A stretch of 64,000 nt of DNA, from contig JALQPE010001957.1 of assembly GCA_030407315.1 (NCBI GenBank), positions 58,435 through 122,434 on the forward strand, read 5' to 3'. Made by a program: the position numbers and the translations under genes. Origin of the DNA: Asparagopsis taxiformis (Eukaryota > Rhodophyta > Florideophyceae > Bonnemaisoniales > Bonnemaisoniaceae). This document shows positions 1 to 64,000 of this stretch, piece by piece; the first letter of the stretch is position 1; each line of letters starts with the position of its first letter. Under the pieces are notes generated by a model. That model had not been told where the DNA came from, ran no database searches, and was given only the letters and a program-made list of their open reading frames with translations.

Positions 1-339
1 GCTTGTGCCTCGCAATTTTGTATCAGATGTGTTGATGTCACTGGGTATGTCCATGCTGTGCAAAGCTCTACACTTGTTCTGACTACCGAGCCGAAATATG
101 CCCCATTTGCCGTACAACTTTACGAGATATGTATTGGCAAAGCGAATCGTGCACAGTCGATGATTTCTCTCACGAAGACCCTCGCTACTATGGCGTCGCG
201 AATCGAGAAGTACGCAGCTCGTGCCTTGCAGCTTGGCATCAACTACCATGAATGCCCTGACCGAACGAACTTCAGTGCATTTTGTTCACTAATTGGACAG
301 TTATTGACTGCTTACATCGCGGAGGGGGGGCGTCAATAG
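1..339 (+). CDS. unknown protein, C-terminal end (cut by window edge)
   Basis: The frame is open from the first base of the window to a TAG stop after Gly-Gly-Arg-Gln, so this is the C-terminal end of a longer frame that starts outside the window. About 112 codons are visible, with several Cys in the first 15 residues (FCIRCVD) and an otherwise mixed, soluble-looking sequence. I do not recognise a family. Other frames further along (see 340-1407) look like pieces of a continuing protein, so this may be the first intact part of a broken gene rather than a true C-terminus. Confidence 0.35.
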   Translation, partial: ACASQFCIRCVDVTGYVHAVQSSTLVLTTEPKYAPFAVQLYEICIGKANRAQSMISLTKTLATMASRIEKYAARALQLGINYHECPDRTNFSAFCSLIGQLLTAYIAEGGRQ

Positions 340-1407
340 TGACGCGCGAATAAACGCCTCGACAAGGATACTGAGCGTAGACTTGCAGACATTGCAGCGC
401 TGGTTCAAGATAGTTATGAGAAACTTCTACGTTCCCTCAGTGTTGATGTCTTGATTGCCTGTAGTGGAACGGGCGAGACAGGGTTCGCACTATCGCTACG
501 GAGGATGAGTGGCTTGATCTCGAATGACTCGTGATAAGCCATTACTGCAGGCGCGAGCCAATTGAATTGCGTCCGCTGTCACGCTTTTCGGCTGAAGCAA
601 CCTCGATTGTCAAGGTTGAGAATTGCGAAACTGAAATATCCACGAGAAAGTCCAGCATTGTGTTACGTCACGTATGTGGAACATGAAACAAGGGCGTAAA
701 GCACATTTTACAATAATCGATACACGTGCATAATAACTCTCAGTTGCCCATAAATTGTACGTTGCGCCTTACTTTTACCATATGCTCTGTATTACAGTGC
801 CTACCTCCGACATTCTCGTAAAGGTACTAAGTCTCGATGATGAGCAACAACGCGCATCAGAAATGTTTTCGCTGTGACTCAGTCACGAAACCTTGCGCAA
901 TTATCATGCAGCACAGTCGATGTCACGCAGAGCTTTTCCAAACTAACTCATACTTATGAACCGAGCGTCACATTTGAGGCTAAGCTACCAGAAATGAAAT
1001 GCCAAACACAAACTTGGTTGTACCACTTGATGTTCATAGTGATAGCGCTAATGTGCCGTCATCAAGCGTAAAGATTTGTCCGCAGCAACAGCGCGTATAT
1101 CTTACCGAACTCGCTTCCTCCAGTAAAATATTTTACCGACCAAATTCTACGGAACTTTCTTCCTTCCAACGATGGTCAGACCTTTTATTTGGAAAATGAT
1201 GGCAGTCGTGACAAATCATGTCCAATTGAGCTTCGTTGGCAGCAATAATTACTTGCAGCTGAAAACTGTTTGCCCTCAATCTCTGCAAGCTCCTTCATTC
1301 TGCTGTTTACTCTAAAATACTTATCAATTTTCCTGTGAAAGGGAAACAATCATGAGTAAGAGTCATGCCCATCATCGCGGAATAAACTCCCCGTTTCCCC
1401 CTCAAAA
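340..1407 (+). pseudogene. decayed coding sequence, unknown
   Basis: No single frame spans this stretch, but short open segments on the plus strand follow one another in different frames, for example around 355-530 and 874-1200, with protein-like composition. This suggests a degraded gene, possibly the continuation of the frame at 1-339, broken by stops and frameshifts. No domain can be named, and the segments could also be chance. Nothing else is visible before the membrane-protein gene at 1408. Confidence 0.25.
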
Positions 1408-2958
1408 ATGGCCTACCAAGTTGGTAGATTCAATCCAACTGTTCTCTTCGGAATCCCGGAAGCCCCGCCTCTCTTCCTCAATGTAACTCTACTCCGTGGC
1501 ATTTACATTGTAGGGTATTCATCTTACGTCGAGTGGGAACAAAGTATCGTGCCCCTACATCAACGCTCGATTGGCCTGGATCGTTTGTTACAGGCACCAG
1601 TGGAGGAGTTCATTACCGGCATACTTGCGGTTCTACTAATTACCATCTTCTCTGAAATAGTACAGACAATACTTTTGCGTACAACTAATCACGCCATTGC
1701 AAGAAATGGACTCAGAACTGCCATCCTCGTGGACGAGTTTTCTCATTTTCGAAACATATGGGACCGAGCAACCTCTTCACAAAGTAGCAAGCGAAGAAAA
1801 ACAATCTTCTCCGCTATTTTCAAACAGCAGACCACACTGCTTTCAATGTTTGTACTCTTCATTGCTACTGTTATATTCGGTGCGGAAGGAACGGTGGTTT
1901 TCGTAACACGAGATCGAAAATTTTCTTCAACTGCCGATGATTTCAATTTACGAGGAGTAAGTCCCACCGGAACGACTGAGGAGATATCGACACAGATCAG
2001 ATTTTTCTCTGAGGATAGACTATGTATGATTCCAATTCCTTCGCGAAGGAAAATCATCCAACAACAACATCTTCACTTTCATATAGCTGGATGCGTGGAA
2101 TATGACTCTGGGCCAAGAATACTACCATCAGGAGCGAACAGATCTACAGTAACACTACGATCATGGTACCATCAAGGCGGCAGCGATCACAACGTATCGT
2201 TTGCGGAAAAGTGGTACAGTGTGAAGACACGAGCAATGGTGTTCATGGAAAGAGATGCTTCGATGAAGAGAATTCTGTTCAATAGATCTACGAATTGGCG
2301 TAGAGATACAGCCTTTCTGCACAACGTTTCTATTCATCTCGCAATGCAATCGAGTTGTAACTATAAAAGGGCGAGGATGAATTGTTCTGAGATTGTAGAA
2401 GAACTTGAATATCACGGTGAGCAGTTGGAAGAAAGCAATATCACACTGTGGGAAAGACAAGGAAAGCCAGCCAATATAGGGGTCGTTGGATTAAGGAGCA
2501 GATATACTATAGATCTATTCCAACAGGACAAATCAGTACACCGGGCATTGCAAATATTGGCAGCAAGTACCGCGATCATGGAGGTACAAGGCCGGGGGTG
2601 GTACGAGGACGAAGTTACCGGGGAGCGGATGACTGGTATAGAAGGACTCATGTCTGAGACAGGGAAACTCGTTGGAACGTACTTGCTTCTTATTCTCGTT
2701 CTGAGCTTTGGAGCAATACTCTTTCTTCTCAGGGTACGTTTGGATCCTTTATCTTTGGGGGAGCTAGCCATGTTGTACAGTCACAGAACGAAGAAATATC
2801 AGAGGACCAAATGTGGTAGAAAAAGGAGAAATGGAGGAAACTATTTGAAAGACTGGAGCGAGATTAGAAAAGGAGTGGAAAAACGATCGCTTGGGATTTA
2901 TTCCCTTGATTTGTTCCACGAACGTGAAAACGACGAAGATGGGGAATACTTGAAGTGA
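1408..2958 (+). CDS. unknown three-pass membrane glycoprotein (516 aa)
   Basis: A 516-residue frame begins with ATG at 1408, after a region full of stops. Three hydrophobic segments are visible near residues 70-92, 150-172 and 440-463. Between the second and third lies a long region of about 260 residues with at least six N-glycosylation sequons (such as NRST, NVSF, NCSE, NITL), so it is probably lumenal or extracellular. The C-terminal tail is rich in Lys, Arg and acidic residues and probably cytosolic. The length and lack of stops make this a convincing gene, but I recognise no family or catalytic motif. A role in surface sensing or transport would be a guess. Confidence 0.65.
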   Translation: MAYQVGRFNPTVLFGIPEAPPLFLNVTLLRGIYIVGYSSYVEWEQSIVPLHQRSIGLDRLLQAPVEEFITGILAVLLITIFSEIVQTILLRTTNHAIARNGLRTAILVDEFSHFRNIWDRATSSQSSKRRKTIFSAIFKQQTTLLSMFVLFIATVIFGAEGTVVFVTRDRKFSSTADDFNLRGVSPTGTTEEISTQIRFFSEDRLCMIPIPSRRKIIQQQHLHFHIAGCVEYDSGPRILPSGANRSTVTLRSWYHQGGSDHNVSFAEKWYSVKTRAMVFMERDASMKRILFNRSTNWRRDTAFLHNVSIHLAMQSSCNYKRARMNCSEIVEELEYHGEQLEESNITLWERQGKPANIGVVGLRSRYTIDLFQQDKSVHRALQILAASTAIMEVQGRGWYEDEVTGERMTGIEGLMSETGKLVGTYLLLILVLSFGAILFLLRVRLDPLSLGELAMLYSHRTKKYQRTKCGRKRRNGGNYLKDWSEIRKGVEKRSLGIYSLDLFHERENDEDGEYLK

Positions 2959-4010
2959 CAAGAGTGATACAGAATTATGGAGTTAGACTTGCTGGTTGTT
3001 GTTATGAAAACAAGAGAGTAACAAACCAGGCACGGTAAATGTGAAGAAGGTTGTGCTCCTTGGTTATTTATTGCGAGCGGCGGCGACCACACACTAAGTC
3101 CAGCGTCAACATCGCTGCAACAGAAAGTTTCACATGCCAAAGCTGTAACGATACTCGATTGTTTTACAGTTGTTGCAATTGAGGGACATGGCTGTCCCAA
3201 GAATCGGAATGGTAGACAATTTTCAGCGGCTGGCAAGGTCCACTCTGCAAACTTGTGAGCGTTGCAGAGTGTTTGCTACGAGGACCTAGTCGTACATCTA
3301 ATCCGGAGTGCAACCAGAAAAATCTCGAAATAAAAAAAGTAAATTTGGGGTCACAGAGAAACGCGACAACTATGAGCGGCCAACGAATCGAGTAGGTGCA
3401 GTTGCATCGCAAACGCGTTGAGTGCAAAATATGTTGCGGCAAGTTCATCCACGGGTGCAACACAACAATTGAGCGCCAACCCGCCCCGTTTACGCAAATG
3501 GAAGCAACCGGCTTACACACGAGCCAAACCAAGCGGTCAAATATCATCCCATCGGCATGACAATATGTCACCTGTGTAAAGAAGAGTTGATTTTCCACCC
3601 GCGAGAGCAAAAACTGTCAATACAGGCCGTTGAGCCGCATCGCGCCCTCCCGCGAGTTCCATCTCGCTCTACCCGGGCCTCCTGCCACCCGCGGCTGTCC
3701 ATCGCGCGGGGACAGACTGTTTACAGCATGTCTCGCGTCGATGCGCAATGACAAAGACCAAACGGCAATTCAAATCGCGCCGAGACAAACCTCATGCGAC
3801 GTATGATCGCACCGCACACATCAAGACAGCGAGGCAAGTCCACGCCATCAAATCCTTCAATTCGTCAACCTCGCACGACCAACATTCCACAACCAACACG
3901 CTCCATCCTTCACGACTGAATTGCGCCCCCGATGCCGTGCATAACGCACCCACCACCTTGAAAACACGCCACCTCCATCCCCGCACATCCGCCAGACCCC
4001 ACACGCCGAC
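2959..4010. other. intergenic, no gene seen
   Basis: Frames of 64-148 codons occur on both strands, but they overlap one another, have skewed composition and show no domain. The last 400 bases are C-rich on the plus strand and lead into the gene at 4011, so they probably hold its promoter and leader. I see no clear TATA box there. Confidence 0.4.
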
Positions 4011-4721
4011 ATGAAGCGCGTCTGCATCACACTCCCAACCCTCGTCCTCCTCCTCCTGCACGCGGCGGACGCACAGACGCCGCAGCCACTCCCGTCCAGT
4101 CCGCGCTGCGAGCACTTCCGTCTGCCGCCAAAGCTGTGCTCTTCCTGTCCGCTAAAGCCGTTCGACTCGCGGGGAAACTTCCCCATCCAGAAGGAGATCC
4201 ACGACCTGGATGTACCGGCGTGTCGGCGGCAGTTGCGACGCTACGCGCAGCTCAACCCGTGCGACACGACGCGCGCCGCGCAGATCGCCGACCTGGACAA
4301 CCCCGCGTTCAAGTCGGAGATCGGCGTGTTCATGTACAGCATCTGCGAGCAGTGCTGCGACTGCGTGCCGATCGGCAGCGCGGAGGGCGAGTTTGGACGC
4401 CGGAAACGTCGCGGTGAGTTGATTCGTATCGAAAGGGGCAATTGTCCCGCCCATTTGGTGTTTGATGTATGCCGCGTCTGGTTCTGGGTCAAGAGCGTTT
4501 CCGGGCCGCAGGGCGCCCCGCGGGACCTCGAGAGACCGTGCCCGTTGGTTAGAGAATGGCTCAATGGTCCCAATAGTACCGATTGGTTGGTCCGAAATAC
4601 CGTGGATATGCACCCGGTGATTTCCAACTTTTTGGACGATTTTTCAAAGGCCGCCGGCTGTAGTCGACGCGCTGTATGGGCGCCATGTGTTTCGTTGGAG
4701 CGTGCGCAACGTCGTGTTTGA
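4011..4721 (+). CDS. secreted 14-cysteine family protein, paralogue 1 (236 aa)
   Basis: The protein starts with a clean signal peptide (hydrophobic LVLLLL core, cut expected after about residue 22). The mature part has 14 cysteines in an arrangement shared with the genes at 4803, 14186 and 16490. It includes a CxxC followed by PFDSxGNF near residue 45, NPCD near 83, the dense block MYSxCEQCCDCVPIG near 106-120, RGNCPAH near 141-147, and a final pair ending the chain. Secretion and conserved cysteines suggest a disulfide-stabilised extracellular or cell-wall protein, but no known fold is recognised. The GC content is high in the first half. A possible polyadenylation signal AATAAA lies at 4787-4792, only just before the next paralogue. 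Confidence 0.8.
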   Translation: MKRVCITLPTLVLLLLHAADAQTPQPLPSSPRCEHFRLPPKLCSSCPLKPFDSRGNFPIQKEIHDLDVPACRRQLRRYAQLNPCDTTRAAQIADLDNPAFKSEIGVFMYSICEQCCDCVPIGSAEGEFGRRKRRGELIRIERGNCPAHLVFDVCRVWFWVKSVSGPQGAPRDLERPCPLVREWLNGPNSTDWLVRNTVDMHPVISNFLDDFSKAAGCSRRAVWAPCVSLERAQRRV

Positions 4722-4802
4722 TTGCTTTTGTAGATATGATCGTGCCTACAACTGTCATATGTGTTAAACGTTGCATACACTCCATAAATAAAGACGCTCG
4801 CT

Positions 4803-5582
4803 TTGATCCGGATGCGATCGCGTTATCGTTGCCTGTTGGTGTTCAGGATGTTTGTCGCACTTGTCTTGCTCATCGCTGTCAGATCTATCGGCGCAACCTC
4901 GGCTCCAGAGTTTCTCGGACACACCGAGCGCATCACACTCGCCAATTTCGCAGCCCCATGTTCGACAATTGTCATTCCGCCCAACATCTGCAACAATTGT
5001 CGCATAAACCCGTACGATTCCGAGGGCGAGTTTGAATCGCCTCAGCAAGTATTCGACCTATCGAAGAAGCGATGTCTGGCCGGTATCAGGTCGTACATTC
5101 GACAAAACCCCTGCGACAACATCCGCGCGCAGCAGTTTCGCGACATCAACCTGCGAAGCAACAGGGTTCGTCTCGGCATATTCATGTACTCCATGTGCGA
5201 GCTCTGCTGCGATTGCGTGCCCATCGGCGCGCGGGCAGGCGAGTATTCGCAGAGATCTTCGAGAGGCATTTCCAAATTGACGCATGTGCGACGTGGTAAT
5301 TGTGCCGCGCACGGCTTTTATGACGTATGCAAAGTCCTCCCGAATATTCGTAGCTCTCGCGCCCCCGGTGAGACCGCCCCGCGCGGATGGGAGCCGATCT
5401 GTCCGATATTGAGGAGATGGATCGATAGTGATAATAGTGCTATGTGGTGGCGGAACAATGATGCCAGGATGGACTCGAGGATTGTGCGATTTTTAGAAAA
5501 GTTTACGAGGGACGCTGGGTGTTTCCGCAAGGATATCTGGAAGCAATGTGCGAGGATGGAGGCTATTCAGGGACGTATCTGA
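4803..5582 (+). CDS. secreted 14-cysteine family protein, paralogue 2 (up to 259 aa)
   Basis: This is a tandem paralogue of the gene ending 81 bases upstream, with all 14 cysteines kept in order, including MYSMCELCCDCVPIG and RGNCAAH. The frame opens at 4803, but the hydrophobic core of the signal peptide begins at the internal Met at 4848 (MFVALVLLIAV). That matches the start of the other paralogues, so 4848 is the more likely start; the first 15 residues are basic and would be an unusual leader. The short gap means its promoter must overlap the 3' end of paralogue 1, or the pair is co-transcribed. Function is unknown; extracellular by inference. Confidence 0.78.
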   Translation: MIRMRSRYRCLLVFRMFVALVLLIAVRSIGATSAPEFLGHTERITLANFAAPCSTIVIPPNICNNCRINPYDSEGEFESPQQVFDLSKKRCLAGIRSYIRQNPCDNIRAQQFRDINLRSNRVRLGIFMYSMCELCCDCVPIGARAGEYSQRSSRGISKLTHVRRGNCAAHGFYDVCKVLPNIRSSRAPGETAPRGWEPICPILRRWIDSDNSAMWWRNNDARMDSRIVRFLEKFTRDAGCFRKDIWKQCARMEAIQGRI

Positions 5583-7446
5583 CAGTTTCGGCCGGTGAAA
5601 GCTGCTCGTGAGATTTTTATTCGGGTGTTTTCGAGTGGAATTGCAAACAAGATTGGTCGATTGCATGCAGAGAACTGTCACTGGCCGTGTAGAGGAAATC
5701 AGTCTCATGGTATCGAGACATTTTCGACGCACTGGCCATCTTGGCATTGCGAGTATACCTGGTCGTGTTGAGGGCCAAAATTTACGCGATGGATGTAATG
5801 TATCTGGACCAAACAGATAGTAGCATTGATCGCACGACCGTCGAAACAAGCACCGCTCCCTACGCTAGCTGCGTTGCAAAGTTCAATTGTGCGCTTGCGA
5901 GAAGAGATTCCCGTTAGAAAATAGAAATTGGCGTCAGACATAAACGGCTGTGGATGTACTCACAAGTGATTGTTCATTCTCGCGAGTGTGTGGGTTACAG
6001 AAGGGATGGGCATGATTTTCCGGATATTTGCTGATCAGCGAGCAGATGAACTGCGTGTCGTGATGCGTGCAAACGTTTTTGACGGTGCGCGGATGCGTGG
6101 CAATTCCCGGTTCGTAGTTAACAGGCCATCACGGTCGAGTATCGACTCGCATTGCTGGATGGGCACGTGTTTGACATCATTTCATTGGCCGACAGCCTAG
6201 CGTTGTCATAAAGGTTACAGTAGCGGTCGACGGAGTACGTCAACAGATAAGTGGCTGATGACTTGAAAACCGAACAAAATTATTTCTTTTTAGTATTCCA
6301 TGGAATATTTCTAATAGTTTCGAAAGTCATCTTTTAGAAAACTTTTGACAAACCTTCCGCAAATTCACCCGTATTTCAAGTTGTCGAGCAGGACGGAAAT
6401 GCATCGGTCTGCAATTAGGGGTCGATAACTCGACAGTGTTTCGAGAGAAGACTTACAGGCACACATACGTCAAGACTATACTCCCTGCAGACGTATCCAC
6501 TCGTTCTACAAGCCATCGGTTGTTGCACAATCCTATGCTTGACGTTCAACACTCTAACGTATGCCAAACGCTAAGTATGAAACGAAGAACATATTCCAAA
6601 CAATATGGTAGTATCCAGTAGCCATGCAAATTGGATTAGGTCCATGAAAATCCGCAGAGCAGCAGAAACCACACATCTCGTCATGACTAGTTGCAACAGT
6701 ACTGAACAATATCTGCTTTAATTGGCCAGAGCGCGCAGTCACGAACAACTATCACTGACAACGCCTTGCTGGGAAACTCCGCCTCGGAGGATAAACAACA
6801 ATACATGTATAATGTCAAGGGCGGGGCGAATCAAGAGTCGAGGAATATTTTGCATGCAGGGCAAAAATTCCTCCGAGCTCATTAAGAAGACTCACAGTAT
6901 GAATACCGTAAAACACAAGGCACGCACGCAAACCTCGCTATCTGATTTCTCCATAAATCTACAGTGCTGTATGACGTTTTTCGACTATTTCATGTGTAGA
7001 CCATCGCAGTCTATGTTCCAGTTAAACAAGTCAAAAAAGTACCACTGGCAATGGCCCCTTCGTGGTCTAGTTGCTTCACCACTTTGACAGTTCGTAATGG
7101 TCAGTAAACAATGCATTATTGGATACCCTTCTAGCTCCCATCATCTCGTAGAAAACAAAGCTAGACACCTTGTATTTTTTGCCTACTCCCCGAACCTTCA
7201 TAGGAATAACTTATTGGGGGGAGGGGGTAACTGAGATATACATAAAACTTATTTAGAATCAACAATTCCTATTCAAATATCCGTATTTGAAAAGACCCAA
7301 AGTACCTTGCGGGTTCTCATCGTGATATGCCAGTATTCTGAATTCTTGCATCATCGCTGTCTACCAGATCTATATCTTACAGAGGATTATCGATAGATAA
7401 AGAGCCAAACTGCTTCACTTGTAACATTGAAACAACTCCAGTCGCC
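5583..7446. other. intergenic, no gene seen
   Basis: Only short overlapping frames (60-121 codons) without domains are present on either strand. A poly-G run lies near 7217-7226. I see no RNA gene, repeat or transposon terminus. The longest frame, 6722-7087, has no signal peptide and no paralogue here, and I do not call it. Confidence 0.4.
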
Positions 7447-8502
7447 ATGACCCTCACATTCTCTTCTCCTACTTTTCCCTCGTTATCAATGTTACCGGTC
7501 ATTATGAAGCATCGTACCTTTTCGGTCCACATACTGGTGATATGTCTCGCGGTGATGCATCACTTTGGAACTGCGACACGGTTAGGGGCAAAACTGGACA
7601 GAATTGATCCATCGCTACTAACCACACATAATATGACCAATTTCCGCTTCTCAAACGCTCGTCAATCGCAATCTTCGCCGACTCCATCATCGAGCCCTAA
7701 ACTTTTCACATCGGTCGATCCAATACCAATCACACCGTCAGCCCTCGATGTGACGCCCTCTGTAACTTCAGCTCCTCCTTCGCCGTCTCCTCTCGTGTCT
7801 ATGCCAACAATTTCACCAAGTCCATCTCCACATAATCAATTTGATCCCAATATGTATGATTTTATTCCTGGCGTAGAACCAGGTTCCGCGTCTCCAAATG
7901 GTACTGTTACCTATCTCGGAATCCCTGCCTTCCCAGTAGAAATTCTATTCGCTGTCCTTCCGCCAGCCGATACCAGACCACCCCCTACTGTTCCTGGTTT
8001 GATGGCCCCACCACCACCTCTGAGAATTTGTGGGAAAGAATTTGACGTAATGAAAGCAGTGGCACGTAAGCGCGAAAGCTGCAGTTTATTGTTGCAGCGA
8101 GAAGCTCGAAAGCTGCAACTAGCACGGAAGGAAAAAATTGAAGCACAGCGATCGTTCAGCCGCAAAGAGGGTAGAGATGGAGAGCTGGCACGTGAGATAG
8201 ACGTTCTTTGGAGAAATGAAAGGGCTCTCCTGGCACAGATCCGTACTCGTGGACGAACGATGGCGACAGTTCGGAGACTCTCCATTGTTCGAGGAAATTT
8301 ACGGCGGGTCAGGAGAGCGAGAGAAAGAAACTTGAAAGCGTTGGGGAGATGCAGGGACAGATTACGTCGGGCTGAGAAAAACTTAGAAGAGCAGGAAGGA
8401 GAAGTGGCTTCTCGGGAGGAAACATTGGGTATAGTTACCGAAGCTCTTCGGGTATCAACTGCGAATTACTTGGACTGCCGGGAACAATTCGGCATTCGAT
8501 AA
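7447..8502 (+). CDS. secreted Ser/Thr/Pro-rich coiled-coil protein, paralogue 1 (351 aa)
   Basis: The frame opens at 7447, but the signal peptide core starts at Met 20 (7504; VHILVICLAV), which is the likelier start. After cleavage comes a Ser/Thr/Pro-rich stretch (about residues 50-135, probably O-glycosylated), then the motif GVEPGSASPNGTVTYLGIP near 141. A C-terminal half of about 150 residues follows, dominated by Arg, Glu and Leu, with coiled-coil periodicity and four cysteines (ICGK, ESCSLL, GRCRD, LDCRE). The gene at 9693 has the same layout and the same four cysteines. I do not recognise the family. A stalk-like secreted or wall-bound protein, perhaps disulfide-linked, is an inference. 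Confidence 0.72.
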   Translation: MTLTFSSPTFPSLSMLPVIMKHRTFSVHILVICLAVMHHFGTATRLGAKLDRIDPSLLTTHNMTNFRFSNARQSQSSPTPSSSPKLFTSVDPIPITPSALDVTPSVTSAPPSPSPLVSMPTISPSPSPHNQFDPNMYDFIPGVEPGSASPNGTVTYLGIPAFPVEILFAVLPPADTRPPPTVPGLMAPPPPLRICGKEFDVMKAVARKRESCSLLLQREARKLQLARKEKIEAQRSFSRKEGRDGELAREIDVLWRNERALLAQIRTRGRTMATVRRLSIVRGNLRRVRRARERNLKALGRCRDRLRRAEKNLEEQEGEVASREETLGIVTEALRVSTANYLDCREQFGIR

Positions 8503-9692
8503 ACTCCCCTGTGCTCTGGCAATAATTCAGAGTTTATTGGGCTGTAATTTCGGTTCATGACACCCACAAGGTCGGATAAGGGAGATTTTTGGCGCCCTCA
8601 ATTTTAGACAATTATGAATGTTGTACTTTCCCAGACACAAGTATTGGGATCTGAGCTAATCATTATATGTCAACTCATATTGTCGACAGATATCCTCATA
8701 CTCAAAGGAGGCGATTGGAAAACTGGAAAAACACCGGCTCTTTAAGTTTCTCTCCAGAAACAGACGCTAGCAGTACATTTAACTTTCCGCTGCTTCGGTT
8801 AGTGAAACACGGAGAACATAAATTCTTCCGTCTATGTTTCCAGCTCCAGAGTACCGTGATCGCTCCTTGAAAACCGAACCAGTGTCACAATGACGGAAGA
8901 TCGCCCGAGTTGCTCGATCTGGAAAAATAAGTAGAGGAACTTAGCCTTAGAAAAAGGATCGGCGAAGGAAAGAATAGAGACCTTTAATGCATCTGGAACT
9001 ACTGAGGCGAGATAAATCTTTGTAGAACAACCTCAGACTGAGCATCCTGAAGTTATACTGGTCTACTACTTGTTTCAGACTCGGAATTCTCATGAAAGTG
9101 CTTTTGAATGTCACCCATCTTAAGGTACTCTTTAAAGTGCAATTTCGATTCAACCACTTGACGATGCATGTGTATTTACCATGTAATCTAGAGTAGGTAA
9201 AGCACAATTTGTCTTGTTGTGTATAGGCGATCATAGGTTTTGTATCATAGTATATACTCCATCTTATTTACCATCTATGAGTACAATTAAGAGCTCACTT
9301 CATACTTGCCTCTAAATTAGAGTAATCTACCTTTCTCCCCTCTTCACAGTGTATCATAGAGGGAAGAAATTTCATCATTTTACCTACCAGAGAAGCAATT
9401 CAGTAATTCACTCCCTGTCTCATTAGTATTGATGGTAGATCATCCATTTTCAGGTGCCTCGGTATAATCCTATCCTCACTTTGCTTCGTCACGGAATTTA
9501 TACGATTTTCTCCACTGTGAATACAACACACACATACAAGTAGCTCATATCTTCTAGAGCAATTCTGAAGGTATGGAAGAATGCACCTGTTCTCATGTTC
9601 CGAATGCTATAAAATCCAGAGGGAAATGACTACGAAATCTTCATCACCAACTGGCAGTCACCGTATATTCATCAATACCGTCAGAAATCACG
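8503..9692. other. intergenic with promoter of the next gene
   Basis: No convincing gene is seen. A 95-codon minus-strand frame at 8947-9234 lacks any domain. The 3' end of this stretch carries the TATA-like element annotated at 9608. Confidence 0.4.
9608..9615 (+). promoter_or_regulatory. TATA box (TATAAAAT)
   Basis: TATAAAAT stands 78 bases before the ATG at 9693, a plausible distance for a core promoter with a short leader. This is sequence match only; no other promoter element is recognised. Confidence 0.4.
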
Positions 9693-10808
9693 ATGAGTGG
9701 TTTTGTTCTCAGGTTTTCCATGGCTCTGCTCATGCTGAGTGTTGGAGCATTGTACAACTCAGTAATTGCAGCAAAACTCGAAGACAAGACGGTCACTATT
9801 GGTCAAACAATGCAGAGGGAAAACGAGTTGTTTCTGTTCCGCTTTAAAACTTCACGCCAACTTGAATCTTCGACCCCTCCCGTGCTAGCAACAACCGCCC
9901 CTGTCGTCACTGTTACTCCAATAACTGTTCAGAGTTCAGCTTCTTCAACGGCTACGACTACAATCGCACCGACAACTTCCGCTCTTGTTGTGACGGTAAC
10001 GCCTATTTTTTCACCCGCTACAACCTCAGGATCATTTTCATTGGGTACTACTGAGGCTCCAACTGTGCCTCCTATTACCACTCAGCCATCTTGTCCCAAT
10101 GGTGCACCGCCAACTGAGGTTGTGCAGTTAACCCAATTTAGTGTTTGCATCCCAGGTTTTGGAATCCTTGAAATAGAAGATATTGATGGTGTAGAGCCCG
10201 GAACTCGTTCCCCTGATGGAACGGTTACATTTATGGGAATTCCCAACTTCCCAGCCAACATCTTGCTGGAAGAACAGGTTTCGGAGATTCAAACATCCCT
10301 ATTTGCAAGCGTTTTTGCCCCACAACCAAATCCACAGTGCGGTCGGGCAGAACTCAACTCTGTTGAAAGGAAGCGAGACAGCTGTAATTTACTTTTGCAA
10401 CGAGGAGTTCGAGCGTTACAGTTAGCACAGCAAGAAGAACGACGGGCTCAGCGGTCGTTCGACCGCAAGGATAGTAGAGTCAGAATGCTGACACGGAGAA
10501 TAGAACAGCTGGAGGGATCTGAAAGGGCTGCTTTAGCGTTGATGCGAAACGGAGCACCCAGGTCGCAATTTGTCGCGCAGCTTAGAAGGGCTCGAAGGGG
10601 GTTGCGAGTGGCGAACAGACAGAGGAGCAGGGCTTTACCGGCACTGGAAAGATGTCGAACGAGATTAGAGAACGCACAACGCAATGTGGCTGTGGAATCG
10701 GGAGAGGTAACGTCTTTGCGGATGACATTGCAGAGAGTCAATCAGATACTTGTCTCAGCGAGGAGAAGGTACCAGGAATGCAAAGAAAACCAAGGTTTCG
10801 ATCCCTAA
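9693..10808 (+). CDS. secreted Ser/Thr/Pro-rich coiled-coil protein, paralogue 2 (371 aa)
   Basis: This is a paralogue of the gene at 7447 with the same plan. It has a signal peptide (MALLMLSVGALYNSVIA), then a Thr/Ser/Pro-rich segment at about residues 65-140, likely O-glycosylated, and the motif GVEPGTRSPDGTVTFMGIP near residue 168. The C-terminal half is Arg/Gln/Glu-rich and coiled-coil-like, with four cysteines (QCGR, DSCNLL, ERCRT, QECKE) in register with the first paralogue. The low-complexity region differs in length and sequence, while the motif and the helical part are kept, which points to selection on those parts. Function is unknown. The two genes lie in tandem, flanked by 14-Cys family genes. 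Confidence 0.75.
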   Translation: MSGFVLRFSMALLMLSVGALYNSVIAAKLEDKTVTIGQTMQRENELFLFRFKTSRQLESSTPPVLATTAPVVTVTPITVQSSASSTATTTIAPTTSALVVTVTPIFSPATTSGSFSLGTTEAPTVPPITTQPSCPNGAPPTEVVQLTQFSVCIPGFGILEIEDIDGVEPGTRSPDGTVTFMGIPNFPANILLEEQVSEIQTSLFASVFAPQPNPQCGRAELNSVERKRDSCNLLLQRGVRALQLAQQEERRAQRSFDRKDSRVRMLTRRIEQLEGSERAALALMRNGAPRSQFVAQLRRARRGLRVANRQRSRALPALERCRTRLENAQRNVAVESGEVTSLRMTLQRVNQILVSARRRYQECKENQGFDP

Positions 10809-13800
10809 TAAGAGTCATAACGAAGCACTACATCAACTAGATTGAAGTTTTCTTAATACTGTGCTTGGTTTCTTATCACAGCATGGAGGAAGATGACGTG
10901 TCGTGGTAACGAGATGTTCAATATGATCTCCTTTCACGAAAAAGACATATATTTTAAAATTTCAAGTAATATATAAAATAGTCATGAAATGCCATTTAGG
11001 TTATATTCAGGACAGCTGTACACCTGCATGTCTTGCCACAGTTGGGCCATCGATAGGCTCCCTGCTTACAGTTCTATCCGACGTCTGTGCAAATCGCAGT
11101 TTCGTGATCGTTGCATCCATTCGATCTCGACATTTTCTAACACTATGTTGCTGCCCAATTACAGCAGCGTGCTCGCCTCTCAAGCTTTGCACACAGATAC
11201 ATTGACTCCAGATCAGTCGAAACCTCGAGGTCCATCAACGATTACTCATTTTACAACGTCTCATTCTTACCGCTTTGCTTATCTCGAATACAGGAATCTC
11301 ATACCAAGCCTTTTATCAGCAAATTGTGTGGATTGCGATGCAGATCTTCTTTTGACATCGGGATGCACTCAATTTTCAAACGCGACAGGTTACGCGGTGA
11401 CAGCCGATCCGTGAAGCTTATGATGGAATCCCTGCTTCAATTACGCAATCAAGCGTCCACAAAGGTATAATACCATGTCGCTGGTCACCAGTTCCCACCT
11501 TACCTCCCAGTGCTGTCACAAAAAAGACAGGAGTTTATTCCCACCGCACCATCACCATGTGTCTTCGATCGACAATTTTCGCCATGTTCATACTGACCAT
11601 TTTAGCATTTCGACAGTGAGCAAAGGCAAACCTACTGAAGGATGCTCCAACCCTTCACGAAGCTCTACAAAATTTCCGCACGCTGCGTGCAAGAAGTATG
11701 CGATGTAGTGTTCAATTTTGTAAATGGAAAACCTAAAGAACATGAACAAGGAGCTGCTGGTATGATATCGCCAGGAGCGCGACCACTATCCACTGCTTGT
11801 CCCCAAGCATGTTTCCGATCTGAAAACCATGCCATCACATCTTGCTCGCGTCCTGCCCCTGTGGCGTATGGATGTACAGTTCAGCCTTGCATTTCTCGGC
11901 TGACAGGTAGGACCGGATATGCGTTTGTGGACCTCTTGCTCCCGATACGGACATTGCTGTGTAGAGGATATATATTCTTTGGTTGTTTATTGTTAATCCA
12001 ATCGTTCCGTCCTGACTCTTGAATTGCTACCGAACCGCACACATGTGCTGTTTGATCTGGTTTTGTGGAGATGCTACATTGAAAAGATAAAATGGTTGCG
12101 ATAGATTCCTACCATTGCCCAAGTTTTTCAAGTTGGAAGCAATAGCCACATATGCAGATGTGTGCGAGTTACGGGATGAAAAAGGACAAAGACCATCAGA
12201 TGGTAATCTGCGACAGCGTATTCATGTTGAGACTAATGCCCATGATACATTGATCCGATTGTTGGAAACCAGGAAATCGCTAGTATTATGGATGGCGTAA
12301 CACGTTGCCGGCGACTTTTGGGTGGATGTTTCCATCCAGTGTTCTGAGACCGTACGGTGAACCTAACAAGTGAGGTGATTTCAAGGCGCTGTAAAGGTTT
12401 TGGAGCGCTGAACTTAGCGTCTTGCGCGCATTAAATCATTGGCCTACTGAAGGGGCCGCTAGGATGCGTCGTTTTCGCTGAGCTATGGCAGTTGGTAGAA
12501 GATTAAAAGTTACCTCCAACGGGGAATTCATGTTTCATCACGGGAGTGGTAGACCAGAAATGTTGCTCTGGCCAGTAATATTGGTGCGGGCAACTCTCTG
12601 GAACTGGGAATTGTAACTTGAGATCATGGCGAGGCGTAGGTGAAGAAAAGCTAATTGAGTCAGATATGCATATCGTCATGTTGAAGGTCAGCTATTGAAA
12701 GTTAGAATTCTATGGCTTCTTGCACCTGAACTTGTCACTTGATCATTGGTAGATGTTTTCTCTGTATTACACTTCAAAAATACCCACGTAGGACAAGAAC
12801 ACGTGTCATTAACAGTTGAAGGACCATCACGGACGACGTTCATCAATCGTTGATTTGTTTGGATGATTTACAACATCCAAGTGTATATTTGGTACCCTAA
12901 CTGAGGGTAGTGAAGGTTTCAACTTGCGTGATCGGTCCACGAAATCCCGTTGCGTCAAAGTCGCGTGGCGCATGCCGCCACTGTCGGCAGTCTGACTCAT
13001 CAGGTGCAACAGAATCCCTTCTGTGATGATCGCACGCCCGAGAAAATGCCTACACGTGAAGGTTACTCGTTACTGCATCTTCTGTCTTCTCACTGTCAGG
13101 TTTGCCTCCATGCTTACCCGCCGCCCCACGGACAGGTCATATCCAATCGGCAAACCAACAACAAGGCAGCATTTCGTGCAGCCCATAAGACGCATGAAAT
13201 AGCTAAAGTACCCCTAGTTTACCGAGAATAATCTAAACCCTGGTTGACTAGATTCTTTCTGTGTCGCATTGGACTCATCAACAATTTGGGTAACGGAACA
13301 GTATCTGCTGCCACCTTTCAACTCCACAACGGTGGAAGAACGAAAAAAAATCTTCCCGATTCTCCCGGCATATAGACAGACAAAACATACTACGCGAGTT
13401 GTACATGACCAATCCAACATGGTACTGCCCTAAAAAATATCTATTCCAAACAAGTCAAACCCAACATAAATCTCAAAACAAGTCATCCAACATCCGCCAC
13501 CTTCATGGTCCAGACCAATGTACGTCCGTCTTATACCAACTGCCAATCCACGCGAAAAGAACGAAATCCCTTCCCAAGTGCTATCATCCAGCTCCAACAC
13601 ATCCACATCATACATCACTACCATCGGGTCAAAAAACCCAGCCAACTGCCACGTCCACTGCGGGCGAGAAACCCATCACGTACGCGCCGTACGTAGCCGC
13701 ACAGACGTGCCAGTGAGCAAGTCGACGGGTCCACAAAGGCGATGTACTCTTTCGCAACTGTAAACACGTGTGGCCGTTGACATCATGTCATGTTCATCGA

Positions 13801-14185
13801 CTCTCATCGAGTCGATTCCCAGCAAAACGTGACATTTTGCGCAGCGCGCGATGCTGCCACGATCGCTGTTGGCGTTGGGTTAACTGTGCCAATGGCGCAA
13901 TCACGCCCTTCGTGACGAAGACATCCGTCACCTGATGTTTTTCGATGACGATACAACCCAACCGCCGCTTGCCCTACTCAGCACAGCGAGTCACCATATT
14001 TCCAAGCGGCACCTGCTGTCTCACTCATTTCTGCATGGGCCCATTCTGTTAGCTGACCGCCTCCATTCAACAATTTCTCCATCCTCATCTTTCACCCATC
14101 ACCACACCCGGTATAAAACAGAATAACTGTCCGCCGCTTGACCGACACCGCTTCCGCCCGAAGCATCCCATAGCACCAGTCCACC
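10809..14185. other. long intergenic region, only weak frames
   Basis: Several frames of 60-141 codons occur (10989-11414, 11642-12022, 12115-12300), none with a family match. At 11535 a short frame opens with a signal-peptide-like sequence (MCLRSTIFAMFILTILAF) but meets a stop after 20 codons, and the same frame then stays open for about 38 further codons. This may be the remnant of a small secreted-protein gene. The 500 bases before 14186 are C/T-rich and end with a TATA box. Confidence 0.35.
14112..14118 (+). promoter_or_regulatory. TATA box (TATAAAA)
   Basis: TATAAAA lies 68 bases before the ATG at 14186, after a C/T-rich stretch. It is the clearest core-promoter match among the host genes in this window. 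Confidence 0.5.
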
Positions 14186-14935
14186 ATGGCCTTCCTCGCC
14201 GTCCTGTGTCTTTCCCTTCTCGCGCTCAGCGTCAATGCCACCACCTTCATCGATGATATTCTTGCGCGTGATAACCCGTCATCAATGACGACTGCCACTC
14301 ACCAACAAGTAACCTGCGAGACGATTACGATGCCGCGGACGATGTGCAATTCATGCAACCTGCTTCCGTACGACGAGAACGGTAACTTTGCGATCAGAAG
14401 GGAAATTTACGATATCGACGCACCGGCGTGCCGAGAGGGGATCCGGAAATACGTCGAATTAAACCCGTGCGACGGCGCCCGTCGCGCTCAGTTTGAAACG
14501 TTTGATAATCCGGATTCACATGCCGCGCTTGGAATTTTCATGTACTCAGTGTGTGAACAATGCTGTGACTGCGTGCCCATCGGTTCGCGCGTGTTCGAAT
14601 TTGACATTCGCAAGAGCGCTCGCACGCTTATGCAAATTGGAAGGGGTAATTGTCCCGCGCATGCAGTCTACGACATCTGCGCCATGTGGCCAAAGGTGCG
14701 CGCCACGAATAGGCCGGGAAAACTTCCCAGGAGAGATTGGGACGAGGTTTGTCCGTTGTTAAGACAATGGTTGGAGGGTCCGCAGAGCGAAGGGTGGATG
14801 ACAAATCCTAACGTGCAAATGGACAGGAGAATTCGACGCTTTCTGAGGAGGTTTGCTCGCGACGCGGGATGTAGGAGGAGACATCTTTGGACCGAGTGCA
14901 CAGCGATGGAGCTTGCACAGAATAGAGTTAGATAA
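14186..14935 (+). CDS. secreted 14-cysteine family protein, paralogue 3 (249 aa)
   Basis: A signal peptide (FLAVLCLSLLALSVNA) precedes a mature chain with all 14 family cysteines: the N-terminal C...CxxC block followed by PYDENGNF, NPCD, MYSVCEQCCDCVPIG, RGNCPAH with YDIC, EVC, and the final GC...EC pair. It is closer to paralogue 1 than to paralogue 2 in the CEQCCDC block. The start is fixed by the signal peptide and the TATA box 68 bases upstream. Its role is unknown. Conservation of every cysteine among four diverged copies argues that the fold depends on seven disulfides, which is an inference. Confidence 0.82.
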   Translation: MAFLAVLCLSLLALSVNATTFIDDILARDNPSSMTTATHQQVTCETITMPRTMCNSCNLLPYDENGNFAIRREIYDIDAPACREGIRKYVELNPCDGARRAQFETFDNPDSHAALGIFMYSVCEQCCDCVPIGSRVFEFDIRKSARTLMQIGRGNCPAHAVYDICAMWPKVRATNRPGKLPRRDWDEVCPLLRQWLEGPQSEGWMTNPNVQMDRRIRRFLRRFARDAGCRRRHLWTECTAMELAQNRVR

Positions 14936-16489
14936 GTGTAAAGTGAATTGGTGGATTGCTTGCGCTGGGCCGTTTCAGGATGATCAATTGTATTGCTGGA
15001 CAGATAACGATTGTCGCTGTGGCAGTTGGAGTTTGAATATGCGAGAAGGCTTGGAAGCGTGGGGATGCTACGCGGGTTGTGGGAATTGAACAAAGTGTCA
15101 GGCGTTCATGCTTGCGAATTGCGCCGGCATATCATGAGTAGTGAAAGCGTTGCAAAAATATCGCTCCATTGCACCGCAGAATGAATCATTGCTGGCCGGA
15201 AAAATTGCTAGAAAATCTTCACCCGTCGACATCCTCAAGATGACGTGTAAGAAATTTAATCGAGGGAGCCGGAATGTTGCACCCTTCCTCTTGGCAACTC
15301 TGTATCAACGTGCCCATACACGCGTCTTGCATTAATACCTACGAGCCCCAATCAGTGCACATCCGCCACTGCAGCTTTGAAAGCCTCTCTTGCACCGTTC
15401 GTCGACAACGTCCTTTCGAACAATGAGAATACAGTGCGCCTTATGTTTGTGCCGTATCACCGTTCATCGCTACTGTAAATGTTTCTCAGCCATGACAACC
15501 CGTTCTCCAGATCTCCCCGCTCTCCTTTGCGTCTAGCATGCCGAAAGCCGCATTCTCAACCTCACCATACATGATTCGTTGGTAAATTTCATGGCACGCA
15601 CGCACGGATGATAATCGATGTTGTCCAATTACGACCGGCCGTTGTGTAATGAACCTGCCCGTCATGGTGTGGAAGATAAATATATCTACTCGTGTATAGA
15701 ATGGAAGCACTCATTTGTCGAGGGCCGGGCGTGCCGCTCTGCAAGGTACCGCCATGCCATCCGTTTAAAAACTGTAATTTGAAATCTATCTTAGATGCAC
15801 TGTTGTTTATCTTTGTCATAGCAGTATTTCTGATCGCCAACTCTTACTGGCTTTGGGCGTAATTTCCTTCGTCGCCCGCCATTCCAACCCCATTTGTATT
15901 GCTGTCGGTCTGAATAGTTAACGAAGGCTTCTGTTATTTGCGCATCATCAATTTCCTATAATTGCATGCCTGCTATGCTAATTTTTAGTTCTTTCACGAT
16001 CCAACCAAACCTCTCTTCAACTTCCAACGTATTTCCTACGCAGCGAGACCAGCGCGATATTTTCACCCACGCACATCACAATATGATGCAACCCTGCTGC
16101 TTCTTGCATGTTGACCATGGCTAGACGACACGATTTGGCCAATACAAATAAACAATCCCCAGCACCTGTCCCACCTCCTACTTGTTTATATACCATAACC
16201 CACTCATGTAACTCCCAATGTGTCTCAGATGCACCGCTCGTACCTACTTACTTCCGACTGTCCCCGAGGTACATCCTCTCGACATTTGAATCCCGTAACA
16301 CCTCGTCATTCCATTGCCAACCTAAACAAACATCACACTATATTTTCATCCCCACATACATCATGTTTTGTTAGGCTACTGACTTTCAATCTCCGCTATT
16401 TAATGCAACAGCTCGAACCTCACAATCTCTCCAATGCGTAATCTACTCGCATACCCACAGCATTCCGTTCTGGGCAATCGCATCCCAAA
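14936..16489. other. intergenic, no gene seen
   Basis: Small frames occur on both strands (longest 93 codons), with no domain or repeat. The last 400 bases are C/T/A-rich and probably hold the promoter of the gene at 16490; no clear TATA box is placed. Confidence 0.4.
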
Positions 16490-17239
16490 ATGTTGTTCAG
16501 TTTGCTCTTTTGCCATGTTCTTCTCACTAACCTAGCGCTTGTGCTTTCGCAGACAGCACCTGTGCCAAACTTCAACCCTTCCATCGCAGAGACTGGCTGC
16601 ACTTCAGTGGTTCTTCCATACAAGTTCTGCGGTGAATGCCCTCTACTTCCATTCGATAGTGAAGGAAACTTCGAACAAGGCGGACAGCAGATATACGACA
16701 TTAACCATCCTCCTTGTAGAAAAGCAATCGAGAATTATGCACGTTTGAACCCGTGTGACCAGGTCCGCCGACAACAAGTTAATGACTGGGACGGCAACCG
16801 TGGAAGGAATCAGATTCGTCTTGGTGTGTTCATGTACTCTGTATGTGAAACGTGCTGTGATTGCATCCCTATTGGTGCCTCAGAAGACGAGTATATGGAA
16901 AGAAAACAAAGAGGAGGCTTTGGCAATAATGCTCTTCTGGATTTAGACAGAGGTAACTGTCCTGCACATGCAGTCTATGATATCTGCAAGGTGTGGCCAA
17001 AGATTAGGACAATTCTTCGGCCGGGTCAGTCACCTGAGCCCTCATTCCCTGAGATATGCCCCTACTTGTTCGGATGGTTGCGAAGTCCAAGCAGCAAGAG
17101 CTGGTTGCGAAACCCGGACGCTCAAATGAATGTGAGAGTACGAAATTTCCTCAGACAACTAAACATTAGCGCTCGCTGTCGTCAGAAGTTCACTTGGATG
17201 CAGTGCTTAGACCTTGAGTCTGCGCAGGGCCGGGTCTGA
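16490..17239 (+). CDS. secreted 14-cysteine family protein, paralogue 4 (249 aa)
   Basis: This fourth family member has a signal peptide (LLFCHVLLTNLALVLSQ) and all 14 cysteines in the same order (FCGEC then PFDSEGNF, NPCD, MYSVCETCCDCIPIG, RGNCPAH with YDIC, EIC, RC...QC). Its coding sequence is clearly more AT-rich than paralogues 1 to 3, especially at third positions. That suggests it has sat in a different base-composition context or is an older duplicate. It is the last host protein gene before the tRNA and the retroelement nest. Function is unknown. Confidence 0.8.
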   Translation: MLFSLLFCHVLLTNLALVLSQTAPVPNFNPSIAETGCTSVVLPYKFCGECPLLPFDSEGNFEQGGQQIYDINHPPCRKAIENYARLNPCDQVRRQQVNDWDGNRGRNQIRLGVFMYSVCETCCDCIPIGASEDEYMERKQRGGFGNNALLDLDRGNCPAHAVYDICKVWPKIRTILRPGQSPEPSFPEICPYLFGWLRSPSSKSWLRNPDAQMNVRVRNFLRQLNISARCRQKFTWMQCLDLESAQGRV

Positions 17240-17981
17240 GTGTGTTGTAAATTTAGGCTTCGAATGAAAATGGGGTGCACGAGAAAGCTCTTCCTTTCAA
17301 GTAGACTGTACTGGTATCACCCATCTGCTGATGCAAACTATCTGCACTTTACAGAACCTGTACTTTTCATCTCGTATTCAGCCCCATGACCAAAAACTCA
17401 ATTTTCGCATAAATATTCAGATATTACTTTTGATAAAATATGCCTTTTTCTATTCGGCGTCGGTGATGATTCGCCCAACATGTTCATGAGTTCGTTATAC
17501 ATGTGTACTACGTGGCAGCGGTCTAATATAGCCAATGCTCTTGCCGACAATGAAACTCTTGTGATTGTCTGAATATAGACGACGTTTACTGATCCACTTG
17601 TAAGTTTTTCGGCTAAGCTGACTTCGAATTTTAAAACCTCAAATACAAGTGGACCGATTCGCAGTGCGTTACACTTGACGGTATCAGCACAGTTTGGGAA
17701 AAACTATATGTTATGCATCATGATGGTGCTACGGTAATCCATAATTTTATGAAAAAACATATCCGGACCTAGACTTAGAGAGTCGAATAGGTAGTCCAGA
17801 GCAGGCTGCAGTCCCAGTCACGTTCATAAAGTGAGGCCAAAGTCCCGAACTGGACAGGACGTTCCGCACTCAAAGTTTACCAGACCTCATGCTTCCCACG
17901 ACAGCCCTGTGTCCAGCAATTCGGGTCCCAAACTTGTCGAGCGCCCAGCCTTCCATGCACTCTTCTCGAGGGAAGAGCGGC
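17240..17981. other. intergenic, no gene seen
   Basis: No frame above 70 codons and no repeat is recognised between the last 14-Cys gene and the tRNA gene. Confidence 0.45.
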
Positions 17982-17985
17982 AAAA
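17982..17985 (-). terminator. Pol III terminator (TTTT) of the tRNA-Leu gene
   Basis: A run of four T on the minus strand lies 19-22 bases after the mature 3' end of the tRNA, as expected for RNA polymerase III termination. Confidence 0.5.
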
Positions 17986-18003
17986 TAAATTCGACTTATT
18001 CCC

Positions 18004-18083
18004 TGAAAGCGGTGAGATTCGAACTCACGCCCCGAAAGACTAGTGCCTTAAACTAGCGCCTTAGACCACTCGGCCACGCTTCC
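18004..18083 (-). tRNA. tRNA-Leu (anticodon AAG)
   Basis: On the minus strand an 80-base cloverleaf can be folded by eye. The acceptor GGAAGCG pairs with CGCTTTC (one G-U). The D arm is GCC/GGC around GAGTGGTCTAA. The anticodon stem CTAGT/ACTAG encloses TTAAGGC with anticodon AAG. There is a long class II variable arm, a T arm GTGAG-TTCGAAT-CTCAC and discriminator A. The long variable arm and discriminator A fit leucine identity. CCA is not encoded and there is no intron. The LINE ORF1 start codon lies only 28 bases from its 5' end, on the opposite strand. Confidence 0.92.
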
Positions 18084-18111
18084 GCTGAAAAATATCGAAA
18101 AAACTAACAAT

Positions 18112-20074
18112 ATGAAACCGCCGGCGGTCCCTCCCGACCCGGGGACCGCCCCACAGGTATCCGGGAAACGTCCAATGCGCGACGCCGACGGTCCTGTAAG
18201 CATCGTTATAGGCAAAGGAGACAAGGCCACAACGGTCACGGCACTTCTACCAGCCAATAAGATACCGAAAACGAAAACACCTCCCGGGAAGCCCGGGAGA
18301 TCAAACACGGCGCGCCCCTGGGAATCGACACAAAGCACGATCGGCACCTTTGGCGAAGACGAAGACGATGACGACAACAACGATTTGCGGCACACAGCGG
18401 AGCAATACGACCAGGAAGCAGGCGCGAAACCGTGCAGCAGCACAAGATCTATCGATGGAAAGACGAAAGCACCTCAACGTACGAATGCAGACGAGGCAAA
18501 CAACCCAGTAGTGCAACAACAACGCAGTGAAAACGACGCGCAGACCATCGATGAAGTAGAAAAGAACCCACCCTCAACCAAGAAGAGCCCCCCACAATCC
18601 ATACACACATGGAGCGTAGATAATGACGCACTAGCCGACATCACCTGCGACCACTGCAAGAATGTAGGACAAGTACGGCCGTATGGGCTGAAAAAGGAAG
18701 AGCCGATCCGTGGACCATGCTTGAGGTGCAAAACCTGCAGTAAAGCATACAAAGGCATAGCAGTAATTAACCTGATGAAGAAGTACGCAAATAGCCCGGC
18801 AATCGTAGTGGCGCTCATCAAAGTGGAGAAATGGATAGAGGATAACAGAGAGCGAACCGATGGAAAAGACAGAGCAAAGCAGATGGCAAAACTTCTAGCG
18901 AATCATGGAAAGGCAATCCAATGCCTGAAATGCAAACAAACCGGAGGAATTCAAACCCTGCAGCTCGCGATAAATGGTGTAGCAATGAGATGTGACAATT
19001 GCAGAAAAGTGATCATCAGCACAGCGGTGAACACCACGATACGAGCGAGCCTGGGTGGCGATTGGAAGAAGATAGCACAAAAACTCCCAGAACCAATGGA
19101 AATTGACAAACCCCGGAAGGAACAGGCAGGAGTTAGCACGAAGGTGACACCGGCGAAAGCAACACCACAGAATAGAACGCGCAGAAGGAGTGCCGGAGTC
19201 TACGACAAAGCCAGGAGACGCCTGAGCAGAACGCCCACACCAAAGAAAGCGATACCATTCCAGCCAGAGCCCACCGGAGCAGGGCAGGAAATAACCAAAG
19301 GCACAGCGAACAAAGAAACGGTACATCATACACAACAACAAGAGAAAGAAACAGTCACAATCCCGGAAGAAGAGTTCAATAACATGGCGAAAATGATCCA
19401 GAAGCTGACAGAGAAGATAGATAAGATCGAAAAGCAACACCAGGAGCAGATAAGTGAATTGGTGAAACAAAAAAAACTGCTTAAGGAAGCGATGGAACAT
19501 ATGCATCAAACGAATCAGAAGGGAAGAACGAGAGAAGAAAACCCCAGTAACGACATCAGACCAGCAGAAAAGAGCACTACAATAGTCGAGAGAGAAAATG
19601 AGAATCAGATCGATAAGGCGACGCAGACAAACCAAGACGCGAGAACGTGGGCAGATGTGGCAAGAAAACAAGCAATTGAAGAATTGCCAAAACAGCGAAA
19701 GGAAGCTATCCAAGACACGATTAAAGCCCTCAGAGAATCTAACATGCTCATCAGAAGAGCGCCAAGAGTTGAAGCCGTTTATGTGAAGAACATGAGGAGA
19801 GCTCCACTTGGCCAAGTTAGGAAACTACTCCAGAGAACAGTGCCCAACGCAGCCCTACTAGGACTCTCCTTCATAGGAGGGTCAGTGCTGGAAATAATAA
19901 CAGCAGCCTCCAGGAAAGAAGAACTGCTAGGCACACTGAGATTGCTCAACATACATACTTGGGCAGAATTTGACATCATGGGAAACGCCCTGCGGAAGAA
20001 CAAGGAGAAGACAAACGAAGCGGAAAACAAGAAAGAAAATCTGATCAAACTACAGAGGAGAATGCAGCATTGTG
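18112..20074 (+). CDS. LINE ORF1 (gag-like), 5' part, interrupted by an LTR element
   Basis: This is the first 654 codons of a non-LTR retrotransposon ORF1. The N-terminus is Pro/Gly-rich with an acidic run. Two zinc-ribbon-like units follow, CDHC...CLRCKTC near residues 180-205 and CLKC...CDNC near 270-300. Next come a coiled coil (about 420-475) and a C-terminal domain (VYVKN..., LGLSFIGGSVLEI near 555-640) that resembles the RNA-binding domain of fungal and oomycete LINE ORF1 proteins. The frame is cut at 20074 by the outer LTR element and resumes in frame at 54775. The start at 18112 is the first ATG after the tRNA; any 5' UTR would be under 30 bases unless it includes the tRNA region. 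Confidence 0.8.
20070..20074. repeat. target site duplication ttgtg (left)
   Basis: The five bases just left of the left LTR match 54770-54774 just right of the right LTR. Removing one copy plus the element restores the LINE ORF1 frame. Confidence 0.93.
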
Positions 20075-20404
20075 TGTGGTCTCCTAGGTAGAAGCGGCGG
20101 CGCGAACGCAGCACCGAAAAGAGATGTGGTAGAGCTTGTAGTGGTAGTTAGATCACTAGAACCTTGAAGGTCACCGGCGCAGAGCCGCCAGAGCTAACGC
20201 TGCCTTCTCGCTCCACGCCGGTTGTCCACACCTTTATTCAGTAAAATTCCGAAATAGTTCGGCGTCGCGCGAAAAGGCTAAAAGTTTCAAATTATCTCTA
20301 AAAGTCCAAATTACAGCAATACTAGAGAGCTTACATGGCCAGCCTGCACTGTAAGGGTGATACAGGCTTACAGTATTCCCTGTTCTGACGTTCACTATAC
20401 TACA
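20075..20404 (-). repeat. 3' LTR of outer gypsy element (330 bp)
   Basis: It matches 54440-54769 with a single difference noticed (A at 20190 against G in the other copy), so the insertion is recent. In element orientation it begins TGTAGTATAG and ends GAGACCACA. Confidence 0.93.
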
Positions 20405-20414
20405 CGCCCCCCTC
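20405..20414 (-). other. polypurine tract of outer element
   Basis: On the minus strand the sequence GCGAGGGGGGCG abuts the 3' LTR, as expected for the primer of plus-strand DNA synthesis. It fixes the element orientation as minus and shows that this edge is a genuine element end. Confidence 0.75.
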
Positions 20415-20603
20415 GCTAAGTCCGAGAGACCTCACGAGCTATATTCTCGAGCCGTGTAATCAGTCTCCCATGCTCAAGTATAGTTCGGTAGTGGCTGTAA
20501 CCAGCCTTTCTGGGGCGAGATATAGTTTTTCCTTAGTGCTTCTCTGAAAGCGCATATGCGTCAGTTCATAGAAAACGTTTCCGTGGCGTTCGCCTTCCGT
20601 TCA
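20415..20603 (-). other. 3' non-coding part of outer element
   Basis: Between the MOT1 fragment and the polypurine tract about 190 bases show no recognisable coding match. They may be native 3' untranslated sequence of the element or a further unrecognised captured piece. Confidence 0.35.
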
Positions 20604-21222
20604 TCATCTTGATAGTATTCCACATATTCCTGCGATACCGCTCGATAAACTCGTCTGAACGATCCTGCCGACTGCGCTCTTCGGCGGCCCGGCATAATGC
20701 AGAAGCCCTTTGAGAACATTTCCAAAGAATCTTTCCGCTTCTTGAATCCAATGGGCTACAATTGTGCTCGGGCACACGGCCAAAGATGGGTAGCAAACTC
20801 TATTCGCTGATACAATAGTATAGTTACCTGCGATCATACACAATGTCATCGAAGTCTTTCCAAGTCCCATGTCGTCGCACAAGCCCCCATGTAGACCATA
20901 TCTATTCAAAAATGCCAACCAATCCAAGCACTCTTGTTGATATTTCCTCAGGGTGATACCATCTCCAATTTCTACTGGTAGTTCGTAGTGTGCACGGGGT
21001 TCTGTGCCCAGCAATTGTCCCAGAAACTTCCGGGCATCTTCCCTCTCCGCAGCCATAGATTCACTCATCTGCGGGTCGTCAGGGGTCCCTCCTTCAAGAG
21101 GCATCAGGCGTACAAGCGTTCCAAACACTCCAGCTGAGGCGTCTCGTACGACCTCATCTTCATCAACCATTCTCGTCTGCGAGTAGGGGAACAAGCCTGG
21201 TCACCACATTCTGCATACCTTC
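20604..21222 (-). pseudogene. MOT1: MOT1/BTAF1 fragment, second part (helicase motifs I-Ia)
   Basis: This continues the MOT1 reading at 26723-30225 once gypsy A and one TSD are removed. It contains the end of the HEAT-repeat region (LVRLMPLEGG), the linker, then the start of the Snf2 ATPase lobe with the Walker A motif in DDMGLGKT, motif Ia (LAVCPSTIVAHW) and LLHYAGPP. The family then continues for several hundred residues, which are absent here. The joined frame runs through VVTRLVPLLADENG into a stop, and the ATPase part is in another frame, so there is at least one frameshift. MOT1/BTAF1 is the Snf2-family remover of TBP from DNA; this copy lacks most of the motor and cannot be active. Confidence 0.8.
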
Positions 21223-21514
21223 TGCTGCACCAGCAATGTCTACTGTGCATAATGGGGTTGCTATTGATCCTATTGGATGATCCATTTATACAGCCTATTT
21301 CTATTTCGCGCGACAGTAATTTCCGTTTATCGGACGCTATCGGGTATCCGAATATTGACTCTAATGCCCATTTCATCATCCTCATTCCAGCATATTTGGC
21401 TAAGCTATACGTATCTATATAGGCGAGTAGTGAGGCAGTGAGAGTAAAGGAGACAAGCGTGTCACTACTTTTTTCTTGCCCGAACGTAAACCGGCGAAGC
21501 AGGAGAAAGCAAGA
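21223..21514 (+). repeat. 5' LTR of gypsy A (292 bp)
   Basis: It begins TGCTGCACC and ends GCAAGA. The end is placed from the 5-bp TSD; a 1-base shift with a 6-bp TSD (accttc) is equally possible. I saw no difference from the 3' LTR. Confidence 0.88.
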
Positions 21515-21572
21515 TTGATCAATCTGCTAATTCTTTGACACACTACGTCTCTTTGTTCGTCTAGTTCATATA

Positions 21573-24500
21573 ATGAGTTCTGAATCTAACCAGGCATTTA
21601 CAACTGGTCAGAATGCATTTGTGCCAGTCAGCCATCCAGAGCTGAGAAGACTGGGTCGAAAAAATGTACGGACGTTTCTAAAAGAGCGAGAGTGTTACCT
21701 TCTCAGAGTGAAAGATGCACAAAACTCAGGCAGCAATGTATTGCCTGTGTCACTCGTTTCCTCTGTGGACAGAGACTTGCTACTCTCTACAATACCACTT
21801 GGCGTGTTTGGTTCTTCGGTACAAGAGATCGATGATCTGACAGATGAAATATTGGAGAAGTGGTTGGAAGATAAGGACTCTGTGGCGCTGGAATCTATAT
21901 CATTGGAAGAACTAGAAGGGGCTGTGAACTCCTCAGTCAGGATTAATGTTAACGAACCAGATGCCGAGATGAGGATAATTTCTTTATTCTCTGACTATCG
22001 CACACTTCTGAGAAACAAGAAGTGGGAGCGTCTCATAGACGACAGTCCGAAGACAGCAATTGAGCATGTCACTCGGCTGTTGAAGCCAGATGTGCTCAGA
22101 CAAAGAATTGAATCTGATCTGGCACTGAATATTAATCATATTGAAGATGATTGGGCACGATTCTACTCAAGAGTTTTAAAGCGGGCTATTGACTGCGAAG
22201 AGTACATTCCAATTCGTACCACTCTGAAAGCCAATGATACTCAATCATCTAATACTCAAATCGGAAGGAAAGGTAAATGGCGAAAGCGTCGTGGTGCAAC
22301 ATGTGATGATGCTGTTAGAAACATCCAATCTCCTTCAAAGGAAATAGCTCCCACGGCCAGCAATACTACTCCAAGAATGTCTATGGCTGTTGACAAAGCC
22401 AGTCTACCCACATGCCTTAATCCTTCCTGTAATGACAGACATTATCTCAAGAACTGTCCGAAGACGTCTGCTTCACAACGTTTGAAATTGATCGCGGACT
22501 ATCGTGCAAAAAGGAGCCAAAATGAAGCTTCACCAAAGAGAATGAATCTCTTGTCACAAGAGACAGTCATGCCAATGTTGGCAGAAACAGACAACTCGGC
22601 TATTTTCGCCGAATCCCCTGACAAACTGCAGCCAGGACGATATCAAGGAAAGCTTGCAGGTGTGACAGATGTCATCGTGAATGGTGACTACGGCTCAGAC
22701 CACGCTGCTCTTTGTGATGCTCACCTGCAGGATTTGGCCAAAAAGAAGGTGTTTGTTCAGGTCCTTCCGCTTTCATCCCCTATATGGATGGGAGTTGCGG
22801 TTGACCCGACTAAGGATGACGATTCTCCAGTGCGCTATGCAGCGCATAAAAAGGCGCGCATATCTATCACTATTGACACACCTGCTGGTCCACTGAAGTT
22901 AAGAAATGTGCAATTCCTTGTTTTTAATGAACACATGTCTGAAGTACTACTATCGCGACCGCTACTGCAAGCAATTGGTTTTGATCTTGACAAGCACTTT
23001 GCGACTGTTCGCAATAGATTCAATGATGTTGACTTCTCACATATTGGATTCTCGCAAGAGCTAAAAGGCTCTGATAATGAGACGGATCCGATAGCTCCGA
23101 GTAGGCTTTCGCGTCTATTGCTAGACAAATCTGAACATACTAAGCTGCAGTCTGTAGACGATCTAGCTGAGCATACAGAAGATGTCGTAGCTGCTGACAG
23201 CCCGACTGATATGGATGTTCCATCACCTTCTTTCTATGGTGATGTACCTGATGATGACCCCATACCTGCCGATGACCCAATTGTTACTGGAAGTAACTGC
23301 AATGCAGAGACTAAGAAGCATTTGGAATCAATGCTGCATGAAGCTGTAGAGAACGGCCTGGAAAATGATGCAGCTGCCGAACTAAGTAATCTTCTCATGG
23401 AATATATAGATATATTCCGCACTAAGATTGGCTGTGATCCTCCAGCAAATATACCGCCAATGGAAATATCCCTTGTCTCTCATGCAAAGCCCGTTAGGGT
23501 TAAAGTCAGGCGATACTCACCTCCACAGGCTGCCTTTCTGCGCAAGAAAGTGGAGGAGCTACTGTCAATGGGACTGATTCGCGCAAATAATAGAAGTGCG
23601 TGGGCATGTGCTCCTTTAATTGTTCCCAAAGCTGGACCGGAGGAGTTTAGATTCACTGTAGATCTAAGACCAGTGAACAGTCAAACTATACCGCATGCGT
23701 GGCCAATGCCGGACTTGGAATCTATGACATCTCAATTGACGAGAGACACATGCTATGCCACTTTAGATCTATGTCAGGGATACTGGCAAATGGCATTACA
23801 TGAGAACTCTCAGGAATGTCAGAGTTTCATCACTCCTGACGGGGTGTTTAGTCCCACTCGTGTACTACACGGTGCCACCAACGCTGTGTCATACTTCCAA
23901 AGCTCCCTGCAAGCCGTGTGCATACCTGTAAGGGACAAATTGTTACAGTGGATCGATGACATTCTGATTCACTGCACATCAACGCGCGATCTTTTGGATA
24001 CCCTACGAAAGATTTTCGAGCTTTTCCGTACGCATGGATTGAAGCTTCACGCAAAGAAGTGTCGCCTTTACTTGGAATCTGTGAAATGGTGTGGAAGGAT
24101 TATTTCTAAACATGGAATACGCTACGATCCAGACAGACTGCAGGCATTACTGGATTTATCTTCACCAAAAACTGGTGCTGACTTGCAGCAATTTGTCTGT
24201 GCTGCTAATTGGATGCGTCCATCCATTCCAAAGTTCACATCGATCGTCGCGCCGCTGAGTGAGTTGCTTGAGCAGGTATACTCTCAGGCCAAAAGCCGCA
24301 CCAAACGTGCAGTGGAAAAGATATCACTAAGCCCACTATGGAGTTCAGTCGCCCACAACGCATTTGAATATGTTAAAAATGCGCTGCACAATGCCGCAAC
24401 TCTTGCACATCCAGATCCCGCCAAGCTCCTATGCTTGTTTACCGATGCTTCTGATAAGCATTGGTCATCAGTGCTAACTCAGATACCCCCTGTGGATGCC

Positions 24501-26420
24501 GACCTGCCTTTTAATGAGCAGGGGCATGAGCCGCTAGCATTTCTATCTGGGACATTTACAGGATCCAGTGCACGCTGGTCTACTCCAGAGAAAGAAGCTT
24601 TTGCAATTGTAGAGTCTGTAACACGTCTCGATTACATACTTATGCGTCCAGGAGGATTTAATCTATTTACGGATCATCGTAATCTTGTTTTTATATTCAA
24701 TCCAGCGAGCGTCAACTCTTCTATTTCCAAACACGTCGCTAATAAGATCGAGCGATGGGCAATGAAGTTATCGGCCTTCCGCTACACTGTAGTACACATT
24801 CCTGGTGAGGAAAACTGCTGGGCTGATCTTTTATCTCGTTGGGGTGCTCCTGAGGACAAATCATATTCTTCCGGGAGTATTAAGGCCTTGTTCACCTGCC
24901 CACCAGCACCTGACCTGGATCCTGATTTTGAGTGGCCTTCGGCTGCCTGTGTTCGTCAGGCACAGCAGTTTGCCATTTCGAAAAGGGAGGAATATCCTCC
25001 CAATCGCACTGTTCGGAAGCTATTCGTCAATAAGGATGGTGTAGTATGGATTCCGTCTCATGCAACAGAGCTTCAGTTGCGCATATGCGTTGTTGGACAC
25101 TGTGGAAGAGGTGGACACCGAGGTGCAACTACAACTTTTGAGAACATTTCAGATTACTTTTACTGGAAAGACATGAAGTCTGATGTCGTAACGTTCTGCA
25201 ACACGTGCCTGCACTGTTTGGTCACGACAGGAGGTCACAGAGAGCCGCGACCGTTTGCACATGCGTTGCACAGTGACTCTCCTAATGAGATCATACATTT
25301 TGATTTCTTATATATGGCTAAAAGTACGACAGGGTACTTATATCTTCTCATTATCAAGGATGATGCATCCTCATATGTAATGTTGAAGCCATGCATGAAG
25401 GCTGATGCAAGCTCCGCAGTAGAAGCATTACTGAACTGGTTCTCTTTGTTTGGAGTGGTTTTGATGTGGGTTTCTGATCAAGGGCCGCATTTTAAGAACA
25501 CAGTGATGTCTGCTTTGAACAGAAACTTGCATGCACATCATCATTTTACGACTGCATACTGTCCCCAGTCTAATGGCACTGTGGAGGTCGTGTGTAAAGA
25601 AGTGCTGCGCGCTTCAAGAGCACTGCTATCTGAATTTAGACTTGAGGAGGAGGAATGGCCGGCAGTAATCCCACTAGTACAGAGTATTTTGAATCACTCT
25701 AAGCGACCGTCATTGGGAAATAGAGCTCCTGTACAAGTCTTTACTGGCCAATGTGCGGACAACCCGCTACGCACACTATTCCCACCTACTGTACCAGTTG
25801 CTAAAGAGCTCGAGCTGGTACACGCTCAGAAACTCATGAATATAGAGAAGGTGATAGCGACACTTGATGATATTCATAGAGATGTCGGTCAACGCAAACA
25901 GAAAAAGCGTGAGAAAGAGGCAAAAGCGCATAATGCGAAGACTAACGTTCGTGATGTCAATTTTGATATTGGAGACTTCGTGCTGGTTGCGCAGAGAATA
26001 CTCAAGGACGGACATAAATTGAGAGTGAAGTGGCGTGGACCCCGCAGGGTTGTCAACGCCAAGTCACCTCTTGTGTATGAAGTTGAGGATCTCATCACCC
26101 ACAGTATCTCTGTGGTGCATGCTAATCGAATGAAGTTATACGCAGACTCCAAGCTTAACGTCACTGAGGATCTACTTGACTCAATTGCGCATATCAATCC
26201 ACATTACAACAAAGTGGAAGAATTTCTAGACCTTAGATACAATGCAGACACAAGTCGCTATGAGGTCTTGACACGATGGTTTGGGTTTGATGACGAGGAG
26301 CCAGGATGGGAACCATTTTCTATCATGCAAGAGGATGTACCAGATCTGCTCACCCAGTTTTTAACGAAGTATCCAGATCAAGATGTGGTCCGCGCAGCTA
26401 CAAGTGAGGTTCGCCTCTAA
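21573..26420 (+). CDS. gypsy A Gag-Pol polyprotein (1615 aa)
   Basis: A single frame encodes Gag and Pol without a frameshift. Gag has a zinc knuckle of form C-X4-C-X3-H-X4-C near residues 280-294. The protease-like site near 370 reads GDYGSD where DSG or DTG is expected. Reverse transcriptase covers about 640-840 with LDLCQGYWQM and the catalytic WIDD near 792 in place of Y[LV]DD. RNase H follows with TDASDKHW near 960. Integrase has the HHCC finger (about 1170-1215), HFDF, SDQGPHFKN and GTVEVV carrying the DDE residues. A chromodomain (WEPF) ends the protein near 1545-1605. It is closely related to the protein of gypsy B. Confidence 0.9.
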   Translation: MSSESNQAFTTGQNAFVPVSHPELRRLGRKNVRTFLKERECYLLRVKDAQNSGSNVLPVSLVSSVDRDLLLSTIPLGVFGSSVQEIDDLTDEILEKWLEDKDSVALESISLEELEGAVNSSVRINVNEPDAEMRIISLFSDYRTLLRNKKWERLIDDSPKTAIEHVTRLLKPDVLRQRIESDLALNINHIEDDWARFYSRVLKRAIDCEEYIPIRTTLKANDTQSSNTQIGRKGKWRKRRGATCDDAVRNIQSPSKEIAPTASNTTPRMSMAVDKASLPTCLNPSCNDRHYLKNCPKTSASQRLKLIADYRAKRSQNEASPKRMNLLSQETVMPMLAETDNSAIFAESPDKLQPGRYQGKLAGVTDVIVNGDYGSDHAALCDAHLQDLAKKKVFVQVLPLSSPIWMGVAVDPTKDDDSPVRYAAHKKARISITIDTPAGPLKLRNVQFLVFNEHMSEVLLSRPLLQAIGFDLDKHFATVRNRFNDVDFSHIGFSQELKGSDNETDPIAPSRLSRLLLDKSEHTKLQSVDDLAEHTEDVVAADSPTDMDVPSPSFYGDVPDDDPIPADDPIVTGSNCNAETKKHLESMLHEAVENGLENDAAAELSNLLMEYIDIFRTKIGCDPPANIPPMEISLVSHAKPVRVKVRRYSPPQAAFLRKKVEELLSMGLIRANNRSAWACAPLIVPKAGPEEFRFTVDLRPVNSQTIPHAWPMPDLESMTSQLTRDTCYATLDLCQGYWQMALHENSQECQSFITPDGVFSPTRVLHGATNAVSYFQSSLQAVCIPVRDKLLQWIDDILIHCTSTRDLLDTLRKIFELFRTHGLKLHAKKCRLYLESVKWCGRIISKHGIRYDPDRLQALLDLSSPKTGADLQQFVCAANWMRPSIPKFTSIVAPLSELLEQVYSQAKSRTKRAVEKISLSPLWSSVAHNAFEYVKNALHNAATLAHPDPAKLLCLFTDASDKHWSSVLTQIPPVDADLPFNEQGHEPLAFLSGTFTGSSARWSTPEKEAFAIVESVTRLDYILMRPGGFNLFTDHRNLVFIFNPASVNSSISKHVANKIERWAMKLSAFRYTVVHIPGEENCWADLLSRWGAPEDKSYSSGSIKALFTCPPAPDLDPDFEWPSAACVRQAQQFAISKREEYPPNRTVRKLFVNKDGVVWIPSHATELQLRICVVGHCGRGGHRGATTTFENISDYFYWKDMKSDVVTFCNTCLHCLVTTGGHREPRPFAHALHSDSPNEIIHFDFLYMAKSTTGYLYLLIIKDDASSYVMLKPCMKADASSAVEALLNWFSLFGVVLMWVSDQGPHFKNTVMSALNRNLHAHHHFTTAYCPQSNGTVEVVCKEVLRASRALLSEFRLEEEEWPAVIPLVQSILNHSKRPSLGNRAPVQVFTGQCADNPLRTLFPPTVPVAKELELVHAQKLMNIEKVIATLDDIHRDVGQRKQKKREKEAKAHNAKTNVRDVNFDIGDFVLVAQRILKDGHKLRVKWRGPRRVVNAKSPLVYEVEDLITHSISVVHANRMKLYADSKLNVTEDLLDSIAHINPHYNKVEEFLDLRYNADTSRYEVLTRWFGFDDEEPGWEPFSIMQEDVPDLLTQFLTKYPDQDVVRAATSEVRL

Positions 26421-26430
26421 AAGAGGGGAC

Positions 26431-26722
26431 TGCTGCACCAGCAATGTCTACTGTGCATAATGGGGTTGCTATTGATCCTATTGGATGATCCATTTATACA
26501 GCCTATTTCTATTTCGCGCGACAGTAATTTCCGTTTATCGGACGCTATCGGGTATCCGAATATTGACTCTAATGCCCATTTCATCATCCTCATTCCAGCA
26601 TATTTGGCTAAGCTATACGTATCTATATAGGCGAGTAGTGAGGCAGTGAGAGTAAAGGAGACAAGCGTGTCACTACTTTTTTCTTGCCCGAACGTAAACC
26701 GGCGAAGCAGGAGAAAGCAAGA
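26431..26722 (+). repeat. 3' LTR of gypsy A (292 bp)
   Basis: This copy of 21223-21514 is followed by TSD ccttc and then the MOT1 reading frame. Confidence 0.9.
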
Positions 26723-29700
26723 CCTTCCCCAGGTATAGCATGAACGGCGTCTGCGAGACATGAGGGACCATAGTCTACATAACCAGTATGAGGGGCAGCG
26801 CATGCTTTGATGACGTATGGAAAGAGCGAAGCAACAGACGCGTGGAGCCCGGGATCAACATATCCCACAATAAAACGCATGATAATCAGAGCTTCTATGA
26901 CATCACGAGTTGCCGATCTGAAGTCTGTAGACTTCAATGGATCTTCTAGACGGCTCCAGAGCCATGGTAGTTGAACGAACAACTCCTTCTTGAACTCTTG
27001 ACAGAACGCTCGGAAAGACGATATAGCCCCACGCTTGGCGAGGGCAGCTCCATCTATTTCAATTCCAACTGATGCATTCATTGAGTTCATAATCTTTTTG
27101 TCTGAGATAGTTTGGTCCGCAGTTAGATGCTTCGTTAAATTCTTCAACATAAGACTTAACGGTTTCTTGGATTCTCTCGTTGAAAGACGTATCGCCAATT
27201 TCGATAACGCTCTGGCAGCAGATTCCTGTAGGTGAGGGTTCTTGCTTGTTTTAAGCGCAGCCATCAGAGATTTTATGAACGGTCCAACTTTTAGAGGAAG
27301 GGAGTACCCAGGAGCTGATACAAGAGAAGCAGTGGCACTTGATGCTAGCGCAACCTTATTGGAGTCTTCACGAACACCCATGTAACCTATGGATGACAAA
27401 ATTCTCATTCGGAGAGACTCGAATGATTCCAATCGACGCTTTTGAATACCTCCATCTCGCATCAAGTTCAATAGATATTCCCACATGTCACCAGTTACAA
27501 GCTGACTCATGTGAGGCTTCACAAGCAATGCATGGTAAGCAGCCGTTGGATAGTCACGCGCACTCACAGCCTTCTTACCATCGGCTAAAGATTGCTTCAT
27601 GGTTCCAATAGTCGAAATTTCGGCTGCAGCTGCAGGCGGAATGGTGTCGACAAATGCAAGAGAATCTGAGAAGAATGAACCAGCTGAGACACCCACTTCA
27701 GCAATAGGACACTTCCCTCTCCCTTCCACTTCTGCTTCGAGGAAACCGCATATTATCGAGTCAAAAGTGAACGCTGGAGAGTTCGACAGTACTGCCCACT
27801 GGCCACATACGTCCGTTGCAACCCGACGACTAGTTGCATATGGACCCTGAAGAGCTTCGCAGAGATGAGTTCGTAAAGTAGAATCGTCCGCCGGCCAAAA
27901 AACTGCAAGCAGACCTAAGGCAGCCGCTGCGTTGTGTTGCATTTTAACAGCGTCATATGGACCCTCTACGACAGTTGCTGAGTCTCCATCATGCGCAGTT
28001 TGCGGAATGACACTGCCACTTTTCTTCGCCTTCCTCGCTTTCGCAGCGCGACGAGCAGCAGCAGCCGCACTCCTACGCCGAGCAGCGGGAGTAACTTTCG
28101 TTTTAGTCTGCGTCTCGTCGTACATACCAGCCTCAGCTCGTGTCTCATGTGACGAAACTTGTAACCAGTGGAGCAGCAAAGGACCAGCAATCTGAGGTAG
28201 GCTATGGGCATGTGTCTGGCTAGCACCAAACGCTTTCAGCAGTCTGGACCATACTGTTCTCGACACTTCGATTATATCTGTTTCAGTTTCGAGTAGAATA
28301 TTACGAAATAAGCGGGTGAGCATTTCTGCGCAAAGTGGTCGTGCCCATACCAATAGTTCTTCGTCGGGGAACACCATAGTACCCTTCTCTAATAAAGTAA
28401 CAGCGGCACACCTGACAGACTTGGAACTGTGCCGCAAAAAAGGCCAGAGGCGAGGCACAAGCTCTACAAGAACTGTAGAAATATCACCCGCTTTACCACC
28501 TTTCGATTCGGGTTCGTCAGCGGCTCCGGTTTCGTCATCTGAGCATTCTGTAAACATGTCGAGTTCCAGCCAGAGCCGATTGCATCCAGAATGAGATGGG
28601 CTGCTGGTAATTTCGGAGAGCAGCCGAAGCACGCTACTAGTTGAAGCGCTGATATCATCAAGATCTAGTAATGCCTCCCACAATATGGTGACCAGCCGGG
28701 GCACGGAATGTGGTTGACAGTACATAATTTTTGAGGCAACTGGGAGAAGAGCTTCTGCTGCGATGGCACGGACATCATCATCTTGGTCTCTCAGCCCTTC
28801 AGTTATGTTAGAAAATGTTAAAGCGAGTAGTTCAACTGCCATAGTGTCCTTCGCTGCGAGCACATATCGTATACCGAGGAGAGCTGCATGACGAACTTCC
28901 CATTGACTGCTGCTTCGAGTTCTTAGTAAGTAGAATATCTTCCTCACCAAGCTCAATGTGTTCTCTTGAGACATAGCACGAGCAGATGCACCAATAGTCA
29001 TTGCTGCGGTCTCACGAACAGGCGCTACTACGGCATCACCGACGAAATCGCCAAACCGATCCATGGCTAAGACACATAGTAGACGACAACATACATCTTC
29101 CAACCATCTCGCGTTTTCCTCATCACCGGCAGGCCCCGGTGTGCACCGACCTGCACTACCCGCATGTCGCATGAGAATTTGCCGAAGACCAAGTGCAGCA
29201 CCGTGACGCCATTCCCAAGATGGCTCCAGCAGGCCCATTTTGAGGGCCTCACAAGTTGGCTGAAAATCCCAAAGATGAGAGCCAAATGCCTTCTCAAACT
29301 CTTCATCTTCCTCATTGTTCTGTTTAGCCATCTGACTCAGCGAAAACACTTCTGCACCACCACCATCAACTTCACCGTTGGGGGCGTCGCCAGGACCACG
29401 GGGTCGCTTAGGGGGCCTGCCCAAACCCATGTTGGTACTCTGGCGATATCTCTTTTTCGCTTCTCGTTTAAGGCGATTGCGCTCCCTTGCACTGAGAGTC
29501 TCACCAGACATTTCGGCGACAACATCCGCTGTTGGTAAAGTGGTGGGAGAGAGGCTCTTCTGAGCTGATTGCACCTGCACAGAAGATTGACGAATGACTA
29601 GATCCTCGTCTTTCAAGCCCAACATATCTGAAGAATTTGTGAAGCGATCATCCAAGCCAAGATCTGCCTTGAGTCTTGCCCTTTGGGCTGCGATATCCAT

Positions 29701-30225
29701 CTCCGAACTCTTATACTCATCACCCGATGAGCCAAAAAGCATTGCACCGCCGTCCATGAGTTTATCGATATCAAGGCTGTCAAAACGGAGGCCAGTAGTT
29801 AGAATAGATATCGGGGAATCACCCGCTCGATCTGGAAATAAGGAGGGATCGAGTGATTCCAACGGCTTGGGCTCGTCTTTGGCACAAATGGTTTGTTCTG
29901 ACTTGACGCTTGTGGACGGGGCGACGTCGAAAGGCTGATCAGATTGCTTAACTGGAATTTGATCTGTCTGAGGAGCAAAACGTGGAGAGGACTCTGCTAT
30001 GGAAGCTATAGCCAAACCTGCAGCAACTCTGGTGTCCCAGACAGGGGAGCGGAGAAGGCGACGAACCCTGCGGAGAACTGGGCGAGTCTCGGAGGGATGG
30101 GCAGCCACCAAGTCACCAATCTGATTGGCAGCCATCTTTCGAACGGCAGAATTCGAGCCCGAGTCAAGTAAAGCGATGAGGCCATCGAGACGTGTTGAGG
30201 CCCCACTGAGGTTATTACCACCCAT
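26723..30225 (-). pseudogene. MOT1: MOT1/BTAF1 fragment, N-terminal HEAT-repeat part
   Basis: Open for about 1,165 codons from ATG 30225 (MGGNNLSGASTRLDGLIALL). The N-terminus matches the MOT1/BTAF1 pattern: LDxLxxLLDxG, SAVRKMAANQIGDL, then WDTRVAAGLAI. Family landmarks follow: the QRARLKADLGL linker, LSARERNRLKREAKK, and HLWDFQPTCEAL with WEWRHGAALGLRQIL, then further HEAT repeats. MOT1 strips TBP from promoters using a C-terminal Snf2 motor; here that motor is mostly missing (see 20604-21222). The frame is in phase with an upstream WD40-like fragment, making a chimeric frame up to 30453. It lies inside the outer retroelement and is split by gypsy A, so it is called a pseudogene, though the long open frame means the capture or duplication is young. 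Confidence 0.85.
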
Positions 30226-30242
30226 AATGATAGCGGGGACTA

Positions 30243-30480
30243 GAAAGTAGTTGGAAAAATGAGTTGGAGGAGACGTGCTCATGATCATGTGTTTCGGCTG
30301 TTGTAATAGCATGGCGGTGATCCATTCGTTCGACTCCCAACAGTTGACTGAAAAACTCTGCACTCTTTCCTCATTTCTCCACACGGTCACCTCACCGTTC
30401 TCATCGCACGTGTACATTTGCCGTGCAGAAGGGTCGGCACAGATCGTCAACAAATATTCTCGATGTCCACCATAGCTATA
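30243..30480 (-). pseudogene. WD40-like blade fragment, fused in frame upstream of MOT1
   Basis: About 75 codons read as one WD-repeat-like blade: GGHREYLLTICADPSA, then YTCDENGEVTVW, followed by a variable stretch. The parent protein cannot be named. It follows the INO80 remnant with no visible spacer and runs in frame into MOT1. The start codon of MOT1 at 30225 remains inside this longer frame. It looks like a small piece of a third host gene in the mosaic. Confidence 0.5.
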
Positions 30481-31484
30481 GTTTCATGAACGGCGGCATT
30501 TCACTTTCTACATCCCTCTTCACACAACGTAGCATGAAGGGATAGAGAAGAGTGCGCAATTTGGATAATGTTGTAGCATCTAACATTTTGTTGTTGGCGT
30601 AATAAAATGGAACAGCGACCATAGGTCAGAGAGCTTGTTTTGCAACGGTGTTCCTGTTACAAGTAGTCTGTTCCGGCTGGGAAATTGCAATAGAGCTCGC
30701 CATCTCGACGAATGACTGTTCTTGATTGCCTACGCTTCATCGAGGACCAAGTACTGCCATTTGACGCGGTTACGGTATTTCTCATCCATTGTAAGTGTTT
30801 CATAGCTTGTGATACAAACCTGGAATTCAGAGTCGCGTCTACACATTCTGTTGTGGCTCCAGTACTTTCGAAGCTCATTTCGATCATTTTTGTGGCCCCA
30901 GTATGGCAAAACTTTCAATTGAGGGCAGAATCGCATCAATTCTTATTGCCAATTGCGCAAAGTTGCCTTTGGCGAAACAACTAAAAGTGGACCCCAGTTG
31001 TCTTCCATTTCGCATAGGTATGCGAGAAAAGATATAGTCTGGAATGTCTTGCCCAGTTCCATTTCATCTGCAAGAATTCCATTGATTCCTTGATCGTAAA
31101 GAGAGACCAGCCAAGCAATACCACGAAGCTGATAATCTTTCATTTTGCAATTGAGAATTGTTAGTTGGCGAACAGCCGCTACTTCCTTCTTGTCAGCACA
31201 TTCTAGACCGTTTTCAGCGGGTAAGGTAACGTGCCATTTGCAGTAGGCATTGGTTTTGATCCATCTCCAATATCCATAGCATCCTTCTCTTCCTCGGTGG
31301 CGCCATTCATGTCATCCATTGCTTCGCTAGCTGCTGCTCGATTTGCAGCCGCCTTCTCAGATGCTTCTATAGCGACATTCTTGTTTTCCGTTGTCTCTGT
31401 ATCAAACTTCTTAATTCGGGTTTGGTGTTCTTTCACTAATTCAGCAGCCTTTTCAGCGGCAATGCGCTTCAGCTCTTCACCATC
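30481..31484 (-). pseudogene. INO80: INO80 ATPase fragment, second part (broken)
   Basis: This is the first lobe of the INO80 Snf2 motor. It reads [23 protein letters not shown], then ADEMELGKT (Walker A with Gly changed to Glu), VLPYWGHKNDR, LDEA (motif II), then [20 protein letters not shown] (motif III). It skips family sequence and resumes at LSKLRTLLYPFMLR...VKRDVE before ending. Two stops replace Gln codons: TAA at 30943-30945 and TAG at 30730-30732. Upstream the acidic linker frame also breaks near 31203. INO80 is the catalytic subunit of a nucleosome remodeller; this copy has lost the second lobe and cannot work. Confidence 0.85.
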
Positions 31485-32006
31485 TGTTCCGCCTTCTAGA
31501 CAGATGATACTAGAAGCCGGATTATCGCCTCGTAATCCTAGGGTTCATTTAGATTGCAGATGATGGCATGGGAGCCAGTTGACGGGCTGTCATTTTCGGA
31601 GACAGTGGCGGCTCTACGGGCTTGTAGGCCAATGAAGAGACACTGTCTAGGTAATACCTCAGCTGGATGGTGACGACCATCAAGGAGCGAGAGGACTGGC
31701 CGGGCACGCCAGTAGCGACCGACCCGGGCAGGTTCGGGGTATCTCCTGGGCAAGGAGATCGCACTCACTGTCGCCTCCTCCACCTGGAGGGAGATCACCT
31801 CAGAGGACGCGAAGAAGGCGGAGGCGCCTTTAGGACTCGGAACTAGGCTTTACCGATCTAGGCTATGCGATAATTAGTACTTAAAGGTGCGGCTACTTCC
31901 TCAGAAGGAAAAGAGGGGCAGCAGCGTACCGGCACTAGTCTCTCCTGACTCCTACACCCCTTTTATGCGCGGAGCGGAACGAAGCTCGCCTCAAAGAGTT
32001 GGAACA
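31485..32006 (+). repeat. 5' LTR of gypsy B (522 bp)
   Basis: Terminal inverted repeat TGTTCC/GGAACA. An 86-codon antisense frame inside it occurs in both LTRs and is not considered a gene. Confidence 0.92.
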
Positions 32007-32069
32007 AAGCGCTTTCTCTTAAGAGCATCTGTTGAGGTAGGCCGAATCCGCACCCAGCCACTCTGCGGT

Positions 32070-33083
32070 ATGTCAACTCTAGGGCTTGCAACAATATCCC
32101 CTCCTGAACTGTCAAGCCTGAGGAGCGAGGATGTAGTAAGCTTCGGGATGGCATACGACAGATACGTGCTGCACGTAGAAGAGGTAAATCGGAGCGGAGG
32201 CCGTCTGCAACCGATACGGCCGGCGAGCATGAAGGCTTGTATATCGTCTGAACTGCTGGCATCTATGTCTCTGATGGGCATATTCGAGGGAACAACTAAC
32301 TCCTCGGAAGTCTCGGATGACCAGGTACGTGCCTGGGTGAAAGAGAGGGCGACTGGAGCCGTAGAGGGCGTACCGGCCCGGGTCAAAGGGGTACTTGCCG
32401 GGATCCGTTTTCATTTCGATCGAACAGACCCTCAAGGTTCTGTCTGGCAGTTTTTCGCGGAGATCACCTCCGAACTCCGCCGGGCCAGAGTAGCTCACGT
32501 CATCAATGGATCAGGAGCTGTGCTCATTGAACAAGCACTCAAAAAACTGGAGCCGCGTCTACTCCGCGAGGAAGTACTAGACGCATATCAGTACTGGAGT
32601 CCGAAAGATAAGTCAAGCATCAAAATTGCCATGAGAGATGTGACTAAAATAGCGACCGAATTCGCGAGGTTTGCGCGGAGGGAGGACTACTCTACGACTA
32701 GAGAAAAGGATAAGCACCTTAAGAATGGAGGTGCTAGAGCCGGAAGATCCCCAACGAGGCCTCGTGAGTGCCCGAGCAAGGCGTCGAAGGCCGACCACGA
32801 GAGCCGACAACGGGCACGAAGTCCACAACCACAGCAGACTGTGGGGCGTAAACGAACCAGGAAAGAAAAATGGACTGGTAAGTGCCTGAATCCATCTTGC
32901 GGGGGGTCCCATCCGGTAAGGGAATGCCCAAACACCTCAGAAGATCAGAGGTCAGAGCTCCTCAAGCAATACAGGGCAAACAGGGCCAAGCGCAGCCGGT
33001 CCGCGCCGTCAGGGCTGAAGAGAGAGCATCGCACGACTGTCATCCCGGCAAACCCAATGACTCACGATATTCCGTCCTGCTGA
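32070..33083 (+). CDS. gypsy B Gag
   Basis: The frame is open from 31887 inside the LTR, but the Met at 32070 (MSTLGLATISPPELSSL) aligns with the start of the gypsy A polyprotein and lies after the LTR, so it is preferred. The protein has an alpha-helical capsid-like middle and a basic stretch. A zinc knuckle of form C-X4-C-X3-H-X4-C (CLNPSC...H...C) lies near its end, the same unusual spacing as in gypsy A. The frame stops at 33083, overlapping the pol frame by about 200 bases in the -1 phase. Confidence 0.8.
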   Translation: MSTLGLATISPPELSSLRSEDVVSFGMAYDRYVLHVEEVNRSGGRLQPIRPASMKACISSELLASMSLMGIFEGTTNSSEVSDDQVRAWVKERATGAVEGVPARVKGVLAGIRFHFDRTDPQGSVWQFFAEITSELRRARVAHVINGSGAVLIEQALKKLEPRLLREEVLDAYQYWSPKDKSSIKIAMRDVTKIATEFARFARREDYSTTREKDKHLKNGGARAGRSPTRPRECPSKASKADHESRQRARSPQPQQTVGRKRTRKEKWTGKCLNPSCGGSHPVRECPNTSEDQRSELLKQYRANRAKRSRSAPSGLKREHRTTVIPANPMTHDIPSC

Positions 33084-36000
33084 ACGGAACAATCACGGAG
33101 CAGGCTCTCGGAGACAGTGGTTCCGATATCAACGCGATCCCTACTAGGGTCCTCGAAGCACTAAAAAAATCTGGGTCGGTGGTACCTATCGAGAACATTC
33201 GGCCAGCAAGGACTTTTGAAACTGCTATCAAGACGCCCATTGCGTTTTCATCATCGATGACAGCCCGACTGGACTTGGTCAGAGTGCGCTTACCGTGCGG
33301 TCCACTCCACCTCCGGAATGTCGACTGCTGGGTTATCGACCAAGATATGGACGAGATAATCCTGGGAAGGCCCCTTTTGAAATGCATAGGATTCGACTTG
33401 GATGACCACCTTGCCTCCGTTCGATCCGAGTGCGACACGATAGATGTGGCTGAGCGGCTCGCGGACAGCTTCAACTCCCCGAGAGAAGCCCGAAGGTCCG
33501 CAAAACTGCGAATACCAGCAGGAAACGGAGAATACAGAGGACTATGGTACGACGCCGAAGAGGACGACTCGGTTGCACCAGTAGACTGTGCAGGGGCCAG
33601 CATGGGCCTCGATAGCAACTTGGAAATACAGAGGGCGTTCGAAGCGGCTCTCTCCGGGGCTGAGAAAGAGGGAATATCCAAGAACGGGCTAGAATCGGCG
33701 AAGAAATTGCTTCTGGATTTCCGTGAGGTATTCAGAATAAAGCTTGGCCCGGACCCTCCAGCGAAACTCGAACCATTACGAATCACTCTCAAGGACGGGG
33801 CGAAACCCGTATGCTCCAACCAGCGCAGATATGCGCCGGCGCAAAGGAAGTTTCTCACAGATACTATTCGGAAACTGGAAGCAGTCGGTGCGGTTCGAGC
33901 AAACCCAAGAGCTCGCTGGGCCAGCCCAGCCCTAGCCGTTCCAAAGCCCGGGACTGAGAAGTTTAGGTTCACCGTCGATCTAAGAGCACCTAACCGCGAG
34001 ACTGTACCGATCGCGTCAGCAATGCCGGACCTAGAGGGAATGCTCAGTTCATTGCAGGGAAGCAAAGTTTTCGCGAAATTGGACATGTGCCATGCCTACT
34101 GGCAGATTCCGCTTCACGAAGATTCCCGGGAATGTATGTCGATACAGACCCCGATAGGAGTATACACGCCGACACGTATCTTGCAAGGGTCCACGGACGC
34201 CGGTAACCACTTTCAAGCAACCACCGCTAACGTTTTCAGGGAATTGGCTGATGTGATGCTGCAATGGTTGGATGATTTCCTCATACACGCGTCATGCGAG
34301 AAACGTTTGCTCCACGCCCTCCGGAGATTCCTCCTAACTTGCCAGCGATTTAACCTCAAGGTTCACGCAGAAAAAATTGCAATATTCAAGAAAACTGCTC
34401 ACTTCTGTGGCAGAATGATTGATGAGCATGGTATTACCTTTGACCCCGCCAGCCTGCAAGCACTTACGGAAATGCGAGCGCCAGAACGGGCTGACCAGTT
34501 GCAACAATTCTTATGCGCTTCTAATTGGATGCGATCCAGCATTCCAGAATACTCACGAACCATCGCTCCACTACACTCCCTATTGGAACAGTGTTACAAG
34601 AAAGCGGGGAAGCGGACCAAACGGGCAGTCACAAAGGTTTCCCTGTCCGGGCTATGGGGGGCCATACACTCGGAAGCTTTCGAACGCTTGAAAGACCATA
34701 TAGCCCGTTCCACGAAACTAGCACACCCGAGGGAAGGATGGACCAAATGCTTGTTCTCAGATGCCTCGGAAACACACTGGGCTTCGATGCTTTCGCAAGT
34801 GAAGCAAGAACAGATCGCGTGGGACACCATGGACCAAGAGCACGAGCCACTCGCGTTCCTTTCGGGCTCGTTCACTGGAAGCTCGGCGAAATGGAGTACT
34901 GTTGAGAAAGAGGGATATGCAGTTGTCGAGTCCGTCCATAGGCTTGATCATATCACCTCGATGGAAGAGATCGCCATCTACACAGACCACTCAAATCTGC
35001 AGTACATTTTCGACCCTTATAGCAGAAACCCGGGCATCAAAAAGCAGGTTGCACACAAACTCTTCCGGTGGGCGCTGAAGCTTAGTGCATACCGGTATGT
35101 AATAGAGTACCTCCCGGGCGAACGGAACGTCTGGGCTGACTTGCTCACCAGATGGGCCGCGAGACCATCCGTCTACGCACGTAATTCCAAGATAAGTGCA
35201 ATTATGTACGCGCCCGTAAACCCGTCAGTACTGAGCGAAGATGACTGGCCTGACCGGGCCAGTATACGGACGAGCCAGGACGCCTCCACCGAGAGACGGC
35301 CGCCGAGGTTTACTCTCCGGGACGGACTTTTGCAGGACAAAGTGGGTATCGTCTGGATCCCGGGATCGGATGATGAGCTGAAACTTCGCCTACTTGTCGC
35401 TGCTCACGCCGGGTTGGCAGGCCACCGTGGCACCTCCCAAACATTTGACCATTTGGCGAAACACTTTTACTGGACGGGTATGCGGGAAGATGCCCAAACG
35501 TTTTGCGACTCTTGTCTCCACTGCTTGGCAACGGATTCACGAGAGCGGATCCCGAGGCCCCTCGGACACAGCCTCAGGGCCTCGAAGCCAAACGAAGTCC
35601 TCCATTTTGATTTCTGTTGGCTTCCGAAGTCTAGCTGCGGGATGCAGTACGTGTTTGTACTCAAAGACGGTCTAAGCTCGTACATACACATTAGTGCATG
35701 CGAAGCGGCGGACGCAGACACCGCTGCAGACAGGCTACTGGACTGGTTCTCCACGTTCTCAGTAGTGAAGACATGGGTGTCTGATCAAGGCCCCCACTTT
35801 AAAAACACTCTGATAAGCACGCTGAAGGAGAGATTGAGGTGCAGCCACCATTTTACTTTGCCATACTGCCCGTGGTCTAACGGGACTGTGGAAGTAGTGT
35901 GTAGGGAACTTACGAGATGTCTCCGGGCGCTACTATCGGAATACAGTTTACCGTATGGGCTGTGGCCAAGGCTTCTTCCCCTGGTCCAGGCGGCCCTCAA

Positions 36001-36751
36001 CAGTGTGCCGCTGAAGCGGCTAGGAGGAAGATCCCCATCTCAGGTGTTCGCAAACCTCGATCCGTCATCTGCCCTCTCGGAAATTAAAGTCCCCAGGGCT
36101 GGAAGTTACGAGTTAGTTTCCATATCGGAAGCAAATTCTCGCCAGGCGGGCCACTTACAGGCAACTCAGGAGGCGCTGGAAAATATGCATCGCGATGTCA
36201 GCAGTAAGGCAGGCGCAGCGAGGCAAAAGAGAGTGGAATCCCACAATAAGAGAACTGGTGTACGGCCGTGTAATTTTGAGGAGGGTGATTACGTCCTACG
36301 CGCGCTCCTCAAGGCACGGAAAAAGAATAAACTCTCGGCACAATGGGTAGGTCCATTTCGCGTAAGAAAAGTCCTCTCTGACTTCCTGTTTGAGCTCGAG
36401 GACCTGCGTAATGGGGAAGTGAAGATGGTACACGGGACTCGAATTAAGCTATTTCGCAATGCCGACTATAACCGAGACATACACCTAGACGAATACTTGT
36501 CCTTCCAGGCAGGCGAGTACTGCGTCGTCGACAAACTCATGGATATTAGGCAAAAGGGAGGGCGAGTAGAGGTCTTGGTTAGGTGGAAGGGTTTCGACGA
36601 CGAGGACCCCCAGTGGGAGCCTTTCGATGTGATATTTGAGGATATCCCGTCTCTCGTCAAAGAGTTCGCCGAGTCTATTTCCCTGACTGGCACTGTGCGT
36701 CAAAGGAACATAGTAGCAGGGCTGCAGCTCGGCCCCGACTGCTCAACCTAG
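32882..36751 (+). CDS. gypsy B Pol (protease, RT, RNase H, integrase, chromodomain)
   Basis: A 1289-codon frame in -1 phase to gag, with no stop until 36751. The true start is where ribosomes shift from gag, somewhere before 33083. The protease site reads GDSGSDINAI (near 33110). RT carries LDMCHAYWQIPL and catalytic WLDD (near 34268). RNase H has SDASETHW, with the first acid seen as SD rather than TD. Integrase shows the HHCC finger, HFDF, SDQGPHFKN and GTVEVV. The C-terminus has a chromodomain (VRWKGFDDEDPQWEPF), likely to guide integration to modified histones. It is similar to gypsy A throughout, including W-[IL]-D-D and loss of the usual GLxNAP motif. Confidence 0.9.
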   Translation: MPESILRGVPSGKGMPKHLRRSEVRAPQAIQGKQGQAQPVRAVRAEERASHDCHPGKPNDSRYSVLLNGTITEQALGDSGSDINAIPTRVLEALKKSGSVVPIENIRPARTFETAIKTPIAFSSSMTARLDLVRVRLPCGPLHLRNVDCWVIDQDMDEIILGRPLLKCIGFDLDDHLASVRSECDTIDVAERLADSFNSPREARRSAKLRIPAGNGEYRGLWYDAEEDDSVAPVDCAGASMGLDSNLEIQRAFEAALSGAEKEGISKNGLESAKKLLLDFREVFRIKLGPDPPAKLEPLRITLKDGAKPVCSNQRRYAPAQRKFLTDTIRKLEAVGAVRANPRARWASPALAVPKPGTEKFRFTVDLRAPNRETVPIASAMPDLEGMLSSLQGSKVFAKLDMCHAYWQIPLHEDSRECMSIQTPIGVYTPTRILQGSTDAGNHFQATTANVFRELADVMLQWLDDFLIHASCEKRLLHALRRFLLTCQRFNLKVHAEKIAIFKKTAHFCGRMIDEHGITFDPASLQALTEMRAPERADQLQQFLCASNWMRSSIPEYSRTIAPLHSLLEQCYKKAGKRTKRAVTKVSLSGLWGAIHSEAFERLKDHIARSTKLAHPREGWTKCLFSDASETHWASMLSQVKQEQIAWDTMDQEHEPLAFLSGSFTGSSAKWSTVEKEGYAVVESVHRLDHITSMEEIAIYTDHSNLQYIFDPYSRNPGIKKQVAHKLFRWALKLSAYRYVIEYLPGERNVWADLLTRWAARPSVYARNSKISAIMYAPVNPSVLSEDDWPDRASIRTSQDASTERRPPRFTLRDGLLQDKVGIVWIPGSDDELKLRLLVAAHAGLAGHRGTSQTFDHLAKHFYWTGMREDAQTFCDSCLHCLATDSRERIPRPLGHSLRASKPNEVLHFDFCWLPKSSCGMQYVFVLKDGLSSYIHISACEAADADTAADRLLDWFSTFSVVKTWVSDQGPHFKNTLISTLKERLRCSHHFTLPYCPWSNGTVEVVCRELTRCLRALLSEYSLPYGLWPRLLPLVQAALNSVPLKRLGGRSPSQVFANLDPSSALSEIKVPRAGSYELVSISEANSRQAGHLQATQEALENMHRDVSSKAGAARQKRVESHNKRTGVRPCNFEEGDYVLRALLKARKKNKLSAQWVGPFRVRKVLSDFLFELEDLRNGEVKMVHGTRIKLFRNADYNRDIHLDEYLSFQAGEYCVVDKLMDIRQKGGRVEVLVRWKGFDDEDPQWEPFDVIFEDIPSLVKEFAESISLTGTVRQRNIVAGLQLGPDCST

Positions 36752-36795
36752 AAACGACCTACCAGTTAACAATGCCACGGTAGGTCGTGGGGGGC

Positions 36796-37317
36796 TGTTC
36801 CGCCTTCTAGACAGATGATACTAGAAGCCGGATTATCGCCTCGTAATCCTAGGGTTCATTTAGATTGCAGATGATGGCATGGGAGCCAGTTGACGGGCTG
36901 TCATTTTCGGAGACAGTGGCGGCTCTACGGGCTTGTAGGCCAATGAAGAGACACTGTCTAGGTAATACCTCAGCTGGATGGTGACGACCATCAAGGAGCG
37001 AGAGGACTGGCCGGGCACGCCAGTAGCGACCGACCCGGGCAGGTTCGGGGTATCTCCTGGGCAAGGAGATCGCACTCACTGTCGCCTCCTCCACCTGGAG
37101 GGAGATCACCTCAGAGGACGCGAAGAAGGCGGAGGCGCCTTTAGGACTCGGAACTAGGCTTTACCGATCTAGGCTATGCGATAATTAGTACTTAAAGGTG
37201 CGGCTACTTCCTCAGAAGGAAAAGAGGGGCAGCAGCGTACCGGCACTAGTCTCTCCTGACTCCTACACCCCTTTTATGCGCGGAGCGGAACGAAGCTCGC
37301 CTCAAAGAGTTGGAACA
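36796..37317 (+). repeat. 3' LTR of gypsy B (522 bp)
   Basis: Matches 31485-32006 and is followed by TSD ccatc and the INO80 frame. Confidence 0.92.
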
Positions 37318-37322
37318 CCATC

Positions 37323-38388
37323 TTCTGCTCCTGTGTGTGCGTTAATATCAGCTGCGGCTGTGTTTTTCACGGACTTGCATGTTTTTTCTTCTCTTCCTCT
37401 GCAGCTCTTTCTCGACCATCTTCTTCAGTAGTCGCCTTTGTCTTTGCTTGCAAAAGGAAAAGAAGGCCTCTGACTGGCCGAGCAAAAACTTCAATTTGTT
37501 CTTCTGGCGTTGGCCCCTTTCATCAGCTTCCTGTCTTCGATGCTCTTTAGCTCTCGCTATCAATTTCTCGCGTTCTTCTTGCCTCTCCTTGTCCTCTTTC
37601 TTCCAATAACCCGGGAAATCACGCAGGATACGACGCGCCCTTCTGTGGGCGTCATCGATGACTCGAACGCTGCGAAATGCATACTCCTTAGATTCTCTCG
37701 CACAGGCGAGAGCAATACCCTTTGGGGGACGGTTTTGGCCGGATATATAGTTACTACGGGCTTTGACAAGCTTGGCAATTTCACTGCATTTGATGGCCGA
37801 GCGATAAGCTGTTGTGTAATCAATGGGACGCTGCCTGGGACGTTCATCCTCTCTAGTGCGCTTCGCATTTCTTTCACCTATAGGTCCTGCACTGGCTGGT
37901 CGCTTCGCAGAACCATTGAGACCGTTATCTAGGCTGAATAAACGACCAGTAGTTTTGCGACCTCCCTTGAGGATCTTTTTCTTAATAACGATTGAACCGA
38001 GTTCGCCACCAATAGACCTGTCCTTTCGACCAGCCCTGAATTTGGATTCTACACGGTCGAGGTCTCGTTCGAATGCAATCAATACCTCATGGTCATCGAA
38101 TGCGAAGGGGACCATTAAAGTCGAGCCGCAGATTCGCAGGGAGGAGACATCAGTCGGGTCATCATCCTTCACCCAGTCTGCGCGCATAGTGCGGGCTGCT
38201 AATTGGGGGTCAATGCATGTACGGCGTATTGTACCGGCCTTGGACAGAGCACCTGTGAACATGGTGGAGCGGGCGCCATCAGCTTGCTGTGGGGCCGGCG
38301 TTGATAAAGACAACAGGTTGTGCCGAACTATTGCAGAGTGAAAATGGACGTTTGGACGTGGAGGTCCTGAACAATTCATAAGGAACAT
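37323..38388 (-). pseudogene. INO80: INO80 fragment, N-terminal part with DBINO domain
   Basis: A frame of 346 codons starts at 38388. Its second half matches the INO80 DBINO region: RRARRILRDFPGYWKK, a long charged helix, then KLKFLLGQSEAFFSF. DBINO binds DNA and nuclear actin-related proteins in the INO80 complex. Near 37370 the frame shifts (the long ORF ends in REKHSRS, while the continuing frame reads KNTAAADINAHTGAEDG), then passes the TSD into 31484. The N-terminal half is less certain. The fragment is on the same strand as the outer element's gag-pol and is split by gypsy B. Confidence 0.82.
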
Positions 38389-38663
38389 TTAGATGCAGAC
38401 TCATTTCAAAATGTTGAAGTGCTGTGACTTGAACATGATCACAGACAGTGCACAAGTGGATCAACTCCGGAAAGAGGTACTAAACTGTTTGCTGGACCCA
38501 AAGCGCCATCACCTCGTTTTGAAATGATTCGATTCATGAGTGGCGGTACGAAACCTGAAGAATTCATAGCAAACTAAACGTTGCTTCGCTGCGTACTCAA
38601 CCCGCCAATGTTGTAATCTCTTGTTCGTGCCGAGCTTTCCTGTCTGTTTCCGCTTTCTTGAAA
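38389..38663. other. mosaic spacer inside outer element
   Basis: No coding match is recognised between the INO80 and DUF547 fragments. Confidence 0.35.
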
Positions 38664-39099
38664 TTAGCTTGCAGCTTCATCAGAGACGAAAAGAATTTTC
38701 GATATAGCGCCAAGAGATATGCGAGTTCCTCCTACGAGGTATTCGAATCGCATTATAATGTTCTCGAACTGGTCATAGTCTAGTACATCAAAAAAATCGC
38801 CGATGTGAAGACGTGCTTGTATGCTTAGTAGATTACACATTTTCACCAGGAAAGAAATCCGCTGTCTGTCATCAACAGACAGGCTTAGATCGGCATATTG
38901 CATTTCAGCAGCAGAAAGACAAAAACTTGTGGTACAACTCGTCCTGTACCACACTCATCATATCCACCAATCGATGTTCGTTTAGGCTTTGGTGTAATGA
39001 GCAGATCGCGGGCAGCTCGTTGAGAAGTTGGAAAGCAATTTCAGATGGATTCGTTCCTATAACGAATCTTGGATTTAACGTGGGAATGTTAAACACCAT
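38664..39099 (-). pseudogene. DUF547-domain fragment with frameshift
   Basis: Two minus-strand frames (39099-38905, then 38954-38664) join into one DUF547-like reading. The first has a helical lead-in (LLNELPAICSLHQS). The second has RISFLVKMCNLLSIQARL, where the family has a conserved asparagine-rich helix, followed by FEYLVGGTRISLGAISKILF, which matches the YNIGG...SLDDIE...ILR block. The frames differ by one base, so this is a broken copy of part of a gene. DUF547 proteins are of unknown function, often fused to DEP or glutaredoxin domains. It is one of the mosaic pieces inside the outer element. Confidence 0.55.
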
Positions 39100-40084
39100 G
39101 CTATTGATTCAATCCTTCTCATTCCATTTATAAAAAGGGAGTCATCTTTAATTTCATGTCGTCCGTAAACGTGATGATATTCTCCACTCCAATGAAGATG
39201 CTGCCCAATCTGAACAAAGTGGCCATCATAATGATGCATTGGGGAAATGGAATTGCATCAACGCATAATGAAAGCGCCCCCGTTGCATGCGCTTTGCTGT
39301 CATAGTATCAAAGCCAAGGGGTATCCCACCTGTGTGAACAATGGAGAGAGGAATACAAGTCGCATGCAAGGGAATCCACAATGACAATGGGTAGCCTTGG
39401 GAGAATTACCGACCAATGACACCGAAAGAATAGGCATCCACAGGGACAGAGAGGGTGCAGTAAGATTTCTCACCAGCGAAGTAGGCGACGAAAGTTGATA
39501 CGATCGACCAAATTGTTTGAGAAATGAGCATGCGAACTGGAATTGAACTAATGAGCAGTGGGGTAGGATTGGTTGGGTGCGGCGGCTCAGGCCGGTCGGA
39601 GCCAAGAATTCCGAAGCGCGCAGAGTAGGTTAGCGCGGAGGGAATTCCGTCATGTGTAAGGGTTGGATAGGATCATGAGGGGATTACAGGCATGGTAGAC
39701 AACGAGGGTGCCTGTAACGGTGAAGTAGTACCAGAAAAGGAAAAGAGATACAAATCCTGCATACGCGTAATTGACGCTGTTGTGAGTGCCATGAGGCAGT
39801 TGGAGCGACATTGGAGCAGCAGCAGTGTGATCGACAATCGGATAACTGGATAAATTCCAAGAATCCCATTGACTGTTGACCGTGATATAAAAATGTTCAC
39901 CGGCAGATAAATAGCCGAACTCGTGCCAAATTTGCAATCGATGCCCTTTGCCTCTCAACGCCAACTTTCGTTGATTGGCGCCCACCGCACCTATAACGAC
40001 GCAAATCGCAACTGCGCCCGAGAGAACATCGAAGACGACGATGCGGAAGCCTACCTGCTGTAAGGCAGTCCCGGACTCCCACAA
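39100..40084 (-). pseudogene. membrane-protein fragment, unknown family (broken)
   Basis: The frame 40084-39650 holds hydrophobic segments (IVVFDVLSGAVAICVVIGAVGA near its start and FVSLFLFWYYFTVTGTLVVYH near its end). Further membrane-like segments continue downstream in other frames to about 39300 (for example WSIVSTFVAYFAGEK). This looks like a decayed multi-pass membrane protein, but I cannot name it. It lies on the same strand as the other sense fragments of the mosaic. Confidence 0.4.
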
Positions 40085-41193
40085 GTCGCAACGCGAGATT
40101 GACCGCGCGTTGAAAACACGTCACGAAGAGAGATGCGCCTGCAAACGGCTTGTCGAACGCATTTCAGACAATGCGACATGGGCGAGGCCTGGTTAATTGG
40201 CGTCATATCCATGGCAGTGCGTCTCTTTGAAGATTTGGCAAGCATATCTAGTTTGCATACGCTTTACACGTGACACTGCAGTCGAATATGGCCATCAGCA
40301 GTTCCATACGCGTGTCCTCGAAGAAACTGCTGAACAAATCGCTCTGCGCCGATACGTCCGGCTGAGATGACCTGAATTGAACGCATCTTTTCGTGTGTGC
40401 GTCATGACATGAAGGAATTGTGCGGGACGAATTCGAATCGAAGGTTGTTTGGTAGATGGTTGATAGTTAGTGCTTGGCAGTTTTCTGCCCGTGAATGATC
40501 ATCCGCGGTGCAGTGTAAGAAATATTCATCATCTTCTATTTTCCAGATTTCATGCTTCCAAATCATCCGATGTGGTTACGTCGGGATGAAACAAATTGCA
40601 GCTTGGAGCAGGGGAGCGTTCTCGTCTACTCCTTCGAACATGTGTTTCGACACAATCGGAACTCCATTACATCGGGCTGCTCCATAACACAGAAGTGGTA
40701 ACCGTGACACCGTGTGCGACCGTGATCGATAAACGATCGATACCAAACACATAACACCTGAATGCTCACTCGGTAACGTCATCAACAATATGCTGTCAAT
40801 GGAGTAAAACATGGCGCATTGCAGACGAGTCCAATCCGACGAATGTTGTTGAACTAGCTTACGCGTCCCGCAAAAAATGTAGTTATGAGTTCTCAGCTCG
40901 ACGGCGTCTAGAACTTTGGTGCTGCGTGAGCGCACAGATAAGTTTGCAGCATTTGCCGATCGACCCGTTTCAACCGACGTCGCGTAGACACTGTTCGTGT
41001 CGAAGTTGGAACTATTGTTTGAGAACGGCTACCAGTCGTATGTGATAAACGCTGCGCATTGGCGGGATATATCAAATCAGGACATCGACTGGGAAAAGCG
41101 TCGCGATGAAAATGACTGTAAAATGGATTTAGAACGATAAAGGCGCTGTTTCATCACGCGGCATCCGCGGCGTCGCACTCGCTAGCGGCAACT
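40085..41193. other. mosaic sequence inside outer element, unassigned
   Basis: Frames on both strands up to 119 codons look partly protein-like (for example 40935-40576 minus, and a plus-strand segment near 40290 with QQFHTRVLEETAEQIALRR). None can be assigned. They may be further decayed gene fragments. Confidence 0.3.
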
Positions 41194-41540
41194 GTGGTAC
41201 GCGGCAAGCAATGTGCTGCGTTGATGTCACACGGGCACATCATCAGCGGATGCAGCGGCGCTGGAGACGCAGCTGGTGAAGCACATCCGTTTCAACGGCC
41301 GGTGACGGTAGTATCGTACATGCGCGAGTGTCTAACACATCCGCAGCACGGCTACTGCACTACACGACCGACGATCTTCGGGGCATTCGGGGACTTTATA
41401 ACAGCACCACCAATCTCGCCTGTATTCGGAGAACTGATCGGGGTATGGATCGCACACCAAGTGCGGCAACAAGACGTGTGACCGTTCCGTCTCGCAGAGC
41501 TGGGACCTGGCGACGGGTGATTAATGTCCGACGTTGTTCA
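41194..41540 (+). pseudogene. NDUFAF7: NDUFAF7/MidA-like methyltransferase fragment, first part
   Basis: This reads VSYMRECLTHPQHGY, then FGAFGDFITAPPISPVFGELIGVW, the N-terminal signature of the NDUFAF7 (MidA, DUF185) family of mitochondrial arginine methyltransferases that help assemble complex I. It continues PFRLAELGPG, the SAM-binding motif I, but with stops at 41479-41481 and 41518-41520 and GDG where GRG is usual. The copia element interrupts it at 41540; it resumes at 47434. It lies on the plus strand, opposite to the INO80 and MOT1 fragments. It is a dead fragment of about the first quarter of the family length. Confidence 0.78.
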
Positions 41541-42091
41541 TGTGGAATTCTTTGCAGTCACTGATGCATAACAATGTCTTGAAATTATCTCGTAACGATT
41601 ACGAGGCGCAAAAATGCGACTGACACGAAATCAGGAGAGTGGTTTCAGAAATAATTTAGTAGTAGTTTCAAACGGAGAGGTACTCATATTTAGTACATAT
41701 AGACATCATAGATGCCATCCAGGATACGTTAGCAACACACAGACGAAAAACAACAGAACAACATCTTCTAAATCCTAGCAAGGTATTTTGCTAGTCCAAC
41801 TACTTCGTTGAAGGCTGGAGACAGTGTAGCCTAAAGCGCTACAGCTCGACCACGAGTCTGTTAGAACCCCGCAACAGGCACCTCCCTGTATACGGTTGCA
41901 TCAACTTACAATTGGTAAGAGAACCGATATACCCGACACCAAGGCCCACCTCTTACGGCTTGCCAGAAATCGCGTATATTGAACTGCAATACTGACGACC
42001 ACTCCTCGACACACGTGTCGTGATTGTAACGTGTATTGTATAATCGATATAAGGTTATATTGATACCTAATATATTCTATCATTTTCGACA
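41541..42091 (+). repeat. 5' LTR of copia element (551 bp)
   Basis: Begins TGTGGAATTC and ends TTTTCGACA; same length as the 3' LTR. Confidence 0.92.
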
Positions 42092-42148
42092 GTTATAACT
42101 GTCCCGGAAGCAGCTGCAACAAGTCTTGGATAGATATAACCCGAAAAT

Positions 42149-45100
42149 ATGGCGAGTGCCGAGGATGAACCGGAGAACATAAATCAGATGACAATCGGCC
42201 AGGCAGCAAACCTCCAATATGAGCAAGAGATGATGGACGAGAATATTGCCTATAACGGTACTGGTAATGATGATATCGGTTTGGGTGACCCGAACCCACC
42301 AAACAATAATGCATCTACAGAGGATAAAATAGCATATGCCTATGATGTGAAAATATACTCTGCAGAAATGCTGGAATGTTTGAAGAAAGCAAACGTCACA
42401 GGGAAGGAACTATGGCTTGAATTCACTTGTACTTTTCGTGAGAGCTCAATCAAAGTAATGACAGCCGCTCAGCACGTCGCTTGGTCTCGATTCCTCAGAG
42501 AAAATGGAGTATTTGTGGAACAAAAGAGGGGCTTAGCAAGGTGGAAAACTCTGCGAAATTGTTTACTGGCAGAAAATTTCATTCCGTTACATGGATCTAG
42601 TCCACCGAAGGTACTGAATGATGAAATCGACTGCTCAAGAGAGCTGGGAGAGACCAGTGTGCAGGATGGAGATGATAAGACGAATGTTAATAGAAATACA
42701 TTACCTGCATCAAATGAGAAGCCTGTCACTTTGAAAAATATCGTTTCCTTATCGGATACTGTACCAACTTATGGAAAGGGGAGTAATTCCAGTGGATCCC
42801 TTGCAAATGAAGGAAAGAATGGCAAAAATCGAAATGGAATTGACTCATTGATGAAAGCTTACGCTCATCGTACTAAGTTTGCAGGATCTTTTACGGATGA
42901 TTTCGATGGAGCTATAGAACAGTACGAAACACTCGCAGCTCTATGCGATTTGAGTGAAGAAGACATGTCCAAAGGATTCCCAATAATGCTTACAGGGTCT
43001 GCATTCTCACATTACACAAGGAACTACGCAAAGAAATCCTTAAGGTATCCGGAACTTGTTGATGAATTTAGAGCTTGGTACACGAGTGAAGAACAGAGAT
43101 ACCGCTTGCTACAGTCATGGCAGCGTCCATCACTGCTCCGATCAATGGAAAAAGAACCGGAGAAGAGTGAACTTGAGGTATTTCGCAATGTAACTGACCA
43201 GCTAACTAAGATCCAGCACCAATTACACCGCTCTTACCACGACCCCCGTTTTCTTCGCGATCAGCTTCTAATTGCAGCTGATCTACCACATTTGCGCCGC
43301 TCTCTCATCGAAAAGATACCTAAAACTGCACAAGAAGCTATGCAACGTATTGCAACTCTGCTCTCATCCGAGCCGAAGTCAGCAGGCGCAAATTGCATCC
43401 ACGAAGGTCGTGATGAAATCAATTATGGTCTTGGAAATAGATATGGCGGACAAGCTCGTAAGAGCCTGAAGGGATCCTCTTTCAAGAGAAATAAGAACAA
43501 TTCAAGAACATCACTTGCATCAATCAAAGGCTGTTGGGTATGTGGAAAGCCACACCGTGCGCGTGACCATCACCCATCCGAAGATGTTATGAAAGCTTTG
43601 AATGATATCAAGAAGAAAAAGCCATCAGTATTATTTACTGTGGAAGATATTGATGAGATCCAAGCATTATACATGTCTATATCAGATGATGTCCACTCAG
43701 ACAGCGATAGCAGCGAGTCTGAAGCTAATATCATTGATGAAACAAGTGACGAGAATATTGGTCATATGCATGAAATATATCTTGCAAACAAGTCATTCCT
43801 TCACGGCATATCTTGCAGGACATTTCAATCTGACCTAGCTTATCGAATGGATGAGATGCACGCTTTGCTACTCGCAGGCGAATCAGATTCCAATTTTAAG
43901 GGTGTCATATTGGATACTGGTGCAAACAGAAGATCAGCAATGTGTCTAAACCAGTACCGCGCCTATTGTTCTGAATTTATGGTCCCTATGCGGATAGACT
44001 ACTCTGACAGGCATAGCATTGTTGGAATAGGTGGTTCTACTACCGTCATTGGAACTGCAATAGTTCCCATTCCATTTGCTGATCTGAACATTATCATTGA
44101 TGTCAAATTCAAAATACTACGTGACAACTGCCCTACACTTCTCTCGCTCAAAGACATGATAGAGAATGGACTGGACATAAGCATACAAGACAAAACTATC
44201 TCATTCAAACATAACATACAGAGCTTGACTTTTGAGAATGATTTCCTCAAACACAAGTGGAGTCCGAAGGATACATCCTATGCATTATACACTGAAAAGG
44301 AACTTCGAAGACTACATCGTGTTTTTGGTCACCCTACGGTCACTGCTCTTGGAAAACTACTTCGCAATGCCAATCCGAATGAGTTCACAGCAGAAGTTAG
44401 GAAAAACATCGAGCAGATAACCAACATGTGTAATACCTGCAAAAGGTTTTCATCCAAGCCACGACGCTTCAAAATATCCGTTGGTTCTAATGATCTACGG
44501 TTTAATCACATCGTTGCAATTGACATCATGATGTTAGCAGGGAAAAATGTGCTCCATGCTGTAGATGAAGCCACTCACTATACAGCAGCAACCTTCATGA
44601 GGAATAACACAGCAGAAGAGACGTGGAAATCTTTACTGCGCTGCTGGTCCCGTGTTTACCTTGGACCACCCGACTACTTGCGGATTGACCAGGGATCTAA
44701 CTTTGTTGCGAAACACTTTCGCGACTCCGCCGATGCAGATGGAATTTCAATACTCGAAGCACCAATCGAATGCCCAAACACAATGTCCCACGTTGAAAGG
44801 TACCATGCACCTCTCCGTGCAGCTTACAACAAGATAAGGGATGCTTTACCACGTTCTGAGAATGATACTGAATGTCTGCAACTAGCAGTTAAAGCTGTTA
44901 ATGATACAATTGGACCAGAGGGCCTGTGCCCCACTGTTCTGGTGTATGGTACACTTCCGAGACCTCCGCGACGTACACCGGCCGACACACAGATCCAAAG
45001 AGCTAAGACACTGGATTTAGCAATGGATGCTGTACTGAAGGAGCAGTCTAAGAGGCGTATCGCATTTGCCCTAAGGCACCCCAGTAGTCCAAAAGCTCAG

Positions 45101-46843
45101 GAACAAGAAGAACAGCTGTCTCTTCTTCCCTCTGGAGCTCCCGTTCTTGTGTACCGCCAAGGTACAAAGAAATGGGAAGGGCCATATCCCCTCGTTCATA
45201 TATCAGGACGGACAGTTGTTGTCCAGCTACCTCATGGACGTAAGATATTCCGATCAAACGTAGTGAAGTCTGCTAACAGCTCTGAGAACAGAGAAACCTG
45301 GTGTGATATGAATTACATACAATATGCATACCACATTAGCGACAATTCCCGGGAATTCTCTTCCAGTAGACGAAGTGAATTGAACGGACTACAGGCAAGA
45401 GAAACATTTGAAATTGTTCCAATGAGCTCTGTACCACCACGTACACGCATATATGGATCTAGATGGGTTGATACTGTGAAGGAAGTCAATGGAATGACTG
45501 TCAAAAAGTCAAGGTTGGTTGCACAGAACTTCAGAGATAAGGGAGCGACGGAAATTGCAACAAAGTCACCTACAGTGAGCCGTATGGGCCAGCGGATTGC
45601 AATTGCTACGGCTGCAATGTTTCCGCATCACAAATCATACGTGAGGGACATATCACAGGCGTACATACAATCCGAATCCAACCTGGAACGCATGATATAT
45701 ATTAAGCCACCGGAGGAGATGAATTTATCTCATAACGAAATTCTTTTGGTGAAGAAGCCGTTGTATGGTATACCGGAAAGTGGATTGCACTGGTTTGCAA
45801 CATACCAATCACATCACATTGAAAAACTTGGAATGAAGGCATCCAAGGGAGATGTATGCGTATTGTACAAAACCGATGACAGTCGACTCACGGGTGTCAC
45901 TATCTTACAAGTAGACGATTCTTTCGGGCACGGAACAGCAGAATTCCTCGAGAAGGAGGAAGCTGAATCAAAACGATTTCAATGTAAGCCGCGCAAACTA
46001 CTATCGCCAGGAGACTCAGCTCTTTTTAATGGATGTAATATCTCAATGGACACGGATGGAGCTTACACTATTTCCCAATCAGAGAAACTTCGACAAATGC
46101 TGCCACCCACCAATCAAGAGGATCTGATAAGCACTAGAGCAAAGATTCAATACATTGGATCATGCACAAGACCTGACCTCTGCTCTCCCGTGCAATTGAT
46201 GGCATCCAACGTCTGTAACCCTTCAGAAAAGACGTTCAAAGACATGGAAACGATTACTAATTGGTGTCGTGAGACGGCTGGAGTGGGTATCAAATATATT
46301 CCATTGGATATAGAATCAATTAGACTTTCACTGTTCACAGACGCATCATTTGCAAATGCCGACAAGCTCAAATCCCAGCTGGGATTCGTTTTGGTTATCT
46401 CTGATCACAATGGCAATGCTAATATCCTTCATTATGGAAGCACTACTTGCAAACGAGTTGCTCGATCTGTAATGGCAGCTGAATTACAAGGATTAGTTTA
46501 TGGATTTGATCAAGCCTATGTTGTAAGGGAAATACTTTCAGACATTATAGGTCGAAAAGTGGATTTGGATGCGTATGTGGATTCACGAACAGTTTTTAAT
46601 GTCGTCGCCAAAAGCAGTATGACTCTTGAGAAACGTCTTCAAATTGATGTGCACGCCATACGTGAGAGTCATAAGAGAGGAGAGCTCCGATACTTGGCAT
46701 GGATACCAAGTTACGAAAACATATCTGACGGCCTAACAAAAGGCTTAATTGACTCTTCACATTCTTTATGGAAACTTATGGTAACAAATAAGCTCAGTTT
46801 GCAACCGAGTGGCTGGGTTGAATCGAAAACAGACGATAATTAG
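42149..46843 (+). CDS. copia Gag-Pol polyprotein (1564 aa)
   Basis: One frame holds the whole polyprotein. Gag has a variant zinc knuckle, CWVCGKPHRARDHH (C-X2-C-X3-H-X4-H), near residues 460-475. The protease site is LDTGAN near 588. The integrase HHCC finger lies near 725-770, then the DDE core with VAIDIM, RIDQGSNF and MSHVERYH. RT starts near 1105 (SRWVDTVKEVNG) with the acidic site QVDD near 1255 instead of YVDD. RNase H has FTDASFAN near 1395 and ends with an AWIPS...ISDGLTK signature. The order protease-integrase-RT-RNase H defines Ty1/copia. The frame is intact, so the copy may be active. Confidence 0.92.
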   Translation: MASAEDEPENINQMTIGQAANLQYEQEMMDENIAYNGTGNDDIGLGDPNPPNNNASTEDKIAYAYDVKIYSAEMLECLKKANVTGKELWLEFTCTFRESSIKVMTAAQHVAWSRFLRENGVFVEQKRGLARWKTLRNCLLAENFIPLHGSSPPKVLNDEIDCSRELGETSVQDGDDKTNVNRNTLPASNEKPVTLKNIVSLSDTVPTYGKGSNSSGSLANEGKNGKNRNGIDSLMKAYAHRTKFAGSFTDDFDGAIEQYETLAALCDLSEEDMSKGFPIMLTGSAFSHYTRNYAKKSLRYPELVDEFRAWYTSEEQRYRLLQSWQRPSLLRSMEKEPEKSELEVFRNVTDQLTKIQHQLHRSYHDPRFLRDQLLIAADLPHLRRSLIEKIPKTAQEAMQRIATLLSSEPKSAGANCIHEGRDEINYGLGNRYGGQARKSLKGSSFKRNKNNSRTSLASIKGCWVCGKPHRARDHHPSEDVMKALNDIKKKKPSVLFTVEDIDEIQALYMSISDDVHSDSDSSESEANIIDETSDENIGHMHEIYLANKSFLHGISCRTFQSDLAYRMDEMHALLLAGESDSNFKGVILDTGANRRSAMCLNQYRAYCSEFMVPMRIDYSDRHSIVGIGGSTTVIGTAIVPIPFADLNIIIDVKFKILRDNCPTLLSLKDMIENGLDISIQDKTISFKHNIQSLTFENDFLKHKWSPKDTSYALYTEKELRRLHRVFGHPTVTALGKLLRNANPNEFTAEVRKNIEQITNMCNTCKRFSSKPRRFKISVGSNDLRFNHIVAIDIMMLAGKNVLHAVDEATHYTAATFMRNNTAEETWKSLLRCWSRVYLGPPDYLRIDQGSNFVAKHFRDSADADGISILEAPIECPNTMSHVERYHAPLRAAYNKIRDALPRSENDTECLQLAVKAVNDTIGPEGLCPTVLVYGTLPRPPRRTPADTQIQRAKTLDLAMDAVLKEQSKRRIAFALRHPSSPKAQEQEEQLSLLPSGAPVLVYRQGTKKWEGPYPLVHISGRTVVVQLPHGRKIFRSNVVKSANSSENRETWCDMNYIQYAYHISDNSREFSSSRRSELNGLQARETFEIVPMSSVPPRTRIYGSRWVDTVKEVNGMTVKKSRLVAQNFRDKGATEIATKSPTVSRMGQRIAIATAAMFPHHKSYVRDISQAYIQSESNLERMIYIKPPEEMNLSHNEILLVKKPLYGIPESGLHWFATYQSHHIEKLGMKASKGDVCVLYKTDDSRLTGVTILQVDDSFGHGTAEFLEKEEAESKRFQCKPRKLLSPGDSALFNGCNISMDTDGAYTISQSEKLRQMLPPTNQEDLISTRAKIQYIGSCTRPDLCSPVQLMASNVCNPSEKTFKDMETITNWCRETAGVGIKYIPLDIESIRLSLFTDASFANADKLKSQLGFVLVISDHNGNANILHYGSTTCKRVARSVMAAELQGLVYGFDQAYVVREILSDIIGRKVDLDAYVDSRTVFNVVAKSSMTLEKRLQIDVHAIRESHKRGELRYLAWIPSYENISDGLTKGLIDSSHSLWKLMVTNKLSLQPSGWVESKTDDN

Positions 46844-46882
46844 CAATTTATGCCTCTACTGTGAAAAAGAAAAACCTCTGAG

Positions 46883-47433
46883 TGTGGAATTCTTTGCAGT
46901 CACTGATGCATAACAATGTCTTGAAATTATCTCGTAACGATTACGAGGCGCAAAAATGCGACTGACACGAAATCAGGAGAGTGGTTTCAGAAATAATTTA
47001 GTAGTAGTTTCAAACGGAGAGGTACTCATATTTAGTACATATAGACATCATAGATGCCATCCAGGATACGTTAGCAACACACAGACGAAAAACAACAGAA
47101 CAACATCTTCTAAATCCTAGCAAGGTATTTTGCTAGTCCAACTACTTCGTTGAAGGCTGGAGACAGTGTAGCCTAAAGCGCTACAGCTCGACCACGAGTC
47201 TGTTAGAACCCCGCAACAGGCACCTCCCTGTATACGGTTTCATCAACTTACAATTGGTAAGAGAACCGATATACCCGACACCAAGGCCCACCTCTTACGG
47301 CTTGCCAGAAATCGCGTATATTGAACTGCAATACTGACGACCACTCCTCGACACACGTGTCGTGATTGTAACGTGTATTGTATAATCGATATAAGGTTAT
47401 ATTGATACCTAATATATTCTATCATTTTCGACA
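46883..47433 (+). repeat. 3' LTR of copia element (551 bp)
   Basis: Matches 41541-42091 with one difference noticed; followed by TSD gttca. Confidence 0.92.
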
Positions 47434-47546
47434 GTTCACACGTTAGCGTGTCTCTCCGCACGACCGGTCGGCATCTCGTTATCCGAAGCGAGCGCGTCGT
47501 TGCGTGAACCACAAGCGCAAGTGCTTGAGGTTCACGACCTGTCAAT
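47434..47546 (+). pseudogene. NDUFAF7: NDUFAF7/MidA-like fragment, second part
   Basis: Once the copia element and one gttca are removed, the frame continues from MSDVV into HTLAC and reaches SASLREPQAQVL, where the family has its conserved EVSPxLRxxQ block. It stops at TAG (47542-47544), a few bases from the pol stop of the outer element on the other strand. This places the edge of the captured mosaic directly after pol. Confidence 0.65.
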
Positions 47547-47550
47547 GAAG

Positions 47551-50500
47551 TAGCTAGTTGTTGGCGCGCACCGGGACTGATATTTCATAGCGGATATGCT
47601 CAGGGAGTGCCTGAACGACGTTTTTTGGGATCGGCTTCTTCCGCTTGCGAAAAAAACGCTGAATATAATTGAAGGGAATATGTTCTGGAGGTTCCCAGGT
47701 GTCGTCTTTTGCGCCATATCCTTCCCATCTCACGCGGAACTCGTTTCTGGCAGCGTGATATTGCACTAAGTGGCGTATAACGTATTCCTGCCCATCATAC
47801 TCTCTCGTTTCACCCTGACTTTCGCTGGCCGCACCAGTTTCTCGCGGTTCCGGTGATGGAACCTGACCTTGTGTAGACGCCTCTGCTTGTCCGGGTACCT
47901 GCGATGGTACCTGTACATTCCCTTGTGGTCGGTTCGCGCGAGGAGCTACGACAACACGATCCAGTGACACTGTATCTTCAAGACCTTCGTCTGTTAGGAT
48001 AATGGCAGTGTGTGAACCCCTTTTCAAGACCTTGAAAGGTCCAGTTACCAAACTACTTAGTTTGTGTTTAACACCATCCACTGCCGCCTCTCGTCGCAAA
48101 TAAACGAAATCTCCCCTTTTTATGCCATCCTTGAGTGGCCGAGTTCGCCGGTCAAAATCAGCCTTGTACCGTCTCTGCGCAATTTGTAGTTTTCTGCCTG
48201 CCGTGGCGATAAGTTTCCGGAGCCGGGCTTGGAAACGATTGCGGTACTGCATTTCGCTTTGGCTATCTTCGGTTGACTCTGTATTTTCAAGGATAAGTGG
48301 ACGGGAGGTCGAGATAATACCAAATCAAATGGAGCCATTCCTGTCACTCGATGGACTTGGCAATTATAGCCGTATGTAATAGCGTCCGTAAATTGATCCC
48401 AGTCCTTTGCATCCTCCGAAAAATATCGCCGAAGGGCTGCCAAAATAGTTCGATTGAATCTTTCGGCCTGTCCATTTGTTTGTGGGTGATATGCCGATGT
48501 GTACAGATTGCGGACACCAAGGATATTACATATTGTGGGAAAGTATTTCGATGTAAATTGGCCACCGTTGTCGGATAGTAGGTAGACGGGGGGACCGTAC
48601 ACAAACACCCAGTTTCTGCAGAAAGCAGAGGCTACGCTGAATGATGTAACAGTTTTGAGCGGTACAGTCTTGGTTAGTTTCGAAAAGCGGTCAGTGATGA
48701 CCAATAAGTATTTGTTGCCTGCCGGGGTTGGTCTAAGAGGCCCCAAAATATCAATAGCGACAAATTCGAGAGGGGCGGCTGCAGGAAAAAGCTTAAGGAA
48801 GGATGCGTGCTTGCGGAGGTTAATGCGCTCTTTGGCACATTCAGGACATCCTCTTACTGTGGCATGCACGTCCATTGCCATCGATGGCCAATAATATTGC
48901 CGGCGTAAGGTCGAAAACATGCGAGTTCCACCTGGGTGTCCACTCATGCGGGGGAAGTGAGCTAAAAACAAAACACGGGATCTTAAATCTTCAGGTACCA
49001 CGATCTGTTCGGACTTGTCAACTGGTGACGTACGTACAAGTAGTCCACGTTTGTCTAGCTTGAAGGGACAGGTAACCCCTTTGTCTATAAGAGCCATTTT
49101 TTCACGGCAATACTTGTCAGAGTGTTGAGCATCCACGAAAGTGGTGATCGAAATTGGGGTTACTTCCGGTGATTCCACCGTAAGGATATGTTCCACAACC
49201 AATTCATCCAGTAAATCCAATTCAATTCCATCCCAAGTATCATCAGCATCTATGGCGGGAATAGTCAGGGAATTTTGGGTTTTTGTGGTCGCTATCGAGT
49301 CGTCAGTGATAATGAAGCATGGTATCTCCATATCGACTTTAGGGCTCGATTCACCGTAAGTAGGCAAGCGACTTATGCAGTCGGCGATGGTATTAGATGC
49401 TCCTTTGCGGTATTGCACAGTGAAGTCGAATTCGAGCAATCTCAGTCGCCAACGTGCCAAACGCCCACTTGCGTCCGACAAGTTCATCATCCACTTGAGA
49501 GCCTGATGGTCGGTGAACACCTCGAAGTGCGTTCCCTGTAGGTACGGGCGTAGCATATGAACTGCCCAAACCACAGCAAGACATTCTTTCTCGCCCACAG
49601 AGTAGTTTTTCTCAGCTGGCGTCAACGATCGGCTCCAAAAGCCGATGGGATAGCGCTTACCATCGTCCGGGTGAGTCTGCAACAAGCAGCACCCGATTTG
49701 GTATTCACAGGCGTCTGTGTCGACAGAGAAGGGGAGATCGGCTCGAGGGAGACGGAGGATGGGAGGGGAGATAAGAGCGGCTTTGAGTTTAGAGAATGCT
49801 TCCCTCTGCTCGCTTGTGAATGGATTCAATTTCGGGCCGATGCCCTGGCGTACTAGTGCGAACAGAGGTGCCGCAACGCGAGCAAAGTTCGGTACAAATC
49901 GGCGATAGACATTGCATAGTCCAAGAAACGATCGCAGATGCGTCTGCGTGGCCGGCTCTTGGAACCCAGAGATTGCGTCTGTGTTCTTGGTAGCCACTTC
50001 TAGGAGGCCGGGGCGGATGACATGGTCTAAATAGTCTACACTTTCCCTGAAGAAGTTGCATTTGCGTAACTTCAACGACAGACCAGCCCCGCGCAATACG
50101 CTCAAGACCTCGTCGACATGTCGAATGTGGTCTTCGGTCGATTTAGAGAATATGATTATGTCGTCTAGATAGACTAGACAGGTTCTCCAGCGGTAGCCCG
50201 CCAATAAAATGTCAATTGTCCGCTGAAAAGTTGCTGGTGCATTGCATAACCCAAACGGCATGCGACAGAATCGATATGTTCCGCAGTGGCAAGTAAAGGT
50301 TGTCTTGTCACGATCCTCCTCGGCAACGCGGAGCTGCCAATAACCCGCGTTGCAGTCCAGAGTGGTAAACCAGCGTACATCGCCAAGCGAGTCTAAACAC
50401 TCGTCCATTCGCGGCAATGGGTAAGTGTCTTTGACTGTAATATTGTTCAATTTCCTGTAATCCACGCAAAAACGAAGCGATCCGTCCTGTTTCGGCACCA

Positions 50501-51919
50501 GAACCACTGGCGACGCCCATTCTGCAGCAGCGGGTTCGATCACCCCACTTGCCAACATGTCGTCCACTTGCTTCCGTTCCGCCTCTCTTGCCCTTGGGCC
50601 AGCTCTGTACGGCTGACAAAACACTGGTTTTGCTCCCTCCTTGAGTTGTATTCGATGCTCACTGACGCTAATCTCACCTAGCTGACCCTGCCACATAGTC
50701 GCATATTTCGCTAGCATTACCCGCACTTTCGATTGTGATTCGCTTGGTAAATGATCCAGATCGACGTCTTCTACTGTGGCGGCCTCTTCGCATTTCCCCG
50801 AAGGATCCTCCGTTAGCGGGGTTTCCGTAGAACCGCTGGCTGTCGCCATCTCATGCCTCAAAACAGCGCTAGCCTCCTTGTCTGCTTCAGTGCAGACAGC
50901 CCTACCTTGCAGTTTCTCGGCAGAAGGGCAGGACTCCCGCTCGTTCCCACTGGTCTCGGGCTTCTCCGTGTAGTTCATTCGCGGTTCGTTCGCACCATCA
51001 GACGGCAACAGTGCATTAGTACCCAAATTAATCGCGCAAATTTTTTCTGGTGCTGGGATAGCTGTGCCGATGACTTGCCCTTTCGATAATCTCTGCGGCA
51101 CATTTGAGAAGTTTGCGACACGGACGACGCGAGCTACGTGCTTCTGCAAATCGATAACTCCATTACTCAGTGAGACTTGTCGCTCTGTATATAATTTTGG
51201 ACTGGTTTCCATAAAATGAAGCCCTGTAACATCGGTTTGGACCAAGATGTTAGTCTCTGTGTGGCCGGGGAGCGTGATAGTTGCGGCCACACGTATCCTC
51301 CCATCCTGTATCTTTTTCACAAGCATTCTTGGCTGCTGTGGGCTTCTTTTCTTCTTCGGTACACGGGCTGGCCGTCGTGCGATCGGTGCAACGTTACCGT
51401 TCGCTAGCACCACGCGCTGGTGCTGAGGTTGTATTGCGTCGACATGTTCGTCAATATATGTTGCGCCGAGGATGACATCGGCGCCCAGTTTGTTGACGAC
51501 AACAAACGGTTGTCGTACGGTGTATTGCTCGATAGACACCATCAAATATATTATCCCCTGGGTATCGAGGCGATGGTTAGACGCGCTTGCAAGGGAGACA
51601 ATTCGTTGCGATTTGCTAATTTTCGTCTTAGCTTCAATTGGCAGCAAATCCGCGCGTATCAAGTTTGGACCTGCACCAGTATCAAAAACTGTCAACCTCT
51701 CGGTTTGCGTTTTTGCGGATAGTCCGATTTTTGCGCAAACTTTGTAGTTCCAGGCGGACAAATAGCACACGTTACTCTCATTGTAGTTTGCCAGTGATAA
51801 ATCGGGAGGAAGGCCGTATGGCAATTCCGCCTTTACTGGAAATCCGCGCTTCTCGGGATGCGAGGGCGTTGTAGGGGATAGGAGAGGTAATGTGTTATCT
51901 ATGCCCGCCGCTAGACGTT
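47551..51919 (-). CDS. outer gypsy Pol (protease, RT, RNase H, integrase, chromodomain), frameshifted
   Basis: Entered by a -1 shift from gag at about 51919. Protease has VFDTGAGPN. RT has LDCNAGYWQL, MPFGLCNAPATFQ and catalytic YLDD, all canonical for Ty3/gypsy. RNase H has VDTDACEYQIG. Integrase has the HHCC finger (GHPGGTRMF ... CPECA), AIDILGPL, SDNGGQF and GQAERFNR with the DDE residues. Near 48300 a one-base frameshift moves the reading into a second frame (LILENTESTED...), which carries the integrase end and a chromodomain (FRVRWEGYGAKDDTWEP) down to TAG at 47551. That shift, unless a sequence error, would remove the chromodomain. This lineage is distinct from gypsy A and B. Confidence 0.88.
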
Positions 51920-54331
51920 TTTTGACTTGTCGGGAATGTTGGGCGGACGTTCTTCTTTGGTCATAGCGGCTGAGGATGACACTGGGCGGCGGAAACGACG
52001 GTTACGCGTGTTCTTGAAATTTTCCCGTTGTGATTTTGCCGGGATTTCAGGAGTTGCAAATGGCGGTGTTCGGCCAACCTTGAATAGCCACTGCTTCTGC
52101 GACGGCGAGAGAGAGTTGTAATTTGCCATTTGTAGCGTGACAAGCCTTGAATCCGGCAATGGATTAGAAATTAATGGACAGTTTGGCCTCCTATGACCGA
52201 CAGCGAAACAGTCAAAACATATATCGATCGGTCGGTTTTCATCGGGAGGTATCTGTGTGCCTCTTCCCAGTAGTTGGGAGTGGTTTGGCTGAGTGGAGCG
52301 TGTAGCTCCATCGGTGGGGCTTTTTCGCACGTTATGATTGGCAAGGTGCCAAGGGAGGCGCGCCGGGGGAAAGCGGCTGGAGTTGTCTGATTCAATGGCT
52401 AGCGACTCAGAAGCCGTCTGTTGCAGCACCGCTTCGTAATCTGTGTCATACGAGATGGATTCGCCGTTAGATGGCGGCTCTGACGTTGGATGAGTGGCGA
52501 AGACGGCGTCAGCCGTCATCTCTTGACGCCTCGCTGCCCTCGATCTCTGGTTTGCGCTAGTATCAGATTTTGGGGTCACAAACATGGCTCTATGATGTCG
52601 GTCATTTGGTGCTCGCTTCTGGGTTTGTACTGAAATCAGTGCGCGGTTGGAATCGCCAATAGCTTGCGCCCGCTCCACACACTCCATAAATGTCATTTTC
52701 ATGTCTGATCCCCTTTTTGCTTGTAGGAGTGGCCTAATATCGCCTCGTACACCTCTAATAAACCTTGTAATGAGCTGTTGCTCAGAAAAAACGTTGCCAC
52801 ACACTCGTGCTCTGCGGCGTAAACGAGTGCCATATGCCATTTCGTCCTCGTTAGCTTGCTGTCGGGTGGAATCGAGGTCGGCCACCGCCTTGTCAATGTA
52901 TGTATCTTTGGCGTACGTGCGTAGAAGGTGTTGCACTGCCTGCGAATATAAGTGGAATCCACCGAGCTGTTCCGCACCCAGATCAAAGTGCGCTAGATAG
53001 TTATCCCTCGCGTCTCCGTCGAGAAAGGACGGAAGAAGCAACATTGCTGCTCCCTCGCTGATGTCATTCTCATCGCACTGGCGTTTGAATATGGTCAGAA
53101 ATTCTAATATTCCAATTGGGCTACTGCCGTCAAACTTGTGTTCACCGACGGAGTGTGCTAGTAATCTGCGATAAGCGCCAATATTGGCGGTAACAACACG
53201 GTCGACTCTAGAATCGACGTTTCGAAGTCGATATCGCCTGTAAGATATCACCTTGTTGAACTGGGCGTCTGATGAGCACAGTTCCGTTAACTCGCGTTCG
53301 TGTGGTCCCTTCCAGGCGTGGCCGCGGCGATTGTGCGACGGGTCAATCTCACAGTCGGTGCAATAACATTCTGGTGAAATTTTTCTCCCTATAGCCTTGT
53401 GTGCACGGTGGCGAGTGTGACTATTTGATAGTCTGTAACGCATAGTTTGCCGTTCGCTGTCGCCCTCTGAACTACACGAATCCGCTGTAGGTGCAATAAA
53501 CGGTTCAGGAGAGTTTTTTCGAGGACTTTTCGTAGTTACCCTCAAATTGTTAGCAATGCCATCCACTCTCTGTTTAAGCTCGTTCATCTCTGCCTGCCTG
53601 CCCTCTAGTGAGGATATTTTCTTCTGCACCAAGTGCATTTCGTGACCCAACACGGTCACGTCATCAGAGATGCCGTTGACGCGTTCGACAGTGGGTATTT
53701 TGCCCATATACCTTTCCATTACACTGTTTACCTCAATCTTGACCTGGGCTGATAAGCAATCTTGCACATGTTGCAGTTTTTCTGAAACGACATTCGCGAC
53801 CGCCAGATGTACATTTTTTTCCAACTTGTTGATTTTTTCCATTATCGTACCGATTCCCTCCGGGTTGATTGCCTTTGTTTCTGGTACTGGAGGTGCGGGT
53901 AATGTTGGTGGTGATCGTGGTCGGCGGAGGTCAGAGAGGGAAGGTAGTTCTGCTTCCTGTGTCGCGCTATCAGCGACAGCTGTCACTGGCACGGCATTAT
54001 CGTTCCCGGGCGTTTTCAGACGCTCTGGGTTGTCCCAAAGAGGTCTCGAAAGTGTCCTTGAAATCCCCGTGGGGTGCTGTCCGCTGTTAGAGGTGGGCTG
54101 CGGCAGAATGGCATTGAACTCGGCATGGCCAACCACTTCTGAGAAGGTTGGCTTGATAGGTCTATTCGAGTCCGTATGGGACAGCCTGTTAGAGTTTGTA
54201 CCTCTCGAGGAGCGTGGAGTAGCTCCAGGGCTATTTTTTTCGCGGTGGAGGCGCCGCAAAACTTGCGTGCGTGTTTCGCGCATCGAGCCGAAGCTCGACG
54301 GTGCTGTAGTTGGCAGACGTGGCGAATCCAT
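51911..54331 (-). CDS. outer gypsy Gag (about 806 aa)
   Basis: The frame is open from 54439 at the LTR edge, but the Met at 54331 (MDSPRLPTTAPSSF) gives a leader of about 108 bases and is preferred. The N-terminal third is Pro/Ser-rich with a coiled coil (EKINKLEKNVHLAV). A capsid-like helical region follows (FLTIFKRQCDEN, FLDGDARDNYL). The C-terminus has a zinc knuckle CFDCFAVGHRRPNC (C-X2-C-X4-H-X4-C). It ends at TAG 51911, six bases after a canonical -1 slippery heptamer. Large Gag proteins of this kind are typical for chromoviruses with a separate pol frame. Confidence 0.85.
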   Translation of the reverse strand: MDSPRLPTTAPSSFGSMRETRTQVLRRLHREKNSPGATPRSSRGTNSNRLSHTDSNRPIKPTFSEVVGHAEFNAILPQPTSNSGQHPTGISRTLSRPLWDNPERLKTPGNDNAVPVTAVADSATQEAELPSLSDLRRPRSPPTLPAPPVPETKAINPEGIGTIMEKINKLEKNVHLAVANVVSEKLQHVQDCLSAQVKIEVNSVMERYMGKIPTVERVNGISDDVTVLGHEMHLVQKKISSLEGRQAEMNELKQRVDGIANNLRVTTKSPRKNSPEPFIAPTADSCSSEGDSERQTMRYRLSNSHTRHRAHKAIGRKISPECYCTDCEIDPSHNRRGHAWKGPHERELTELCSSDAQFNKVISYRRYRLRNVDSRVDRVVTANIGAYRRLLAHSVGEHKFDGSSPIGILEFLTIFKRQCDENDISEGAAMLLLPSFLDGDARDNYLAHFDLGAEQLGGFHLYSQAVQHLLRTYAKDTYIDKAVADLDSTRQQANEDEMAYGTRLRRRARVCGNVFSEQQLITRFIRGVRGDIRPLLQAKRGSDMKMTFMECVERAQAIGDSNRALISVQTQKRAPNDRHHRAMFVTPKSDTSANQRSRAARRQEMTADAVFATHPTSEPPSNGESISYDTDYEAVLQQTASESLAIESDNSSRFPPARLPWHLANHNVRKSPTDGATRSTQPNHSQLLGRGTQIPPDENRPIDICFDCFAVGHRRPNCPLISNPLPDSRLVTLQMANYNSLSPSQKQWLFKVGRTPPFATPEIPAKSQRENFKNTRNRRFRRPVSSSAAMTKEERPPNIPDKSKNV
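51917..51923 (-). promoter_or_regulatory. -1 ribosomal frameshift site, heptamer A AAA AAC
   Basis: On the minus strand the gag frame reads TCA AAA AAC GTC TAG. The heptamer A AAA AAC has the X XXY YYZ phase required for simultaneous slippage. The -1 frame then stays open into pol (DNTLPLLS...) without a stop. A downstream structure was not worked out. Confidence 0.75.
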
Positions 54332-54422
54332 CGCACGATTCGACTGAACAGCCAGTCGATTGGCGTAGTAACCTCCTGTAGTAACAAAAATGAGATAAAA
54401 ACTAGCGTTAGATTCAAGTGTT

Positions 54423-54439
54423 CTAGGTCGAGAGACCAA
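54423..54439 (-). other. primer binding site of outer element
   Basis: Directly inside the 5' LTR the minus strand reads T-TGG-TCTCTCGACCTAG. TGG pairs with the CCA end of a tRNA and the rest would match a tRNA 3' arm ending ...CTAGGTCGAGAGA. The tRNA is not identified. TGGTCTC is also the complement of the last bases of the LTR. Confidence 0.5.
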
Positions 54440-54769
54440 TGTGGTCTCCTAGGTAGAAGCGGCGGCGCGAACGCAGCACCGAAAAGAGATGTGGTAGAGC
54501 TTGTAGTGGTAGTTAGATCACTAGAACCTTGAAGGTCACCGGCGCAGAGCCGCCGGAGCTAACGCTGCCTTCTCGCTCCACGCCGGTTGTCCACACCTTT
54601 ATTCAGTAAAATTCCGAAATAGTTCGGCGTCGCGCGAAAAGGCTAAAAGTTTCAAATTATCTCTAAAAGTCCAAATTACAGCAATACTAGAGAGCTTACA
54701 TGGCCAGCCTGCACTGTAAGGGTGATACAGGCTTACAGTATTCCCTGTTCTGACGTTCACTATACTACA
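54440..54769 (-). repeat. 5' LTR of outer gypsy element (330 bp)
   Basis: Matches 20075-20404 with one difference noticed. Transcription of the element would start here and run leftward. Confidence 0.93.
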
Positions 54770-54774
54770 TTGTG
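54770..54774. repeat. target site duplication ttgtg (right)
   Basis: Copy of 20070-20074; the LINE ORF1 frame resumes right after it. Confidence 0.93.
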
Positions 54775-55220
54775 TATCCACGACCACTAATGAGTGGGCG
54801 AAGAGCTGGTACAGCGCGACCCTGAACAAAGCAGAGAAAGCCCTGAGAGAGGTAGAACGGGAGGAAACAAGAAACAACACCACAGCTCCCATAGCATCAA
54901 TTGGCGATTGTGATGAGAACAAGACAAGTGTAGTGCCCAACGGAGACACTGAAATGGCGGAATCAGAAAGTAGGCCAGCAGACATTGCGAAGACCACTCT
55001 CAGCCGACCAGATGCCACGAAGGGGAAAAGATCCACAACAGCAATCACAAAAGCAGACAAGAACACAACTGAAACCGGGGCGGAGATGACCCAGCCTGAA
55101 CAAGAGCCAACAAGGGACGAACAAGCGGAAGCGCGTGCACACCCAATGGACGTCACAATGGAAACAATAGAAGGAGGGGAGACAGGAGCTGAAATCCCAT
55201 CCCAAGAACGACGAGAATGA
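54775..55220 (+). CDS. LINE ORF1, 3' part
   Basis: Base 20074 plus 54775-54776 form one codon, and the frame then runs on for 147 sense codons to TGA at 55218-55220, giving ORF1 about 802 codons in all. This part is hydrophilic and low in complexity, rich in Glu, Thr and Lys, without a domain. Its exact continuation across 34.7 kb is the best evidence that the outer element is one insertion. The stop overlaps the start of ORF2 in the sequence ATGA. Confidence 0.8.
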
Positions 55221-55585
55221 CACCCCGGACAATTACAATAGGCACATACAATGTGCGCGGAGTAACGAACAAAGAGCAACCAATACAAGAATGGATAACA
55301 AAGGAAGAAGTGGACGTTGCGATACTCACAGAGACTCTGCAAAACCACAACGACCCAATCCCGAGATGGATAAATGAATCGGCCCCAGCCCAAACACCTG
55401 ACCGAAGAACCAGAGGAAGAGGCGGAGTAGCCCTGGCAATTGCGCCCCACATCAGATACAAAGTGGTGGTAATAATCGCAGGGGAGACGTTCCAAATGGT
55501 GATCGTCCGTATTGGAACATTGCACGTTTGCGGACTATACATATACCCGTCCGAAAAAACAGACAATGTACTAGAAATAATGAAC
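55217..55585 (+). CDS. LINE ORF2, APE-type endonuclease N-terminus (truncated)
   Basis: It starts at ATG 55217, overlapping the ORF1 stop. It reads ITIGTYNVRG near residue 6 (the first metal-site asparagine of the exonuclease-endonuclease-phosphatase fold), then VAILTET (catalytic Glu), then RGRGGVALAI. It stops matching near LEIMN at about 55585, before the catalytic Asp-His end of the domain and before any reverse transcriptase. The frame continues to 55807 but in repeat-derived sequence. LINE copies normally lose their 5' end; loss of the 3' part here implies a later deletion or insertion. Confidence 0.78.
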
Positions 55586-55830
55586 CTACGTCTGTGTTCT
55601 CGGAAATGGACGCGGACGTCCACAACCTCTAGTACACCTAGTATTACTAGGCGGACGTCCATGTTCTCCAGTATTTTTGGATGTCCGCCTAGAACCGGAC
55701 GTCCATGCGGTCTAGTACGTCTAGTATTACTAGGGCGACATTCATTGTTTCTAGTACCACGGATGTCCCCCTCGGGATGGACTTCCGCCATGTCTATGTC
55801 CACCTAGGACGGGCGCCGGTTCAGAAATTC
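55586..55830. repeat. short palindromic repeats at the LINE break
   Basis: The octamer palindrome GGACGTCC recurs three times in about 110 bases, with near matches (GGATGTCC). The unit ctagtac..ctagtattactagg occurs twice and contains the inverted repeat CCTAGTA-T-TACTAGG in its first copy. This is a local repeat cluster of unknown origin. The same octamer followed by ATTTC is in each satellite monomer further right. Confidence 0.55.
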
Positions 55831-55849
55831 AAAAATTTCGACCCCAGAA

Positions 55850-57000
55850 ATTTCTGCCGCCGTGCTCGACATGGATGTCCGCATCCATCACGGCGACCAC
55901 TCTATTTTTCCTTGTCGGTCGACTCCAATTTCGTCTTTAATTTTTTCATCCTCTCGCTCACACCCCCTTCTTGTTGGTGCTCACTTCCCCGTACTGTACC
56001 TCAAACACCCCCAATACCACTCTAGCACGCATTTTCAGATACCTATCCCCGCTTCCACGGTGCACACCTCCATTCCATACCTACTTTTCTGCTCTACCGT
56101 ACAGATTTCGTATAACCAGTCCTCATACTACCTCAGAATAGGGCAAAACACCCCCTATCTCCTCGACCATGCTCTCCCCCATCACCTTTGAAACGTATTG
56201 TTCTTCAGTACCCTCTCTCCTCTACCCTCAGCCCCTCTCCTTCGCCCTCTACACAAACTTCCCCTGCAGCTTACTCTTCCAAAACCTCTCACTCCCCATC
56301 CCGTACCCGACCTGCTCCACCCCTCCCTCCCTCAGCTGCTCCATGCCCCCACGCCATCCGCATCTTCGATACCGTATACACCACCACCACCGGCCCACGC
56401 TCCCGCACTGCGGGGTGGCTCCCCCGCCGTATCCCCAGAAACCTCCCCGCTCTGAAACACATATCAACCCCCCACTTCGCACCCTTCCTCCCACTCCCCT
56501 CCCTCCCCAAATACAATAACCCCCTTCTTCTCCATCACATCCCACTCACCACAGCCAGAACAGACGCCACCCCCTCCCCTTCTTTCTCCTCACTTTCCTA
56601 AAAACCCCTCCTCTCGGCGCCTTCAACCGCACCCTCCTACGGTCCCACCTAAACACCTCCTCCGCCCTCACTACCCCAACACCCCGCAGCGTCTCCCCAA
56701 TCCCCATAATATGCTTGTCGGCACTCCTCTCCGAATCACAATCCATTCTAAACCCGCACTCCGTACATTTCCACCTCCCCCTGTACCATCCCAAGATTCC
56801 ATCCCCCCACAGAACACATCCTCATACCACAGAAGAATTTTCTTCCTCTCATACCTCATCCATAAAACTCCATCAGCTCCATGTAAATTTCGATGAAAAT
56901 ATTTTCTCTACTATGCAATCTCAAACATGTATGAGCCTATGCCTTTCCGCTTTGTCAACCCTGAATATTGGTACTCATGTATTCATAAAATAGGGCCACC
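55850..57000. other. pyrimidine-rich tract, about 1 kb
   Basis: The plus strand is strongly enriched in C and T from about 55.9 to 56.9 kb. Plus-strand frames here are low-complexity (Ser/Pro/Leu). On the purine strand a segment near 56700-56790 encodes KCTECGFRMDCDSERSADKH, a Cys/His arrangement like a zinc finger, among frames broken by stops. It may be a decayed gene of skewed composition or simple-sequence DNA; I do not call a gene. Confidence 0.4.
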
Positions 57001-57183
57001 CACATCCCTATCCCGTTCTGCAAGCTTTACAAACCACTAGACGCATACTCCACAACTATACAACAAACACTACTCGCTATTTCAGACGACGCGGTACACA
57101 AGTAGCGTAGTGTCAACCTTCCGTGACGCCTTCCCTGATGCGTACAAGTGGGAAACACGTCTAGACGTATATCAGAACTGAGT

Positions 57184-60100
57184 GCGGGAATTTTCGGCAC
57201 AGGAGATGCTGGGCCACCAAATTGATTTTTCGGAAATTTTAGAATTTCTGGGCTGGCCAGCAATGCAATCGAGCTGGACATCCACCGGACGTCCATTTCA
57301 GGTTGGTCGCGAGAGGGTGGGGCGGGACCATGATGAAACAAGGACCAAGACCTTTCCCTGACGTGTTGAGCCTGAAATCGACCCTTCGTGAGACGCGATT
57401 TTGGCTTACAGTTGGTGCTAATAGAAGCCAGTGATAGCCCCGATCGGGGCGGCAGCCGGCTCCGGCTTACAGTTGGTGCTTACAGACGCCAGTGATAGCC
57501 CCCGATCGGGGCCGGCGGTCGGTTCCTGGGGCCGTTGTGGCCAAATTAGACACCCTGATTTGAATTAAAATTTGGGCTATTCTCAAAAACATGCACATGT
57601 GAACATGTTTTTGAGATGGGGGTGTGCCGTACGGCACAATCGACCGCCCAAATCGTTGATTTTTGCAAGATTTTTTGTGCCCGAAATTTTAGAATTTCTG
57701 GGCTGGCCAGCAGTGCATCTGAGCTGGACATCCACCGGACGTCCATTTCAGGTTGGTCGTGTGCTGCCTACATCCACGCATTGCAGAAACTAAGCCAGCG
57801 GGTTCACTACTAATACAAAGTACACGGAATATGAGTAACGTGATAGGTGAGTAGTGTTTGTGTTGAGGGAGTAAGGCGGGACCATTATGAAACACGGAAG
57901 AAGATGCGTACCTAGCATAACTTAGGCTTCAAGCCTGGAATCGAACCTTCGTAAGACGCGATTTTGGCTTACAGTTAGTGCTTACAGAAGCCAGTGACAA
58001 CCCCACTCGGGGCGGCGGCTCCGGTTCCTGGGGCCGTTGTGGCCAAATTAGACGCCCTGATTTGAATTAAAATTTGGGCTATTCTCAAAAACATGCACAT
58101 GTGAACATGTTTTTGAGATGGGGGTGTGCCGTACGGCACAATCGACCCGCCCAAATCGATGATTTTTGCAAGATTTTCTGTGCCCGAAATTTTAGAATTT
58201 CTGGGCTGGCCAGCAGTGCAATCGAGCTGGACATCCACCGGACGTCCATTTCAGGTTGGTCGTGAGAGAGTGAGGCGGGACCATGATGGAACAAGGACCA
58301 AGACCTGTCCCTGGCGTATTGAGCCTGAAATTGACCCTTCGTCAGACGCCATTTAGCCTTACAGTTAGTGCCTACAGAAGCCAGTGACAACCCCACTCGG
58401 GGCGGCGGCCGGTGCCTGGGGCCGTTGTGGCCAAATTAGACGCCCTGATTTGAATTAAAATTTGGGCTATTCTCAAAAACATGCACATGTGAACATGTTT
58501 TTGAGATGGGGGTGTGCCGTACGGCACAATCGACCCGCCCAAATCGATGATTTTTGCAAGATTTTCTGTGCCCGAAATTTTAGAATTTCTGGGCTGGCCA
58601 GCAGTGCAATCGAGCTGGACATCCACCGGACGTCCATTTCAGGTTGGTCGTGAGAGAGTGAGGCGGGACCATGATGGAACAAGGACCAAGACCTGTCCCT
58701 GGCGTATTGAGCCTGAAATTGACCCTTCGTCAGACGCCATTTAGCCTTACAGTTAGTGCCTACAGAAGCCAGTGACAACCCCACTCGGGGCGGCGGCCGG
58801 TGCCTGGGGCCGTTGTGGCCAAATTAGACGCCCTGATTTGAATTAAAATTTGGGCTATTCTCAAAAACATGCACATGTGAACATGTTTTTGAGATGGGGG
58901 TGTGCCGTACGGCACAATCGACCCGCCCAAATCGATGATTTTTGCAAGATTTTCTGTGCCCGAAATTTTAGAATTTCTGGGCTGGCCAGCAGTGCAATCG
59001 AGCTGGACATCCACCGGACGTCCATTTCAGGTTGGTCGTGAGAGAGTGAGGCGGGACCATGATGGAACAAGGACCAAGACCTGTCCCTGGCGTATTGAGC
59101 CTGAAATTGACCCTTCGTCAGACGCCATTTAGCCTTACAGTTAGTGCCTACAGAAGCCAGTGACAACCCCACTCGGGGCGGCGGCCGGTGCCTGGGGCCG
59201 TTGTGGCCAAATTAGACGCCCTGATTTGAATTAAAATTTGGGCTATTCTCAAAAACATGCACATGTGAACATGTTTTTGAGATGGGGGTGTGCCGTACGG
59301 CACAATCGACCCGCCCAAATCGATGATTTTTGCAAGATTTTCTGTGCCCGAAATTTTAGAATTTCTGGGCTGGCCAGCAGTGCAATCGAGCTGGACATCC
59401 ACCGGACGTCCATTTCAGGTTGGTCGTGAGAGAGTGAGGCGGGACCATGATGGAACAAGGACCAAGACCTGTCCCTGGCGTATTGAGCCTGAAATTGACC
59501 CTTCGTCAGACGCCATTTAGCCTTACAGTTAGTGCCTACAGAAGCCAGTGACAACCCCACTCGGGGCGGCGGCCGGTGCCTGGGGCCGTTGTGGCCAAAT
59601 TAGACACCTTGATTTGAATTAAAATTTGGGCTATTCTCAAAAACATGCACATGTGAACATGTTTTTGAGATGGGGGTGTGCCGTACGGCACAATCCACCC
59701 GCTGAAATCGATGTTTTTTGCAATATTTTTTTGTGCCCGAAATTGTAGAATTTCTGGGCTGGCCAGCAATGCATCTGAGCTGGACATCCACCGGACGTCC
59801 ATTTCAGGTTGGTCGTGTGCTGCCTACATCCACGCATTGCAGAAACTAAGCCAGCGGGTTCACTACTAATACAAAGTACACGGAATATGAGTAACGTGAT
59901 AGGTGAGTAGTGTTTGTGTTGAGGGAGTAAGGCGGGACCATGATGAAACAGGGAAAAAGATGTCACCCAAGCATAACTTAGGCTTCAAGCCTGGAATCGA
60001 ACCTTCGTAAGACGCGATTTTGGCTTACAGTTAGTGCTTACAGAAGCCAGTGATGGCCCCGCTCGGGGCGGCGGCCGGTTCCTGGGGCCGTTGTGGCCAA

Positions 60101-60340
60101 ATTAGACACCCTGATTTGAATTAAAATTTGGGCTATTCTCAAAAACATGCACATGTGAACATGTTTTTGAGATGGGGGTGTGCCGTACGGCACAATCGAC
60201 CGCCCAAATCGATGTTTTTTGCAATATTTTTTTGTGCCCGAAATTGTAGAGTTTCTGGGCTGGCCAGCAATGCATCTGAGCTGGACATCCACCGGACGTC
60301 CATTTCAGGTTGATCGTGTATCGTGCACGTCCACCCATTA
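57184..60340. repeat. satellite array, 388-bp and 502-bp monomers
   Basis: A tandem array with a partial first unit, one 502-bp unit (from 57572), four apparently identical 388-bp units (58074, 58462, 58850, 59238), another 502-bp unit (59626), and a partial last unit (from 60128). The 502-bp form has an extra block (tgctgcctacatccacgcattg...). Each monomer carries a 12-bp inverted repeat (CTCAAAAACATG/CATGTTTTTGAG), the 16-bp palindrome TGTGCCGTACGGCACA, GCTGGCCAGC and GGACGTCC. Open frames up to 103 codons recur on both strands, but 388 is not a multiple of three, so coding is unlikely. Confidence 0.92.
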
Positions 60341-60586
60341 CCGGAAGCAAGTAGGCGATGAAGCACGTACAAACCCAATTGTTCTGCTATTTCTACCATA
60401 GACCATCGAGTCTAGAGATGTGAGGGAATCGTCCTGGAAATCATGCTCCAACCCACGAGGGAATGGAAAATCTAGTTTGAAAGCATGGAACGGAAGTACA
60501 TTATACTAGGTTCATAGATTGGAAGTGATAAAGGAGATGATTATATTCTCGATAATTGTTTACCAAAGTAGTAGTTGTTAAGCTAT

Positions 60587-61576
60587 CTAGCCGTCGGAAA
60601 ATTCTTCTTCCTCTTCGTCCTCACTATATTCAGGATCTCCCGGCAGAATAGGCGTTATCGGCAACTGTGGAGTTGAATAGCTCAAGATGAATTTTTGACC
60701 CGGTGTGAGGGTTCTCTTCTTGGGAGCTTCTGTCGTCTTCATCCGCATGATTCCGAGTTGCCCTGTCTTCGGCCTACGATCTTTCTTGACCGGGATGGGA
60801 ACAACTGTCTTGTGGCGAACATTGACAGGTGCCGGTTGACTTTGCCTGGCAGACCGGCGCGGAGCATTGGCGATTACTTCTTCTTCGAATCCCAACCGCC
60901 TGATGAAACCAAACGAAACATTGTCGGGAATCGGATACGACGCATTCCTGAAATACGTGTGATACCTCGTTGTCGTGTGTGACACAACTCTGTCGACATG
61001 CCCTGCCCCGGCATGTTGTACATGGCCGTGACCGATGAAGACTGAACGTGGCGGAACGATTACCTTCTTCAGCTTCATCGTCTTGGCGTACATATCTAAT
61101 TCCAGCGCTTTGGAAAAGACGTACTTGTGGGACCCTGGACACACCCAGATAGGGAATGGGTCATCTCCGTTGGCAATAACAAAGTAACCCGGAAGTTGAT
61201 CTTTGCGGTCGCGAGGAGGAACAGGGAAATCATTGTGTGGGACCTGCCGAGGACACCCCTTTCCCGTTATCAAAAACCGTCCCCCAGATGCCGGCATGAC
61301 AAGTTTTTCTCCCGGTAAACCGCACTCCTCCAGCCCTATCAGCCGGACAAGGATTCCCAACCACACATCCAGCAGGGCTCGCCGCGTCACAAACTTGAAC
61401 CGGTCGATATGCGTCTCATCGTTCTCGGCATAGTCAACCAGGCAGTGGCGCGTAGACGTGAAGCGAGCCCTCCCCTCATTCCGGTTCTTCTCATCTGTTT
61501 CATCGTCCCCAGTATTGACAATGGGACTCCACAGCTGCGGTTCCCAGGGTCCTTGTGCACCTCCTCCCCCTCCCAC
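60587..61576 (-). pseudogene. 2-oxoglutarate/phytanoyl-CoA dioxygenase-like domain, C-terminal part of a broken gene
   Basis: A 329-codon frame, the end of a longer gene that has lost its phase upstream. Visible features: HND in VPHNDFP as the iron-binding HxD, a strand with WVCPGSHKYVF, and a distal His in HGHVQHAGAGHVD followed by Arg residues, the order seen in phytanoyl-CoA-type double-stranded beta-helix oxygenases. A basic tail follows (KKDRRPKTGQL, APKKRTLTPGQKF) and an acidic end (EYSEDEEEEEF). Two preceding frames on this strand (61866-61387 and 62225-61758) read as earlier parts of the same protein. The substrate cannot be told. Such domains also occur in large unknown proteins of algae and oomycetes. 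Confidence 0.55.
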
Positions 61577-63870
61577 GTTCCCAAAAAGTACCGAAACAAT
61601 TCCTGGTTAGGAATTTCTTCCATGAGACCCAAGTCAAATGGGAACTTGTCCGACGCATCGAGGTAGCTTACATCCGCGAAATTGTGCATCACCGTATACC
61701 CTCGCTCGTTTGATTTCCGTTCGGCAATTGTGGAAGTACGCCATACAAGTGCCGGCCTCATACGAATCCTTCCAGCTTGTAGACATTCGCGCAACCTGGC
61801 GAAGTCCAGCCTCGAGGGTAGAAACGTCGATGTAGGCTCACACATCGCTTGGCAGCCATCTTCCACGCGCGAAAAAACATCGGATAGATGGTGTCGATCT
61901 CTAAAACAAGATGACGAGCCCGATGTTGTTCCGGAATATGCAGCCCCTCAAACACAGGGTCCATCGCCACTTGTTTCAAATACCTCACCTCTCTGCCCTC
62001 CTCATCGATTTCCACACTCTCCAATAACAACCTGAGCTCAATCGGGGGCAGACAGCCAACCCTCACCGATGCGATGACGTCCGCGGGACGCTGCGCCAGA
62101 TGATGCCCTTCAGCTGGTCTTTGACTTCGAAATCGTCGGGAAGAGATGGCATCCCGTCGTCGAAACAGGAGGTCGTGTTCAGAAGGAGAGTCACGAACGA
62201 TGTAACCGTCTTCATCGACTTCCACTCCTTCCGGAAACAGTGAATGTAATTGTCACTTCGCGGAACCACCCTTGCTTCGACTTGGCCACGTCTGCCCTGT
62301 TTGTCTTCCTCGTCCGAAGCGGTGGTAGGACAGATTCTTGGTTGGAGGGAGTGCACCAGCACGTTGGTTATCTTGGGGGACAATTCTCAACGGCAGAATC
62401 GGGGAACGGGCGGAGTCTTCGTGTCAACCTATTCACCTGGAAGCAGTGGCTTGTTGTTGATCGGTGGGTTTATCAACAACGGCCTGCTCTTCTTCCCCGG
62501 CGGATTGTTGTACCACAACCGGCTCTTCTTCCTCGAGGCGTGTGCTCCCCGTCGAGCGAAGTCGCTGTGAACGGCGGCGGATGCCATGCGAAGCAGGCTC
62601 ATGTTCGACATTCCGCTGCTTCTTTTGAGTGAGTGGTGGTCCACATTGCAGCAGAAGGGCGGCGTTTGCGTCGAGCCTTAGTTTCTTCTTTCACAATGTC
62701 GGATTGATGAAAAACTCTTTCAAGTTGGTTTCCAAATCCTGTAAACCGTGGTGCTCCGTCGCATTCGAACCTCACTGCTCCGTGTCCCCCCTCTATACAT
62801 TGCAATGGCATTGGTGAGATGCCATTGCGAACTCCTTCGGCTGCTTAACCGACCCAATTGCCATCTCTGTGCTCAGAAATGACTGCGCATAATACTCTTT
62901 GGCGCCCATACGCAGCGTACAGAGAATTTGCTATTGCAGTCACGCGACGGACGTATGTATAGAAGTCGTTCACGCAAAGCGTCCATCCGGACGTCCACCA
63001 TGAGCAGGGTTCAAGTACGCTCGAAAAGACCACGCAAGACGAAGACAAAGTTTTCTTCCAGCAACTCGCGCACTATCTTGTGGTCCAGGTGCGTATCCCA
63101 ATCTCGTCGTGCGGCGCTCGGAATTGTTCAGCTCACGCAACACTTCGTCGAGAACAGGATGCTTACAGCGTGCTATAGCCAAAACGCGTCCACCGCTCTC
63201 AGCACGGCCGTCCGTTCCGTTGAATCTCATTCATCATCCCCATGAACTGCGCCTCGAACAATGTTCGGATGACATCAGACTCACGCAAGTCGCCAGCGTT
63301 TTCCACGTTATTTGCAACAGCAATCGTACGGATGAACTGCTGGATGGACGACAAGATTCGAACCAGGGAGCGCTCCGTCAGTTGCGTCCCAGTCGTATGG
63401 TTCGACTCTGCACCTCTGTGGATGATCTCATAGGCTGAAGATCACTGTCGTCCTTGCGGCGAAGGTAGTACACATCCAGAGGCTGAGTAACCCAGCGCAA
63501 GCGGTTTGCGTCCTGTGGCAGCTTGGTTCTGTGCATACGGGTGAGGCGCGTGAAGTCATCGGCAATGCTATGCATAGCATTGAGGACGAGCTTAGTCCGT
63601 CGATCACGGTCACGTTCGCATTGGCATGGAATTTGCCATTCTGGAACAGACGCGTGTCGGGGGCAGATGCGTGTTCTGCGACCTCAGCACCGTCACAGTG
63701 ATACGCGAAGAGCTCACATACCCCACAGCCAACATATTGTTGCGCAGGTCCTCCACGTGGTCTTCTTTCACATCCGAAGGGTCACGGCCGGTTCCAACTA
63801 GCTGCCTCACCAGCGCACAGTCGCTCCTCTCGCCGACGTAATCCGACGTCACAAACTTGGGCACCGTAAT
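61577..63870 (-). pseudogene. decayed upstream part of the dioxygenase-like gene
   Basis: Minus-strand frames follow one another in changing phase: 63864-63610 (KFVTSDYVGERSDCALVRQL), 63575-63378 (NRLRWVTQPLDVYYLRRKDD), 63048-62845, 62811-62599 (GAVRFECDGAPRFTGFGNQL), 62225-61758 (DPVFEGLHIPEQHRARHLVL) and 61866-61387 (MHNFADVSYLDASDKF). All look protein-like and on one strand, so I read them as one long gene with several frameshifts, or with introns I cannot place. No domain is recognised before the oxygenase-like end. Confidence 0.45.
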
Positions 63871-64000
63871 TTGGTCCCCTGCTGCTCACGAATGCTTTCC
63901 GCACACCTCGGTTCGTCGTCCACTTCGGTACGTCGTCTGCGTAGTAGCTTCGGTGACGTTGGAGCGAGCAGGGGTGCTTCGTGCCTCCACTGGAGGTCTT

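Follow-up and report, generated by a model that had tools for sequence, protein, structure and literature searches.

Serial capture of host gene fragments, probably from mRNAs, by a chromodomain Gypsy element of the red alga Asparagopsis taxiformis

A chromodomain Ty3/Gypsy element in Asparagopsis taxiformis carries fragments of several host genes, and these were quite probably copied from host mRNAs through template switching by the reverse transcriptase. The element lies in the 64,000-nucleotide stretch of DNA analysed here (the window, C1832:58435-122434 in an assembly of 141 Mb and 3156 contigs). It is best read as a Gypsy element that has captured pieces of host mRNAs one after another; the multi-gene mosaic is real and the cargo of the family has been mobilised. 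What is said of mRNA templates is read from the DNA sequence. One genome and one family give 13 mapped donors, with junctions and relative ages that can be read, and one of the captures is maybe as young as the insertion itself.

A single LTR element occupies window 20075-54769. It runs on the minus strand, and its 3' LTR therefore lies at 20 kb:

20070-20074, other copy 54770-54774, no strand: target-site duplication (TSD) TTGTG, read at both element ends
20075-20404, minus strand: 3' LTR of the outer element, from the LTR pair comparison
54440-54769, minus strand: 5' LTR of the outer element, from the LTR pair comparison
54439-51911, minus strand: gag open reading frame (ORF) of the outer element, by ORF reading
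51824-48120, minus strand: pol of the outer element (RT-RNaseH-integrase), by Pfam
48252-47554, minus strand: chromodomain ORF of the outer element, by a Chromo profile match

The two LTRs differ at one of 330 sites (99.7% identity), and the LTRs of the family (40 matches to the outer LTR were scored in the genome, of 62 candidates) are direct repeats that start with TG, end with CA and have, in six of eight copies read, an exact 5-bp TSD, as is expected of LTR retrotransposons. The pol domains run in the Ty3/Gypsy chromovirus order RVT_1, RT_RNaseH, H2C2, rve (Pfam), and the ORF after pol has a Chromo match of 32.0 bits against a cut-off of 25.1; a pol search gave relatives that are unnamed or generically named, with no named closest element among them. 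The G-rich tract GAGGGGGG, a candidate polypurine tract, stands immediately before the 3' LTR, and TTGGTCTCTCGACC after the 5' LTR is a candidate primer-binding site, without a tRNA match. When the element and one TSD are dropped, the LINE ORF grows from 659 aa to 802 aa across the empty site, which together with the LTR pair and the TSD bears out an earlier sequence-only reading of this DNA, in which 20075-54769 was taken as a single insertion into LINE ORF1 with the frame restored across it. Downstream of the interrupted LINE a direct-repeat array of 388-bp and 502-bp units occupies 57233-60374, and window 56001-57000 has a strong GC skew of -0.635 within one kilobase.

Three further LTR elements are nested in the outer element and are not part of its cargo:

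21223-26722, plus strand: N1, Gypsy, TSD CCTTC (LTR pair, TSD, Pfam; chromodomain match below the Pfam cut-off)
31485-37317, plus strand: N2, Gypsy with chromodomain, TSD CCATC (LTR pair, TSD, Pfam)
41541-47431, plus strand: N3, Copia-type (RVT_2), TSD GTTCA (LTR pair, TSD, Pfam)

Each has a 5-bp TSD and an LTR pair that is 99.8-100% identical, and all three were inserted later than the outer element; N1 splits the MOT1 piece, N2 splits INO80, and NDUFAF7 resumes beyond N3 to 47541. About 63% of 20405-47550, earlier read as a retrotransposon-bounded mosaic block, consists of these nested elements; that a gypsy element carries a multi-gene mosaic is supported. Without them the outer element measures about 17.5 kb, and the stretch from pol to the 3' LTR holds about 9.9 kb of cargo.

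From pol to the 3' LTR the cargo runs NDUFAF7, a family module, a membrane-like frame, DUF547, INO80, WD40 and MOT1, of which all except MOT1 are given here:

47439-47541, plus strand, antisense to gag-pol: NDUFAF7 part 2, 82.5% to donor C2141
41180-41535, plus strand, antisense to gag-pol: NDUFAF7 part 1, 87% to donor C2141
40162-41179, no strand: family module, in a block 85-87% common to C1913-type copies
39653-40120, minus strand: membrane-protein-like open frame, in a module present in other copies (39872-40177, 86-87%)
38447-39211, minus strand: DUF547-protein fragment, 89% to donor C2020, with 7 stops
37318-38294, minus strand: INO80 part 2, DBINO domain, 95.4% to donor C2139
30492-31483, minus strand: INO80 part 1, 94.7-95.2% to donor C2139, with a 61-bp exonic deletion
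30274-30452, minus strand: WD40-coding piece of 179 nt, matched in a sister element by WD40-coding sequence

The NDUFAF7, DUF547, INO80 and MOT1 pieces, named in the sequence-only reading, each match by DNA an open gene at another locus of the genome, taken as the donor (C2141, C2020, C2139 and C1915 respectively). The matches run to 3.5 kb and chance is therefore excluded as their source; the searches of the alga's own genome scored 40 matches each, of 109, 81, 82 and 59 candidates. The antisense orientation claimed for NDUFAF7 is confirmed against its donor. The proposed WD40 blade does match a sister element and is the sole named window piece for which no open donor gene was found in the genome, and the proposed membrane protein has its open frame and could not be named, Pfam at E 0.05 giving no match for any of the ten open frames searched within 38.7-41.5 kb. 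With that null result the DUF547 and NDUFAF7 identities rest on the donor DNA match and on the donors' own Pfam matches. Identity to donor climbs toward the 3' LTR across the four identified donors. NDUFAF7, the least donor-like piece (82-87%), is common among element copies, and 11 of the 15 PF02636 match rows in the genome are element copies of the truncated piece. Since the older DUF547, NDUFAF7 and INO80 pieces carry stops or frameshifts, most of the cargo is likely to be non-functional.

Cargo changes from copy to copy on what is nearly one backbone. The sister element on C2716 has a gag-pol 99.6% identical to that of the window over 6.2 kb and a different pol-to-3' LTR region; the two closest sister copies have the LTRs in common and gag-pol at 97-99.6%, with different fragments. 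In five other copies read through (C2716, C1913, C2343, C434, C190) the zone from pol to the 3' LTR measures 5 to 7.7 kb, and its contents vary, with some modules in common. By Pfam the sister cargo includes pieces of oxysterol-binding protein, PRP8, DNA polymerase B, E1-E2 ATPase, WD40, NB-ARC and SNF2, and own-genome DNA searches place its donors on C1902, C436, C2147, C2482, C193, C1780, C152, C100 and C2212; the SCYL1-like (C1902) and ABC-transporter names were given by eye and the Sel1 and citrate-transporter matches are below Pfam cut-offs. These nine and the window's four make 13 donor loci whose letters were read, all in the same genome. The identified host pieces all sit between pol and the 3' LTR, and a variable cargo zone is a habit of the whole family; the earlier account of the mosaic, right as to multi-gene capture, had missed this zone as well as the two layers of MOT1. 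In C1913-type cargo (L011:6260-6805) PRP8 and DNA polymerase B pieces are fused in frame, in one open frame. For the PRP8 piece (L011:7328-7914) at least 25 additional matches, at 79-80%, lie on six contigs. They form inverted pairs with a spacing of about 10.3 kb, a pattern that would suit a second element family with a PRP8 piece in its terminal inverted repeats.

MOT1 is the largest window piece (20674-30280, split by N1), is 99.6 and 98% identical to donor C1915, and includes DUF3535/HEAT and the beginning of the SNF2 domain (Pfam):

20674-20912, minus strand: old MOT1 capture, donor about 5491-5730, common to the elements on C2343 and C190
20826-21222, minus strand: new MOT1 capture, C-terminal-side end (SNF2 start), with a 127-bp exonic deletion at 21177/21178
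26723-30280, minus strand: new MOT1 capture, main stretch, 99.58% to C1915

Over donor 5579-5707 the window MOT1 has seven derived changes that are also in the C2343 and C190 elements, and at donor 5457, 5464, 5473 and 5491 the window is as the donor is and those two elements differ. Shared changes on one side and donor-like sites on the other indicate that an older MOT1 scrap was lengthened, up to donor 1501, by fresh copying of MOT1, with the crossover within window 20826-20912 (donor 5492-5578). A genome search found the new part in two places only, the window element and the donor. Over the 3559 sites of its main stretch it departs from the donor at 15, of which 8 are non-synonymous, and because this divergence is similar to that of the LTR pair the fresh capture was probably made in the same cycle as the window insertion. 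The MOT1 start codon is kept at 30225, which is 55 nt in from where the fragment ends, and from this ATG to N1 the window frame is open for 1167 codons. In the donor the open frame begins 102 nt before the first in-frame ATG, the likely start codon. The captured range takes in 55 nt ahead of this codon, and the TATA-like TTTATAAA further upstream, at donor 1447-1454, is left outside. The edge of the copy would seem to fall inside the likely 5' UTR, as is expected of an mRNA-derived copy. Among named sequences the MOT1 donor comes closest to those of the red algae Chondrus crispus (59%) and Gracilariopsis chorda (57%), in keeping with a florideophyte host, and the best unnamed matches reach 64%.

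Nine junctions between sources were read on letters and share 5, 8, 5, 2, 2, 5, 7, 10 and 1 nt. Eight of them share 2-10 nt, and the remaining one (C2212/C100, 1 nt) lacks genuine microhomology and includes letters that match neither side. With that junction set to 0 the mean is 4.9, against 0.72 under a null of random joins of donor sequences, in which none of 100000 draws reached the observed value. At two of the nine (MOT1/WD40 and the WD40/INO80 side) a sister element replaces the gene as one or both partners, the WD40 piece sharing 7 nt with MOT1 (CGTGCTC) and 10 nt with the INO80-side sequence; donor overlaps of 7, 6 and 4 nt, from the match table only, are left out of the count. Donors are sense to gag-pol in 11 of 13 cases (one-sided binomial 0.011, C848 and C2482:45180 being left out), the antisense two being NDUFAF7 and the cys-rich C152. 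For all nine donors tested the captured range lies inside a single ORF, taken as the longest of the stretch; C2147, C2482, C1780 and C152 were read around their junctions only and are outside this test.

Six internal gaps relative to the donors were compared with GT...AG on the donor's sense strand. The gaps of 97 bp (C100 WD40 gene) and 158 bp (OSBP) fit and the other four do not, where about 0.06 fits would be expected over 16 placements, in a test made after seeing the data. Since the donors have an open frame through these two stretches, the gaps would stem from exon-internal splicing, either in donor RNA or in element RNA, and they lend mild support to an RNA source. The 97-bp stretch (L078:989-1085) lies in the open WD40 frame of the C100 gene and is exactly missing from the C2716 element. 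The 127-bp MOT1 gap was rejected as a lost intron, the donor frame being open there and the end not AG, and the INO80, P-ATPase and PRP8 gaps have no GT-AG fit; the P-ATPase junction was placed with an approximate string, and for several gaps the exact lengths are slightly off the BLAST lengths. Comparison of the fragments with their parents, suggested in the sequence-only reading, gives identities from 82% to 99.6% and shows no clean intron loss, the donors being without clear introns where they were examined.

Much of this might also have come about at the DNA level, if microhomology-mediated replication template switching or end joining had pasted pieces of nearby or distant genes into resident elements which were then amplified. 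The 2-10 nt microhomology also fits such repair, as does the junction with unmatched letters; with donors lacking clear introns in the examined ranges splicing gives no clean test, and the two antisense donors count against an mRNA template. Such an origin, the main rival, is nonetheless improbable given the sense bias, the single ORFs in nine of nine tested ranges, the confinement of the identified host pieces to the zone from pol to the 3' LTR, and the halt of the MOT1 copy in the likely 5' UTR. Copying from mRNA is favoured because the excess of sense donors, the lie of the captured ranges within open frames and the place where the MOT1 copy ends all agree.

Captured sequence has moved on within the family. 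C434 and C2507 have the same cargo, 100% identical over 5801 nt, at unrelated sites and each with its own exact TSD (GGGGG and TCATT), and so cargo was mobilised after capture. The sequence-only reading had named the same mosaic at a second locus as proof of mobilisation; this pair supplies it for a cargo type different from that of the window, whose new MOT1 part is single-copy outside the donor. For C2915 and C1913, whose left flanks are unrelated, 1.5 kb of cargo was compared and is 99.87% identical; C1913 and C1914 are no such clean pair, having flanks in common (96%). C3020 as a second insertion with the C2716 cargo was dropped, its left edge being PBS-like element sequence: the 22 nt before the LTR (L003:1479-1500) resemble the outer element's primer-binding side at 95%, an arrangement as in tandem or recombined elements. 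Cargo has apparently been exchanged as well. The INO80-to-NDUFAF7 block of the window recurs on C460 and C1850 at 98.6-99.3%, where it adjoins a more distant pol end (92.6%), and the pol end of the window is 99.4-99.6% identical to that of C2716; the point of exchange from C460-like to C2716-like sequence is at about 41361-41410, within the shared NDUFAF7 piece. Between C460:36000-38451 and C1850:29370-31821 a 2.45-kb cargo segment runs opposite ways in contigs that are otherwise collinear, which may be a real inversion or a local misassembly.

That assembly had joined unrelated sequences between near-identical LTRs is very unlikely. The assembly is fragmented, and the inverted segment of C460/C1850, together with C2276, whose right flank alone is the same as that of C2507 and without a matching TSD, shows that local errors or rearrangements exist. 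Yet exact 5-bp TSDs were read in six of eight copies (window, C2716, C1913, C2343, C434 and C2507, with the C190 outer end not resolved and C2276 without a match), the window MOT1 is set apart from its donor by 15 scattered differences and the 127-bp deletion, and the INO80-to-NDUFAF7 block recurs on two other contigs. Least credible is a gene-collecting DNA transposon of the Helitron or Pack-MULE kind that gathered the fragments and then entered the gypsy element, for although elements of this kind do assemble mosaics from several genes (maize Helitrons with as many as nine gene fragments, according to the available text of PMC6431247), inverted repeats of at least 60 nt are absent from the window, Helitron end motifs being outside that search, the internal TSDs read belong to three LTR elements, and the cargo of sister copies varies piece by piece. 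The gene-capturing DNA element that had been offered as one of two mechanisms is therefore without support, and the other, repeated template switching, is favoured because of the sense orientation of 11 of 13 donors, the 2-10 nt microhomology at eight of nine junctions and the open-frame ranges in nine of nine.

If the fragments were copied from mRNAs by template switching, host mRNAs would have been packaged in the virus-like particle beside the element RNA, and minus-strand synthesis from the 3' LTR would have jumped to an mRNA and back at 2-10 nt matches. Later cycles may then recombine cargo among co-packaged element RNAs inside shared stretches, as the crossover in the window NDUFAF7 fragment would exemplify, and a captured fragment could provide the homology for re-capture of its own donor. 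For the window copy the old MOT1 would have been copied, with a homology crossover to MOT1 mRNA, a run to near its 5' end and a jump back via CGTGCTC. A wider proposal, which we put forward tentatively and at somewhat below even chances, is that a standing cargo zone samples host mRNAs, swaps cargo between sisters and re-acquires donors via captured scraps, by which a fragment could lengthen in the direction of a complete gene. The order and rules of capture (match length, sense bias, end-of-template jumps and homology-guided re-capture) are directly testable in this one family.

For a red-algal LTR element with captured host genes no published case was found in the open-licence literature searched. 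Retroviruses capture oncogenes, and src-deleted viruses regain src. By analogy the window family resembles them in that host sequence would be joined via short matches and a leftover fragment would be the homology for re-capture, but the window system is a retrotransposon and, unlike src, its cargo has no known selected function. Some LTR elements have occasional ORFs captured downstream of pol, and the giant Gypsy elements Burro and Ogre have large internal regions and extra domains (PMC6431247); as the available part of that source presents them these are occasional ORFs or family-level features, whereas the content of the window family changes copy to copy. For the chimeras of Triticeae Veju and BARE-2, switching between unrelated RNAs in one particle has been proposed (PMC13317346, in the portion available); BARE-2 is an element-element chimera and Veju took up unknown sequence, whereas the named window pieces come from protein-coding host genes. 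A survey of maize B73 found gene fragments in 425 full-length LTR elements, from at least 189 captures, and in its accessible text and under its conditions no element with more than one standard nuclear gene (PMC2774510), in contrast to the four identified donors in the one window element. Maize Bs1 has three donors (a membrane ATPase, a xylan endohydrolase and a beta-1,3-glucanase; PMC13317346, in the portion available), and the window element is like it in being an LTR element with internal fragments of several host genes, here with open donors elsewhere in the genome. The window family is unlike Bs1 in its long gag and pol ORFs, in its 13 donor loci across the family, in the variation of its cargo on near-identical gag-pol and in the capture of one donor twice in one element. 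Gene capture by LTR elements is mostly described as a single fragment per element, and the window family has 13 mapped donors in one genome.
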